A stretch of 64,000 bases of DNA from assembly GCA_964036195.1 (NCBI GenBank), contig OZ038454.1:2790001-2854000 (forward strand). Direction: 5' to 3'. The notes below the pieces were generated by a model. The model had not been told where the DNA came from, searched no databases, and saw only the letters and a program-made list of their open reading frames with translations. Below, piece after piece: positions 1 through 64,000 of this stretch. This DNA comes from Sphaerolaimus hirsutus. Taxonomy: Eukaryota; Nematoda; Chromadorea; Monhysterida; Sphaerolaimidae. The stretch's first letter is position 1, and each line of letters starts with the position of its first letter. The position numbers and the translations under genes were made by a program.

Positions 1-3000
1 GCGTTGGGTTTCAGCGGTGGTTTTGGCAATCGCCCGATTTACCGCTTCTGCGCGATCCTTCTCGCTTTTGTCCAGACGCTGCCTGAGGGATTTTTGGGGT
101 TTTTAAAAATGGTTTTGAAGTTGTTGTTGTTGTTGTTGTAGTTTGAATGGGCGCACTACGCCCAAGATTCCGGTGGTCGCAAGCTCTGTCAAGTGTAGTG
201 TCAAACGACACGTAAACTGTCAATTACCATGACAAATGTCATATAGTGTCAAATGCCATGCAAAGTGTCAATTGTCATGTCAAATGACAATTGGGTATCC
301 AAATACAGACCCATATGTGAACATAGCATCTAGATACAAAAACATAAGATATGGATACAAGAAATTGCATACAAAATTGACAGTTTCCATGACGTTTGTC
401 ACGACAATTGACACTGCATGACATTTGTCATCACAATTGACACTATGCTTGAATCTTGTCATGACAATTGACACTTTGCATGAATTTTTTAGGACATTTG
501 ACACTTTACTTAAACCTTTACAGCACTTGGGACTGCCCCCTGGCCAGCATTTTCCACTGTACCGGGAACTCACTTCAACTGCTCAATGTCTTTATGCGCG
601 TGGGCCAAACTGCGTAGATTTTCCGCCGACGTCTCCAGCGCCAACTTTTTCTTGATTTCCAGCTCGTCGGACAGTTTTTTCCACTTGGCGATTTCACTTT
701 TCGCTTCCAAAATCTGTTTGTTCAACTCTTCAGATTGCCTGCAAAAAAGAAAAAATATGAACCATGGTGAGTTTTTATCATATAGGAAAATAAGTCGAGT
801 GTTGAGTAGAAGTAGAAATGAAACAATACTATTTTTTAATGAATTTACTGTCCTTAAAGATTTTTGCCACTTGCGACCGACACCTAAGTGACAGGTCTCG
901 GTTAGGGTTCAAACGATGAATAGTATCGAATATCGAATACCGGATATCGACCATTTTTTCATATCGAATATCGATATCGAAAATTTTGAAAAAATATCGA
1001 ATATCGATATCGAAAATTTTGAAAAAATATCGAATATCGATATCGAAAATTTTGTAAAAATTTCGAATATCGATATCGAATATCGACCATTTTTTCGATA
1101 TATCGAACCTGTATTGTGTCCCTAATCAAAGTTATTATTTTCATTTTGAGATATTTGTGATTGATCTGATTTACTATAGTATTTTATTCAGGGGTCTCCA
1201 GGATTTTGGCCCTCGCGGGGGCTGGATAGATAGCAAATCGCTCCTCCGGAGGGATAGATAGCTGGAAAAATTTTCTGGGGGGGGCTGGGGGGGCACAATT
1301 TATAGGCTTTTTCAAGGTTAAGAAGGCAGAAAGGGGAAAAAATCGCTAATAATCAGTTAAAAGTAGCCAAAAGTAGGTATAAAATGGCTAAAAATAGGTA
1401 TATAACCATGTATATAGGCGGAAAGCACGAATTTGAAGGTGAAAAACTATAAAAAGGTGCGAACATTAGTGACTTTGAGCGAAAATTGGGGCAAAATTTC
1501 TCAAAAACCACTCCAGATCGATAGATAGCTGAGCGATTTGGGGGGGGGGTCTTTTGGGGTAGTAGCCAAAAATTTTGCCTCGGGATAGATAGATAGCTGA
1601 GCGGCCTCCGGGATAGATAGATAGCTGGCCGATTTGGGGGGGGCAGCCCCCCCCCCCTAGGAGACACCTGATTTTATTTGATGAGTAAAACTACAATATT
1701 TATAATGTCATTTTTGTTGGAGTGCTAAATTTGAAGCCTGAAAATGCTGATATGTTGTTTTTTGCAACATGCATTAAGCAATTCAGTTATAAGTATGAAC
1801 TGTAATATCTACCAATTGTTGTTTGCCTGATACACTTTATTCATCGTGTTTTTCTACCATTTTCTACTTTTGACTGATGTAAACCTTTTTAAAATCACTT
1901 GTACCATTCATATTTCAGCAGAGATGATTAACCATGTGTGCAACCACATGAAAATACAATAAGCTGCTTGAAATTTGCCTTGCTATACCAAAAGAAAATT
2001 GCAATATCGAATATCGAAAATATCGAATATCGACCATTTTTTAGTATCGAATATCGAATATCGATATCGAGGTTCCATATCGTATCGATATCGAATATCG
2101 AGTTTCAGAAAAAAATATCGAATATCGATATCGAAAAGTCATATCGTTCGAACCCTAGTCTCGGTCGCGAAAATTTTTCCAATCACCCTGAAACTTTCAC
2201 TCTAGTCTTTTACTGAACATTTGACATTTTTCACGACATTTGACATTATTTTGAAACTTGACATGACATTTGACAGGTTCTGGTAGTGGCCCGGACCTAG
2301 ACTCGATCCCAAAATCCTCAAATGTCAAGTCAGCCTCGATCTAGGTCTCAAAAAGTAGTTCTAGTTAAATCACCAGTCACCCACCTGTGTGCAGCGTCCA
2401 ACTCAGCCTTGAGATGTTGGTCAGCCTCGCTTTTCTGCCGCTGCTGCGCCTCCCGCTCAGAAGAGTCCTTCTCCGCCGCTGCTTCCAGTCTGCGTTGGAA
2501 AAGTGCCAAAAGTGGAGTTTGGGTTGGGCACATTTGGGTGGGATGGGATTGAGTTTTGGATATTGAACATTTTTTTGATGAAAAGTGGTTTGGTTGAGCA
2601 AATTCCGCAAATTGAGAAATTGGAACGAAAATAAATAAAAGTGAGAAGTGAAAAGTTGAGAGAAGTGAAGGGCGCGCACACACTAGTTGACATCGCAAAT
2701 TTGTGTCAACTGAATGTCAACTAAAAAACACAAAAAAAATCAAAACCACCACACTTGATAAAAACACAATGAAAATGAAGCGTCATGATATCAAAAAAAC
2801 TATATGCTCCATCCAGAGGAAAGTTGAAATAACGTAATTAAACAAACTTTAGTTAAACTTAGTTGACACGAATTACGATGTAGACTAGTGTGTGTGGGCC
2901 CAAGATGGGAAGTAAAAATTCGAAAAATATATAAAGTGATAGGTAAAAAGTTGAAAGAATTTACTTATTTTTTAACTTTTACCTATAATCTTACTTCTAT

Positions 3001-5042
3001 TTTTAATCCCCTTTTAAATGTTTACTTCGCATTTCTAATTTCGTGTTTTTTTACTTCTCAACTTGTGGAATTGACCCCACGGTATTGCACACAATTCCTT
3101 CTAGAGGGTGCACGAAAAATGGGTGATTTCGAGAAAAAAAAAAGATAATCTCAGATTTATAGATTTCTGTAGCTTTTTTAAGGTTTATAAATGTTAGATC
3201 AAAACCAACCGCTTCACATTTTCCTCCTGCTTCTGAAAACTTTCTTCAGCCAGTGCCAATTTTTCTTTTAAATCTGAAATTTGACTTTTATCTTCATTGA
3301 TGGACGCCTCCATTTCAGCCAACTTTGCGGATGTTTCTTGCATTTTCTGCAAGTGAAAAGAATTTTTTTGTTAACCCCGGTCGTGAAATCCGCAAGTGGA
3401 GAAATAAAAAATATATGAAAAGTGAAGTTATGTATCAAAAATAAAGGTAAAGTTTTAAGTAAAATGGCAAGTAGAAAGTAAGCGATAAAGTAAATGGCAA
3501 GACTAGACAGACAAGGAACCTCTAAAAGATTTGTTTTTACTTTTTATTTGTCATTGAACTTCTCACTTCTCAATTTACTTTTCTTTACACTTTTTACTTC
3601 TCATTACAAATCTGTTTTTTACTTCTCCACTTAACACTTCGAAATTGACACCAGAAACAATTCACATAAACGTTAAAAAAACCATAATCTCAACAACACT
3701 TTTCCAACCTTTTCGAGGCCACTTTTTTCTTCCCTCAGCTCGTCGATTTGGTGGTTCATCTGTTTTTTGTGATCGTCATGAACACCTTTCATCGATTTTA
3801 TCAACTCCTCCTTGAGCATCAGGGCTTTTTCAGATTGTTCCTTTGCATTTTTCGCCTTCGAAAGTGAATCTTCTAATTCGGAGCATTTGCTTTCCAATTC
3901 GATCAGGCGAAGGCCTGGAAATGGATAGTTTTTTAAAAAACGACAAAGTTGGAGTAATTTTTTTAAAATAATATTGTGGTGTTTTTTAAAAACGACAATC
4001 ATGTGTTTTTGTGTGTGTTTTTAAAACAACAACCATATTGTATTTTTAAAAAACAACAATATGGGTGCTTTCAACAAAAAAAAACAATATTGGAGTGTGC
4101 TTTTGATTTAGTAAAATGTCAGGAGTGAAGATAGATTTCGATTAAAACCGGAATGTTTACATTTTTTTAGTAAAGATTTGGAACATCATTTCACAGCACT
4201 ACATTAGTGATTTATTGAGAAATTTGCAATATCTTTTGTCCAGGGAAATTATTTTCGATAGTGCTTTTCCGTGAAAGAAGTTGGTCATATAGTAAAGCCA
4301 TAAATAATAATAATGATGTATGCATAGCGAAAATCCAGTTCCGAAAATAAAATAAAAATACACTTCCATCACCCCGTATCAAATTTTTTTTTTACAAAAA
4401 CACGGAATTTCGAACAATGACCGAAAACCAGGGGTCTCCAGGATTTTGGTCCTCGCGGGGGCTGGATAAATAGCAAATCGCTCCTCCGGAGGGATAGATA
4501 GCTAAAAAAATTTCTGGGGGGCTGGGGGGCACAATATATAGTGTTTTTCAAGGTTAAAAAGGCAGAAAGGGGAAAAATTCGCTAATAATCAGTGAAAAAT
4601 AGCCAAAAGTAGGTATAAAATGGCTAAAAATAGGTATATAAGCACGTATATAGCCGGAAAGCACGATTTTGAATGTGAAAAACTATAAAGAGGTGCGAAA
4701 ATTAGTGATTTTGAGCGAAAATTGTGGCAAAATTTCTCAAAAATCACTCCAGATAGATAGATAGCTGAGCGATTTGGGGGGGGGGGGGGGTCTTTGGGGG
4801 TAGTAGCCAAAAATTTTGCCTCGGAATAGATAGATAGCTGAGCGGCCTCCGGACAGATAGCCAGCTGGCCGATTTGGGGCAGCCCCCCCCCCCCCTAAGA
4901 GACCCCTGCCGAAAACAAGACAAAATGTCAACTGACCCTCGTCGCCGGTACCCTGTGCAGTGGCATTTTCACTTTTCTGTGCATTTACTTCGCTATTAGC
5001 ACTATTAGAGGTCTCCGGCCCAATTATTGGTGCTTGTTCCAT
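1..5042 (-). CDS. Coiled-coil protein gene, 5' part (six exons, runs off left edge)
   Basis: Six in-phase exons read on the minus strand: 5042-4937, 3914-3709, 3346-3210, 2489-2385, 738-574 and 82-1. They total 801 nt, or 267 codons, with no stop. Introns start GT and end AG at every junction (donors such as GTCAGT, GTTGGA, GTTGGT, GTGGGT, GTGAGT). The ATG at 5042 opens MEQAPIIGPETSNSANSEVN, a polar, probably disordered leader. From about residue 37 the protein is a nearly uninterrupted heptad-like stretch rich in E, K, Q, L and A (for example LIELESKCSELEDSL, then KLAEMEASINEDKSQISDLK), the signature of a long coiled coil. I see no membrane segment or catalytic domain in the visible part. 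I do not recognise the family; a golgin-like, tether or cytoskeletal protein is possible but unproven. Introns hold transposons, including a hAT element at 4429-4908 and nested ones at 903-2157. A 5' non-coding exon is possible, since TTCTCAG stands just upstream of the ATG. Confidence 0.8.
194..550. mobile_element. MITE-G-like fragment with TGTCAA/TTGACA words
   Basis: Repeated TGTCATGACAATTGACACT words, ending GGACTTGGGACTGCCCCCTGG, the right end of the MITE-G family. The left end is not clear. Intron of the coiled-coil gene. Confidence 0.6.
903..2157. mobile_element. hAT-like element, TAGGGTT ends, TATCGA core
   Basis: Ends are TAGGGTTCAAACGAT and ATCGTTCGAACCCTA, flanked by a perfect 8-bp duplication GTCTCGGT (895-902 and 2158-2165). 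Interior next to both ends is iterated TCGAATATCGATA. The element carries a second hAT element at 1189-1670. It lies in the intron between exons 4 and 5 of the coiled-coil gene. No transposase, so non-autonomous. Confidence 0.92.
1189..1670 (+). mobile_element. hAT-like element, CAGGGGTCTC ends, poly-G core (nested)
   Basis: Starts CAGGGGTCTCCAGGATTTTG and ends GGAGACACCTG, with a perfect 8-bp duplication ATTTTATT (1181-1188, 1671-1678). The core has GGGATAGATAGCTG repeats and G and C homopolymers of 7-11 bases. It was inserted into the older TATCGA element at 903-2157. Confidence 0.93.
2670..2903. mobile_element. MITE-B (about 230 bp, CACACTAGTTGACATCGCAA ends)
   Basis: Left end CACACACTAGTTGACATCGC, right end ACTAGTGTGTGTGGGCCC. 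The family is recognised by internal AACAATGAAAATGAAG and TCATGAT words. It lies within a MITE-H-like copy and in an intron of the coiled-coil gene. Confidence 0.8.
2905..3100. mobile_element. MITE-H-like remnant
   Basis: GGAAGTAAAAATTCGAAAAA on the left mirrored by TTTTTTACTTCTCAACTTGT and GGAATTGACCCCA on the right. Confidence 0.5.
3365..3655. mobile_element. MITE-H-like copy, diverged
   Basis: TCCGCAAGTGGAGAAATAAA on the left, CTTCTCCACTTAACACTTCG then TTGACACCAG on the right. In the intron before exon 3 of the coiled-coil gene. Confidence 0.6.
4429..4908 (+). mobile_element. hAT-like element, CAGGGGTCTC ends, second copy
   Basis: Highly similar along its length to 1189-1670, with perfect 8-bp duplication CCGAAAAC (4421-4428, 4909-4916). 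It sits about 28 bp downstream of the first coding exon's donor in the coiled-coil gene. Confidence 0.93.
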
Positions 5043-5340
5043 CGTGAAATCTGAGAATTTTTTGGGAAGTAAATTTAGGATCTGTGGTGCTTTTTGGGAG
5101 GGGGATAAAATGTAATAAAATTAATAAAAATCTCAGTAGTGTTTATTGATTTCAAATGAATGATAGGTATTTTTTGAGATGCTGTGTACACAAGAAATAA
5201 AACAGTTATGTTGATATATTTGTGAATATTTTATTCCCGAATGCTGAATTTGATTACTGAATTTGAAAACGATAGCGTAATTTTCTGCTTTCAGTCAATC
5301 GACTTTCGATGTGAAAAACATGCAAATATTTTACTGTTGC

Positions 5341-5591
5341 AATGGCCCTACACACACTAGTTTTCACCGTGACTGATGTGAAAACTGAAATGGCCACATG
5401 GCGACATTCAGCCTACTCTTATTGTGTGCTATATGTGTTTTAGTTTTGAAATTTTCAAATTTTAACTTTTATTAATTAAAATTCTAATTTAAATAAAATC
5501 AAATCATTCACCCGTGTTCATTAATTTGCATTTGAAAAAAATTCAGTTTTCCCACGAAGTCACGGTGAAAACTAGTGTGTGTGGGCACAAT
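5341..5591. mobile_element. MITE-C (CTAGTTTTCACCGTGA palindrome)
   Basis: Left ACACACTAGTTTTCACCGTG, right CACGGTGAAAACTAGTGTGT, with an AT-rich middle. This uninterrupted copy proves the insertion in the second copy at 13261. Confidence 0.82.
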
Positions 5592-5741
5592 AGCGCTGGC
5601 ACAAAAGTGATTGTACAAAAAAATGGCTTAACATTTGACAAGCTTCAAAAATCTTTCATTTAAGTGCGAAATTCAGCTAGCCCCCCATGATTTTTTCTGA
5701 TATTTACCTACATTTTATCCACCAAATTACACCCTGCCCGA

Positions 5742-6352
5742 TTCAATGGCCCTACACACATTAAATTTAGTTGACAACCGAAACTTTCAAAACTGATAAA
5801 TCTGTTTTAAACATTTTTGAGTACCATAAAGAGGAGTCTGTCAACTACTGGTGAAGGAGATGAATAGTGATGGAAAAAGCGCCAGGTGCCAAAGCGCCAT
5901 GGCGCTTTTGTGACCCCCGACGCCACAGGAACAGGCCAAGCGCCTTCTTGCTTTGGCGCCAGCGCCATGGCGCTTTTGTGACCCCCGACGCCACAGGAAC
6001 AGGCCAAGCGCCTTCTTGCTTTGGCGCCAGCGCCATGGCGCTTTTGTGACCCCCGACGCCACAGGAACAGGCCAAGCGCCTTCTTGCTTTGGCGCCAGCG
6101 CCATGGCGCTTTTGTGACCCCCGACGCCACAGGAACAGGCCAAGCGCCTTCTTGCTTTGGCGCCAGCGCCATGGCGCTTTTGTGACCCCCGACGCCACAG
6201 GAACAGGCCAAGCGCCTTCTTGCTTTGGCGCCAGCGCCATGGCGCTTTTCCATCAGTAGAGATGTAACAGATTCATTTTTGATAAACTAAAATGTCTTCA
6301 AAAGATATTTATCAGTTTTTGAAATTCCGGTTGTGAACTAAATAGAGAGGCA
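5742..6352. mobile_element. MITE-I-like palindrome hosting the GCGCCATGGCGC element
   Basis: CCTACACACATTAAATTTAG and AAAACTGATAAATCTG on the left, TTTATCAGTTTTTGAAATTC on the right; 5865-6258 is inserted between. Confidence 0.7.
5865..6258. mobile_element. hAT-like element, TAGTGATGG ends, 68-bp tandem GCGCCATGGCGC core
   Basis: Ends TAGTGATGGAAAAAGCGCC and its complement. The flanks GAGATGAA and GAGATGTA differ at one base. The interior is five direct copies of a 68-bp unit (5893-6232), each with the palindrome GGCGCCAGCGCCATGGCGC. The long open frame across it is a repeat artefact. It is inserted in an older palindromic MITE. Confidence 0.88.
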
Positions 6353-6599
6353 CAAAATTCTGAAACTTGGCATATGTGTAGAATTTAGTAAATATGTATT
6401 TTCCACTGGGTTTTCAAACAAATGAGTAACTTTTTCCTTGAAATATGAAACTTTAAATGAAATTTGTTTCTGTCATCAAATTTTATTGTAAACACCGCTA
6501 ATAACTTTAATTATTTTTAGCGGTAATTCTAAGTAAATCCCAGGTTGTAAATGTGTCCTTTAACTAATAGCATATTGAGATGTCATGGAAAGGTTTTTT

Positions 6600-6960
6600 T
6601 CTTCCATTTTTCCAAGAAAAACAAATCCCACGGCTCAACTATAAATCGGAAAATGTAGGTGTGAAATAATAGGAAAATGGAGGTGGGGGTTCAATAAGCT
6701 TTTTCAAAGTTTGCAACGTAGAAAAGTGTGAAAAATTTTATAATCTCAAATCCCAAAAATACAGGCATATAGTCAAAAAGTAGTCATATAGTCAAAAATA
6801 GCTGAAAAAATATATTATAGGCAATAAAATTAGCGATTTTCACAAATTGTGGCAAAATTTCACAAAAAAATCTGCGGGTCTGGGGGTCAGAGGGTATCGT
6901 AGCCAAAAATTTGCATCTGGGGTATTTGAGGGGTAACCAACCCCCTACAAAACCCACGTT
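6600..6960 (+). mobile_element. Remnant resembling the CAGGGGTCTC hAT interior
   Basis: Shares the word order of that family's middle: GCTTTTTCAAAGTTTGC, a TAGTCAAAAAT series, then TGTGGCAAAATTTCACAAAA. Clean ends are gone. Confidence 0.45.
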
Positions 6961-6969
6961 GTGGTCTCG

Positions 6970-8137
6970 AAGTCGGAATTTGATACATGGAATTTGATAA
7001 TTTGTATGGAACCGAGAAATTCCGACGGTTGAGGACACTTAGCAAAGTACCGGAATTTTGAAAAGCAAGAACATTTCACCATTAAACTTCATTTTTAAAC
7101 AAGAACTATTCGATTTATAGCCGATTAGATTAGCGCAAAATGACCTAGCCAAAGATTGATCAAAATCGCAGCAAACAAAAATGGGTAGTCCGAAAAAGGG
7201 ACTATTTCAATGATAAGCATCAAAACCGGACCTAGCTACCGTTGAAATTCAAATTTCACGCAAAAAAATGTTTTTGGCGTCTCAAAGCTACACAAACATT
7301 TGGTACTATAAAAGCCAAGCTGAAAACAATCGATATTATCTAGCTGGAACCGCAAATCCAGTGCAAAGTGCAAAGCCAATGCGCAAAACTGGATGGGGCA
7401 ATAAAATGTAAAATGTAACAGATCCAGTCGATTGAAATCGATAAACGCGGTCACGTATGAAGTGAATCACCTTGACATTTACCATGTAAATTCACCTAAT
7501 TTTGTTGCATAAGGTAACCATAAAACCTCCTGAGACATGATACAATTATGTGGTATTTATATTTACATATTTACGTGTTTACTATACTGGTGTATTCGCC
7601 AGTCAATATTGCATTGTATAATGCTCCCTGTTGGTGCAGTAGATAACAACGCTTAGATAACCACTATTTTGTAGCTCTTTGTAAAGTACCTACAATTAGG
7701 GATGGAAAATTTGTAAAAAAATTTTGGAATACCATATTTACCAGTATTTAACTACTAAATACACTGGAAAAAGTGAATGTGAATATCTACCATGACTTCA
7801 AAAATTTCATGATTTTCTGATTAGTGCAACAACTGATTACCATTTGATTAACATTTACCATTTCCCTTTTTTCATTTGTATAATTATAGGAAGTTAAGTG
7901 GGTGAAAGTGCAGATAGAATTATGTTGCCCTGAGAGGGCTTGATTCAAATGAACTATTGTTGTGAGTGTGACATAAATGTTCAGATGTCTAGAAAGGTTG
8001 TCTATTCTGTCTGCAAAGTTGTATTTTTCACAAACAAAAATGTCTATTAGTATTTGTGAAAGTATAGAATACTGCAAAATAAAACAGTAGGTCTGGAGTA
8101 GAATCCATTATACTAGAATTATACAGAAAAAATACAT
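6970..8137. other. Intergenic, no feature recognised
   Basis: AT-rich single-copy-looking sequence. I see no exon with credible splice sites and no clear inverted-repeat ends. Confidence 0.5.
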
Positions 8138-8145
8138 GTGGCATG

Positions 8146-8760
8146 TAGGGTTCAAACGGGATTGACTTTTCGGGATCGGGATCGGGATTCACTTTTTGAG
8201 ATTTCGGGATCGGGATCGGGATCGGGATTGGGGTTTCGGGATCGGGATCGGGATCGGGATTGGTTTTTTGAGATTTCGGGATCGGGATCGGGATCGGGAT
8301 TGGCCGGGATTGGGGTCACGGGATCGGGATCGGGATTGGGATAGGCATTTTTCCGGGATCGGGATTGGGTTCTAGGGATAGAGATTTTGGCCATTTTTCT
8401 GGCATTCACAGTTGTTCATAAAGGTCTCAAAACACTGTTGGATGCCAGAAAAGTGGCATAAAATTGACGCTGGGGGTTTGCATCCACTTTTTTGCATGCA
8501 AAAACGTCATTATTTCACTTTTTATAATTTCCACTAATTTTTCCGGGATCGGGATCCCGGACTTGGGAGTTTCTCGGGATCGGGATCGGGATTTGAAAAC
8601 TTTCGGGATCGGGATCGGGATCGGGATTGGTATTTTTGAGATTTCGGGATCGGGATCGGGATCGGGATTGGGGTTTCGGGATCGGGATCGGGATCGGGAC
8701 TGGTAAATCCCGGAATTTCACGGGATCCGGGATCGGGATCGGGATCCCGTTTGAACCCTA
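8146..8760. mobile_element. hAT-like element, TAGGGTT ends, GGGATC core
   Basis: Ends TAGGGTTCAAACGGGAT and ATCCCGTTTGAACCCTA with a perfect 8-bp duplication GTGGCATG (8138-8145, 8761-8768). The interior is mostly CGGGATCGGGAT iterations in two blocks separated by about 170 bp of ordinary sequence. The apparent Ser-Arg and Asp-Pro repeat proteins here are artefacts of the hexamer. Confidence 0.93.
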
Positions 8761-9423
8761 GTGGCATGTACTTTTTGTGGAACAAGCAATTTTTCCACCA
8801 TTTTTAAAAAACCATGTGGCGATTTTTTTCTAAATAATTAGAAAAACTACAGCTTCCCTACAAAAGTATAAATAAAGAACCTCTCAATGAAAAATTCAAT
8901 AACAAATCCACATGCATTATCTAATGGTAGTTATCTGGTGAGCAAAAACTGCAGTCAGCCTGCACTTGGTTGAATGCCAATTCCAGTGAAAACAAGCGCG
9001 CTGAAACGTTCTCGCGCAGATTCTACTACAAAAACCAAGGCCAATTCATACTCCAAAATCTGAAAATGAAAATGGCCACTCCAAAATTCTTTTAAAAAAT
9101 TGATATAATCGGTGAAGTCCATGGAGCAAACTATAAAAACCCACAACACGCAATAGGCTTATGTACGCGCATACACAAATAGTGCAAAGTACATACCTAC
9201 ATACATACACACGTTCGCGCAGCGGCTGCCAAAACAGAATGGGGGCCGTATACATACGAAAATCGACCCAGATGCATGCGTGCGTAAAGAGACGCCCCCG
9301 CCTTGATGCGCAGGGAAGGTTGCGAAATCACTTTTTAGGGGGATGTTTATTGAATGGGTAGGCAAGGCGCTAGGGCAAATGGATGTGCACGTGCAAATGA
9401 CAGCTCTGGGAAATCTCCATAAC

Positions 9424-9588
9424 GGCCCCACACACGCTAGTTGACATCGACACCAAATGTCAACTGGTTCCGTTCCCAATTCAAAGCATGCGTTTGAATG
9501 TCGATCGTCGGCTCGTCAGCAAGCTTTGAATCGGGATCGGCACCAGTTGACATTTGGTGTCGATGTCAACTAGCGTGTGGGGGCCCAT
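9424..9588. mobile_element. MITE-A (CTAGTTGACATCGACACCAA palindrome)
   Basis: About 165 bp, mostly two inverted arms (CTAGTTGACATCGACACCAA and complement) around a short GC-richer middle, with GGCCC/GGGCC outermost. Confidence 0.82.
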
Positions 9589-9727
9589 TTGGCTGAATAT
9601 TTACAATCATACAAATTGAAATGCCTCATCAATTTACGTTCCCGGCACCGCGTAAATGTCTTAAAGTGAATTTCAATACGCCAGTTTATGGAGAGCTTTG
9701 CATTGTGCAGCATTTGCCCCTCGGTAT

Positions 9728-9955
9728 TAGAGTTCAAATGGGATTGAATTTTCGGGATCGGGATTTGAAATTTTTTGGGTTTGGGATAGGGTCAAACGGG
9801 ATTGATTTTTCGGGATCGGGATCGGCTTTTTGAGATTACGGGATCGGGATTGACCTTTCGGGATTGGGATTGGTTTTTGAGATTTCGGGATCGGGATCGG
9901 GATTGACCTTTCGGGATCGGGATTGGCATTTTTATCGGGATCGGGTTTTGGGGGC
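9728..9955 (+). mobile_element. Partial GGGATC-core element
   Basis: A left end like the family (TTAGAGTTCAAATGGGATTG) followed by CGGGATCGGGATT iterations; no right end is found. Truncated or decayed. Confidence 0.65.
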
Positions 9956-10059
9956 TTAACTACGATATCTTGCAAAATAGCCCAAAACAATTGATGCCAG
10001 ACAATAGAAGTAAAACACCCTAAAACAACTGAGTGGGTTCAAGGCACTGGCACTATTTG

Positions 10060-10739
10060 AAGGGTGTGCTTCTAAAAGTACCGATCTACAAATTTTTCAA
10101 ATTTGAGTTAGGACCATTTTTGGGGTCCCCATAAAAATGCGCTTCAAAAATATATATAATATGTGGGGGGTGCGAAATTCAATTTTGAGATATGGGGGGT
10201 CGAAAAAAGCAAAAAAATCGCAAAATACAGTTTTTGAAATTTTAAAAGTACCGATCTACAAGCGTTTTCAGCTTTTGTGTCTTTAAAAGTACCGATCTAC
10301 ACACTTTTTTCAAAATTGTTCTTTTAAATGTACTGATCTGCACATTATCTTTTGTGCTTCTAAAAGTACCAATGTCAGATCGGTGTCCGGTTGCGCAAAA
10401 ACTCATTTTGTGCTTTTTTATTATGAGTAAAAGTACCGATCTACAGCTTTCTGATTTTGTGCTTTAAAAAATACCGATCTACACGCTATTACCAATTTGT
10501 TCCTTTAAAATGTACTGTACTACAAAAATACAATTCCCTAAATTTTATATAGCTAGTGTTATGTGTATAATCAATGATTATACCCATGCATGTGGATACC
10601 CAACAATATGGCCGAAATACCCTTACCCAAAATTCCCATACCCAATACCCATGTATGGGTATTGCATGCTCCAAACTTTCAATCGCGATTATCTCAAAAT
10701 CGATTTTTTGTAGATCGGTACTTTTAGAAGCACACCCTT
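10060..10739. mobile_element. Element with AAGGGTGTGC ends and AAAGTACCGATCTACA iterations
   Basis: Left end AAGGGTGTGCTTCTAAAAGT and right end its complement. Between them AAAAGTACCGATCTACA or close variants occur about seven times at irregular spacing. No clear target duplication and no coding sense. Confidence 0.8.
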
Positions 10740-10959
10740 CATTTGCAGGCAGATCACAATGGAGGGGCTGGCATTGGCATTGACACCAGTGTCTAGTAGA
10801 CACTGTCTACTATAAATGTACATTATATATAGGTATATCAATTCACAATAATGGGCACCCCATTGAGTAAATTTATAGTGGTGTCTATGCCCATGTAAAA
10901 AGCAGAGGGATAACTATTGTAAGGTTGCCATATCTGACATCTTTTATGTTTGCTCAGGG

Positions 10960-11200
10960 GCTATAAAATTTTCCGGGATCGGGGCATTTTTCGGGATTGG
11001 GATTTTCAAAATCTCAGGATCGGGACGGGCTTTTTAAAATTTCGGGATTGAGGTTTTGGGATCGGGATCACAAAATACCGGAATTTCTCAGGATTCAGGA
11101 TCCCGTTTGGACCCCAGTTTGGGACCGGGATTACGATTTTCAGATTTCGGGGTCGCAAACGGGATTGGGGCTTCGGGATCTGAATTACTGATCCCGTAAA
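10960..11200. mobile_element. Decayed GGGATC-core element(s)
   Basis: Scattered CGGGATCGGG and GATCCCGTTTGGACCCCAG words show at least one old copy, perhaps two fused; the ends are not intact. Confidence 0.55.
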
Positions 11201-11212
11201 TAATTGGGAAAT

Positions 11213-11448
11213 GAGCCCCCACACACTGGATGTCAACTGAATTCGTGTCAACTAAAATTAAGTGATACTGTGATTTCAACTTATCTATCTGATAGAGCAT
11301 GGTTAATTTTACATCATGACACTTCATTTTCATTGTTCCTGTTAAGTGTGATGCCTTTCACAAACTTCACAACACAAACACAAATGTTTTATCCAATTGA
11401 CACAGAGTTGACGCGAATTTGCGATGTCAACAAGTGTGTGTGCCCAAT
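11213..11448. mobile_element. MITE-B copy
   Basis: CACACACTGGATGTCAACTG to CAAGTGTGTGTGCCC, with the family core (TATCTGATAGAGCAT, TCATGACACTTCATTTTCAT). Intergenic. Confidence 0.82.
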
Positions 11449-11449
11449 G

Positions 11450-11598
11450 GTGCCAGTCCGACCCTGTAAAAATGTCATGCAGTCTTTAAAGCCATGTAAA
11501 ATGTCCTGCAGAATGACATTTAGCAGGACATTTTAAGTGATTTTTGACACTGCGTGACATTTTACAGGGCATTTCACGGAATCTGGGACTGCCCCCAG
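11450..11598. mobile_element. MITE-G (GTGCCAGTCC-GACCCTGTAAA ends)
   Basis: Left TGGTGCCAGTCCGACCCTGT, right ATCTGGGACTGCCCCCAG, with a mirror-like middle of AATGTC words. Directly follows a MITE-B copy. Confidence 0.78.
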
Positions 11599-12049
11599 AA
11601 AACAAAAATTGGTCAGAAAAACGAACCAGCAAAAAGGTCATCCCATTCCGCCAAATTTACAGAGCCGGTGCGGATTTCCGTACCTGAGATGTCACATTCA
11701 AATTAGATTGACCGTGAAGCTAGAAATTAGTTTTTGCATATGCAAAATGGGTGTGCAAAATTATAAGCGGAACCTATGTTAAATGCTACCATCACCAAAT
11801 TTAGTCGATGTTTTGACAAAGTTTGATTTTTTGACATTTAGCATGACATTTCACAAATCTGTAAAATATTTCACACAAATTTACAGGGCGCGGGACTGCC
11901 GCCTGCGCAATTTTTCATTAGAAGTTCAATTAGAACCGATGGTTTGTTTTTACGTTTCAAATTTCATCCAATAAAGACGTGAACAAAAAATAGAATGCGG
12001 GAACAATTTCCAGTGTGCGTGATGTGCAGCCACAATTTTTACTCTTCAA

Positions 12050-12274
12050 TGGGCCCACACACACTAGTTGACATCGCAAATTCGCGTCAATTGAATAAAA
12101 CAAGAAGTTTGTAAAAAGCATCACACTTAACAGGAACAATGAAAATGAAGTGTCATGATGTAAAATTAACTATACTCTATCAGATGGATAAGTTGAAATC
12201 ACAGTATCATATCACTTAAATTCAGTTGACATTTAGTTGACACAAATTCAGTTGACATCCAGTGTGTGGGGGGC
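12050..12274. mobile_element. MITE-B copy
   Basis: Full-length, opposite in core orientation to the copy at 11213. Ends CCCACACACACTAG and CAGTGTGTGGGGGGCC. Confidence 0.82.
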
Positions 12275-12581
12275 CATTATTGCCCTTGTATTTTGTTCAG
12301 GGGGGGGGGGGTAAGTTAGGTTGACAAACTAGTTTTCGGCAGCCGTGGTTTCCGGTCAGAAAAATTGGATTTTTGTCAACTCATAAATCGGCATTAAATG
12401 CATTTGAGTTCACCAGAATGAGGTGTCTGTCAACAGTACAGTTGACAAAGATTTAATATCAACTACAGTTGACGAAGATTGCGGCTGATTTATGAGTACC
12501 CAACTCGAGTCGAGCGGCAAACAAATTACTTTTGACAAACGTTTGGTGAAAAATGTCAAATGCCACCACTAGTACACCTTC

Positions 12582-12965
12582 TACCGTTTTTCCTCGAAAT
12601 ACCCCCCCTCGTTTGACCCCCCCCCCCCTCTCGAGACCACTATGAAACAATCACCCCCCCCAAATTGAGTGTAAAGGGAACGTACATGACAATAACTGTA
12701 GTTTGTGTTCTGTGTACTGCAGAACACACGTCAAAACAATGTCGGTATCACGTTAGAACAGTGTACATACCACCTACATACTAATATTAGTCTAGAAAAT
12801 ATTATAAATGGCGGTTTTTGTTGCATTTTTCGACGTCTGCGTACGTTTCAGACGACAATTTCGTACTTGGTTTTCAAAAATTTTCTTGTGAAATAATAAC
12901 CCCCCCCCCTCTCGGGACCACTATGAAACAATCACCCCCCGGGGGGTATTTCAAGGAAATACGGT
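12582..12965. mobile_element. MITE-D copy
   Basis: TACCGTTTTTCCTCGAAATA to TATTTCAAGGAAATACGGTA, with TGAAACAATCACCCCCC blocks at both sides. Sits in an older TTGAC-type repeat region. Confidence 0.82.
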
Positions 12966-13260
12966 AGTTATTTACTAAAATACACTTCATTTTGCAAATT
13001 GATTCCCATTTACGTTTGCAGAAACTATACAATTTTGTGTAAAAAACAGCAATAAGAGCACACAAAAAAAAAACGAAACGTAAAGTCCGCCGACCCCCAG
13101 AAATCTAAAATCGGGGGTTATTCGGAAAATGCAAAAAAACAGAGGTTATTAACGACAAGGAGTTATAGACCTGTTCATTTGGGATTACATTTCGTATTTC
13201 GTAAGTGTCAACCAGAACAAAAAAGACAAGCTTTCATTACTGGATTTTTATGATAAAATG

Positions 13261-13868
13261 CCTACACACACTAGTTTTCACAGTGACTTGTGTGAAAACT
13301 GAAATGGCCACATGGCCACATCCAGCCTACTCTATTGAATGCTCCATGTGTTTTAATTTTCAAATTTAAGCTTTCATTCATTTTAATTAAATTAAATCAT
13401 TCAACCGTGTTGATTACCGTATTTCCTCGAAATACCCCCCTCAAAATGGACACTATGAACTTATAAACCCCCCCCCCCAAAAAAAAAAAATTTAGTGTAT
13501 AGAGAACGTAAATGACAAAGGCTGCGGTTTGTCATCAGGAATGCAAAACACACGTTAAAAACGATGACTCTGTTATGTGAGAACAGTGATTATTTTTACG
13601 TCTACACACTTATACAAGTCTTTAGAGTCTTATAAATGGCGATTTTTGTTGCATTTTCGACGTCTGCGTACGTTTCAGACGAGAATTTAGTACTGGGTTT
13701 TCAAAAAATTTCTGGCGAAATAACCCCCCCTCGTTTAACCCCCCCTCAAAATTCTCACTCTGAAAAAATAAACCCCCCGGGGGTATTTCGTGGAAATACG
13801 GTAACCTGCATTTGAATTTTTTTTCAGTTTTCACCGAAGTCACGGTGAATACTAGTGTGTGTAGGGCC
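13261..13868. mobile_element. MITE-C copy interrupted by MITE-D
   Basis: Same family as 5341-5591. The arms match outside 13417-13801; the interruption is a complete MITE-D. Confidence 0.85.
13417..13801. mobile_element. MITE-D (CCGTATTTCCTCGAAATACC) nested in MITE-C
   Basis: Ends CCGTATTTCCTCGAAATACC and GGTATTTCGTGGAAATACGG, duplicated target TA (13415-13416, 13802-13803). Interior C-rich blocks and AAAAATAAACCCCCC. Confidence 0.88.
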
Positions 13869-13984
13869 AATAGGTACCTTAGCGATTTCTTTTACTTTGT
13901 GCGCAAACGCAAACCAGCACAGGACAACTGAAGAAATCGGTTACCGTACCTCAACAGCGAAAATTGACTGGTGATTACCCTACG

Positions 13985-14204
13985 GAGCCAGTTCCGCAAG
14001 TGGAAAAGTTAAGAGTTAAAATTTAAGAGTTGAGTAAAATGACAAATGACAAGTTATGAGTAAAGTTAAGAGTTGTGTAAAACGACAAATGATTTTACTC
14101 AATTCTTAACTACCTATTAACTTTACTCTTAACTATTATTTATCATTTTACTCAACTCTTAAGTTTTAACTCTTAACTTTTCCACTCGCGGAACCGGCAC
14201 CAGG
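13985..14204. mobile_element. MITE-H (TTCCGCAAGTGGAAAAGTTA ends)
   Basis: GAGCCAGTTCCGCAAGTGG to CCACTCGCGGAACCGGCACC, with core AAGAGTTAAAATTTAAGAGT and its complement. Confidence 0.85.
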
Positions 14205-14587
14205 TCACCGCAAATCTTTTCTGAAATTTCACCTATGCACTGAGCGTTTTCAAACGCATTTCCAGTTGACGGACGGTCAACTGAATAGTACGCATAAGCC
14301 CAAATGAACATTTCTGTACGAAATGAAAACGTAAAAAGCCGCCAGCTATGTGGCAACGAAAAATGCCTTCAAATAATTCGTAAACGTGTAAATATGCATG
14401 CTCGAATCATATTGCACGTGCAAACCGAATATTTGGAAACGGTCAGTGGCTACGCGAACTAGTTGACAAACAAAACTGGCTTTGAACAGTTTGGCATCAT
14501 GAATAACTTTCAGCCTTCATCAGCAGAATTGACAGACTACTGATTAAGGTGAACTCAGAAGTGCTTACCAGTTGCCAATTTGGTTGA

Positions 14588-14794
14588 TCAGGTGCCGGTT
14601 CCGCAAGTGGAAAAGTTAAGAGTTAAAACATAAGAGTTGAGAAAAATACAAATGGCAAGTTATGAGTAAAGTTAAGAGTTGAGTAAAACGACAAATGATT
14701 TAACTCTTAACTTTACTCTTAACTTGCCATTTGTCATTTTACTCAACTCTTAAGTTTTAACTCTCAACTTTTCCACTTGCGGAACCGGCACCAG
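14588..14794. mobile_element. MITE-H copy
   Basis: CAGGTGCCGGTTCCGCAAGT to ACTTGCGGAACCGGCACCAG; complete palindrome, close to the copy at 13985. Confidence 0.87.
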
Positions 14795-14865
14795 CTCTGA
14801 AAATTCCGGTTGTCAACTAGTGGGTGGGACCACATTGATTTTCACAGCGGGTGATAGGTCAGGTG

Positions 14866-15029
14866 CCACTCCCAGACCCTGTAAAATGTCAAATGTCATG
14901 CAAAGTGTCAAAAGTCATGGAAAATGCCCTGCGAAATGGCAAACGTTTGCTATTTTGCAGGGCACTTTCCACGACTTTTGAAACTTTGCATGACATTTGA
15001 CATTTTACAGGGTCTGTGACTGCCCCCAG
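14866..15029. mobile_element. MITE-G copy
   Basis: CAGGTGCCACTCCCAGACCC to CTGTGACTGCCCCCAGG; arms of CCCTGTAAAATGTCAAATGT and its complement. Confidence 0.8.
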
Positions 15030-15511
15030 GTGAGAGATGACAAGTGCCAATGCTCTGCCACTTACAGAATTTACTTGTCAGCGCTATCGCAACTTTTTCT
15101 CGATCACTAGTGGAATCGGTTTACAAATGCAACTGAAGGAGTTTGCACGGATGCGATTAATTCATTGAGTGTTTCAGATATTTTACTCATCTTGTAACCA
15201 ATGAATGTCAACTTCAAAATTAAATAAATACATAAACATAACCACAATCGCGAGAAATGGCACAGGTCGCACGAAAAAGCATCAATTGTGTAAAATTCTC
15301 CAAAAAATCATGATTTTAAATTTCACAATAATCCTGAAGCTACAGTAATCAGCTGAATATGTGCATGGTTCAATTCCGACACAACCAAAATTCCCTTTCG
15401 ATGGTGCAGTAAATCGCCGCCACTGTACACGGTTCAATACGTTTGATTTGAACGAAAATTTGCAAGTGTGTTAAAAATTTGAATGGCAAAAATCGGCGTA
15501 ACATTGGCGCC

Positions 15512-15724
15512 ACACACATTGAGTTGACATTTGAATGTCAATTCAGACTTTAGTTGACGCGCCGCAAACGATCGCCAAACGCACATGCCAAAATATTTAT
15601 TTTTCAATGTTGTCTGCGGCCAGTGCATTTGTAAATACTTCTGCAACACGTGAACTAAAATCTGAACTGACATTAACCAGTTGACATCAATGTCCAGTAA
15701 TGTCAACTGATGTAGCGCCATTCT
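15512..15724. mobile_element. MITE-Q (ACACATTGAGTTGACATTTG palindrome)
   Basis: GCGCCACACACATTGAGTTG to TCAACTGATGTAGCGCC, with CAGACTTTAGTTGACGCGCC inside. Confidence 0.75.
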
Positions 15725-15885
15725 ATGACAAATACGGTAGCCAAGTACTGTCTATATAAATTACCATGGATTTGTAAATTGCACAGTGCCATCACATGTC
15801 AAATTCCAGAAAATGAATATATACCTGAAAAGGAAAGTAAATGAACTGCACTGTGAATTGTTTTCGACAAAAATTGTGAAATTAG

Positions 15886-16062
15886 GTACCACCTTGAATA
15901 AGCCCCCAGGGAGTTAAACGATGGTAGTCCATTAACAGTAAACAATCATAATCAATATAAGAAAATTTTATCACCAATTTGGCCAATACTGATAACTTTA
16001 TAGGCGTGTATTATCCAGGGCGGGGAACTTATTCGAGAGGCGGTGCATTTATTACATTTCCA
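15886..16062. mobile_element. MITE-D-like palindromic remnant
   Basis: GTACCACCTTGAATAAGCCC at left mirrored loosely by ACTTATTCGAGAGGCGGTGC at right. Confidence 0.55.
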
Positions 16063-16223
16063 ATGCAGTCCATTCCAACTTGGATAAATAAGTCAAAAAA
16101 GTTACCAAAACTCGTACATGGTCAACAAAATGATGTACTATTGAATTGAAAAAAGAAATACAAAATTATTCATAATCACCTGTAATAGCAAATTCAGTTT
16201 CCTACATTTCAAGCAACTAAAGC

Positions 16224-16375
16224 ACCAGGTACCAGTCCCGCACCCGGTAGAATGTGGGGTAAAGTGTCAAATACTACACGACATTTGAAAGATTTTCATG
16301 AAATTTGACACTTTACACTTCTGACACTTCACTGAAGTTTGACACTTTACACAGGGTGCGGGGCTGTCCACGAAA
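16224..16375. mobile_element. MITE-G copy just downstream of the kinesin stop codon
   Basis: CCAGGTACCAGTCCCGCACC to GGTGCGGGGCTGTCC. It ends 14 bp past the stop (16389), so it may fall in the 3' UTR and supply its end. Confidence 0.75.
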
Positions 16376-16388
16376 CCACGTTAACTCA

Positions 16389-19300
16389 CTAAACCACCCT
16401 ATGTCTCTCAGCGGCCGCATCTGCGCAGTTACGCAGCTGCGCGTGCAATTGCTTCTGGAAGTTTGAGCTGCGTCGTTTTCTGGCGCGCGTCACTTTGCAG
16501 GCTGGCGCGGACGCCTGGTTCTGGGGTTGGCGCCTGGCGCCAGGAGCGCCGTCAGACTTGGCGCTGCCCGCGCCGCTGTTGGCTACCTGTTTGGGGGGGG
16601 GGTCATGCTCAGGGTGTCAAATTTCCGTAGGCAAATTCCGTTTCCGTTTTCCGGCAAGTGCAAAAAAATTCCGTTTCCGTTTTCCGGCAAGTGCAAATTT
16701 TATTCCGTTTCCGCTTTCCGCAGGCAAATTTTTCCCGTTTTCCGGCAAGTGCAAATTTTTTTTCCGTTTCTGTAAACATTTTTGTTGACACCCTAGTTAT
16801 GCTGGTCGTCGGGTAGATTGGCCCCAGAAACGCCATTTTACATCGACACCAAACGTCAACTGGTTCCGTTCCATTTTCAAAGCTTGAGTTCGTTCACAAG
16901 TCAGCGAGCTTTGAATCAGGATCAGCACCAGTTGACATTTGGTGTCGGTGTCGATGTCAACTAGCGTGTGTGGGCCCAATAGGGTCTAATCAAAGCCGAT
17001 CCGTAGTCCCCACAAAATGGTAGAATTTTCCAGTGACATTTGCGGCGCACACACTAGTTTACACTTGTGCGTCAACTCAGATTTCGGCTTCACCTGTCGC
17101 AGAGCGATGTTCCAACGCACTTGCCGTAATATTTATAGTTTAAAATTGCCGCATGTGCATTGGAAAATCGCTCTGCGACACGCGAGACAGAAATTTGAGT
17201 TGACACACGCATTTGACAACACACATTTGTCAACTAGTGTGCGGGCCGCCATTCCTGACAACCCAGCCGTGTTTGAACCGTAAAGTAACAATGGGCCTGA
17301 CAACCCACACACTGGATGTCAACTGAATTCGTGTCAACTGAATTTAAGTGATACTGTGATTTCAACTTATGTATCTGATAGAGCATAGTCAATTTTACAT
17401 CATGACACTTCATTTTCATTGTTCCTGTTTAGTGTGATGCTTTTTACAAACTTCCTGTTTTATTCAATTGACACTGAGTTGACGTGAATTTGCGATGTCA
17501 ACTAGTGTGTGTGGGCCCTATGGAACAATATTACTCTTTGATCTTTAAAGTTCCAAAAGACTCCATATCGATACTTGACGGTCAAACTTGAAAAGTGAAA
17601 GACTTTTTTCAATTCAACAATCAATATAACCCAAAGCACAGCATACCTTTTTGCACATGTTCCACACCCGACCCAAGGGTGATTTCATCTGCTGTCGATG
17701 TTTTTCAATACTCGCGTCCGGCTCGATTACGTAAGTGCTGCCAGTCCTAAAATCAAAACAAGTGTGTATGGCCCCGCACACGCTAGTTGACATCGACACC
17801 AAATGTCAACTGGTGCCGATCCCGATTCAAAGCTGGCTGACGATTCGACGAACGACGTTCAAACGCAAGCTTTGAATTGGGAACGGAACCAGTTGACATT
17901 TGGTGTCCATGTCAACTAGCGTGTGTAGGGCCAATATTACCGTTGAAAAAATGTCAATTCAGATATTAGTTGACGGGTTACAGGGTAATTTTCAAGGGTA
18001 AATCAATGGAGTTTCAAAGCAATGGAATAATTATTGAAATGTACATCTGGACATCATTCGGCGACACGTCAACTAGATAAAATCTGAATTGAAACCAGTC
18101 GGCCCAGTTGACATACGATCTTATTGTCAACTGGTGTGTGTAGGACCAATATAACGCAAGGTGGCGACAAAAATATCCACCCAGTTGAAAAAATAAAGAT
18201 AAACTAAAAAAACAACGAAAAATAGTAAATTAAAAAAAAATTATAACAAACCTATGATTATGTCTAAGCGACGGGGATGACGCAGTTCTCAATTTCGACG
18301 CCCGATTTTCCCTGTAGGGTGAATCGAACCGCGACCGGCCGCGGTTATATTGCGCTGGCGCCTGGCGCTTGGCACCACTCGCTGACGCCAGACTCTTGGC
18401 GCTAGCTGGCACGCTGCCAGAGGGTCCGGCGCACAATGGGGTGGATTCCACGGGTGCCTGAGACAGGGAGAAGTTGGAATGTGGGTTATTTTTTAATAAC
18501 TAGATGACATAAGAATACTGAGATACTTCCCTATCAAGATCGGGTTGCACGATATAAAAATATTTCATGAAGTTTGCCGATTCACATTTAAAAAATGGAA
18601 AAATACGCTCAATAATTTTCCTCACAGTACATTGCTAAATATCATTATGCGATAATTGAACAAAGATTCGATTCATCAAAACATGACACAATTATGCGCA
18701 AAGCATAATCCCGCCCAGTAAAACAAACAAAAGTCAACAATAGTTTGAAAAACCTGCGTGGGGCGCGGGCGGTCGGCTGACATGAATGGATTTCGTAGAA
18801 CTGCATCCTCACGTTTCGTGTCTCCGCATTCAAACTGGAAATGAACATATTCGTATTTATCAAATAAATAAATACAAAGAAAATTGCAGGGATCTCCATC
18901 GGGGAGGGGTTTCTATCCCCTGCCCCACCCAAATCACTCAGCTGTTCATGTGAAGCAACTTTTCGGCTGATTTTTCCCCCAACTTTCACTCAAATTTCCA
19001 TCAAACTTGGATCCATTTTGCTAATTGTCACCTACAAAATCGCTATTTTCAGCTATAAACATGGTTATCAACATTCTTATCTATTTTTACTCTTCCTGCC
19101 TTCTGCCTTTTAACCTTTCTGCCTACTAACTGCCTGAAATGCTATCTATCCGGCCCCCGCACGGGTCAAAATCCTGTACACCCCCCAGGAAAAAAAAGAC
19201 ACCCGCCAAGTTAAACCTCACCTTTGCACAACCAGGCTCGTTCCTAGGCCGGACAATTGTGCGCGAACGCAATTCATATTTGACAGTTTCTGGCGGCTTT

Positions 19301-22300
19301 TTGTCTGCCGCATTTTGNNNNNNNNNNNNNNNNNNNNNNNNNNNNNNNNNNNNNNNNNNNNNNNNNNNNNNNNNNNNNNNNNNNNNNNNNNNNNNNNNNN
19401 NNNNNNNNNNNNNNNNNNNNNNNNNNNNNNNNNNNNNNNNNNNNNNNNNNNNNNNNNNNNNNNNNNNNNNNNNNNNNNNNNNNNNNNNNNNNNNNNNNNN
19501 NNNNNNNNNNNNNNNNNACTACTGGCAGTGAAGTGATGGCTGACTTTGTGATGTAAAGTGTTTTAAGTTTAACGTGTTTTTTGAAATTGAGTTTTTGAAT
19601 TTTTTGTAAAAGTGTGTGTGGCACAGTTATTTATGTAGAAGTGCATGGAAAAGGTGACATAATTTGTGTTTTTGGCGTGATTGTACAAATGTTATCCGCT
19701 GACCAAAAATGAATAAATGTTGAACATGTGTTTATGAATTTAATTTATGGTGCTGATTCCAGTTAGCTGACATGTCACTCAGCAGATTATCACACGAATG
19801 TCCATGCAATTTACCTAAGTGTAAATTCAAAGCACTTGATACAATCGGGTGGGCGCGCCAGCGCCATCCCTCGCTGCCGAGGGAGGGCGCAAGCGACCCA
19901 CCCATAATATGGTCGGACACACCAAAATGCGGAAATAGCAAATTTAAAATCGCAATAACTTCGGAACGCAATGCGCTAGTGCAGAACCGACTGCACCATT
20001 AAAAAGCCCGTGTCGAAAAGTACCACCATGCAAATTTTCACATACAACGGTTGAGTTCGGAGGAAGTTATTACGGATTTTCTTTTTCAAGTAGTGTTGTT
20101 GTCGTTGTTCTTGTTGTTCTTGTTGTTCTTGTTCTTCTTGTTCTCCCGACAATCTTCAAACTGCAATAACTTCCTTGAAACACGACCGATTTTCATGGTT
20201 GATGGCTCATATGAAAGAGCATATGATGCCATTTCTTATTTTCGGGAATTTTTGTCACAGGCTCCGCCCACTTTGGGACGGGATCTGTTTGAAATTTTCA
20301 AACCTCGATAAATTTAAAATTTGAATACAAATGCGGCAATAAAAAAAATTTGTTGGTGTGCGCCATGACTAGAGCTTTCGAATGAGCTAATTTTTGGCGA
20401 TTTTGGTACAGATTTACAAAAGTTATTCAAGTTTGCTTATTTTGTGTAATATGCGCAAACATGCCTGAACTACTGCTTGATGTGATACTGAGCATGTGAC
20501 CTTGCATGGTGATTACTATCAGGTCATAAATGTCTAGTGGTTAATGTCAAGTCAAATGTCAAGTTATAAATGTCAAGTCAAATGTCAAATGATAAATGTC
20601 AAGTGATAAATGTCAAGCAATAAATGTCAGGCAAAATGTCAAGTGATAAATGTCAAATGATAGATGTCAAGTGATAAAATATTAAGTGATAAAATATCAA
20701 GTCAAATATCAAGTAATAAATGTTAAGTGGTAGATTTCAAGTGAAATGTCAAGTGAAAAATGTCAAATTATAGATGTCCAGTGATAAATGTCAAGTGAAA
20801 TGTCAAGTTCAATGTCAAGTGATAAATGTCAAGACAAATGTCAATTGATAAATGTCAATTGATAAATGTCAAGTGATAAATGTCAAGTGATAGATGTGAA
20901 GTTATAAAATATCAAGTGATAAAATATCAAGTCAAATTTCAAGTGATAACTGTCAAGTCAAATGTCAACTGATAAATTTCAATTGAAATGTCAAGTTTAA
21001 TGTCAAGTGATAAATGTCATGTCAAATGTCAAGTCAAATGTAAAGTGATAAATTTTAAGTGAAATGTCATGTCAAATGTCAAGTCAAATGTCAAATGTCA
21101 AGTGACAAATTTCAAGTGAAATGTCAAGTGTAATGTCAACTCATAAATGTCAAGTAAAATATCAAGTCATATGTCAAGTCAAATTTCAAGTGATAAATGT
21201 CATGTCAAATGTCAAGTTTAACGTCAAGTGATAAATTTCAAGTGAAATGTCAAGTGATAAATGTCATGTCAAATGTCAAGTCAAATGTCAAGTTTAATGC
21301 CAACTGATAAATGTCAAGTGATAAATATCAAGTGATAAATGTCAAGTGATAGATGTCAAGTTATAAAATATCAAGTGATAAAATATCAAGTCAAATATCA
21401 AGTGATAACTTTCAAGTCAAATGTCAACTGGTAAATTTCAACTGAAATGTCAAGTTTAATGTCAAGTGATTAATGTCATGTCAAATGTCAAGTCAAATGT
21501 CAAGTGAAAAATTTCAAGTGAAATGTCAAGTAATAAATTTCAAGTCAAATGTCAAGTTAAATGTCAAGCTTAATGTCAAGTGATAAATGTCATGTCAAAT
21601 GTCAAGTCAAATGTCAAGTTTAATGTCAACTGATAAATGTCAAGTGATAAAAATCAAGTGATAAATGTCAAGTGATAGATGTCAAGTTATAAAATATCAA
21701 GTGATAAAATATCAAGTCAAATATCAAGTGATAACTTTCAAGTCAAATGTCAACTGGTAAATTTCAACTGAAATGTCAAGTTTAATGTCAAGTGATAAAT
21801 GTCATGTCAAATGTCAAGTCAAATGTCAAGTGAACAATTTCAAGTGAAATGTCAAGTAATAAATTTCAAGTCAAATGTCAAGTTAAATGTCAAGCTTAAT
21901 GTCAAGTGATAAATTTCAAGTGAAATGTCAAGTTTAATGTCAAGTGATAAATGTCATGTCAAATGTCAAGTCAAATGTCAAGTTAAATGTCAAGTGCTCA
22001 AATATCAAGTCAAATGTCAAGTTATAAATGTCAAGTTGTAAATGTCAAGTCTAAAGTCAAGTGAAGTCAAATGTCAAGTGATAATGTCAAGGTGAATATA
22101 AAGTGATAACTTTCAATTGAAATGTCTAAGTCAAATGCCAAGTGAATAATTTCAAGTGAAATGTCAAGTAATAAATTTCAAGTGAAATGTCAAGTCAAAT
22201 GTCAAGTTAAATGTCAAGCTTAATGTCAAGTGATAAATGTCATGTCAAATGTCAAGTTTAATGTCAAGTGATAAATGTCAAGTCAAATGTCAAGTTTAAT

Positions 22301-25300
22301 GTCAACTGATCAATGTCATGTCAAAAGTCAAATAACAAGTCATATGTCAAGTCAAATTTCAAGTGGTAAATGTCAAGTCAATTGTCAAGTTAAATGTCAA
22401 GTGATCAAATATCAAGTCAAATGTCAAGTTATAAATGTCAAGTCTAAAGTGGCAAGTGAAATGGCAAGTAAAAAGAGAAGTGAGAAGTGAATTGCAAAGA
22501 AAATTGGCAAAAGTCAAATGAGAAGTGAAATGGCAAGTAAAAAATTAAATTGAAAAACTTTGATAAATGGATACTGAACTGTGATCAATATTTCTAGTTA
22601 ATTTTTTTTGGTGAACAATCACATTATGCTATTGTCACAAATATGAGTTGTACATAGAATTATGATACACTCCTTAACTCTTAATGGTGGACCAATTTCG
22701 TTTAAGAGACATTTCTCAATGAGTTTTGGATATGTCATTTAACACATAGCATATGCAAATATCGTTGGCACATGCTGGCACCATGCCAGCCAATATTTGT
22801 AGGATGAAATTCACCCTGTCACATATAAACTTGGCCCTCATCCAAGTTATGGGTTGCATATTTTTGATCAAAATATACTGCTGTTTGATGTGATACTGCC
22901 ACTATATGGGTCTTCAATGGTTATAATTTCAAATTGTGCAATTTTATGGAGTGGTGCCATCTATACCAAAATGGTGCCATTTTCATGGATGGCGCCATCT
23001 ACTCCAAAACAGCAGTGCCATCTACTCCAAAATGGTGCCATTTTTGTGGAGTAGCACCATCTACTCGCCAGCATATTTATATATTGTTCAGCAAGACACC
23101 TACTGGGTGTCATTCGGGGAAGCCTGGGCCACTGGCCACACAAAAGAAGTATATCAGTAAAAAAATAGCTAACGCCAAACAAAAAGTGGACGCTGCCTCC
23201 ACAGCAAATAGAGATGAAGTGTGTCTTTCAAATCGACATGAAGTGCGTCTCTCAAATGGACATTAATATATATTGGATGCACAAAAGTAATGTATCATTG
23301 CTTAGAAAATGGCATACACTTCACTGATAACACACTTTACTGTGGTTACATATCCCACCTGAATAAAGAAACTATTTGTATTACATCACAAGAGTTACAT
23401 GTATTGACTGTTAAATGCACAAAAGCAATATATCATTACATCTGCATTGTGAGAAATGTCTCACATGGAACCCAGACTTTTACTTATTCAATAGTTTTCA
23501 AGGCAGATTACAGTGTTAGACGTACACATCCATGTAAAAAAAGTTTCACACCCTTCAACTATCTGAGACAAAAAGGAAAAAAATTCACTCAAGTTTATCA
23601 TAGCAGCGTGAGCTTTTTGGTTTTAAACACACACACATAGCACAGCTCACGCAGCTGTGATAAACTTGAGTGAATTTTTTTTCCTTTTTGTCTCAGATAG
23701 TTGAAGGGTGTGAAACTTTTTTTACATGGATGTGTACGTCTAACACTGTAATCTGCCTTGAAAACTATTGAATAAATAAAAGTCTGGGTTCCATGTGAGA
23801 CATTTCTCACAATGCAGATGTAATGATATATTGCTTTTGTGCATTTAACAGTCAATACATGTAACTCTTGTGATGTAATCCAAATAGTTTCTTTATTCAG
23901 GTGGGATATGTAACCACAGTAAAGTGTGTTATCAGTGAAGTGTATGCCATTTTCTAAGCAATGATACATTTCTTTTGTGCATCCAATATATATTAATGTC
24001 CATTTGAGGGATGCACTTCATGTCCATTTGAGAGACACACTTCATGTCTATTTGCTGTGGAGGCAGCATCCACTTTTTGTTTTGCTTTAGCCATTTTTTT
24101 ACTGATATACTTCTTTTGTATGGCCAGTGGCCCAGGCTTCCCCGAATGACACCCAGTAGGTGTCTTGCTGAACAATATATATATGCTGGCAAGTAGATGG
24201 TGCCACTCCACAAAAATGGTGCCATTTTGGAGTAGATGGCACTGCCGTTTTGGAGTAGATGGCACCACTCCATGAAAATGATGCCGTTTTGGAGTAGTTG
24301 GCGCCACTTCATGAAAATGGCACCGTTTTGGAGTAGATGGCACCACTCCATAAAATTGCACAATTTGAAATCATAACCCTCGAAGACCCATATAGTGACA
24401 GAATCACATCAAACAGCACTATATTTTGATCAAAAATATGCAACCCATAACTTGGATGAGCGCCAAGTTTATATGTGACCGGGTGAATTTCATCCTACAA
24501 ATATCGGCTGGCATGGTGCCAGCGCGTGCCAATGATACTTGCATATGCTATGTGTTAAATGACATATCCAAAACTCATTGAGAAATGTCTCTTAAACCAA
24601 TATGGTCCGCCATTAAGAGTTAAGGAGTGTATCAGAATTCTATGTACAACTCATATTTGTGACAATAGCATTATGTGATTGTTCACAAAAAAATTAACTA
24701 GAAATATGGATCACCAGTATCCATTTATCAAAGTTTTTCAATTTAATTTTATACTTGCCATTTCACTTCTCATTTGACTTTTGTCAATTTTCACTGCAAT
24801 TCACTTCTCACTTCTCTTTTTACTTGCCATTTGACTTGACTTGAGACTTGACATTTATAACTTGACATTTGACTTGATATTTGATAACTTTACATTTGAC
24901 TTGACATTTACCACTTGAAATTTGACTTGACATTTACCACTTGAAATTTGACTTGACATATGACTTGTTATTTGACTTGACTTGAAATTTGTCACTTGAC
25001 ATTTGACATGACATTTATCAGTTGACATTAAACTTGACATTTGACTTGACATTTGACATGACACTTATCACTTGACATTAAACTTGACAGTTCACTTGAA
25101 ATTTATCACTTGACGTTTAACTTGACATTTGACATGACATTTATCACTTGACATTAAACTTGACATTTCAGTTGAAATTTATCAGTTGACATTTGACTTG
25201 AAAGTTATCACTTGATATTTGACTTGATATTTTATCACTTGACATCTATCACTTGACATTTATCACTTGATATTTATCACTTGACATTTATCACTTGACA

Positions 25301-28300
25301 TTTATCAATTGACATTTGTCTTGACATTCATCACTTGACATTTAACTTGAAATTTATCACTTGACATTTATCACTTGACATCTATCACTTGACATTTTTC
25401 ACTTGAAATTTCACTTGAAATCTACCACTTAATATTTTATCACTTGACATTTATCACTTGACATTTATCACTTGACATTTGGCCTGACATTTATTGCTTG
25501 ACATTATCAGTTGACATTTGACTTGACATTTATAACTTGACATTTGACTTGACATTAACCACTAGACATTTATGACCTGATAGTAATCACCATGCAAGGT
25601 CACATGCTCAGTATCACATCAAGCAGTAGTTCAGGCATGTTTGCGCATTTTACACAAAACAAGCAAACTTGAATAACTTTAAAGAAGAAAGAAAGAATAA
25701 CAAAGAAAGCGATGGGGGGAGTTCCGTGTAGGTGCAATTTTCACTATTTTCGATTTTTCACTTTTTCTTTTTGCTTTGTTGAAAGTTTACTTTTGCACCC
25801 TGTGGCTGAGCGTTCACGGATGAAGCGCTCATGGTAGCCGCGAGGCACCTCTGGAGTTCACTTTCCTAAATTTTGAGCTATTTTTGGACTGCCAATCCCC
25901 AAAAAATAATAAGTTTTCCAGAGCGGGGATAAAAGTTCCCCAATCCGAAATCTACAAAAACTTTTTTAAATCATTTTACCAGTTTTGTGTGAGATAGAAT
26001 AGTCAGAAAATTTTGTAAATCTCAACCAAAATCGCCAAAAATTGGCTCATTTGAAAGCTCTAGTCATGGCGCACATCAACAAATCTTTTTTATTGCTGCA
26101 AATTTTAAATTTATTGAGGTTTGAAAATTTCAAACAGATACCATCCCAAAGTGGGCGGAGCCTGTGAAAAAATTTTCCGAAAATAAGAAATGGCATCATA
26201 TGCTCTTTCATATGAGCCATCAACCATGAAAATCGGTCGTGTTTCAAGGAAGTTATTGCAGTTTGAAGATTGTCGGGAGAACAAGAAGAACAACAACAAC
26301 AAGAACAACGACAACAACACTACTTGAAAAAGAAAATCCGTAATAACTTCCTTCGAACTCAACCGTTGGATCTGAAAATTTGCATGGTGGTACTTTTCGA
26401 CACGGGCTTTTTAATGGTGCAGTCGGTTCTGCACTAGCGCATTGCGTTCCGAAGTTATTGCGATTTTAAATTTGCGATTTCCGCATTTTGGTGTGTCCGA
26501 CCATATTATGGGTGGGTCGCTTGCGCCCTCCCTCGGCAGCGAGGGATGGCGCTGGCGCGCCCACCCGATGGGAAAAGTTTTGGATTTAAATACTTTGTAG
26601 CTTTTTTCTATTCATGCCACTTTACAGACTGCGGGACTGCCACCTGCGCCCCCACAACCAACCTTCAACTTTGGCATAACTTGATTCTCCTTGTCAGGAT
26701 CTGTCCCCGCATCCCCATTGGACGATCTCACAGGACTCAGGGGCCACCGAGGCAAATTCATGCCCAGTTGACAATTTGGCAGGTTGCCATGCATTTGCAA
26801 GGTCGAGTTCACCGGTGAGGGGGTCGGGCTGGCAGAAGGGTGATACATGTTTATTTTTGTGAAGTTGGGAGCGATTTGGGCGATTCGAGTTGCGATTAGG
26901 GGTGGCAAAAAAAACATTATTTCAAATCAAACTGGATTTTGACAGTATGGGCACCCCGCACACTGGATGTCAACTGAATTCGTGGCAACTAAATGTCAAC
27001 TGAATTTAAGTGATACTGTGATTTCAACTTATCTATCTGATAGAGCATAGTTAATTTTACATCATGACACTTCATTTTCATTGTTCCTGTTAAGTGTGAT
27101 GCTTTTTACAAACTTCTTGTTTTATTCAATTGACACTGAGTTGACGCGAATTTGCGATGTCAACTAGTGTGTGGGCCCAATATGGTTAGCCATGACACCG
27201 ACACAGATGGCGCCAGCCAAGAAACTTTACATTTTACATACGTTCATTATGCGAGCCACATTACGTAACCAACTGTGACTTACTCATGGCGTTGGTCCGC
27301 GATGCCGATTGTCATCTCGGCGCCAAAATTGGTCGCGCTGCGATTTGAAAAATAACACAAAATTCACAATTAACCACAAGTATTTCGAAAAAAGCAATAC
27401 ATAAAAAGCGACATTTTTAACTTTTTCAGAAACAACTAAATAAAAAGTTTTCGCAAAAAAAAATATTTACAAAAACCCACAAAAAACACCAACCTCCCAA
27501 AAACCTCGTCCCCGCTCTCAGCACTGACAATTTGATCCCGAAAATGCGACACGCTGCCCCTGGCGGTCTCGTACGAATTAGCCGTGTCAGCCTCGCTCGG
27601 TCTGGCGCCAGGATCCAAAACGGTGGAGCCGGGACTGGCGCCAGCGCCATGAACATTGGCGCCAGCGCCAACACTCGAGGGGGGCCGGCGGACTGGCGTT
27701 TCAGTGTGAACGCGCCCAAACCCACCTGAAATGGCGCGCGACGTTTTCTGCGGCTGCCGTTTGATGGTACCCATTGGTGAGACGCTTTTGTCGGCTGATG
27801 GCGAAATTGTCGGCGTTTTTGGTGGATTTTCCGGCTTGCGGGAAGCCTGCGAAATTGGTGGAAATTGTGTGATCGTTTAGTGGATAACTCGGCCGGCAGA
27901 ATTCATTTTTTCAGGGCTAACAAAAAAAAGTGTTTTAGATTTTTAAAGGCGAAAAAAACGACAGGATATTGGAGGATAGCCTTCAACTGATGGGAATTTA
28001 TGGAATTAGACAAATGGAACGTAATTAATATTCATTCTCAATTTTAGTTTAATTGCCGCATAAAACAAAGTTACCTGCTTTTAGTTTCCAAGCTAATGAT
28101 TTTTAGCTTTGAATCTTTCTACACACTCAACTAAGGCGCTCAACTCAACTAGGGATGCAAAAAGCCTTTAACTACCTTTTTTAAAAACCTACGTTTTCGT
28201 TCAGCAGAGCCAATTCCGCCTTGAGGTGTTCATTCTCAGTGGAAATCTTGCCAATTGTGTCCTGTTGTTCGATGAATTTTTTGCCCGCCTCTTCCATGCA

Positions 28301-31300
28301 AACGTTCAGCTCGTTCACTTCGGATATCTGCAAAAATAGTGAAATTTTGGTTTGGAATGAGGCCAGGGGCCAGTTTTTTTCAATTTTGGGGATTTACTGA
28401 AGAGCCAAAAAATCAGGTGGACCCATAGGAAAAATTTCAGAACGAGGTGTATCAACTACGGGTAACCAGTTGACAGAGTTGACACGAGTGAACTAAGACG
28501 CATTGACTACACGTTTGAGTATCGAATGGAGATTGCAAAAAATCCATCAATAATGGCCCCACACACGCTAGTTGACATCGACAACAAATGTCAACTGGTT
28601 CCGTTCCTAATTCAAAGATCGCGTTTGAACGTCGTTCGTCCACTCGTCAGCAAGCTTTGAATCGGGATCGGCACCAGTTGACATTTGGTGTCGAGTCGAT
28701 GTCAACTAGCGTGTGTGGGCCCAATTAGACAAAATTTATCAAATTCAACAAACTTTCTGCTGCAATTCCTCATTGCACACACTCAGTTGCTGTTCCATGT
28801 CCCGGAATTTCTGCTCATATTCCTGTAAATACGATGTTTAAAATTAAAAAATATTAAAATCACAATGTGCCTGCGCACACTAGTTTTCACACGAAATTTC
28901 GAAAACTCACAAATCAGCGTAGAACGCATTTGAGTTTTCTACAATGAGGTGGACGTCAACTGCAGTTGACAGAGATATAAAATGACTCATTGTGGAAAAC
29001 TCAAACACGTTTGAAGCTCATTTATGAGTTTTCGAAATTTCGTGTGAAAACTAGTGTGCGCAGGGCCAATAAAACAATAGAAACAAACCGCCAATTTCTG
29101 TCGCAATTCAGCCAATTCAGCAGAATGATTCACTTTATTGGCGCAGGGAGTTTTTTCATTTGAATTTACCTCCTGCTCGTCGCAGGTGTCATCATCAGTG
29201 TCCAGCTGTGTGAAACGAAAATTTTATGCATATTTTTTCGGGTAAGGTGATGGAGGCTGGTGCTTTTTGATGGCACTTTTCGAAATTCAAATATGCAAAT
29301 TCGAAATTCAAATATTCGAAATATGAAGGGTGTATTTCTCAGAAAAACGGTTCTTGTAAACGCTAAAACGATTCCTGCCCACTATATGTCGATATCGAAA
29401 TATAAAAAACCCTATCAGATTTCAAGATGGTAAAGTAGTATTTAAGTTGCGACTCAAGGCCAGATCATTTCAACAGTAATCAATGGAAAAATATCCCGGA
29501 TATGTTAAATAATATTTGTTCACATTTATATTTTCCCCTTATTTTCCAATTTTTACAAGAATTTCCGTCAGATTTTTAAAGATATCAGAAAATATAAAAT
29601 TTATATTTTGCCAGCTTTTCTCGGGGAGCTTTTCATTTTTGAGAGATTTCCTGAGATTATATTAAATGATACTTTCTCAAAATCACAGATATTTCACTGC
29701 TAATCGCAGTATTCACGACAACACACGTAACTCACGTTGCAAATTGTCCGCCTGTGCACTCGATTCGTATATTCCGTCCGCGCGCTGGCCATGTAAATCT
29801 GATCAAAAACATCATCATCTTGCAACGAAAATCCGTAGCGCGCAGCCAGCCGTTCAATGCAATCCTGGGGGGAAAACGTTTGGATGTGAAAAACGTTAGT
29901 GATGGGATTGGGAAACGTAAATAGACGTATTTTAGCAGGATTCTTGGGCATTCAGGGTATTCAGTTGTAATCAACGGATAGCAGTTATAGTATGCATGCG
30001 CACATACTTATGTCTTACGCACCAACGCCATACTTATGCAAGCACTTTCACAAAAACGATAAATATTTTGGATTCACAAAAACGATAAATATTTTGGATA
30101 GAAAAACGCTGAGTAGCAAAAACGCTGGTACTACAAACATGAACATAAATAACGAAATAATTTTCACTTTTTAGGAACAATATTTACTATATCAATCATG
30201 ACGTCATGGAGTGTTTCGTTCAAAAAATGCATAACATTAACAAGTAAAACAATTGTACGGTACACCCCGCTGACTTTCCCAGCATGTATCCAAACAAGAA
30301 ATGGTACCGATTCAGTACATTCCAAAAAACCCACCTTATATCTGCGATGCATTTCATCCCTGGTCTCGGTGCCAATAGTGTCCCTCTCTTTTCTGACTTG
30401 TTTCAAAGTTTTTCTATCCTTCAAAAGCAACTGTTTCAATTGGTCGGCGTATTGCTTCCATTCAGTCACTTGCTGTTGCCAATAATCGTCGTCCAATGTC
30501 TGAAAGAGTTATTCGCGTGTGACGAAATTTAATTAAGTGTGACGAAGTGACAGTGTGACGAAGTGTAGAGACATATTGTGACGAAATTGAGATGTGAAAT
30601 GGAGCGATAGTGAGATTGAGAACACCGTTGAGAACGTAAATTTCGAAAACTCATAAATCATGATTCTCTGTCATAATCATAATCATCTATGTCAAATAAA
30701 ACATTCCCGTGAACTCAAATGCGTTCTAAGTTTATTTATGAGTTTTTGATGTTGGCTGTAAACTACTGTGCAGGCCAGAAGGGTTTTGAATTTGATTCGA
30801 TAATGGCTCCAGGCCAGGGTTCGACACCCAGCGTCCGCGTGTGGACAAATGGCAACGAACAGGGAAGGTACCGTAAAAAGTGCTAAGTAAACTGAGGGGC
30901 ATTCTCAACTTTAATCTCGCCTCCCCCCCCCCCAAAAAATACCATACCTCGCAGCGACAAAAAAAACCACACCTCATCAGCCAGGGCCGACTCGCCCCAC
31001 TGCATGGTGTCCATGCCGTTCTGCTCGGTTGTCTGGCACTTTGCCAACAAGCCCGACGCGTGCGGCGTGCCCCTGTGCAAGTCGTCGCCCAGCACGCACA
31101 GACTCGCGTTGCTGGAGGGGAGCGCGGCTGGGAGGAGCTGTGGGGTGGAAAGTGTTTTGAGAGTTGAGAGGCAGTTTGTCTTGAAATGAAAATTTTTCCC
31201 ATGTCTTTAGCTCAATACTTATGCTCGGCTTATCGCACCGAAAAAAAACAGTTTTTCTCCATAAAAATGTCGAAACATCAACATAGAATAGGCACATTAC

Positions 31301-34300
31301 AAATCGTATTCGGGGAAAACACGCATGTCCGGTTTCGGTTGTGCACAGGGGTTTTGTAGGGGCCAACACTCCAGCTATCTATCTGGAGCGATTTTCGAGA
31401 TATTTTGCCACACCTATTGTCACTCAAAATCGCTAATTCTACACCAATTTCACCTTCAAAATCACTAGTCCAACCCCCCCCCCCCCAAACCGCTCAGATA
31501 CCTATATATCCCGGAGGGAAAATTTTGGGCTAGCTATCTACCAATCTGGAGCGATGATTGAGAAACACGACCCCAACTTTCGCGCAAAATAGCTATTTTT
31601 CATACCGTTTTATAGATTTTCATCTCCAAAATCACTAAGTCATGCGTCTAATTGCTGATTTTCAGCTATTTTTAGTAGTATGTGCTTATATACCCATTTG
31701 TCACCTACTTTTAGCGATTTTTCTCCCTTTTATTCCTTCTATGCCTATATATTGAACCACCGCGAACCCCACCCCCCAGAAAATTTTTCAGCTATCTATC
31801 CCTCCGGAGAAGCGATTTGCTATCTATCCAACCCCCCGAAGGGTGGAAATCTAGAAGACCCCTGCCCACCGCTCATTCTACCCCCCCACCCAACCTGCTT
31901 AGCGATGGCGGCAAACTTCAAAACATGCAGCGTCTCGCCGTACTCCTCCGTGGCGGGCGACACGGTGACTAGCATGTGCAGCCGGTGCGCCTGCGGCCCG
32001 TCCAGGAACGTGTGGCAGACCCGCGTGATGCAGCTGTCTCGGAAGGGCACTAGTTCACGCTGCTGGCTAGGCAGGTTAGGTCTGGGGGGGGGTTGGGGGT
32101 TATTGCATTGGATGGGAGGGGTTTTTGCATTGGGTGGGGGGGGGGGGTTGGTAGTGATTTGTTACTAGCAGGGTTGTGACAAGTACCTTTGGACCGGTTT
32201 AGCCGTACGTTGTATTGCTTGGGGTTACGAATTTGTTGAATTATATTTTACATGCATAAATCCAGTGATGATCGGGTTCAGTATGTGGGGGGGGGGTGCG
32301 ACTCATTTCCAGAAAAATCGAAATCCCATAACAAAAATCCAAAACAAACTCGCACCTCTGATTGTGCCTCAACGCAGCGATGCACTTCCGCAAAGCAAAA
32401 AGGCTGGAATTTATTGCGCAAGTTTCCTTGGCCCTGTCGCCGCCAGCGCGCGACCACCTCTCGCAACCCGCCAAATCCACTATGGCTAGTCTGTTAAGAA
32501 AATGTGCAAAGTTCGAAAACGAGCTGTTTGGAAGGATGGAAATTGACATTTAAAGGGACCCGTTGTCGTTGCACAATATTTTACAATGAACTTTTGAAAA
32601 ATTAGTAAACTCATAAATCAGCTTCGAACGCACTTGAGTTTACTGGAATAAGTAATTTTTACTCTCCGTCAACTGCAGTTGACGAACCAGTAAACTCAAA
32701 CGCCATTGAATGTCTATTTATGAGTTAACTGTTTAGTTTACTCGCAGTAAACTCACCGAGACATTCGCTCGGCGCGCAAATCCTCACCCAAACTGCGCAC
32801 AGCCACCAGACGCAGTGTGAAAATGCAATGCCTGCGTAAAAATTACTATTTTCGCATTTTTTAAACTGCAAGCAAATATAAATTGGACTAAAACTAAGGT
32901 GAGTAGTTGATTGCGAATCTGAAAAAAATAAAGGGAAAAATAAAGAAAAATTATAATCTTCAATATGAATGGAAGAATGTTGGCGCACTGCCAATGAGAC
33001 ATTTAACCCATGGTATCTTAGTCAGCAAAAACTCCAGATTACCAACGGGAAAATATCCGACTGGACGGAAATCAGTAAAATGCGCCATTCTCAGAAAGTG
33101 ATTTAATTAGCATGAATTGTAGATAGATGAATTATTAGAAAAATGGCAACACCGATATCAAATAGCAGCTAGAAACGAAAGCCCAAGCAGACAACAAAAA
33201 GCACCAGAACAAAAACAAAACAAAAAAAAATAAAACAGAAAAAAAAGAACAAGTGTCGGAAAAAAATAAAAACGAACCCTCGACTGGATGTGGCATTTAG
33301 CGCGGTGCCGGCGAAACTCATATTTCTCATTCCCAGTGACACCAGGCGAGAAATTTCATCGGCACTGGTGACAAAAACTTCTCTCAAACCTGGAAAGTCA
33401 AAATAAAAGTAAATTTATAAGTGAGAAGTGAAATGGCACGTAAAAACGTCAAAAACGTTTTGTGAAGCGATTTCCTGTCACTCGCCGTTTCACTTAACAA
33501 TTTACTATTCTTTTAACTTTTCACTTATCACATAAATTATTTTTTCCGTCTCCACGTGGGGAATTGGCACCAGCGAATGGGCGTAGAAATTGCTAAAAAC
33601 AACAACTAGGAAATGTAAAAAGTCCAAGACATACAAAATGGAAAGTCTGGCTTTGCCGTTAACGGTATGGTCACTTTCAGAAATTGCGGTAAACGGTACG
33701 GTAAATTTCAGAAATTACGGTAAACGGTACGGTAAATTTAAAAAAATGCGGTATACCGTACGGTAAATTACCCGAAAACGCGGTGCGGTACGGTAACTAA
33801 ACAAACCCTTCAAATAAGCCACCCTACTATCATCCTCAGCCAATTTGAGCGCGGTCCGTTTTTGTACACCCCTAGCGCCACCATTTTGGCCCTTCAAAGG
33901 CACTAGCAAATCGTAGGCGGTGTCGTTGTAGATTTCCACAAGCGACACCCACATCAAATATCGAATATTTGAAGTTTGCGTTGTTGCCTCCGAATTGGCT
34001 GACGGCTCAGAATCTGAATATGGGCAGTGAACGTTTTGAATGAAACCCACTGATGTTTTTGTCAATTAGATTATATTGAGTGATTACTTTACAATTGAGG
34101 CGTTCACTCTTTAAAAGTCAATAACACCAAAAATTTCGAGAATTGGTGACATTTCTCAATATTTTCTGAATTTTTTCAAAGTCACCTGTCCCTTTTGACA
34201 TTAACAATGCGGAAGAATTTAAAAAAAATTTCCAGCAAAATGTCGATAATCACTCTATAATCAACATTCATAACTTGACGATAGTCAACCTGCTCGACCT

Positions 34301-37300
34301 GTTTGTTTCTCGACGTCGATTTTTGGATTTATCGACTCTTGGACATTTAAATGCGAATACTGAAGTCATATATTCGGATTTTGATCACATTCAAACACAC
34401 CATTGAGTGAAATCAACGATGATGTAGATGCACTGGATGCTTGCGAAGGCGCTCGACACAGCGAGTCGTTGACATTCTGCATTTCACAATTTTTTATCCC
34501 AAATTTTTACCACAAGATTAGATGGAATTCGATGTTTTTGGGATTAGAAAGTCATGGCATGGGGCCAGACAATGGCCCCACACACACTAGTTGACATCGA
34601 CACCAAATGTCAACTGGCTCCGATCCCAATTTCAAACTTTCATTTGAACGTCGTTCGTGAACCAGTTGACGTTTGTTGTCGATGTCAACTAGTGTATGGG
34701 CCCAATAGAAAATTCCAAACATAGCAAACATAACGTACTCCTTCAAAAAAAACTCTGTCAAAAAAAAACAACCAAATGCCAATTGCGCAATGGGCATGCA
34801 TGTTGTTAGGGTTGGGACGATATGACTTTTCGATATCGATATTTTTTTCTGAAACTCGATATTCGATATCGATACGATATGGACCCTCGATATCGATGTT
34901 CGATATTCGATATTTAAAAATGCTCGATATTCGATATCGATATTTTCGATATTTTGCTTTTGGTATAGCAGGGCATATCTCATTTGGCATATTGCATTTC
35001 CATTTGAACACAAACCCAACTGATCATCTCTACTGAAAAGTAGGTGATACAAATTTATATGGCATACAATGGTCAAAATGAGAAAATGATTAAAAATGTG
35101 ACAGATGTGGTAAGTAAAAGGTTCCAGCCCCATTTATAGGTGCCATGCCATTGTGCCATTGATGTTTCCATGGTGTAAGTAGCTATTAAACATACATATA
35201 CTCTTATGTGAACATCTGAGAGAGCATTTGCACAAGATTTGATGCAGTCACAAGTGCTGGAACAAAAATACCTGTCATGTGAGAACAAAGTGCGCGCTTG
35301 CGCGCAAAATTTGTTAAAATTGCTTATGAAATCGCCTTCTAATAGTGCCATTCCTGGCTTATTTGAAGTCAAGCCCAGGGAGTATAGAATATCGAAAATA
35401 TCGAAAAAATGGTCGATATTCGATATCGATATACGATATTTTTTCAAAATTTTCGATATCGATATTCGATATGAAAAAATAGTCGATATCCGATATTCGA
35501 TACGATATATCGTCCCAACCCTACATGTTGTCAAAAGTCATGTAAAATGCATTGGAAAAAAGTCATGTTTTATTTTTTTGAATGATTTTTGTGACATTAC
35601 ACAGAACTTTCAACATTCTGCGCGTGACATTTACATCTCACAGCATCTGGGAGTCACCTCAGTAGAAAATACATTTTCAGTCAAAACTCACCGCAGCGCG
35701 CTCAGCCCACTGCAACGTATCACAAGCCAGTTTTAGCTCATTTTTGCGTTCGGCGCTTGTCAACCGTTGCACCTTGGCGTTCATGGCTGGCTTGTAAAGC
35801 GGGTCACTTAGAATTTGACCAGAAATTGAGCTGAGAAGCGTGTTGGTGCACTGGGGGAGAATGCCGGGGGATGTGCCGCTACCTGGGAAATATTCAAATT
35901 GATTTTTTGATTGATATTTTTGATATTCAAATTGATTGATTTAAGTTGTGTATTTTTGGAACGTTAATTACGGAAAGGAAAATGATGGTTTACGCCATTT
36001 AAAGGCGACTATGAAAACTTCACGATCGCAATAACTACGCCTTTCGAAAAAAAATTACAAACTGGTCTAGGGTTGGAAAAAAACGTTTTTTTAACTCGAT
36101 GTTTTTGTTTTTTTTAAAACGTTTTTTTTAAAAAGCTCCCAGATATGACCTTCTGTCAACATATATAGGTATATCAGACAGTGGCAATACTCTGTGATGT
36201 TATATATGACCATATAATGTCTGTGGAGCCATGGGATAGCATTATAAGTGGTGATTTGTGTCAAAAATATCCATTTTTCGTCGACATATCGTTTGTATAT
36301 CGCCTTATAGTCGAATGTTCATGACTTCAGGTAAAGTTTGGCACGGAATAGTGATCAAACAAGGTTATAAAACGAGGTTGTTACTTTGGGAGTGAAGTTA
36401 CACACTGTGGAGTTACATGGAAGCACATTACCTCAATATTATATACTACAGCAACATATGACGGCTAGGGTTGGCCGATGTTTTTTTTAAACGTTTTTTT
36501 TTAACGTTTTTTTTTAAAAACATGACGTCCGAAATGTTTTTTTTTTAAAAACATCGACCGAAATTTGCAGTACTAAGCACTAGGTATTTTGCAAAATTTT
36601 TGCGCGCAAGCGCGCAATTTCACACACAAATTGACATCGGTGGTTGTTTTCATTGGTTTTGTGGCATTTTTAGTATCAAAACATCCATTTCTATGTGCTA
36701 CCATGGGTGAATAAGCCGACATATGTTGCTGTAATATATAATATTGAGGTAATGTGCTTCCATGTACCTCCACAGTGTGTAACTTCACTCCCAAAGTAAC
36801 AACCTCCTTTTATAACCTTGTTTGATCACCATTCCGTGCCAAACTTTACCTGAAGTCACGAACATTCGACTATAAGGCGATATACGAACGATATGTCGAC
36901 GAAAAATGGATATTTTTGACACAAATCACCACTTATAATGCTATCCCATGGCTCCACAGCCATTATATGGTCATATTTAACATCACAGAGTATTGCCAGT
37001 GTGTGATATACCTATATATGTTGACACTAGGTCATATCTGGGAGCTTTAAAAAACAAACAAAGTATCCATTTCCATGTGCTACCATGGGTTAATAAGCTG
37101 CCATATGCTGCTGTACTATATAATATTGAGGTAATATGCTTCCATGTACCTCCACAGTGTGTCACTTCACTCCCAAAGTAACAAGCTCCAGTATAACCTT
37201 GTTTCATCGCTATTCCATGCCAAACTTTACCTGAAGTCACGAACATTTGACTATAAGGCGATATACGAACAATATGTCAACAAAAAATGGATATTTTTGA

Positions 37301-40300
37301 CACAAATCACCACTTATAATGCTATCCCATGGCTCCACAGCCATTATATGGTCATATATAACATCACAGAGTATTGCCACTGTCTGATATACCTATATAT
37401 GTTGACACAAGGTCATATCTGGGAGCTTTTAAAAAAAACGTTTTTTTTTAAAACATCGAGTAAAAAAAAAAACGTTTTTTTCCAACCCTAATGACGGCTT
37501 ATTAACCCATGGTAGCACATAGAAATGGATACTTTGATGCTAAAAATGCCACAAAACCAATTAAAACAACCACCAATGTCAATTTGTATGTGAAATTGCG
37601 CGCTTGCGCGCAAAAATTTTGCAAAATACCTAGTGCTTAGTACTAAAAATTTCGGTCGATGTTTTTTATATAAAAAAAACATTTCGGACGTCATGTTTTT
37701 TAAAAAAAACATCGGCCAACCCTAAACTGGTCTATCCGAAACATTTCCAGACAAAATTTCAGAGAAAAAAATATTGGACATAATACTTTACATGGTCGGA
37801 AATGGTAAACGTTTTAAACGTTCCTGCGTTTTTTTTAAATGAGAAAACGTGAAGAAATTTTCCCAAAAATACGCCGCAACGCAAAATCCATTATATTAAT
37901 TCTCGAAATGTTTCTCCAAAAACATACCTTGCAGCGTGTACGTTTTGCCACTTCCAGTGACCCCGTACGCAAACAAAAGTGCATTCTTTCCCGCTATCAC
38001 ATCAGTCACCAGTTGGCTCCCTGCCAAGTCGAAAACGTCACTTTGAGACGAACTTTCATCGAAAACGTGATGAAATTCGAATTTTTGCGGCAAAACATTC
38101 GTCACAGCTGAACTAGTGGACGATTTTCCGGTGGAAATCGGCGGTTGAGCTATGAGACTGCGATTATCCGACTGGACACTGAGACAAGATTCCTGGAAAA
38201 TGGGAAATTTATAGTTGTTTGTTGAATTTTGGAATGATGGCAATTGAAATTTTCGTTCAGAATAAGCTGATACTGTAAAATAAGACGGTGATATTTTTAT
38301 TTATACCCGATGACAGAGGTATAAAAAATACACCTGATCGAGCACATTCAAAAAATTTTCTGCACTTTCTAGAAATGTACTCACACACCACCGAAAGAAA
38401 ACATTGCACATACAGCCTTCTTCCTTTCTACCATATCACATCTGAACAAAAAACAAACAATTCTCGCTTCACGTTATTGTTCAAAAAGTTAAAGGCAAAA
38501 ACAACTTCGGGCCTTTATCACACACAATGCCCAGGAAAAACCCCAGCCCCAATTTCACACCAAATAACCCCCCCCCAACCTTCAAAGAAACCCTCTCCCT
38601 GTCATTCAAAGGGCGGACCCGCAGAAACGCTCGCACCCTGTCCTGGTCAACGGGGGGCGGCTGTGCACTGCCGTCGGTCGACTCGGGGTCGGGCTCGTCG
38701 AATTGCAACACGTGGCGCGTGTGCTGCACCTAGAGGGGGGTTACGGTAGGGTTACATTGGAGTTGTGATGGGAAGGGTGGGGATAGGGATGGGAAAGCGT
38801 TTTGTAAATGAAAACTTTATGAAAAAAGCACGCTCTTTTCAAAAAATGTCCAGATATTTTTAAAATTTGTTTATTTACCGTACTGAAAACGGGCTGCACT
38901 TTGCACATTTCGACCTTCAAAAACCACTATTTCCTCTATTAATCACTTCACAGAAAGTTTTAAGGAATTTGCGATACGTGAATGAAACATAATCCCTTTA
39001 AACTATTTTCACATAATTTTTCCGTTTTCACATCAGTAGAACCGCGTGTAAAAACTGTTCAGAAATAAATTTCCCAGTGATTTCCCACAGGGACGTGGTC
39101 AGGATTTTTGAGTGGGGGGGTGCGAATTGCATACGGAGCCCGGCGAACGGGGGGCGCCCCCCCCTAAAATTTGGTACCTGTGGTAAAGGAATGGCGCCTT
39201 GGCGCCAGCGCCATTCGTAGGCGCCACGCCATGGCGCCATTGGCGTTGGAATTCGCGCCAAATACTGCTGTTCATGTATGTATTTTACATACATAAACAG
39301 CGATGGGGACACATTTTGAGTGCATTTTGGTCCTAAACCATAATTATGAATCAAATGTACTGTGCGACGACGAAATGCGCACAAAAATTTTCAGAACCAC
39401 CGATAAAATCGATTGATGAAAGTGCCATTTCAGGCATATTTTCTTGTCCGACCCGGGAAATCCCAATCTCTTTTCCCAAATAATCTTATAAATCTCGTCA
39501 AGTACCACCAACTGACATGCTCAGCCAGACTCCACCTATAGTCTCTGAATTGCTTGCACAACTTGTCTATCTCGGGCACCAGGAAGCTCGGCCGCGGCTC
39601 GATGCTCGCCGACGACACGCTGGCATCGGATGCGCCGGGCGCAGTGCCAATGCTGATGAGGGGTGCGGTGGGCGTTGGGGAAATTAAATGTTTCAATCAA
39701 AAATGTCACTCAAATTGATGGTCTGGTTATTGTGACATGTGAATGAAATATATGTACGATTCACAATAAAGAGCACTTAAATTCAAGATACCATTCCAAG
39801 TTACAAGCTGTGACTAGGGTTGGAAAAAAAAAACGTTTTTTAACTCAATGTTTGTTTGTTTTTAAACATCGCTAGCCGCTCGTCTTGCCGATGTTCAAAT
39901 GTACATTCCAATATTTGTTCTTTTTCATACATAGCTAGCCGCTCTTCTTTATGTCCGCACGCACACTTGAAAACTTTTCCGTGACACATCAACACAAATC
40001 TGAATTGACACGGAAACCAGTTGACACCCAGCGTGCAGTGTCACTATTGGCAAACTTCCAAACGAAAACGCCTTACTTTTCCGTAACATAAATCTCAACT
40101 ACAAAACCGACCTATATGCGGGAACCACGGGAGTGGCTTCTTCATCCACATCCGACGGCCGCCCGCTTGTCTACGTAATTAAAGTTTTGCTAATTAGGAA
40201 ATATTATTGCTTGAAACCAGATTTATGCCGAGAAGCTGCCTGAGTTCTTGAAAACTACTATTGTTTTAGTACTGCATAGGGTTCAGACGGGATCCCTATG

Positions 40301-40689
40301 CAGAATCCCGACAATTTTCGGGATTTTGTGGTCCCGATCCCGGCCAAGAGACCCCGATCCCGAAAACTCAAAACCAATCTCGAAAAGTCGATCCCGTTTG
40401 AAACCTGATTTTGCATAAAGTCGGATGATATTGAGTATGTTTTAGTTATTTTGTCACTCAAGATATTATTTTCGCGAATGCACACTCCTTTGTATTTCGC
40501 AGGTACCAAAATATACTATTATATTTATTACAATTATCACGGCACGCCTTTTCGCCGCTCCCGAACAAAATCGGCTTCAAATCGGACCCATTCTCTGATA
40601 AAATGTTGTAAATCCACAGAAAATACACTTTCAAAGCTCACAGTGCGTAGGGGCGTCCGGGGCGCCAGCGGGTCGATCGAACGAGGCAT
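16389..40689 (-). CDS. Kinesin-6 family motor protein (KIF20-like), complete, 24 exons
   Basis: Plus-end microtubule motor of the kinesin-6 (MKLP/KIF20) type, a family acting at the central spindle in cytokinesis. Exons (minus strand): 40689-40642, 40170-40112, 39652-39517, 38729-38580, 38192-37928, 35882-35692, 34476-34401, 34013-33807, 33389-33278, 32831-32757, 32490-32356, 32066-31895, 31137-30973, 30499-30335, 29864-29736, 29205-29089, 28822-28754, 28327-28193, 27846-27494, 27337-27284, 26828-26663, 18457-18252, 17746-17647, 16586-16389. All phases agree, giving 3483 nt and 1160 residues. Motor, about 112-542: VRAFLRVRPL, P-loop GVTGSGKT (208-215), a roughly 90-residue insertion before WVSLVEIYND (the kinesin-6 loop-6 insertion), switch I NATSSRGH, switch II DLAGCER (445-451), VPFRDSCITRV and ETLHVLKFAAIAKQ. 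Residues about 560-800 are charged and coiled-coil-like. The tail is Ser/Pro/Arg-rich with several SP/TP sites, DPDKENQ, and a basic end. KIF20 fits better than KIF23 because of ETLHVLKF and WVSLVEIYN. Oddities: Gly in place of the second Ser of SSRSH, and an 8.2-kb intron 21 holding a giant inverted repeat and the N gap. Confidence 0.92.
16610..16795. mobile_element. hAT-like mini-element, CAGGGTGTCAA ends, TTCCGTTTTCCGGCAAGTGC core
   Basis: Ends CAGGGTGTCAA and TTGACACCCTA, flanked by 8-mers GTCATGCT and GTTATGCT (one mismatch). Inside, a unit of about 30 bp (TTCCGTTTTCCGGCAAGTGC plus spacer) repeats four times. It lies 23 bp upstream of the last kinesin exon's acceptor, in the position of the polypyrimidine tract. 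Confidence 0.82.
16837..16979. mobile_element. MITE-A copy with damaged left end
   Basis: The right arm is intact to GCGTGTGTGGGCCC; the left begins at TACATCGACACCAAACG. Kinesin intron 23. Confidence 0.75.
17040..17256. mobile_element. MITE-Q copy in kinesin intron 23
   Basis: GCGGCGCACACACTAGTTTA to ACTAGTGTGCGGGCCGCC; mirror words CGTCAACTCAGATTT and AAATTTGAGTTGACAC. Confidence 0.78.
17292..17519. mobile_element. MITE-B copy in kinesin intron 23
   Basis: Nearly identical to the copies at 11213 and 26948 across the core, implying recent spread. Confidence 0.82.
17769..17934. mobile_element. MITE-A copy in kinesin intron 22
   Basis: Complete, starting about 20 bp upstream of exon 23 (17746). 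Confidence 0.82.
17938..18154. mobile_element. MITE-Q-like copy in kinesin intron 22
   Basis: AATTCAGATATTAGTTGACG to TCAACTGGTGTGTGTAGGAC. Adjoins a MITE-A copy. Confidence 0.65.
19000..19210 (-). mobile_element. Remnant of the CAGGGGTCTC hAT family beside the gap
   Basis: GCTATCTATCCGGCCCCCGC and TCAAAATCCTG match the complement of the family's first 60 bases. Diverged and without intact ends. Confidence 0.45.
19318..19517. other. Assembly gap (N run)
   Basis: Two hundred undetermined bases inside kinesin intron 21, about 330 bp before the giant inverted repeat. The gap probably reflects failure to assemble through repeats. The DNA just left of it (about 19000-19210) looks like a decayed copy of the CAGGGGTCTC hAT family. 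Confidence 0.95.
20529..22490 (+). repeat. Left-arm tandem array of TGTCAAGTGATAAA-type units
   Basis: Roughly 14-16 bp units of the form TGTCAAGTGATAAA, TGTCAAGTCAAA and TGTCAAGTTTAA are strung together for almost 2 kb. Larger blocks of about 300 bp are themselves duplicated (compare 21240-21560 with 21550-21880). No coding sense is visible. Confidence 0.9.
23290..23969. other. Matching ORFs on both arms flanking the palindrome centre
   Basis: On the plus strand 23290-23640 and on the minus strand 23969-23598 the arms each keep an open frame starting MYHCLENGIHFTDNTLYCGY. The two proteins are nearly identical over about 100 residues (one Cys/Trp and one Thr/Ile difference seen). There is no domain I recognise. 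Being arms of one palindrome, they share a frame automatically, so this is weak evidence for a gene. Confidence 0.35.
24760..25585 (-). repeat. Right-arm tandem array, complement of the left array
   Basis: The same unit as the left-arm array but on the opposite strand (ACTTGACATTTATC repeats). It is less than half as long, so the palindrome has unequal tandem segments, which is expected if the array expands or contracts independently on each arm. Confidence 0.9.
25681..26009. repeat. Insertion-like block present only in the right arm of the giant inverted repeat
   Basis: The left arm reads GATTTACAAAAGTTATTCAAG continuously near 20410-20430, but in the right arm the complement is interrupted after AATAACTTT by about 330 bp. 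The block starts with a purine run (AAAGAAGAAAGAAAG). It was acquired, or lost from the left arm, after the palindrome formed. Confidence 0.6.
26948..27178. mobile_element. MITE-B copy in kinesin intron 20
   Basis: CACACTGGATGTCAACTG to ACTAGTGTGTGGGCCC, with the full family core. Confidence 0.82.
28552..28724. mobile_element. MITE-A copy in kinesin intron 17
   Basis: Complete palindrome with GGCCCC and GGGCCC outer ends; it ends 30 bp before the exon that ends at 28754. Confidence 0.82.
28868..29072. mobile_element. MITE-I (CTAGTTTTCACACGAAATTT palindrome) in kinesin intron 16
   Basis: GCACACTAGTTTTCACACGA and complement; almost perfect 80-bp arms. Ends 17 bp before the exon that ends at 29089. 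Confidence 0.87.
29990..30255 (+). repeat. Dispersed repeat in kinesin intron 14 (ACTTATG ... ATGACGTCATG)
   Basis: GCACTTTCACAAAAAC, an AT-rich gap, then ATGACGTCATGGAGTGTTTC and AAAATGCATA recur in the same order at 58120-58370. It contains a perfect CRE-type palindrome TGACGTCA. Confidence 0.6.
30640..30776. mobile_element. MITE-I-like remnant in kinesin intron 13
   Basis: TTTCGAAAACTCATAAATCA mirrored by TTTATTTATGAGTTTTTGAT. Confidence 0.65.
31346..31864 (-). mobile_element. Decayed copy of the CAGGGGTCTC hAT family
   Basis: Reverse-orientation relative of 1189-1670: the same TATCTATCCCTCCGGAG words, C runs, and terminal CAGGGG/CCCCTG. No matching 8-bp flank, and the sequence is diverged, so it is older. 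It is in a kinesin intron and ends about 30 bp before the exon that ends at 31895. Confidence 0.75.
32585..32756. mobile_element. MITE-I-like palindrome touching kinesin exon 10
   Basis: TTAGTAAACTCATAAATCAG on the left, TTTATGAGTTAACTGTTTAG on the right. Its right edge runs into the exon 10 donor: the intron starts GTGAGTTTACTGCGAGTAAA, itself a small palindrome of family words. Confidence 0.65.
33415..33576. mobile_element. MITE-H-like remnant in kinesin intron 8
   Basis: AAGTGAGAAGTGAAATGGCA mirrored by TTTCACTTAACAATTTACT, ending GGGGAATTGGCACCAG. Confidence 0.5.
33650..33802. repeat. Tandem CGGTAAACGGTACGGTAAATTT repeat abutting kinesin exon 8
   Basis: Four imperfect units built on ACGGTACGGTAAA. 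The repeat ends only a few bases from the exon 8 donor at 33807/33806, so the intron begins almost directly with repeat sequence. Confidence 0.8.
34572..34707. mobile_element. MITE-A copy in kinesin intron 6, shortened
   Basis: Both ends present, central part partly deleted. Confidence 0.8.
34807..35523. mobile_element. hAT-like element, TAGGGTTGGG ends, TATCGA core
   Basis: Ends TAGGGTTGGGACGATAT and ATATCGTCCCAACCCTA with a perfect 8-bp duplication CATGTTGT (34799-34806, 35524-35531). Core flanks are iterated TCGATATTCGATA. Lies in kinesin intron 6. Confidence 0.93.
36068..37724 (+). mobile_element. hAT-like element, TAGGGTTGG ends, outer member of a nested pair
   Basis: Perfect 8-bp duplication AACTGGTC (36060-36067, 37725-37732). 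The left end continues AAAAAAACGTTTTTTT, the right end is ACATCGGCCAACCCTA. A second copy of the same family, in the opposite orientation, occupies 36466-37490. Kinesin intron 5. Confidence 0.92.
36466..37490 (-). mobile_element. Inner, oppositely oriented copy of the same hAT-like family
   Basis: Starts TAGGGTTGGCCGATG and ends CGTTTTTTTCCAACCCTA, the outer element's ends swapped, with its own perfect 8-bp duplication ATGACGGC (36458-36465, 37491-37498). It carries an internal duplication of about 400 bp (compare 36640-37020 with 37060-37400). Confidence 0.92.
39088..39255. mobile_element. Transposon end fragment with GGCGCC-rich tail
   Basis: CAGGGACGTGGTCAGGATTT followed by a G run resembles widespread hAT ends; then GGCGCCTTGGCGCCAGCGCC. 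No partner end found. Kinesin intron 3. Confidence 0.45.
39813..39885 (+). mobile_element. Truncated left end of the CGTTTTTTT-core hAT family
   Basis: CTAGGGTTGGAAAAAAAAAA followed by ACGTTTTTTAACTCAATG matches the left end at 36068; the rest is missing. Kinesin intron 2. Confidence 0.7.
40275..40412. mobile_element. Short GGGATC-core element in kinesin intron 1
   Basis: Starts ATAGGGTTCAGACGGGATC and ends GATCCCGTTTGAAACCTGA. The flanks TACTGCAT and TTTTGCAT are only loosely similar, so it is a degenerate copy. Confidence 0.65.
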
Positions 40690-41216
40690 TTAAAAAAAAA
40701 TTCAGGCTTTTGAGAAAGCTTTCGTCGACGCCGTCAGGCCGATTTTATTTTTATTTTTTTTAATTTTTATTTCGACGGCGTCCTTTTAGCAGTTTTTGAA
40801 AATTCAAATTTTCGAACGGACGCCGCCGCGTTAGAGTTGTACAATTATCAAATGACCTGTTTTCGTTTGGTCATATTTCATCGCGCTGAACCGAACGTTT
40901 TCGGAATGTGTTTCAACGTTAAAAGGTATTCACTCGTTTTATTCGAATTTACGTGCTTGTACGGCGTTTTTAATTTTTATTATCACTTTTCCCGGTTTCT
41001 GTACATCGCTAAACTCTTCAAACACTGTTCCTTCGCTCTTGTTCGAAACAGAATTTGAAAAGTGGCTCATAAATCATCGCTCAATTTCAAAATGGATGGA
41101 CGTGTGCAATTTGTGCTCAAAGTAAACAAAGGGTACTTTTATTAGAACGTTTTGCAATTGCGCAAAGCGTGAATCCGTCCCAATGGGTTCACTTAAGCAT
41201 GAAAATTCCACATTGT

Positions 41217-41432
41217 GCCCGCACACACTAAATATTAGTTCACTACAAAACTTTGAAAACTGATAAATCATCTTTGAGCGTATTTGAGTTGACCGGAATG
41301 AGTTATTTTTTATCTCAATCAACAGCAGTTGACAGAAACCACATATTGGTAAACTCAGATGAGTTTAACGCCTTATTGTGAGTTTTTCAACGTTTTCGAA
41401 ATTTCATCTAGAAACTAGTGTGCGTGAGGCTA
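41217..41432. mobile_element. MITE-I copy upstream of the kinesin start
   Basis: GCCCGCACACACTAAATATT to GAAACTAGTGTGCGTGAGGC, with the AACTGATAAATCATCTTTGA core. Confidence 0.78.
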
Positions 41433-41804
41433 TTGTGTGTGCGTTTTACATATGGACTCATTCTACATACAAGTGTCTTACCCTAATCAATGCGCCAATT
41501 TCATCTGTGTTCTGCATAAATATCCCACCGTGGACAATAATGTGATAAACACAATTGAAAACTCCAATTTGCTGCATGGCAAATGATAAACAAAGAGAAC
41601 AGTCTAAAAATGAAAAAAAGTTCCAGGTCCTGTCAAATGACATGTAAAGTACCCAGTAAAATATCAAATGTTCATTTTTAACTTGATGTTTGAAATTTTA
41701 CATTACATTTTACATGACTTTTGGCACTTTGCCTGATATTTGGCATCATAAATACAAAATATGGACACGATACATGGACTGGACTAATTCATTGAATGCC
41801 TATA

Positions 41805-42240
41805 CTGTATTTCCTCGAAATCCCCCCCTCAAAATACCCCCATCTCAGAATACCCCCCTCAAAATGGGCACTATGAACTTATAACCCCCCCCCCATTGAA
41901 ATACCCCCCCCCCCAAATTTACTGTATAGAAAACGTAATGCGGTTTGTGATCCAGGAAATGCAGAACACATGTTAAAGACAGTGACTGTGTTATGTTAGA
42001 ACTGGTTATATACCATCTACATATATATATAAGTCCTAAGAGTGTTATAAATGGCAGTTTTTGTTGCATTTTTCAACGTTTGTGTATGTTTCACACAACA
42101 ATTTAGTACTGGGATTTCAAAAAATTTCTGGCGAAATAATAAACTCCCCCTTGAAATACACCCCCTCATTTAACCCCCCCCCTCAAAATTTCCACTCTGA
42201 AAAAATAAACTCCCCTGGGGGGTAATTCGAGGAAATACAG
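41805..42240. mobile_element. MITE-D copy
   Basis: CTGTATTTCCTCGAAATCCC to GGTAATTCGAGGAAATACAG between TA dinucleotides. Confidence 0.85.
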
Positions 42241-42809
42241 TACATATCTGAATGTATATCCATGCAATGACCATTTGAGCATTTTTTAGGTTTGTTCACA
42301 ACTTCTCACCATCTTGACATGTTTTTGATACACTCATCAGAATGGAAAATATTTTACCTTGAATTACTCCAATAGTGTTATTTATGGAATATGTTATACG
42401 CTATGTTAGCATATAACATAGCATATGTTATGTTATATGCTCCAATACAATACCCTCAAAAATTCAGACTTGTGTTTTCTAAAGCATTCGCTCTGTTTGA
42501 ACACATAATGCATTTACAGTTGTATTTAGTTTTTGAGTATAGCCTTCTGTCATGGCAGCCAGGATGCACATTTCCACACAAAACAAAATAATCAGACATG
42601 GTTATGCAGGATAACATTTGTTAACCTACTTTTTACTTCCAGAGCGTGAGAGATGATAAATGTAAAGGTAGACTACCAAAAATATCTGAATAGCATAAAT
42701 AACATAGAATGTTATGGAATCGCACCACTTCTTTTGTTGGTGCTGTTAAAACCAAGGATCCGTTATCACATGTGGACAAATGATAAAAAATGTGGGAAGC
42801 GGTAACTCA

Positions 42810-43006
42810 GGTGCCAATCCCAAGCCCTGTAAAGTGTAAAGTAAAGTGTCAAATGTAAAGTCAAATGCAAAATAAAGTGTCAATTATCATGCAAAGTTCA
42901 GTAATAAAATCTTTTTTTTTTGTTTAAATTGACACTTGACTTTGCATTTGACTTTACATTTAACACTTTACTTTACACTTTACCGGGCGTGGGACTGCCC
43001 CCAGGT
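42810..43006. mobile_element. MITE-G copy with AAAGTGTAAAGT core
   Basis: CAGGTGCCAATCCCAAGCCC to GGCGTGGGACTGCCCCCAGG; the core is GTAAAGTGTAAAGTAAAG and its complement. Confidence 0.8.
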
Positions 43007-45507
43007 GAATAGTGGTAAGTCAAGTGACAAGTAAACCTAAAAGTACCAATTACTTTCAATAAAAGTTTACTTGTCAGTTGACTTAGCATTCACCATTTTC
43101 TTGTCACTTGTTCAAGCAGAACAGCAGCAGATAGACCCTCTAGAACTCACTTTAGGGGAATTTGTGCTTAATTTTTCATGTAATTTTACTTCTATGTAAC
43201 CATTTTTGTTGCTTTTCCATCACTACTTGTGGCACATTTTACCATCATCACACCATGCAGTTGAGATCAAGCCAATGTAAAAGCAAAACCAACAATCACA
43301 TCTGCCCCAGACATTTGATGCATGGCTCCGGTGGGCCTCATGTGTGTAGTGATGGAAATGGTAAATGCCAGAAAGCTTGAGCTTCACTGGCACTGGGGTT
43401 CATTTCAGTGCCCTTCTGAAACACAGTGTGGTGGCAATGTTTTGCACTCTTCACAACATTGAAATTTGTGGTTAGATTTCCCCCTAATGTATCAAGTAAA
43501 GTGTCATATGACCTTTTCACATTTTTATTGCAGATGAAAATTTGTCACTTGACAGAGCATCCCTCAAGGAGCCTGACTGAACTTTTATCTGGCTTCCAGT
43601 GCAAACATCACTGGGCCAGTTTGGCAAGTGTACAAAGGGCATGTAAAGTGGTCAATCAACTGACTAGTTAACTTAGAATAAGTGAAAAATATTCACATTC
43701 ACCATCTACTTATATCTTATAAGTATATCTATCACCATTTTCATATCAACTGGTTACTAAGGAGTTGGCACCATCTCATAGGTGCATGTGAATCTGTACC
43801 AAGCATAGCAGCAAACACCTGCACCAGCACTAGTCAAAAATGCTGTCTGAAATTAAGGGTATTATAGTAAGTCACAGCAGACACCAGAAGCAATGCTTTT
43901 CCACTGCTAGTGCTGTGATGCGGTCATGGTGGTCCACCCACAATTTCCTTGCTATATCTCTCCATTTGAGTGGAGTACTTGGTGTATATCCACCCATGTG
44001 GTATGCCCTTTAGCTCACAGCTAGCCATAGCTTGCATCTAGGGCCACATTATGTATTTTGCATGTTTAATAATAACTGGCCCACTCAATTATGCAAATTG
44101 ATAATACAAATGGGAACCTTTAGAATATTTTATTCTATTCAATTTTGTTTATTTGATTTATTTCATTGCCAAATATAATTTACATCCAAATGTGGATATC
44201 TTATATCCAAATTCATATAAATACATACCAATAATTATGATAAGCAAAATTCTGCATTACACATCAAATGTTACACAAATAGGTGAAAAAATTACAGCAT
44301 TTGTTGCAGTAAAAAGAAACACCCAGTAACTAAATTGAAAAAAATGTAGGTATGTTTGCATAGCTCAGTCACAGCAACATTGGCTCATAAAACTTGGCAT
44401 GGAATGTACAGTGTTTTTTAGAAATGATGATGTCATTTCATCATGAAAGTTTTTCAAGGGAAAGTGTACCCAAGCAAAAAATTCTGAAAATGTAAAAAAA
44501 TGTAACATTTCTTCAAAAAACTTGCCATAATTTTCAGTTTCAGAGTAACTAGTGTGTGAGCTTGCACATGCACTCAGTGTCCCACTACTTCTGGGCCTAA
44601 ACTATGCATGTGTGAGTTTCATCCATTGGCCCTTCCCAGTTCCCACATCTCACACACCAACTAAAAGATGTGTGTAGTTGGTGTGTCATGCATTGCACAT
44701 GCTATTTAGGCTTCTGTACTTACAGAGAAGTGTGTGTGGTATAGAATTTCATGATTTCATATCCGCCAGCATCAAGCCATGTGATTGCAACCCACATTGA
44801 AATAATCTTTTCTGTTAGTAACCTCAAAAGAATCTGAATACATGATAAAAGTGTCCCAATTAGGTCTTTTTACTGAGGTACTTTTTGTAATTACAACATT
44901 TCATCATTGAATTGAGTTTTTATGCAAAAACATTTCCCTTACACAAAAACATTAGCCATTACTTTTCAATTTCAATTACCAAATAGCCTGAACCTTTTTG
45001 TTGTGCCCAGTTGGGTAGTTCATTGCGGGGCCCACTTTTTGCCAGTAAAAATTGCTCAACCAAAGAAATGAATGCCCAATGGGAAACAAAACCAATTTTC
45101 ATTTCATGACTGTGGCATTCACTGCTGGTTCACTGAACATGTAAATCGCAATTGTGAACATGTATATTTTTCCAAATGTTTTTACTCAGCTATTTTGCTT
45201 ATCAATATTTTAACTACATACCAAACCATGCATTAATATGTTATCCTATTTACCGTCACAAAGTTTTCAATTGTTTACCTCTCTATGTTACCTCCCTATT
45301 TATTTATATTTGTATTTATCTTATTCAGGTTCTGGTGATTCACCAACTGTGGGTAAATACATCCATTAACTCATGCTTGCATACACATTACATGCTTGGT
45401 GTATGCCCATTCCAAACATATAAAATTGGATCAGACTAAAAGCACACTCAGTCGAATCAAAAACTCATGCAAAAATGAATCTAAAACAGCAATAAATGTT
45501 TGGCTAA
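43007..45507. other. Intergenic, CpG-poor, no feature recognised
   Basis: Upstream of the KCTD gene. Very few CG dinucleotides, many TG and CA. No clean transposon ends and no convincing exon found. Confidence 0.5.
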
Positions 45508-47701
45508 ATGGCATCAAATGACATCATTCGGTTGAATGTTGGTGGCAGCATCTATGCTACCAGTTTGGGCACATTAATGGCAGAAACAAGTAGTGTGCTT
45601 GCAATGTGGTCAGTTAAATTGACAATACTTGAGACAATGTGTTAAAAAAGGAAAATAAGGTAAGATAATAAAGTTTTTATAGCTCATGGACTAACTAACA
45701 TGTAAGAGCACTGATTCAGGTTGGATGGAGTACATCCAATTCACTCAAAATCTCATAGTATTTACATGAAAAACCAGGGGAAGTAGCAAGCAACCTACAT
45801 ATTTCAATGGAATACAAAAAATATTATGCGCTCATTCAACAGAGGCAACCAATTTATTTATTTTCCACTACTTTTATGAATGCACTTTCAGTTTTCCATT
45901 TTCCTTACCCTTCACTGAAAAATTAAAACTAGAAACATGTAAAACTCTGAAAATAAGAGAAACCACAAAAAAATTAAAAAGCTGACATGGCTCACCTTTT
46001 CAAACCTCAAATTGCAATCATTGGCTGCTATTTATGTTAAGACTATCAAAACTAACAAACAAACAACTCAGGTTTGACCCAACCAAAGCCAACAACCCAC
46101 CACTTTCTGTTGACAGAAATGGATGTTTCTTCATTGACAGAGATGGTGATGCATTCAAAGTTGTGCTGAACTATTTGAGATTGAAAAAGCATGGCCAACT
46201 TTGGGAAGCTTGTCTGCCAAAAGACCCAGACAGATTGGCACTGCTCACACAGGAGGCTGAATTTTACAAGCTTCCTTCACTTAGAGATGGTGCTGTGCAA
46301 TTGTTACAGGTTTGTTTGGAGATTTTTCCTTGATTCATTTGGATTTTGATTAACAGAGGATTTTTAAGTGATTATGTGGAGACTTTCATTCTAAAAGTTC
46401 ACATATCCAGATTTTTCGATTTTTCAAAATCGCATTTTAAAGTTTGGCGCTGGCCCGGCAGCGCCATGTTTGGGCGAAAAAAGCTTGCCTTGCACTTTTC
46501 AGATATCTCGGACATTTGTCTACAATTTTTGTGTCCCTAAATTTTGTCGGCTGGCAAATATTTTGGGAGTTATGTCATATTTTGTAAACCACCCAAAATG
46601 AGGAGTAAATTTGAAAATTTGAACTTGAAATGTAAATAACTTCCTAACGGTGCATCGCAGGGCAAAACCAATTACACCACTGAAAAGCCCTTTTCGAAAA
46701 GCACCTAAACCTAAATTTTCAGATCTATATTTATACCCGTACTCGATTTATAGAGCAAAATACTTTTGGAAATTCACGTATGAACTTTTGGAAATGAAAC
46801 TTTATTTTGTATGGGAATTCCAGCCGGCTCTTCGCGAGCGATCCGGAGCACGCGTGAACTTTTGGAAATGAAACTGTTTTTTGGACTTGAGAACCTATGA
46901 AATGAAACTCCTGTGGTCTGGGATGGATATGTGAACTTTCGACGTGAAACTTCTGTTTTTCATAGGGGATTTGAGATGGATATGTGAACTTTCGATATGA
47001 AAATTGTGATTTTTCTGAAAATCGGTACCACTGTATCTCAGGAACGAAATGGACTATAATGCTGATTTTTTTCTAAAATGTGAAAAACTATACGTGGAGG
47101 TCAAATCCACGCTTAACTCGATTTTTATGGATTTGGCGCTTGTGAACTTTTGGAACGGAAGTCCCCATGTGACCATATGACCAAATCCAGTTTGGACTCA
47201 TCTTGGTGTCAATATTCTCACATTTCGGTGTCATTATCCAGTACTGTTTCAGAACTTTTAATTTCCAAAATTCAAAAATGCTGAATATATAGGTATACTT
47301 GGCGGACTGTAAAGTATGTGCAGAATCCTACCAGAATTTAATGAATAAAATATTGTGACAAATTTCATTATTTATTATTCCATAGTAAAAACAAAATATT
47401 ATGATGAAAAAACTGTATAATTGTTGGTTCATTATTCAGATGGGTTATGGTAGGTTTCCATACTAAGTGTGATGTCCGCCGATTATAGTAAATATCCAAT
47501 GACATATCATTGCAACTCCAACATCCACCCATTCTATCCATACAGGTATGCAATGAGAGGCCTGCTGAAACATCCTATGTGAGTCAATTGTTGGTGAGAA
47601 GCATGAGCTGCCCCATGGGTCTGGAAAATGATGAGCAGGATGCATCTGTTGCAAGCAGCACAGCAGGGAAGAACTTGGAACACTCTTATTTGGATACATG
47701 A
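45508..47701 (+). CDS. KCTD-like BTB/T1 domain protein (three exons, 164 aa)
   Basis: Exons 45508-45608, 46072-46309 and 47546-47701 join in phase (2, then 0) into 165 codons ending TGA. The first ATG gives MASNDIIRLNVGGSIYATSL. The product is a single T1-type BTB domain (about residues 5-112). Its family marks are LNVGG, TLMAETSSVLAMWF, the FFIDRDGDAFKVVLNYLR core, and EAEFYKLPSL. KCTD proteins usually form pentamers and many serve as cullin-3 substrate adaptors; that role here is inferred from the family only. The 52-residue C-terminal exon (from VCNERPAETSYV to YLDT) has no domain I recognise, so the protein is short, closest in layout to the KCTD6/11/21 group. Donors are GTCAGT and GTTTGT; acceptors are CTCAG and TACAG. 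The 1.2-kb second intron holds a repeat related to the ends of the giant inverted repeat at 19.8-26.6 kb. The locus lies in CpG-poor DNA, unlike the neighbouring genes. Confidence 0.85.
46480..47165. repeat. Repeat in KCTD intron 2 related to the giant inverted repeat's ends
   Basis: ATAACTTCCTAACGGTGCAT, then AAAAGCCCTTTTCGAAAAGC, follows the same order as AAAAAGCCCGTGTCGAAAAG in the giant element. After 46780 the motif TGAACTTTTGGAAATGAAAC or variants occurs five times. Confidence 0.6.
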
Positions 47702-48580
47702 TTAATGTGGGTGATGTATCCTAAATACTTATGGCAAATATATAAAGGAGCTCAGTCCAACTCACAGCAAAATGGCATGGTAAAATGTCATACAATTTTG
47801 TCAAACATGATGCAAAACATCATAGAAATAGGTATGTAAAATATTGTGAAAAATGTCAGGGTTTGGTAATTCCTTTCTTATTCTTTAAAAATATATTTTA
47901 CATTTTACATGACATCTTACAGGGTGTTGGACAGGCTACTGGCCTTATGAAATCCATTAGATAATCTTCCAGTCATGCAATGAAAATTTTGGTTTTGTGC
48001 TTAGAAGTTGTTGCAGGAAAACACGTGCCCACCACAGAAGGTTTATTCAATATTACGATTTGTCTCTGGGCCTATTTTTTAACCTTTGTTCAGGTTTTTG
48101 CTCAGTACATTTCTTGTTTCTGCATTTGTGGCCCTGCAGCGAAAAAAAACTGTTCAGAGACGGAAGCAATTTTCCCCATGTGCCATGCATCTCAACAAAT
48201 CAGTGTCAATGAAAAACATTGCGGCTTGTGAAAACAAACACTTTCTACATTTACACTGTGAATCATTTAACATACCTATGATAGCATGATCATGTCTTCA
48301 CAAAACTTTTGGTATATTCTACATAGAATTTTACATTAGGTATATTATATCATTATCTTTTGGGTTGTTTTGTGAACACAGACATTCCTATACTCTTGAT
48401 AACACTAGACATTTTACAGCCTTGGCTGCATTGTAAAAGTTTTATATTCACATCATAACCTGTCTGATATCAATGAACTTCAAACTGCAGTGAAAGTGTG
48501 ATTTAAAGTGACTTTGGCAGAAACGGTAGTGTATTCAATAAATACGAATTTTTCTCTGCAAAATTAAATTTTTGGACACA
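47702..48580. other. Intergenic after the KCTD gene, no gene recognised
   Basis: Contains a faint MITE-G-like trace (AGGGTGTTGGACAGGC near 47920) but no exon I can support. Confidence 0.45.
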
Positions 48581-48796
48581 ATGACAACAAAAACAACCCA
48601 CAACAGAACAGAAAATTTTCCGCCAATGAATGTTCGGCCTGGAAAAGTTTATTATGCACCCCATGTTTTTCTACCATTTTATCGAGTTACCGTACTCCAG
48701 CAGAATATACAGGATATCGTGCAGATAACTAAATTATTTAAATTTATCAAAATTTTCGTCATTTACACTTCACACACAAAACGTAAATACACATAA
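48581..48796 (+). CDS. Small ORF of 71 codons, unrecognised
   Basis: An ATG at 48581 (context ACACAATGA) opens a 71-codon frame beginning MTTKTTHNRTENFPPMNVRP and ending HTKRKYT. It is basic and tyrosine-rich with no domain I recognise. It sits between the KCTD gene and the CARE/CCAAT cluster and is not obviously repeat-derived. It could be a first exon, a small protein, or chance. Confidence 0.2.
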   Translation: MTTKTTHNRTENFPPMNVRPGKVYYAPHVFLPFYRVTVLQQNIQDIVQITKLFKFIKIFVIYTSHTKRKYT

Positions 48797-48839
48797 AGTA
48801 CCCAATTCAACAAATTATTAATCCGGTGCGATTAAAGTG

Positions 48840-48960
48840 GGCGGCTGATGCAACACTTGATAATATGCCAGTTTGGATGACATCATTATAAACCAATCAG
48901 CTCCGAGAAACGATTACGCATTTAACCAATGAGCATCACGGATACACAACTTTTCGGGAA
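48840..48960 (+). promoter_or_regulatory. Promoter-like cluster: CARE/ATF4 site, CRE-like site and two CCAAT boxes
   Basis: TGATGCAA at 48846-48853 is the reverse complement of the C/EBP-ATF response element TTGCATCA. A CRE/AP-1-like TGACATCAT is at 48878-48886. CCAAT boxes stand at 48893-48897 and 48926-48930. The stretch is unusually repeat-free. It lies about 2 kb upstream of the ATF4-like coding start and on the same strand, so it may drive that gene through a non-coding first exon, possibly with autoregulation. That assignment is inference. Confidence 0.35.
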
Positions 48961-49539
48961 GTTATGAATCGCAGCCGCAAAAAAGAAAAAATCAGCTGTT
49001 CGATCGAAGTTCGTCTCCCGTTATTGATTTGATCCCAAAAAGTAAAAGGAACAGTTGAGTTGACAAAAATCTGCTGCAACAATGGCACAGTTCTAGTTGG
49101 AACTCGGTTTGGCAACAAAAGCACACGGGAATTTCCCTTGTGCATACTTCTAGTGCGTTTGTTTGATGGGGGTACTAATTTTTTTAAGCTTGCTAGATAA
49201 CACAGTGTGGGATGCCCGTATTTAAAATTTATCATAATAATCAGTTATACTCCGGTTACTTTACACCCTGCACGCGTGGTTCCCGCTGGAAGTGTGCCAA
49301 CGATGGTTAGCACGTGCGAGTTTCATAAAAAGATGACAAAATTGATTGTTGTTATAATGTTATTCATTAACATATTCACATCGATGAATTTTTTGCATCT
49401 TTTTACGGAAATCGCATGACTTGACAATCATTGGCACGCTTCCAACACGAGACATAAATCAGTGCGACGGCAGAGTATCATGTACGCAGAGTATATCCTT
49501 TATCACGAGGCTTAATCCACGAAGTAGCTCAGAGGTCAA

Positions 49540-50852
49540 TTCTGCAAGTTCAGAAGTGAAAAGCCCGTTTGAGGTGAAAGTTTAGTCTTTAAGTGAAATG
49601 TGAAGTAATAATTTAAAAGAGAAATGAATTGGGAGTGAGAATTCAAATGATAAGTAACACTTTAAAAAACATATGGCAAGTGACATACACGCTTAAAAAT
49701 AAGTAATATTTATGTACATGGTCCGGCTGAAAAGTCCCCGGGCAGTGCTCGCCATTCGCACTAGGGGTAAGCTACGGTCATAAAATTTCGACATGTTAAG
49801 ATATCAGGTGTTTTGAGTTTTCACCCAAAATTTCACGCCTATAGCTCCACCCACTGCGGAACTGTGGGGGTTACAATTTCGGTCATTTTGTACTGATGTA
49901 CAAATGGTGCTCTAGCTCAATGCTGCTTTAAGTTGTGATCATGAAAATTTGGCTAGTGTAAGCCACCAGTGTTGGCAATGTGCCAGTACTAACCAACATA
50001 GCTATGATATCATAAGCCTAGTTCATATTGTCATTTCTGTCACTACTCTCACTACCAAATTCATCATTCTGCCTCTCCTTCTCAAAAAGTGGTTAATACA
50101 GGATGCATTTTGCATGCACACTGCTGTTGAACACAGGTAATGTGTCCACTACAGATTAGTAATGAAACATAGGGAAATTTTAGACACATAACTCACTTAC
50201 TGCATATTTCAAAACAACATTAAAATCACTGCAATACAACATGATCTCAGATGATCACCAAAAACATCCATCACAGTTCCACGTTTCTTGCACATCTCCC
50301 TGATCTGCATTTTATTTTACCTTTATAGCAATGATATTGATAAAAGTGTTGAATATTATCAGCACATTACAACACTGGTGGCTTACACTAGCCAAAGTTT
50401 CATGATCACAACTTACAGCAGCATTGAGCTAGAGCACCATTTGTACATCAGTACAAAATGACCGAAATTGAAACCCCCACGGTTTCGCAGTGGGTGGAGC
50501 TAGAGGGGTAAAATTTTAGGTAAAAATTCAAAACACCTGATATCTTAACCTGTCAAAATTTTATGACCGTGGCTTACCCCTAGCGCGAATGGCGAGCACT
50601 GCCAGGGGACTTTTCAGCCGGACCATGTATATATCAATAATCATTATAGTATTATCCAGTAAGGCATAATTATTTCTATATTCATATTAATAATTACAAA
50701 AAATTGAACTTTTTACTTCTCACACCTAAATTTACCTTTCTTTCAATTTTTACGTTTCATTTCACTTCTAAATTTACTTTTATTTGAACTTTTACTTCTA
50801 ACTTCTAAATATATTTTTTTACTTCTCAACTTGCGAAATTGAGCCCAGTACA
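49540..50852. mobile_element. MITE-H-like copy split by a long inverted-repeat insertion
   Basis: Left part TTCTGCAAGTTCAGAAGTGA with AAGTGAAATGTGAAGTAAT; right part ends TTACTTCTCAACTTGCGAAA then TTGAGCCCAG. The middle is the element at 49719-50631. Confidence 0.65.
49719..50631. mobile_element. Palindromic element with 250-bp inverted ends (CATGGTCCGGCTGAAAAGTC)
   Basis: The left arm (about 49719-49975) and right arm (about 50372-50631) are inverted copies, starting CATGGTCCGGCTGAAAAGTC and ending with its complement; the likely target is TA. The 400-bp centre has no recognisable gene. Confidence 0.82.
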
Positions 50853-50918
50853 GACAAAACATGTATTTACATATAACAAATACCCCCCCCCCCAACGAAA
50901 ACGCAGAAACCCTTCAAA

Positions 50919-53900
50919 ATGGCGTTCGTCCGAAGTGAAAGCCCGGCCAGCCCGGCACCCTTACCCGTACAACTGGAATCGATCTTAACACCACTGGAAC
51001 TAGACCTACTCTTTGACAATGACCAAAGCGCTGACAATGTCCAGCCCCTTGCCGATCACGGGCGCCAGCCTGTATGGCTTCAGCGAGGACTACAGCCCGC
51101 CCGGCGCCAACGTGACTTTGCTGCAGGCGCTCCAGCCCAGCGCCGCGGATACGCTCCCTGTTGTGCCGTCGGTTGTTTTTTTATGTGGTCGGGCTTCCAA
51201 CGGGATTGGGGTTTCGGGTTAAGGGTTGCAAAATCCCGGAACTTTTCGGGATTCGGAATCGGGATCCCGTTTGAGCCCTATGAACCGTATTTCCTCGAAT
51301 TACCCCCGGGGTGTTTATTTTTTGAGAGTGGAAATTTTGAGGGGGGTATTTCGAGGAAATACGGTATGTTTGGGAAGACTTATGTGGGTGGTTCAGTGTG
51401 GACTTGTGTTTAGTTGACAACTGAAACTGATAAATCTGGTATGGACACTTTGAGTTCGCCAGAACGAACCATTTTTTTATAAAACCCCTTAAAGCAGAAT
51501 TAAAGAAGATATAAATTTGTGAACATATATAAAAAATATCAACATATTTATCAACAAAATCAAATAAATATCAATAATATCATCAACCCCACAGGCAACC
51601 GGGTGCTGTGTTTGTGGCTGCTGACCAAAATTCCCCCAGCGCTGGTGACATTTCATTTCCAAACACTACTCCTTTTCCAACACTATCTTACAATGGCAAT
51701 TTTGACGATTTTTCTGCAATTTCTGGCAATTATTTTGGTGATGATGGCGGGAAGTATTTCGGCTCTGATTTGGGTGGGGATTTGTGTACGCTGGAAGCTG
51801 GGGCTGAGCGAGATTCGGGATTTTTGGGGATCATTTCAAGTGAGTTTTGCGGACGCCCGCACCCCCAATTGTCATCTTTATTAAGCGCCAGCTGGTGCAG
51901 TCTTTAAAGTGTAATGTAAAGTGGAATGAAAGATGTCAATCAAAATAAAAAAGAAAAGATTTTGTATCAGAATTTTTGACATTGTGCTTGACAGTTGACA
52001 CTTTACAGGGTACGGGACTGCTCCCTGGTGCACAAATCGATTTCCACGCGCCGAATTGCAAGTCAGGGCATCGTTCGCAGAGGATGTTCTATTTGCGCGT
52101 GCTAATTGCTTCCCAATGGCCCAAAAACCTCATTTTGGTGCTAAACCATTCCAAATTCCCAGGCGAGTCTTGGCTGGAATCCATGGACTACGACATTGAC
52201 AGTACCATCTCTGCACCACCACAAAACCACACGGCGTGCACGCGTGACCAAGTTCGAGACCATGATGGTTCTGTGACTTTTTGCACTTCTCCATTGGGCA
52301 GCAGCGATGATGAGATTATCGACCCGGTTGGATCCAGTTCGCCGCTGGGCCACAGATTGAGTCCAGTTGACATTTTGAGGGTGAGTTTTGTTTTTTAGGA
52401 GTTTGTTGTAGGGTTCAAACGGGACCAGTTTTTCGGACCGGGACCGGGACCAGAAATTTTCTAATGTCGGGACCGGGACCGGGACTGGGGGGTCGGGACC
52501 GGGACCGGGACCGGGACTGGCTTTTTTCAATTGTCGGGACCGGGACCGGGACTGGGGGGTCGGGACCGGGACTGGGATTTGCCGAACCAGGTACCGGCAC
52601 CGCGGTATTGTTTGAAATTTATTGGTATGTAATATCCAGCCAATGTTGTTCCACACACCTCAACTGTGTGAAAGAACACTCTCAATGTATTAGCCTTTTC
52701 TTATAACATTATTCAAGCAGTATTCCATTGCCATCTTCACTTGAACTTGTGAATATATGATGAAACGCAATGTACGCAGGATTTTTTTGGGAGGGGGGGC
52801 GGCGCCAGTTGTAGGCGCCAGCGCCATGCCAGCATTGGCGCTGGCGTTGGCGCCAACGTCTATAATATAGGTATCTATATATACCTGTATTTCGTACTAG
52901 AATCATGTTGGGGACCGTTCTAACGCTGTCACATTATGGAAAAATACGTAGTAATCATTGGCTGGGTATTTGCGCGCTTGCGCGCAAAAATTTTTTAGAT
53001 GTCCCTACAAAATCGCTTTAGAAAAGTGCCATTTCTGGCAAAAATTTTTGAAAGATACGTTTTTTCCATCCCTTGTCGGGACCGCTATAAAATTCCGGGA
53101 CCGGGACTGGGTGGTCGGGACCGGGACCGGGACCGGGACTGGGGTGTCGGGACCGGGACCGGGACCGCCCCAGTCCCGACTTTTTGCCGAACCATGTACC
53201 GGGACCGCGGTCCCGTTTGAACCCTAGTTTGTTGTGATGGTAGGGTGCTGGAGTTGTTATTGTGGTTCTGTATAGAACAGATGGTTATCTCTATTTTCGA
53301 GTTGTTCACTTTTTGCTAACTAACCATAAAATCTGGAAGAGTTACAGATCTTTTCGATGCGCGATAAACATAAATATTTACCTCTAAAACACGGCCGTTC
53401 TATTTCTCTTCTAAAAAAGCTATTATGTTAGCCGCCCTCGGTACCCCCCCCCCCAAAAAAAAAATTATATACCGTATATCCCACTCAGATATCCTCAGAT
53501 CAATGTGCACGTTTGTCATAAATATTCACACAGGAGATCCGCATGGAGGCAGCCGCATTCGAGCAGCGCGCAGCCATTCAAGCGCCAAAAATCATCGTTC
53601 CCAATTCTGTGCAAGTCGATGACCAGTCGTCAACGGGTGCCGATGAACAGTCATTTTTGGAAAGTGACAGTGACTATGAAGAGGTAGGTTTGGTTGAAGA
53701 TGTTTTTTTAAAATTGTGTGTTTTTAAAAATGTTTTTAAAAAAGCTGGTGGCCGCCGACCTTGCTGTTTTTCCCACTACTTTTGTTGGGTTTCTGGGTGG
53801 TGGTATCGCATTTGATGCAAAATGTGTACCAAGTGCACCCCCCTTATCTTCGGTGGTAAATAGTTAAAGAAATGTACATATATTTTTCTAAAAAAGCACG

Positions 53901-54237
53901 TTGCATTTTTTCTAATGAGCAAGGATTTGAAAAAAATCCCACCTTTTCAAAATCCGCACTTTTTAAAAAACATTTCCAACCATTCACCACACAGGGCCCT
54001 GAAAATTCAAAATCGTTGCGTAAACGTCCAAACGCAACCGATAGACGCGAACGCAAAAAGGCGCAGAATCGACGAGCGGCGATCCGGTACAGACAAAAAC
54101 AGCAGAAACTGAAGGAACAGCAGCAGATGCAGTGCGCACAATTAGAGACGAAAAACAAGGATTTGAAAAAATCGGTCGATGGCAAGCGTTTTGAGATCGA
54201 CTATTTGAAAAAGTTGTTGAAAGAAATGAGAGGTTGA
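50919..54237 (+). CDS. ATF4-like bZIP transcription factor; exon 1 frame uncertain
   Basis: Secure exons: 51595-51839, 52163-52380, 53534-53683 and 53995-54237 (TGA), all in one phase-consistent frame. The last exon encodes the bZIP: basic region RRERKKAQNRRAAIRYRQKQ, followed by a leucine-zipper-like helix ending YLKKLLKEMRG. The AAIRYRQK signature and the C-terminal placement of the bZIP match ATF4 (stress-response, DNA-binding dimer, nuclear). Upstream exons are acidic and Ser-rich (FDDFSAISGNYFGDDGG, SFLESDSDYEE), typical of activation domains. Exon 1 begins near 50919 and has two open frames: one from ATG 50919 (MAFVRSESPASPAPLP, with a good start context, AAAATGG) and one from ATG 51019 (MTKALTMSSPLPITGASLYG). 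Neither joins exon 2 (which needs phase 2) through the obvious donor TCG/GTTGTT at about 51176. A weak donor or a missed small exon is needed. The arrangement resembles the overlapping uORF of animal ATF4 mRNAs. Intron 3 holds a complete hAT-like element (52409-53226). Confidence 0.82.
51185..51282. mobile_element. Short degenerate GGGATC element just after ATF4-like exon 1
   Basis: Contains CCAACGGGATTGGGG at the left and GGGATCCCGTTTGAGCCCTA at the right. It lies directly after the apparent end of exon 1 and may have blurred the splice donor. Confidence 0.6.
51283..51368. mobile_element. Minimal MITE-D copy in ATF4-like intron 1
   Basis: Only the two ends remain (ACCGTATTTCCTCGAATTAC and TATTTCGAGGAAATACGGTA), about 80 bp. 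Confidence 0.8.
51892..52028. mobile_element. MITE-G copy in ATF4-like intron 2
   Basis: AGCTGGTGCAGTCTTTAAAG to TACGGGACTGCTCCCTGG. Confidence 0.72.
52409..53226. mobile_element. hAT-like element, TAGGGTT ends, GGGACC core
   Basis: Same ends as the GGGATC element (TAGGGTTCAAACGGGACC, GGTCCCGTTTGAACCCTA) but the core unit is GGGACC. Perfect 8-bp duplication GTTTGTTG (52401-52408, 53227-53234). It fills most of intron 3 of the ATF4-like gene. Confidence 0.93.
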
Positions 54238-54621
54238 TATCAAAAGATGCACGCGATATCCCACCCTACACTGTATGTGTCATCTGTAATTCTTTGTGCT
54301 GGAATGGTTCGAATTCTGCACTCTGGTTTTTAAAACGTGTTTTTTAAAGTTACCTGTTCTGTCATGTAAAAAATGGAAAAACCTTTTTGGCGTATTCTAA
54401 TTTTATGTGTAAACGCAGGCATGTTTTAAAGCCCTACCTGCAATGACTGGTGTTGCTTCAGTTCTGAGCAAAAAATATATGAAAAAGTACCATTCTATCA
54501 GAAGAAATCTGCTAAATAATCAATCGATAAGAACTGTATACCTATTTACCATCTGATCTCGTTTTTTAATAACAGTTATGGACTGATCAAGATGTTTAAA
54601 ATTCGCCTTTTGGATGTGATA

Positions 54622-54829
54622 ATGGTCCACACACTAGTTGACATCGCAAATTCATGTCAACTGAATGTCAATGAAATAATACAAAAAAATTTGAAAGCAT
54701 CACACTTCACAGAAACAATGAAAATCGAGTCTCGATTTAAAATTTACTATGCTCTATCACATAGGAAATTTGACATCACATAATTAGGTAACCAACATTT
54801 AGTTTATGTCAACTAGTGTGTATGGGCCT
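54622..54829. mobile_element. MITE-B copy downstream of the ATF4-like gene
   Basis: Diverged in the core but with both ends (CACACACTAGTTGACATCGC and GTCAACTAGTGTGTATGGGC). Confidence 0.75.
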
Positions 54830-54997
54830 TAAACAAATGACGTAGACCCAATAATACCCAATTTTATTAGGGATTTTTGGGTCCATCGATATCAAAAAGT
54901 TATGTTTCGCCAGCCAACCATAATTTTGGTTGCTTTTCGATATGGATATCCGTTTTTTTCCCTGAAATTTGCGATGTCGGTATTCCGCATCAAGGAC

Positions 54998-55160
54998 AGA
55001 ACACTCCCAGACCTTGTAGAATGTCAAACGACATGCAAAGTGTTAAGATGCACTTCAAATGTCAAACGACCGGTAAACAAGAAAAAATCTCGAGTTTTTA
55101 CAGTGCATTTACTTTACTTTTGACACTTGCATTACATTTGACATTTAACGATCTTTTGGA
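54998..55160. mobile_element. MITE-G-like remnant
   Basis: CTCCCAGACCTTGTAGAATG followed by TGTCAAACGACA and the mirror TTGACACTTGCATTACATTT; the right end is missing. Confidence 0.55.
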
Positions 55161-55294
55161 CGTTTTTTTTGAAAACTTTCCTGCCCCACGGTTGCTACCC
55201 ACTGTTTGGATTGTCTGTACACTTTTTGTTATTGCAACATCACTCGTTACCCCCACCCATCACATTTTGCATATTACCAGTTTTTGCGTAGAAA

Positions 55295-55442
55295 TGGCCC
55301 CGCACACAGTGGTTTTCTGCGGAAATCTTTAAAAAAATTGCTTCCAATGCATTTGATCAACTGAAAAGCGTTCAAAGCTGATTTATGAGTTTTATTTTTT
55401 TCCGAAATTTCGGTGGCAAACTAGTGTGTGTACACATTATTT
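55295..55442. mobile_element. MITE-I-like copy
   Basis: GGCCCCGCACACAGTGGTTT to GGCAAACTAGTGTGTGT. Confidence 0.7.
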
Positions 55443-55761
55443 TTTGTGTTTTGCTAATAATATTGAAATAATTAATAATTTAAAAAGTCACCGTGCTGTT
55501 TGAGACGTTTACCTGAATAAACATATTTTCACTAAAATTTGCTGTTTTCATATCTTTGTTTTAGTTCTCTAGAGTTTGATATATGGAGCAGTAAGTTCTA
55601 TTTATTGAAGTATTATTGTTCCCATGCGTTCACCAATTATTTACCTATTTATGATTCAAAGTGAATATATAAATAATATCCATGTAAGTAGAATGCAGAA
55701 TGAAATAATAAATTTGTTCAATGTAGTTAGCGATGAAAAAATGTGTAATTTTAATTAAATA

Positions 55762-55810
55762 TACCGTATTTCCTAGAAATACCCTCAGGGGGTTTATTTT
55801 TAAGTATTTA
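55762..55810 (+). mobile_element. MITE-D left-end fragment
   Basis: TACCGTATTTCCTAGAAATA followed by CCCTCAGGGGGTTTATTTTT; the other end is not seen. Confidence 0.6.
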
Positions 55811-55878
55811 TTGGGTAAAAGTAGGTAGGTACCGTCTAACAATTATGAACTACCTAGTGTGTGGGCTGCCATTATGCT

Positions 55879-56008
55879 TTATCTGGTGCCAGTTCCGCAA
55901 ATTGAAAAGTGAAAAGTGAAATGGCAAAAGCGAAGAAAAATTACTTTTTCTTTTTTTTACTTCGCCTTTGCCATTTCACTTCTCATTTTGCGGAACTGGC
56001 CCCAGATT
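55879..56008. mobile_element. MITE-H copy, short
   Basis: CTGGTGCCAGTTCCGCAAAT to TTTGCGGAACTGGCCCCAG. Confidence 0.83.
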
Positions 56009-56101
56009 TCAAAAAATGTCTTCCTACTCTTTGAGGCATAGATTCATAATACAAATAGTTGAAAAAAATTCTTGCGCAACCATTACATGTAAATATCTAC
56101 T

Positions 56102-56418
56102 TACCGTATATCCTTGAATAGGTCCCCTGCTCGAAAAAAAAACCCCGGTTTGCTGGCTGAGGAAAAATTAACTCCCCCTCGAAAAACTCCTCACTCTGAT
56201 GGGTGGGAAAGTCCTCCATGTAAAAGTATGTATTCTTTTGCAGCTGAGATATTCACTAGCATTGATTTCATTGCAATTAAGTATAGTGAATTTTTATTGT
56301 GGCCTGTCCGTTTTACCTTATATTCTGACAAAAAAATAACCATCCCCGAATAACTCCCCAGCCAAAAAGCCTGACGAAAAAATAACTCCCCTGGGGAATT
56401 GATCGATGATATACGGTA
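56102..56418. mobile_element. MITE-D-like element, CCGTATATCC ends
   Basis: TACCGTATATCCTTGAATAG at left and GATCGATGATATACGGTA at right, with C-rich AACTCCCC blocks. A related but distinct subfamily. Confidence 0.75.
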
Positions 56419-56427
56419 GTTGGCCGT

Positions 56428-56667
56428 CGGCCCGGCCGTGGGACAGGCCTGATACGCACATCTGCCCGTTACGCACATTTGCCCGTTTTTTTCACGTGCC
56501 ACTTTTTCAAGTGATTTTCGGATATAAGTGAAGTGAAAAAAAGTTGCCCAATGACATTTGTGAACGTTTTTCACTTCACTCATATCTGAAAATCACTTGG
56601 AAAAGTGTCAAGTGAAAAAACGGGCAAATGTGCGTAACGGGCAGATGTGCGTATCAGTGCACCCCCG
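56428..56667. mobile_element. hAT-like palindromic element with TGATACGCAC ends
   Basis: Nearly full-length inverted repeat: CTGATACGCACATCTGCCCG at left, complement at right ending GCACCCCCG. Perfect 8-bp duplication TTGGCCGT (56420-56427, 56668-56675). It landed at the edge of a CCGTAT-type MITE (56102-56418). Confidence 0.88.
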
Positions 56668-56898
56668 TTGGCCGTATCACTTCTCATTGTGCAATTTTAT
56701 ACCACTAAAATGTGACCGCACTTAGCTGTAAAACTTTACGACATGGAAACGCTTGCGAATGATTCCAACCATTACCGGAATTGCTTTTCTGCTCGACGAT
56801 ACTAAACCCTCGATATTTTCTAAACAATATTTCGAATTGGTTTTAGGGCCTTTTTATTGTATTTTGAATCTTCGACGGCACGCCTTAGTCTCATTTCA

Positions 56899-57136
56899 TA
56901 GGCCCCACACAAACTAGTTGACATCGAAAATCGTGTCAACTAAATTCAACTAAATTTTGGTTTTTAATCATGTGATTTCGACCTTCCTATGTGATAAAGC
57001 ATAGGTAGTTAATTTTTTTATCGTGAAACGTATTTTCATTGTTTCTATTAAGTGTGATCCTTTTAAACCTTTTCTATTTTATTTTAGTTGACATCCAGTT
57101 CACACGAGTTTGCGATGTCAACCAATGTGTGTGGAT
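56899..57136. mobile_element. MITE-B copy, diverged
   Basis: CCCCACACAAACTAGTTGAC to ACCAATGTGTGTGGATCC, with family core words still visible. Confidence 0.7.
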
Positions 57137-57417
57137 CCATTATTTCTTCATTATGTGGGTTTCAAGCGACGTGGAAAATTCGAAGTCACTCAAGGATCTA
57201 ATCTGATCTCAATCTAAGCTTTTTTGTATGTATGGAGAACTATGAGCTAGTGATGAAAAAACGGCGGTAAAGGGATTTATTTATATTTCCTTATCATAAA
57301 ATAAATATAATTGAATCTCTCAGGAGAAACCTGGAAGAAAATAAATATAAGATTTTTTAAATATATTTAAAAGAATATAAATATGATATTTTTGGAAGGC
57401 CAACCAATACTGCGGAG

Positions 57418-57665
57418 TAGTGATGGAAAAAAGGCACGGCGCTGGCGACTGGCGCAAGCGCCAAAGCAAAAAGCGCCATGGCGCATTTGGCGCTTGGCGC
57501 TAATTTGCTGTGGCCCCATTAGTGCTTGGCTCCGCACCCATGAAAAGCGCCATGGCGCTAGCGCCAGAGCAAAAAGCGCAATTGGCGCTTGGCGCTGGGT
57601 TTCGGAAAAACGCCATGGCGCTTCTGGCGCTTGGCGCCAAAGTTCTGGCGCTTTTTTCATCACTA
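57418..57665. mobile_element. hAT-like element, TAGTGATGG ends, second copy
   Basis: GCGCCA-rich interior between TAGTGATGG and CATCACTA, with flanks CTGCGGAG and CTGCGGAC (seven of eight matching). Confidence 0.85.
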
Positions 57666-57672
57666 CTGCGGA

Positions 57673-57901
57673 CCAGGGGCCAGTTCCGCAAGTGAAAAAG
57701 TTAAGAGTTAAAATTTAAGAGTTGAGTAAAATGACAAATGACAAGTTATGATTAAAGTCAAGAGTGAAGAGTTGAGTATAACGACAAATGATTTTACTCA
57801 ACTCTTAACTATTAACTTTACTCTTAACTTATCATTTATCATTTTACTCAACTCTTATAGTTTCAACTCTTAACTTTTCCACTTGCGGAACTGGCACCAG
57901 C
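57673..57901. mobile_element. MITE-H copy
   Basis: CAGGGGCCAGTTCCGCAAGT to ACTTGCGGAACTGGCACCAG. Directly adjoins a TAGTGATGG hAT element. Confidence 0.85.
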
Positions 57902-58112
57902 GCACACATCCATGTAAATAGGGCGTGGGAAGGGCACGCGTTGAATTTCTACATGCAAATCCGCATTTAGTCGAGCTGTCACAAACAAGTACTGGACTAG
58001 GGCATCAGAATTGGAAATATGCATGAAAATTCTGATGTGCTTGGGCTCTGGGCTGAAAAGTGCCTCACTTGACCCTGGCGCACTGGAGTTGGGAAATCAT
58101 ACTGGAAAATAC

Positions 58113-58372
58113 TTTATTTATACTCGACGGACCGCAAAGTATGCGCCCAAAATTATTTATGTCTTGGTCGATAACGCGCGAGCTGGATACTTATGTATGC
58201 ACTTTCACAAAAAAAAAATTTTAAAAAAAGAAAAAGGCGGAGTCGCGTACAAATGAGGAATGTTTTTCCCCATCCTGTTTTTCTTTTTTTGCTGGAATTA
58301 TTATTATTTAATTAATGATGACGTCATGATGGAGTGTTTCCTTCAGAAAAATGCATAGCGTGCAGTCCACCG
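58113..58372 (+). repeat. Second copy of the TGACGTCA-bearing dispersed repeat
   Basis: Same order as 29990-30255. Its front part (ACTCGACGGACCGCAAAGTA) also resembles 47290-47320, so the frame across it is not taken as a gene. Confidence 0.6.
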
Positions 58373-58728
58373 AGTTTTACCGTTAAACAACCTATGAACT
58401 AGTGTGCGGGCTGCCATTATGCTTTATCTGATGCCAATATTCACATGGCTTTTAAGCAATAACTCACTCAGGGCGTAATGCTTTTTAATTTACAGCCTCG
58501 TTACGTTATAGTTAAATGGTATCCAAAGTGATAAGTTGAATGTGAAAAATCATTTGTCGGTGATTTATTTCAAACAATTTCAACCAAATTTGTAATTTGC
58601 GGTTCACTCGTATATTTTAGTTCACCTTTCTGTCTTTCTAGTTGTTTATCAATTCAAAGTGAGCTCAATTCCATTTTCAATTCATGATTGATAACATTTC
58701 TGCATGTGCGCCAGTGAACGCTTATTTA

Positions 58729-59123
58729 CCGTATTCCTTCTAATAGAAGAAATGTGGTGAATCCGCCCTATTCTTTAAATTCTATTGTTTCATCAACTTT
58801 TTTACCCGCCCTTCTATTGGAAGCCGCCCTTCTATTTCTTTCGCCATTTTTTTTAAGTTCTGCCGTCTTTTCAAAGTGTCACGTCATAGACAATTTATAA
58901 AATGACGGTTCATTCAACATTAAATCTTGAAAAAGAGTCAAATCAATCATATCACTAAATCCGCTGACATTTTGTATTTATTTAGGCACATAAATATGTC
59001 ACAATTCAAGTAGTTTTTGACCCTTCTATTGGAGACCGCACTTCTATTTATTTCGTGGCTCAAATAAAGTCGAAAAAGTGTAGCTTTTATTGGGGACGCC
59101 ATTCTATTGGTAGAAATACGGTA
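58729..59123. mobile_element. MITE-D-like element, TACCGTATTCCTTCTAATAG ends
   Basis: Right end CTATTGGTAGAAATACGGTA. The interior repeats CCCTTCTATTGG and CGCCCTTCTATT. Confidence 0.78.
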
Positions 59124-59326
59124 GTATGTGTTTAATGCACTTTGTCATATTACAAAGTGCATTTATTGGCTGCGATTTGATTCGTCTCGTTCGTAGATAG
59201 CAAGAGCACATGTGCACTTTTTGCGGATGCAAGGAAGCTTTATAAAAAAAACTTAAAGTCAATACAGACTCTGGGGAGTGTAGGAACACAATGGTCTGGA
59301 ACCAGAACCAATGACGCACACCAGGG

Positions 59327-59517
59327 GGCAGTGCCAAGCCCTGTAAAGTGTAAAGTTAGTGTCAAATGTAAAGTCAAGTGCAAAGTAAAGTGTCAATCAA
59401 AACAAAAAAGAAAAGATTTTATTACTGAACTTTGCATGACAATTGACAGTTTACTTTGCATTTCACTTGACATTTGACACTTTACTTTACACTTTACAGG
59501 GCTTGGGACTGGCACCA
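59327..59517. mobile_element. MITE-G copy
   Basis: GGGGGCAGTGCCAAGCCCTG to GCTTGGGACTGGCACCAG, with the GTAAAGTGTAAAGT core. Abuts a TTGAC-type MITE. Confidence 0.8.
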
Positions 59518-60018
59518 GTTGACCATGAAATGGGGTGTCAATTGGCTGACTAGTTGCCATTCAGATTTTAGTTGACGGATCGTCGAACCATGTTCAAATG
59601 CACATAAACAGGGTTGGCAAAATCTTAGAGAAAAATAAAAATAAAATGGAATATTCAAGAATAAAATTGTTAAATAAAAAATAATAAAATAAAGTTTCAG
59701 ATTTTTTGTAAAATTTCTGTACAATTTTTGTAAAATTTTTGTAAAATGTGTCATTTTATTTTATTAATGACTTTATGGAATAAAATAAAATAAAATAAAA
59801 TGAAACAAGAATAAAATTAAAAACAAATAAAATTTTTATACAATTTTTATACAATTTTACTAAAATGAATTTTTATAAAACCAACCCTGCACATAAATAC
59901 CAATATTAGGTAGTTCCTTCTCGACACTGCCGCATGTCCACTTGTGAGTTGTCCTGCGACCCGTCAACTCAAATCTCAGTTGACATGAAAACCAGTTGAC
60001 ACTCAGTGTGTGGCGACA
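59518..60018. mobile_element. MITE-Q copy hosting a hAT mini-element
   Basis: CAGATTTTAGTTGACGGATC on the left, CCCGTCAACTCAAATCTCAG on the right, ending ACTCAGTGTGTGGCGAC; 59609-59889 is nested. Confidence 0.7.
59609..59889. mobile_element. hAT-like mini-element, CAGGGTTGG ends, AATAAAAT core
   Basis: Perfect 8-bp duplication CACATAAA (59601-59608, 59890-59897). The interior is iterated AAATAAAAT and TTTTTGTAAAAT. Nested in a TTGAC-type MITE (59518-60018). Confidence 0.9.
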
Positions 60019-60284
60019 ATCTGAGCGTGGAACATCCAACAAACGATGCACATACTCACTTGTCTGGCGAGTTCCATTCCAAGGGTCATTTTTTCAATTT
60101 TTATAATTTTGGCGCTACGTGCGCAGTGGGCATGCAAGGTTCCTTCCTGCCTGTGCAAATCGATTTGAGGCGTCTAATTCTAAAAGTCGACAAGACCACA
60201 AATGCGATTCTGAGTTAATCGCATTTTAAGTTTCATTTCCGATTCAGGGCCTGTGCTATGTGTATGCGCAATTGGCAGGGCCCA

Positions 60285-60756
60285 CTCCCAAACCCTGTAA
60301 AATGTTAAATGACTGGTAAAAAAATAAATATATTTTTGACATTTTACCGTTCATTTTACAAGACTTTGGACACCTTGCGAGACATTTGACTAGTGATGGA
60401 AATAGCGCCAGGACTTTTCCAAACCCCAACGCCAAGCGCCAGAGCAGAATGGCGCCAAGCGCCAGCGCCAGGAACTTTGTCCCTGGCACCAGGCAAATAT
60501 ACCGCCATGGCACTTTTCCCAACCCCAGCGCCAGGCGCCAATGGCGCCACAGCAAAATAGCGCCAAAAGCGCCACGGCGCATTTTCCCTTGGCGCCAGCG
60601 CCATGGCGCTTTTCCATCACTACATTTGACATCGTCCATCGTGATGGAAAAAGTGCCAGAACTTTGTGGCGCTAGCGCCAGGCGTTTTGTTCCTGACGCC
60701 ACTCAAAAATATGCGCCATGGCGCGTTTCCATCACTATACAGGGCATTTGATCGAA
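60285..60756. mobile_element. MITE-G-like copy carrying nested hAT elements
   Basis: CCCAAACCCTGTAAAATG at left and TACAGGGCATTTGATCGAAT at right; the middle is occupied by TAGTGATGG-type elements (60391-60622 and a damaged sibling). Confidence 0.65.
60391..60622. mobile_element. hAT-like element, TAGTGATGG ends, third copy
   Basis: Perfect 8-bp duplication CATTTGAC (60383-60390, 60623-60630) and the same GCGCCA/TGGCGC core. A shorter, damaged sibling follows at about 60638-60738. Confidence 0.9.
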
Positions 60757-61016
60757 TCTACGGTCGAGACCCGCACCAGTACCGAGACATTCGAGGATAT
60801 ACGGTAGCCGCTCGCAAATCCGATTATCAGACAATCGTAGCGTGGCGATAAATCGCATCATTTACATGCCATTGCGGCGGTCAATTTCACGCGTTTAGGT
60901 TGCATCGGGGCGGCACGCGGATATAGCTTACAAAGCTTTGGATTCCTTCCACTGCAGCCCACAAGCAGACAGAGCGGCGGAATGGGCGGGCGCGCAGACG
61001 TGGTGCTGGGATTTGG

Positions 61017-61171
61017 CTAGGTGCCAGTCCCAGACCCTGTAAAAAGCCCGGTAAAATGTCATATGTCACGCAAGTTTACCATTTTCTAGGGCATTTCCAT
61101 GCCTTTTGATACTTTGTATGACATTTGACATTTTAAAGGGCTTTTTACAGGGTCTGGGAGTGCCCCCAGGA
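61017..61171. mobile_element. MITE-G copy
   Basis: GGTGCCAGTCCCAGACCCTG to GGGTCTGGGAGTGCCCCCAG, complete palindrome. Confidence 0.82.
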
Positions 61172-61664
61172 GGATGTCAATTCTTTTTAACGGAAAACAA
61201 AAATTGAAGCAGACCATTTTTTGCACTTACTGGTAAAATTTTGCGCTTGCAGAAAATGGAAAATTGCATGGAAACATGGAATGTGCAGGAAGACAGAAAA
61301 AAATATCAGAAATTTTACTGGAAATGGAAAACATTTGCTTGAAGCTTTTGCTTGAAGCAGAATTTTTTGCATAATTGAAAAACCTGCATACAGGTTTACC
61401 AGTTTGGCTGAAACAGGAAACGGGAAAGTTGAACTGGAAATTGCAAAATGAGGTAGAAAAAACCCTGAATAATTGCTGGAACATGGAAAATTAGCCAGAA
61501 AAATGTAAACAGGCATAGGATAAATTAACAGCCCATATACTCTGGCGATATAGCAGCCTACATTTTTCTGTCTGCCAACCGAAGACATAAATCATATCTA
61601 GGTATTTGTAGAGTATCATGTCTGCCGACGCCGAGTATAGCAGAAATGAAAACAAAAAAATTGC

Positions 61665-62366
61665 CACTCACAGATCCTTTAAAGTGTCTTATGTCATGCA
61701 AAGTGTCAGATGTCATGTACGTCAAAAGTCATTATGGTGCAAAACTTTATTTTTATTTTATTGCATTGTTGTTTGACTTTGGGTATATCGACCTTCCCAG
61801 ATTTGAGCTGACCACTGGTTACTTTAAATGATATTTTTAAGTCAAATGTCATGCAAATGGTCAAAAGTAACATAAAATGGCAACTGAGTTGCCATTTTTC
61901 AGGGCATTTTCCATGACTTTTGACACTTTGCATGACATTTGACATTTTACAGAGGTTTTTACAGGGTCTGGGAGAGGGCATGCCTGATACGCACATTTTC
62001 CCGTTTTTTTCACTTGACACTTTTTCAAGTGATTTTCAGATATGAGTGAAGTGAAAAAAAGTTGTGCAATGACATTAGTGGACTTTTTCACTTCATTCAT
62101 ATCTGAAAATCACTTGAAAATGTGTCAAGTGAAAAAAACACAGTGAAAAATAGCCATTTTTCACTGTTTTTCACCTGACACATTTTCAAGTGATTTTCAG
62201 ATATGAGTGAAGTGAAAAAAGTTCACTAATGTCATTGCGAAGCGTTTTTCACTTTACTCATATCTGAAAATCACTTGAAAAAGTGTCAAATGAAAAAAAA
62301 CGGGAAAATGTGCGTATCAGGCAGATGTGCGTATCAGTGCACCCCCGTCTGGGAGTGCCCCCAGAT
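61665..62366. mobile_element. MITE-G copy split by a TGATACGCAC hAT element
   Basis: The right end TCTGGGAGTGCCCCCAG resumes at 62348 after the insertion; the left part starts near CACAGATCCTTTAAAGTG. Confidence 0.72.
61975..62347. mobile_element. hAT-like palindromic element with TGATACGCAC ends, second copy
   Basis: Same ends as 56428-56667, with a perfect 8-bp duplication TCTGGGAG (61967-61974, 62348-62355). It split the right end of a CCCTGTAAA-type MITE. Confidence 0.88.
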
Positions 62367-62715
62367 CGTGTGCTTAGAATACTGCATGTATTTTGGCACC
62401 AAAAAAAACAAGAACAGCAGAAAACTGTTTATTTATCGTGACTAGTCTTCTGTGTTCATGTTACCTATTCATTAAATTTGGTTTCCCGTGGGACATTGTC
62501 TGGAGCAAATTGTATTGTTGCAAATTGAACTGGCGTTATAAAAATAACCAATTTCTTCAGTCCATAAATATTTAAAGCCTGCGCGTATAATAACAGTTTT
62601 AATGCACTTTGCAAATTTCTTAGATAGCCAGTCAATTCAAGTTTATGTGTCAAGTAAATACGAGTTAAATCAAGTCAAGTAAAAAAGTTTAGGTAGACTT
62701 GTTTCCATGCCTAAC

Positions 62716-63582
62716 CAACGATGGAAAAAACACAGAAATTGAACACAGAAACTCATTGAGTTTCTGTGTTTTTGTTTTACACAGAAACACGGAAACTCAC
62801 AAATTTTGAAAAACTCAAAACTCAAATGAGTTTTTTTTTGGAGAACACAGAAACACAGAAACACGGAAACACAGAAAAGTTTTTTGAGTTTTTGAGTTTT
62901 TTTCAGCGAAGTGGTTGAACACATTTTCAAAACGCACATGAATTCAGTTAAACTAAACAAGATAAGATATGCATGTATACCATGTAAATATGTACATAAT
63001 GTATTCAAATTTTATGATGGAACAAAAAATAATTTAAGGATGGCATGCACATCTCCTGGTGGACATGTTTAAATATAGTTGTAGTTCAAATCAATTCTGT
63101 AGTCTTCCATACAGTGCACATCGATTGAAGAATTTTGGAGTACTGCGTAAATTGTCCTTTGTGAGCATTTTGTTGATGCTGGTGTTGCGATGTGGGTGGA
63201 TGTTCTCATTGAGGACATTTTTATGGACTTTTTTGACACTTGAATGAATACACTTATGTTATGTGGGGTTTAAACATGTGCAAAACCAATATTTTATAAG
63301 AAAACCGCTGTTTCCACATCAAAATGCTGTAAATCAGATTTTTTGGGGGAAAACTCGAGTTTTTGTCACTCGAGTTTTTTAGACAAAAACTCAAGTTTTT
63401 TAGACAAAAACTCGAGTTTTTTAGAAAAAAACTCAAAAAACTCGAGTTTTAACAAAAAACACAGAAATAAAAACAGAGTTACTCAAGTTTTTTTCGATAA
63501 AAAAACTCAAAACACAGGTATTCATTTTTGAAAAACTCAAAACACAGAAAGTGTTTTTTTTTGGAGAACTTACCCATCGTTG
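62716..63582. mobile_element. hAT-like element, CAACGATGG ends, ACACAGAAA and ACTCGAGTTTTT core
   Basis: Ends CAACGATGG and CCATCGTTG with a perfect 8-bp duplication TGCCTAAC (62708-62715, 63583-63590). The left third repeats ACACAGAAAC; the right third repeats AAACTCGAGTTTTTTAGAC. Confidence 0.9.
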
Positions 63583-63867
63583 TGCCTAACACATCTGCAT
63601 CTATGCCAATCAGTGCCTGTGCTATCCCCTGGCCAAAGATGGGAACTCATTTTTACTTAAAAAACAACTTTTTTGAATTAAAAAACGTTCAACATTTGCC
63701 AGCCTTCATTAAATACAATGCTCGAATTTGTTTGTAATGAATCCATTGTGCATAAATTGTTCAATGTGCACTTTATTTTACCCAGGTATATATTTACTAA
63801 AATATTTGTGGTTCAACATGCCAAACACTTTATGTACTTGTGATGTTTAATGCAGTAATGTAAAAGT

Positions 63868-63944
63868 GCCATTTTGCCCTGGTGCCATTGCCAAGGGCAA
63901 GAAAATCCTCCTGGTGCCATTGCCAAGGGCAAGAAAATCCTCCT
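63868..63944 (+). repeat. Two direct copies of a roughly 37-bp unit
   Basis: CTGGTGCCATTGCCAAGGGC followed by AAGAAAATCCTC occurs twice in direct succession. Confidence 0.85.
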
Positions 63945-64000
63945 GGGGCCAGTTCCGCAAGTAGACAAGTTAAGAGTTAAAAGTTAAGAGTTGAGTTAAA
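63945..64000 (+). mobile_element. MITE-H left end, cut by the window edge
   Basis: GGGGCCAGTTCCGCAAGTAG followed by AAGTTAAGAGTTAAAAGTTA runs to the last base. Confidence 0.8.

Follow-up and report, generated by a model that had tools for sequence, protein, structure and literature searches.

Within a 64,000-nucleotide stretch of the Sphaerolaimus hirsutus genome (the window), several small hAT-like elements share their outermost tips and differ in the simple repeats adjoining them, raising the question of how one tip came to stand before several repeats. The initial annotation of this stretch proposed that the tip is kept while the subterminal sequence is repeatedly amplified and replaced. 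All five elements named there were confirmed, each being flanked by identical 8-bp sequences, i.e., the target site duplication (TSD) of non-autonomous hAT elements. A sixth lies in opposite orientation inside one of them. The features are as follows:

903..2157, minus strand: type A (CGATAT) hAT MITE, 1,255 bp, 8-bp TSD GTCTCGGT
1728..1805, plus strand: hAT transposase C-terminus remnant, matching that of type A at E 1.3e-5 (tblastn)
8146..8760, plus strand: type B (CGGGAT) hAT MITE, 615 bp, TSD GTGGCATG
34807..35523, plus strand: type A2 hAT MITE, 717 bp, TSD CATGTTGT
35291..35358, plus strand: shared internal box, 165 bp away from the right end of the A2 element
36068..37724, plus strand: type D hAT MITE, 1,657 bp including a nested copy, TSD AACTGGTC, with palindrome
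36466..37490, minus strand: second type D MITE, nested in the preceding one, TSD ATGACGGC
52409..53226, plus strand: type C (CGGGAC) hAT MITE, 818 bp, TSD GTTTGTTG
52971..53039, plus strand: shared internal box in the C element, GCGCGCTTGCGCGC ... ATCGCTTTAGAAAAGTGCCATTTCTGGC, with related sequence in seven families

The type A element is interrupted by a nested hAT-like element at 1189-1670 with its own duplication (ATTTTATT), and its transposase gene, of which the remnant translates as NLKPENADMLFFATCIKQFSYKYEL up to a stop, reads toward the end at 2157. The ends proposed earlier stood in part: the shared tip is real, but the one at 2157 is one base off (TAGGGTTCGAACG). Similarly, the elements at 34807 and 36068 were confirmed, but their tips differ, the former combining CGATAT repeats with TAGGGTTGGGACG. 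The latter and the copy at 36466 form a fourth type, marked by AAAAAACGTTTTTT; 36068-37724 has the tip TAGGGTTGG and bears AAAAAACGTTTTTT in its left end. Within the window, the motif TAGGGTTS occurs at 14 sites compared with 2.4 expected, a number reached in none of 100 shuffles.

Among the collected copies, the 8-bp duplication was perfect in 7/7 A, 4/4 C, and 9/12 B elements (one mismatch in the other B copies), the underlying search itself having admitted at most one mismatch; three further C copies included two with a perfect duplication and one with two mismatches. The elements bear short terminal inverted repeats with a tip of the TAGGG/CAGGG kind, are short and non-coding, and occur in high copy number, with thousands of tips. 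Their length is 0.1-1.4 kb in 26 of 28 cases, the other two (1.7 and 4.3 kb) carrying insertions. The 4.3-kb A copy (L016) was considered as the site of an autonomous element and rejected, its extra length being an inserted second transposon that, judged from its protein letters, we read as PIF/Harbinger-like.

Genome-wide counts in the assembly (348 Mb, 762 contigs) returned 15,514 exact copies of the tip TAGGGTTCAAACG (7,752 and 7,762 on the two strands), compared with 8 (5 and 3) for the reversed control. Behind these tips the sequence continues as CGATAT (A) in 3,241, as CGGGAT (B) in 8,581, and as CGGGAC (C) in 2,549 cases; since these three classes account for 92.6% of all exact copies of the tip, intermediate spellings are not abundant in this position. 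A, B, and C have an identical 13-bp tip, with the repeat starting directly at its inner edge, as the initial annotation had described for the core unit. The genome counts thus show the same tip with differing adjoining repeats in thousands of copies. A second CGATAT tip is present in 1,185 exact copies followed by CGATAT and in none followed by CGGGAY. Among neighboring forward-reverse tip pairs in the first 3.1 Mb of one contig (C1), 29 of 30 were of one type, counted on the 94 of 100 listed tips belonging to types A-C. Tip and hexamer do not combine freely. What the genome holds are thousands of small non-autonomous copies in which the outermost tip is the same and the adjoining repeat is spelled by lineage.

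The repeats themselves form arrays of one hexamer. In the type A element of the window, 36 CGATAT were counted in the ends (shuffle maximum 12), the corresponding numbers being 40 CGGGAT (maximum 9) for type B, 32 CGATAT (maximum 7) for type A2, and 28 CGGGAC (maximum 4) for type C. With both ends counted together, the own hexamer was present in 6-41 copies and exceeded the maximum of 50 shuffles in 25/25 A, A2, B, and C elements. Foreign hexamers of the A/B/C set were found neither in the eight A/A2 nor in the five C elements, and numbered one in 10 of 12 B elements. Aligning B with C elements (16 pairs, from 4 of 12 B and 4 of 5 C elements) showed hexamer positions 1-5 to be identical nearly throughout, while position 6 was identical in only 0-1 of 10-14 units; identity outside the hexamers was 62-73%, a contrast to be read with the caveat that the aligner favors repeats. 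Between A and A2 (6 of 7 A copies, both ends), and under the same caveat, identity reached 78-98% within hexamers and 54-72% outside. As these two types share the hexamer and differ in the inner tip, tip and hexamer can also change separately. The left-end layout is similar across the types sharing TAGGGTTCAAACG; taken together, the three “cores” give the impression of a single architecture in different spellings and not of unrelated satellites that one pair of tips encloses. A CG in the motif, as a possible methylation switch, proved not to be general: among the five leading 6-mers of each family, one or more contained CG in 10 of 15 families and none did in the other five. Some families (CAGGGTTGG, CAGGGGTCTCC) carry AT-rich or GATA repeats instead of A-C-type hexamers.

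Directly after the tip, one end carries in most copies an inverted hexamer pair written in the lineage's own spelling, namely ACGATATATCGT (CGATAT), CGGGATCCCG (CGGGAT), and CGGGACCGCGGTCCCG (CGGGAC), found at the right end of the A2, B, and C elements of the window, respectively. This palindrome is present at that end in 6/8 A/A2, 10/12 B, 5/5 C, and 3/3 D elements and at the other end in 0/28; the four of 28 elements lacking it include the one at 903. In addition, an internal box of ~70 bp is common to seven otherwise different families. The core of its own palindrome has 5,745 exact copies genome-wide, and the box keeps one polarity and a similar distance to one end in these families, whose tips and hexamers differ. 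It is perhaps a second module under separate selection, such as a promoter or a host-factor site.

Types A, A2, and C each contain the C-terminal remnant of an own, related hAT transposase adjoining their own repeats, so that CGATAT and CGGGAC elements carry pieces of two related transposases. The C-type remnant resembles the C-terminus of A and reads toward the corresponding end; in A, A2, and C, this is the end opposite the inverted hexamer pair. Such remnants connect these types and further lineages, which have other tips and other repeats, via the hAT dimerization domain (PF05699). Among 28 Pfam matches to the C-terminus, 18 were examined: 13 came with a motif and a tip, each lineage having a single motif (CGATAT 3/3, TTTCCG 5/5, TTTACG 3/3, TTCGAA-type 2/2), and five had no complete end within the stretch read. 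Elements of types B and D yielded no transposase remnant. In a tblastn search of the retrieved sequence, the C-termini of A, F, and C matched nothing in a B element, and no type B end was seen at the 15 places read, of 150 scored among 863 candidates. As for the autonomous hAT transposase with the same tips that the initial annotation had suggested looking for, C-terminal remnants were found in A, A2, and C, and no full-length transposase was found. One A copy (L042) was rejected as its carrier, because its tip begins only ~0.4 kb before the C-terminal domain, marking it as a deletion derivative. The N-terminal BED zinc finger (PF02892) gave 10 matches in the genome, of which five were examined and none lay within a bounded A-D element. 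One of them (L059), with two lone tip-like sequences nearby (TAGGGTTCGAACG and TAGGGTTGGAACG), was dismissed as a transposase, having no hexamer array, partner tip, or matching duplication within 3.7 kb; from its letters we take it for a host zinc-finger gene. The catalytic RNase H-like core (PF14372) gave no matches, and control genomes were likewise silent.

Fish hAT MITEs display a similar pattern of shared tips with differing short repeats. Short transposase-bound motifs adjoining the terminal repeats are known from Ac, Herves, Tag1, Tol2, and Hermes (PMC3260210, PMC3143072, PMC10368747), and so the present repeats are more plausibly diverging arrays of binding sites than satellite cores; the earlier suggestion of a class not described before is not supported in this respect. 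In maize Ac/Ds, the terminal repeats measure 11 bp, and the outer ~200 bp contain repeated AAACGG hexamers to which the transposase binds (PMC3260210). The nematode elements resemble this system in their 8-bp duplications and many non-autonomous derivatives, some with transposase fragments (PMC3260210), but Ac/Ds has one hexamer per family, whereas here related lineages carry different hexamers behind the same 13-bp tip. Herves of Anopheles gambiae repeats CGATTCAT at both ends, which is critical and sufficient for transposase binding (PMC3143072); it is a single element with a single motif of other sequence, and binding was shown there and is presumed here. In Hermes of Musca domestica, BED fingers bind subterminal repeats with the motif AAGT and a quasi-palindrome follows the terminal inverted repeat at one end (PMC10368747). 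Binding is established there by structure, in contrast to the present case, and the excerpted account mentions no re-spelled relatives. Such a motif need not be required everywhere, since some Ds1 elements without the hexamer still transpose (PMC3260210) and the right-end repeats of Hermes did not bind BED domains (PMC10368747). A precedent for the shared internal box is the CMITE group of Acropora corals, whose families resemble each other more in their internal region than in their tips and which also forms tandem MITE arrays, although it is tied to piggyBac-like rather than hAT transposons and its excerpted account holds no re-spelled hexamers (PMC2872659). A literature search, reaching few subscription journals, found no description of related hAT families in which one tip goes with hexamers of different spelling. 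The general design is already known.

With a probability of roughly three in four, we consider the elements to be MITEs that derive by deletion from several related, diverging hAT transposons; their hexamers would serve as lineage-specific subterminal repeats bound by the transposase. Each lineage's transposase would read its own hexamer via an N-terminal BED finger, while the conserved tip would be handled by the catalytic core. Hexamer and finger would have changed together during the divergence of the lineages, so that the units of both ends and also the inverted copies would have been re-spelled (CGATAT, CGGGAT, CGGGAC), with tip and layout kept. MITEs would move best with the transposase reading their spelling and, hence, tip and hexamer would be inherited as a unit. 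Only tentatively do we go further and propose a natural recognition series, in which the tip is kept and the BED-read hexamer changes repeatedly, by one or a few bases per step and concurrently at both ends, with the internal box as a putative second module.

Rather unlikely, but the strongest of the alternatives, are separate invasions by lineages that diverged elsewhere and entered with their own hexamers, no re-spelling having occurred in this genome. The confinement of most exact tips to three classes fits this scenario; it differs from the preferred reading only in the place of the change and not in the function of the elements, and the odds of both overlap. Less probable still is turnover without selection, by which slippage, unequal exchange, or gene conversion spread hexamer variants by chance and independently of recognition. 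The arrays are indeed simple tandem repeats with unit numbers varying between copies, one B element (L014 3893-5249) holds its interior in three tandem copies, and homogenization of units could mimic selection. However, slippage alone is insufficient, as one spelling extends across both ends, separated blocks, and the inverted copy by the tip, and the higher A/A2 identity within hexamers also speaks against it, though alignment favors repeats. The original proposal of one transposase recognizing the tip only, with unrelated simple repeats repeatedly replacing each other behind it to yield new satellite-bearing MITEs, is very improbable and already disfavored: the identical tip with the repeat at its inner edge agrees with it and a kept tip beside differing repeats was borne out, but the common layout, the separate transposase remnants, the absence of the exact second tip with CGGGAY, and the type-pure pairing speak against one tip repeatedly acquiring new cores.

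hAT transposases serve as tools for gene transfer and have given rise to BED-finger regulators, and to our knowledge it is poorly known how the sequence of a BED finger sets its DNA motif. A genome in which related hAT lineages agree in tips and layout and differ in their hexamers would make this question directly testable, the B and C spellings being separated by one base in almost all units. If true, the recognition series would supply a protein-DNA code of BED fingers and would constitute a way for related transposons to stop mobilizing each other's parasites. The system also lends itself to the study of how transposons escape from their own non-autonomous parasites.

All five named elements of the window proved to be real, each being flanked on both sides by an identical 8-bp duplication, and a sixth, inverted element was found nested inside the one at 36068. 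Exact copies of the common 13-bp tip number 15,514 in the 348-Mb genome, far over chance, against 8 of the reversed pattern. Directly behind it, three main continuations, ATAT (3,241), GGAT (8,581), and GGAC (2,549), account for 14,371 (92.6%) of the exact tips, bearing out the initial annotation in that the tip is constant and the adjoining repeat differs. The elements are hAT MITEs of a known kind, whose subterminal repeats are specific to each lineage.

Element types, with the hexamer adjoining the tip
A: hexamer CGATAT, tip TAGGGTTCAAACG (window 903-2157)
B: hexamer CGGGAT, tip TAGGGTTCAAACG (window 8146-8760)
C: hexamer CGGGAC, tip TAGGGTTCAAACG (window 52409-53226)
A2: hexamer CGATAT, tip TAGGGTTGGGACG, 1,185 exact copies in the genome (window 34807-35523)
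D: TAGGGTTGG type (window 36068 and 36466)

For comparison of element architecture, 20 stretches of 10 kb were taken from contig C1 around listed tips, making the sample tip-enriched. Together with the window, and allowing up to one mismatch in the duplication, these yielded 41 candidate elements (7 A, 1 A2, 12 B, 4 C, 2 D, and 15 others). Since duplications made up of two letters were excluded, the C element at 52409 was added separately; with a third D element from locus L029, 28 A-D elements were compared. In types A, A2, B, and C, the ends of every element are filled with 6 to 41 copies of its own hexamer; in all 25 elements, this count lies above the highest among 50 dinucleotide shuffles. 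Foreign hexamers of the A/B/C set are absent except for a single CGGGAC in 10 of 12 B elements. The left ends have a similar layout, TAGGGTTCAAACG-ATAT-GACTTTTCG in A, TAGGGTTCAAACG-GGATT-GACTTTTCG in B, and TAGGGTTCAAACG-GGACC-AGTTTTTCG in C, each continuing into hexamers. The first hexamer has an inverted copy behind it at just one of the two ends (ACGATATATCGT, CGGGATCCCG, or CGGGACCGCGGTCCCG; AAAAAACGTTTTTT in type D). This palindrome is perfect in 24 of 28 elements (A/A2 6/8, B 10/12, C 5/5, D 3/3), the named element at 903 being without it, and was found at the opposite end in none of the 28.

By blastn, B and C ends share 67-76% identity across longer stretches, whereas A gave no comparable end match to B or C among the 28 elements and is therefore tied to them through tip, layout, and protein. 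The left 160 bp of 4 of 12 B and 4 of 5 C elements were aligned in 16 B-C pairs. Positions 1-5 of the hexamer were nearly always identical, position 6 was identical in 0-1 of 10-14 units, and identity outside the hexamers was 62-73%. For A versus A2, compared at both ends with 6 of 7 A copies, identity reached 78-98% in hexamers and 54-72% outside, the inside values being somewhat inflated because the aligner favours repeats. The B/C change at position 6 holds despite this bias, since CGGGAT is wholly absent from C ends. Neutral homogenisation, in which repeat turnover made the arrays uniform, would account for their uniformity; it fits poorly with the inverted copy and with both ends changing alike, and we regard it as unlikely. 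In locus L014 (3893-5249), a type B MITE carries its interior in three tandem copies between a single tip pair, which may represent a stage on the way to a satellite array.

The hAT dimerisation domain PF05699 gave 28 matches in the genome. Of the 18 whose surroundings were examined, 13 have a repeat array and tip behind the coding end, with one constant motif per lineage; in the stretches examined around the remaining five, no complete end was visible.

Repeat and tip beside PF05699 matches, by lineage
CGATAT with tip TAGGGTTCAAACG: 3 of 3
TTTCCG with tip TAGGGTGTCAA: 5 of 5, one tip with a base change
TTTACG with tip CAGAGTTGT: 3 of 3
TTCGAA-type repeats with tip TAACGATGGC: 2 of 2

Querying with the A-type C-terminus gave a list of 150 places (150 of 863 candidates scored); an end was visible in 10 of the 15 listed places examined, representing 2 A2, 2 A, and 6 TTTCCG, one of the latter tips carrying a base change. 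In the A element of the window, NLKPENADMLFFATCIKQFSYKYEL* remains encoded at 1728-1805, and the A2 transposase remnant is ~60% identical to that of A. The C element of locus L028 carries EKAETFIFLQKALRQLMYQYSL, which resembles ENAEMLLFLQHALKQLDYKYEL of A and reads toward the corresponding end; at least 150 places encode this type of remnant (86-100% identity), with C ends at all four examined. A, A2, and C thus derive from related yet separate hAT transposases. Among the places examined in these searches, neither a parent transposase of B or D nor any full-length transposase was found.

Tip and hexamer go together. Of 100 tips listed for the first 3.1 Mb of C1, 94 belong to types A, B, or C, and adjacent forward and reverse tips up to 6 kb apart share their type in 29 of 30 pairs. 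Genome-wide, GGAT or GGAC stands behind TAGGGTTCAAACG 11,130 times, and GGAY behind TAGGGTTGGGACG in no exact copy; cores are not freely swapped between tips. The initial annotation was right about the kept tip, but its repeated replacement of cores beside that tip clashes with the shared layout across types, the separate transposases, and the fixed tip-hexamer pairs, and is very improbable.

Transposase binding to short motifs that recur beside the terminal repeats is described for Ac (PMC3260210), Herves (PMC3143072), and Hermes (PMC10368747), and the present layout closely matches these descriptions. In Hermes, motif binding is due to BED fingers, and a quasi-palindromic pair lies directly behind the left-end terminal repeat (PMC10368747). 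As the most likely mechanism, we infer binding and a BED partner here: each hexamer would be a putative binding site for the BED finger of its own transposase, finger and hexamer having changed in concert and the catalytic tip having been kept. The DNA pattern and its C-terminal link are directly seen. The same sources caution against a strict rule, as some Ds1 elements transpose without the hexamer (PMC3260210) and Hermes right-end repeats did not bind BED domains (PMC10368747). None of the BED matches examined (5 of 10 in the genome) lay within a bounded A-D element. Six of the ten fall within 23 kb on one strand (G000:C1:7466186-7488779; one of the six examined), which looks like a host zinc-finger gene cluster.

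The window contains further hAT-like families and repeat arrays. An element with tip CAGGGGTCTCC, GATAGATAG repeats, and target duplication ATTTTATT lies inside the A element (1189-1670), with a second copy at 4429-4908. At 5893-6249, a 68-bp unit is repeated 5.2 times at 100% identity; it contains AGCGCCATGGCGCT, a type of repeat that also occurs in the hAT-like TAGTGATGG family (60391-60622). A ACGGTACGGTAA-type array terminating in GCCACCCTA (33653-33826; similar sequence in locus L056) is probably one end of a further family with tip TAGGGTGGC. Two other families, TTTCCG (TAGGGTGTCAA; duplication with one mismatch) and CAGGGTTGG, are represented by short elements at 16610-16795 and 59609-59889. 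Long TAAATGTCAAGTGA-type arrays in mutually opposite orientation (20527-22473 and 24846-25580) flank an inverted-repeat region at about 22757-24540.

An internal segment of ~70 bp (GCGCGCTTGCGCGC ... ATCGCTTTAGAAAAGTGCCATTTCTGGC) was first noticed across C, A2, B, and D elements.

Shared-box sites in the window
52971-53039
35291-35358
36593-36617
37596-37620

Querying with the C-element copy (cutoff E 0.05) returned 51 matches, many spanning the palindromic part only: 20 lie inside elements and 24 outside the listed ones; a further 7 fall in the small loci L002-L008 and were left out, since these loci duplicate larger ones. The in-element matches cover 7 of 15 tip families, which differ in tip and hexamer (A2, B, C, D, E, M, and P; two pairs overlap), and always lie 60-238 bp from the nearer end in the same polarity to it. 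Among B, C, and A elements, the box is present in 2 of 12, 4 of 5, and 0 of 7, respectively. In A2 and C, where gene direction is established, it lies on the gene's 5' side. Its 20-base palindromic core has 5,745 exact genome copies (reversed control: 0). As a guess, it is a candidate promoter or host-factor site; coral CMITEs, with an internal region more conserved than the tips, offer a precedent (PMC2872659).

In the one genome analyzed, the change of spelling may have happened in this genome or earlier, before separate invasions. Two features are unusual: within one genome, a single architecture bears a clean series of hexamer spellings, and families share the internal box.
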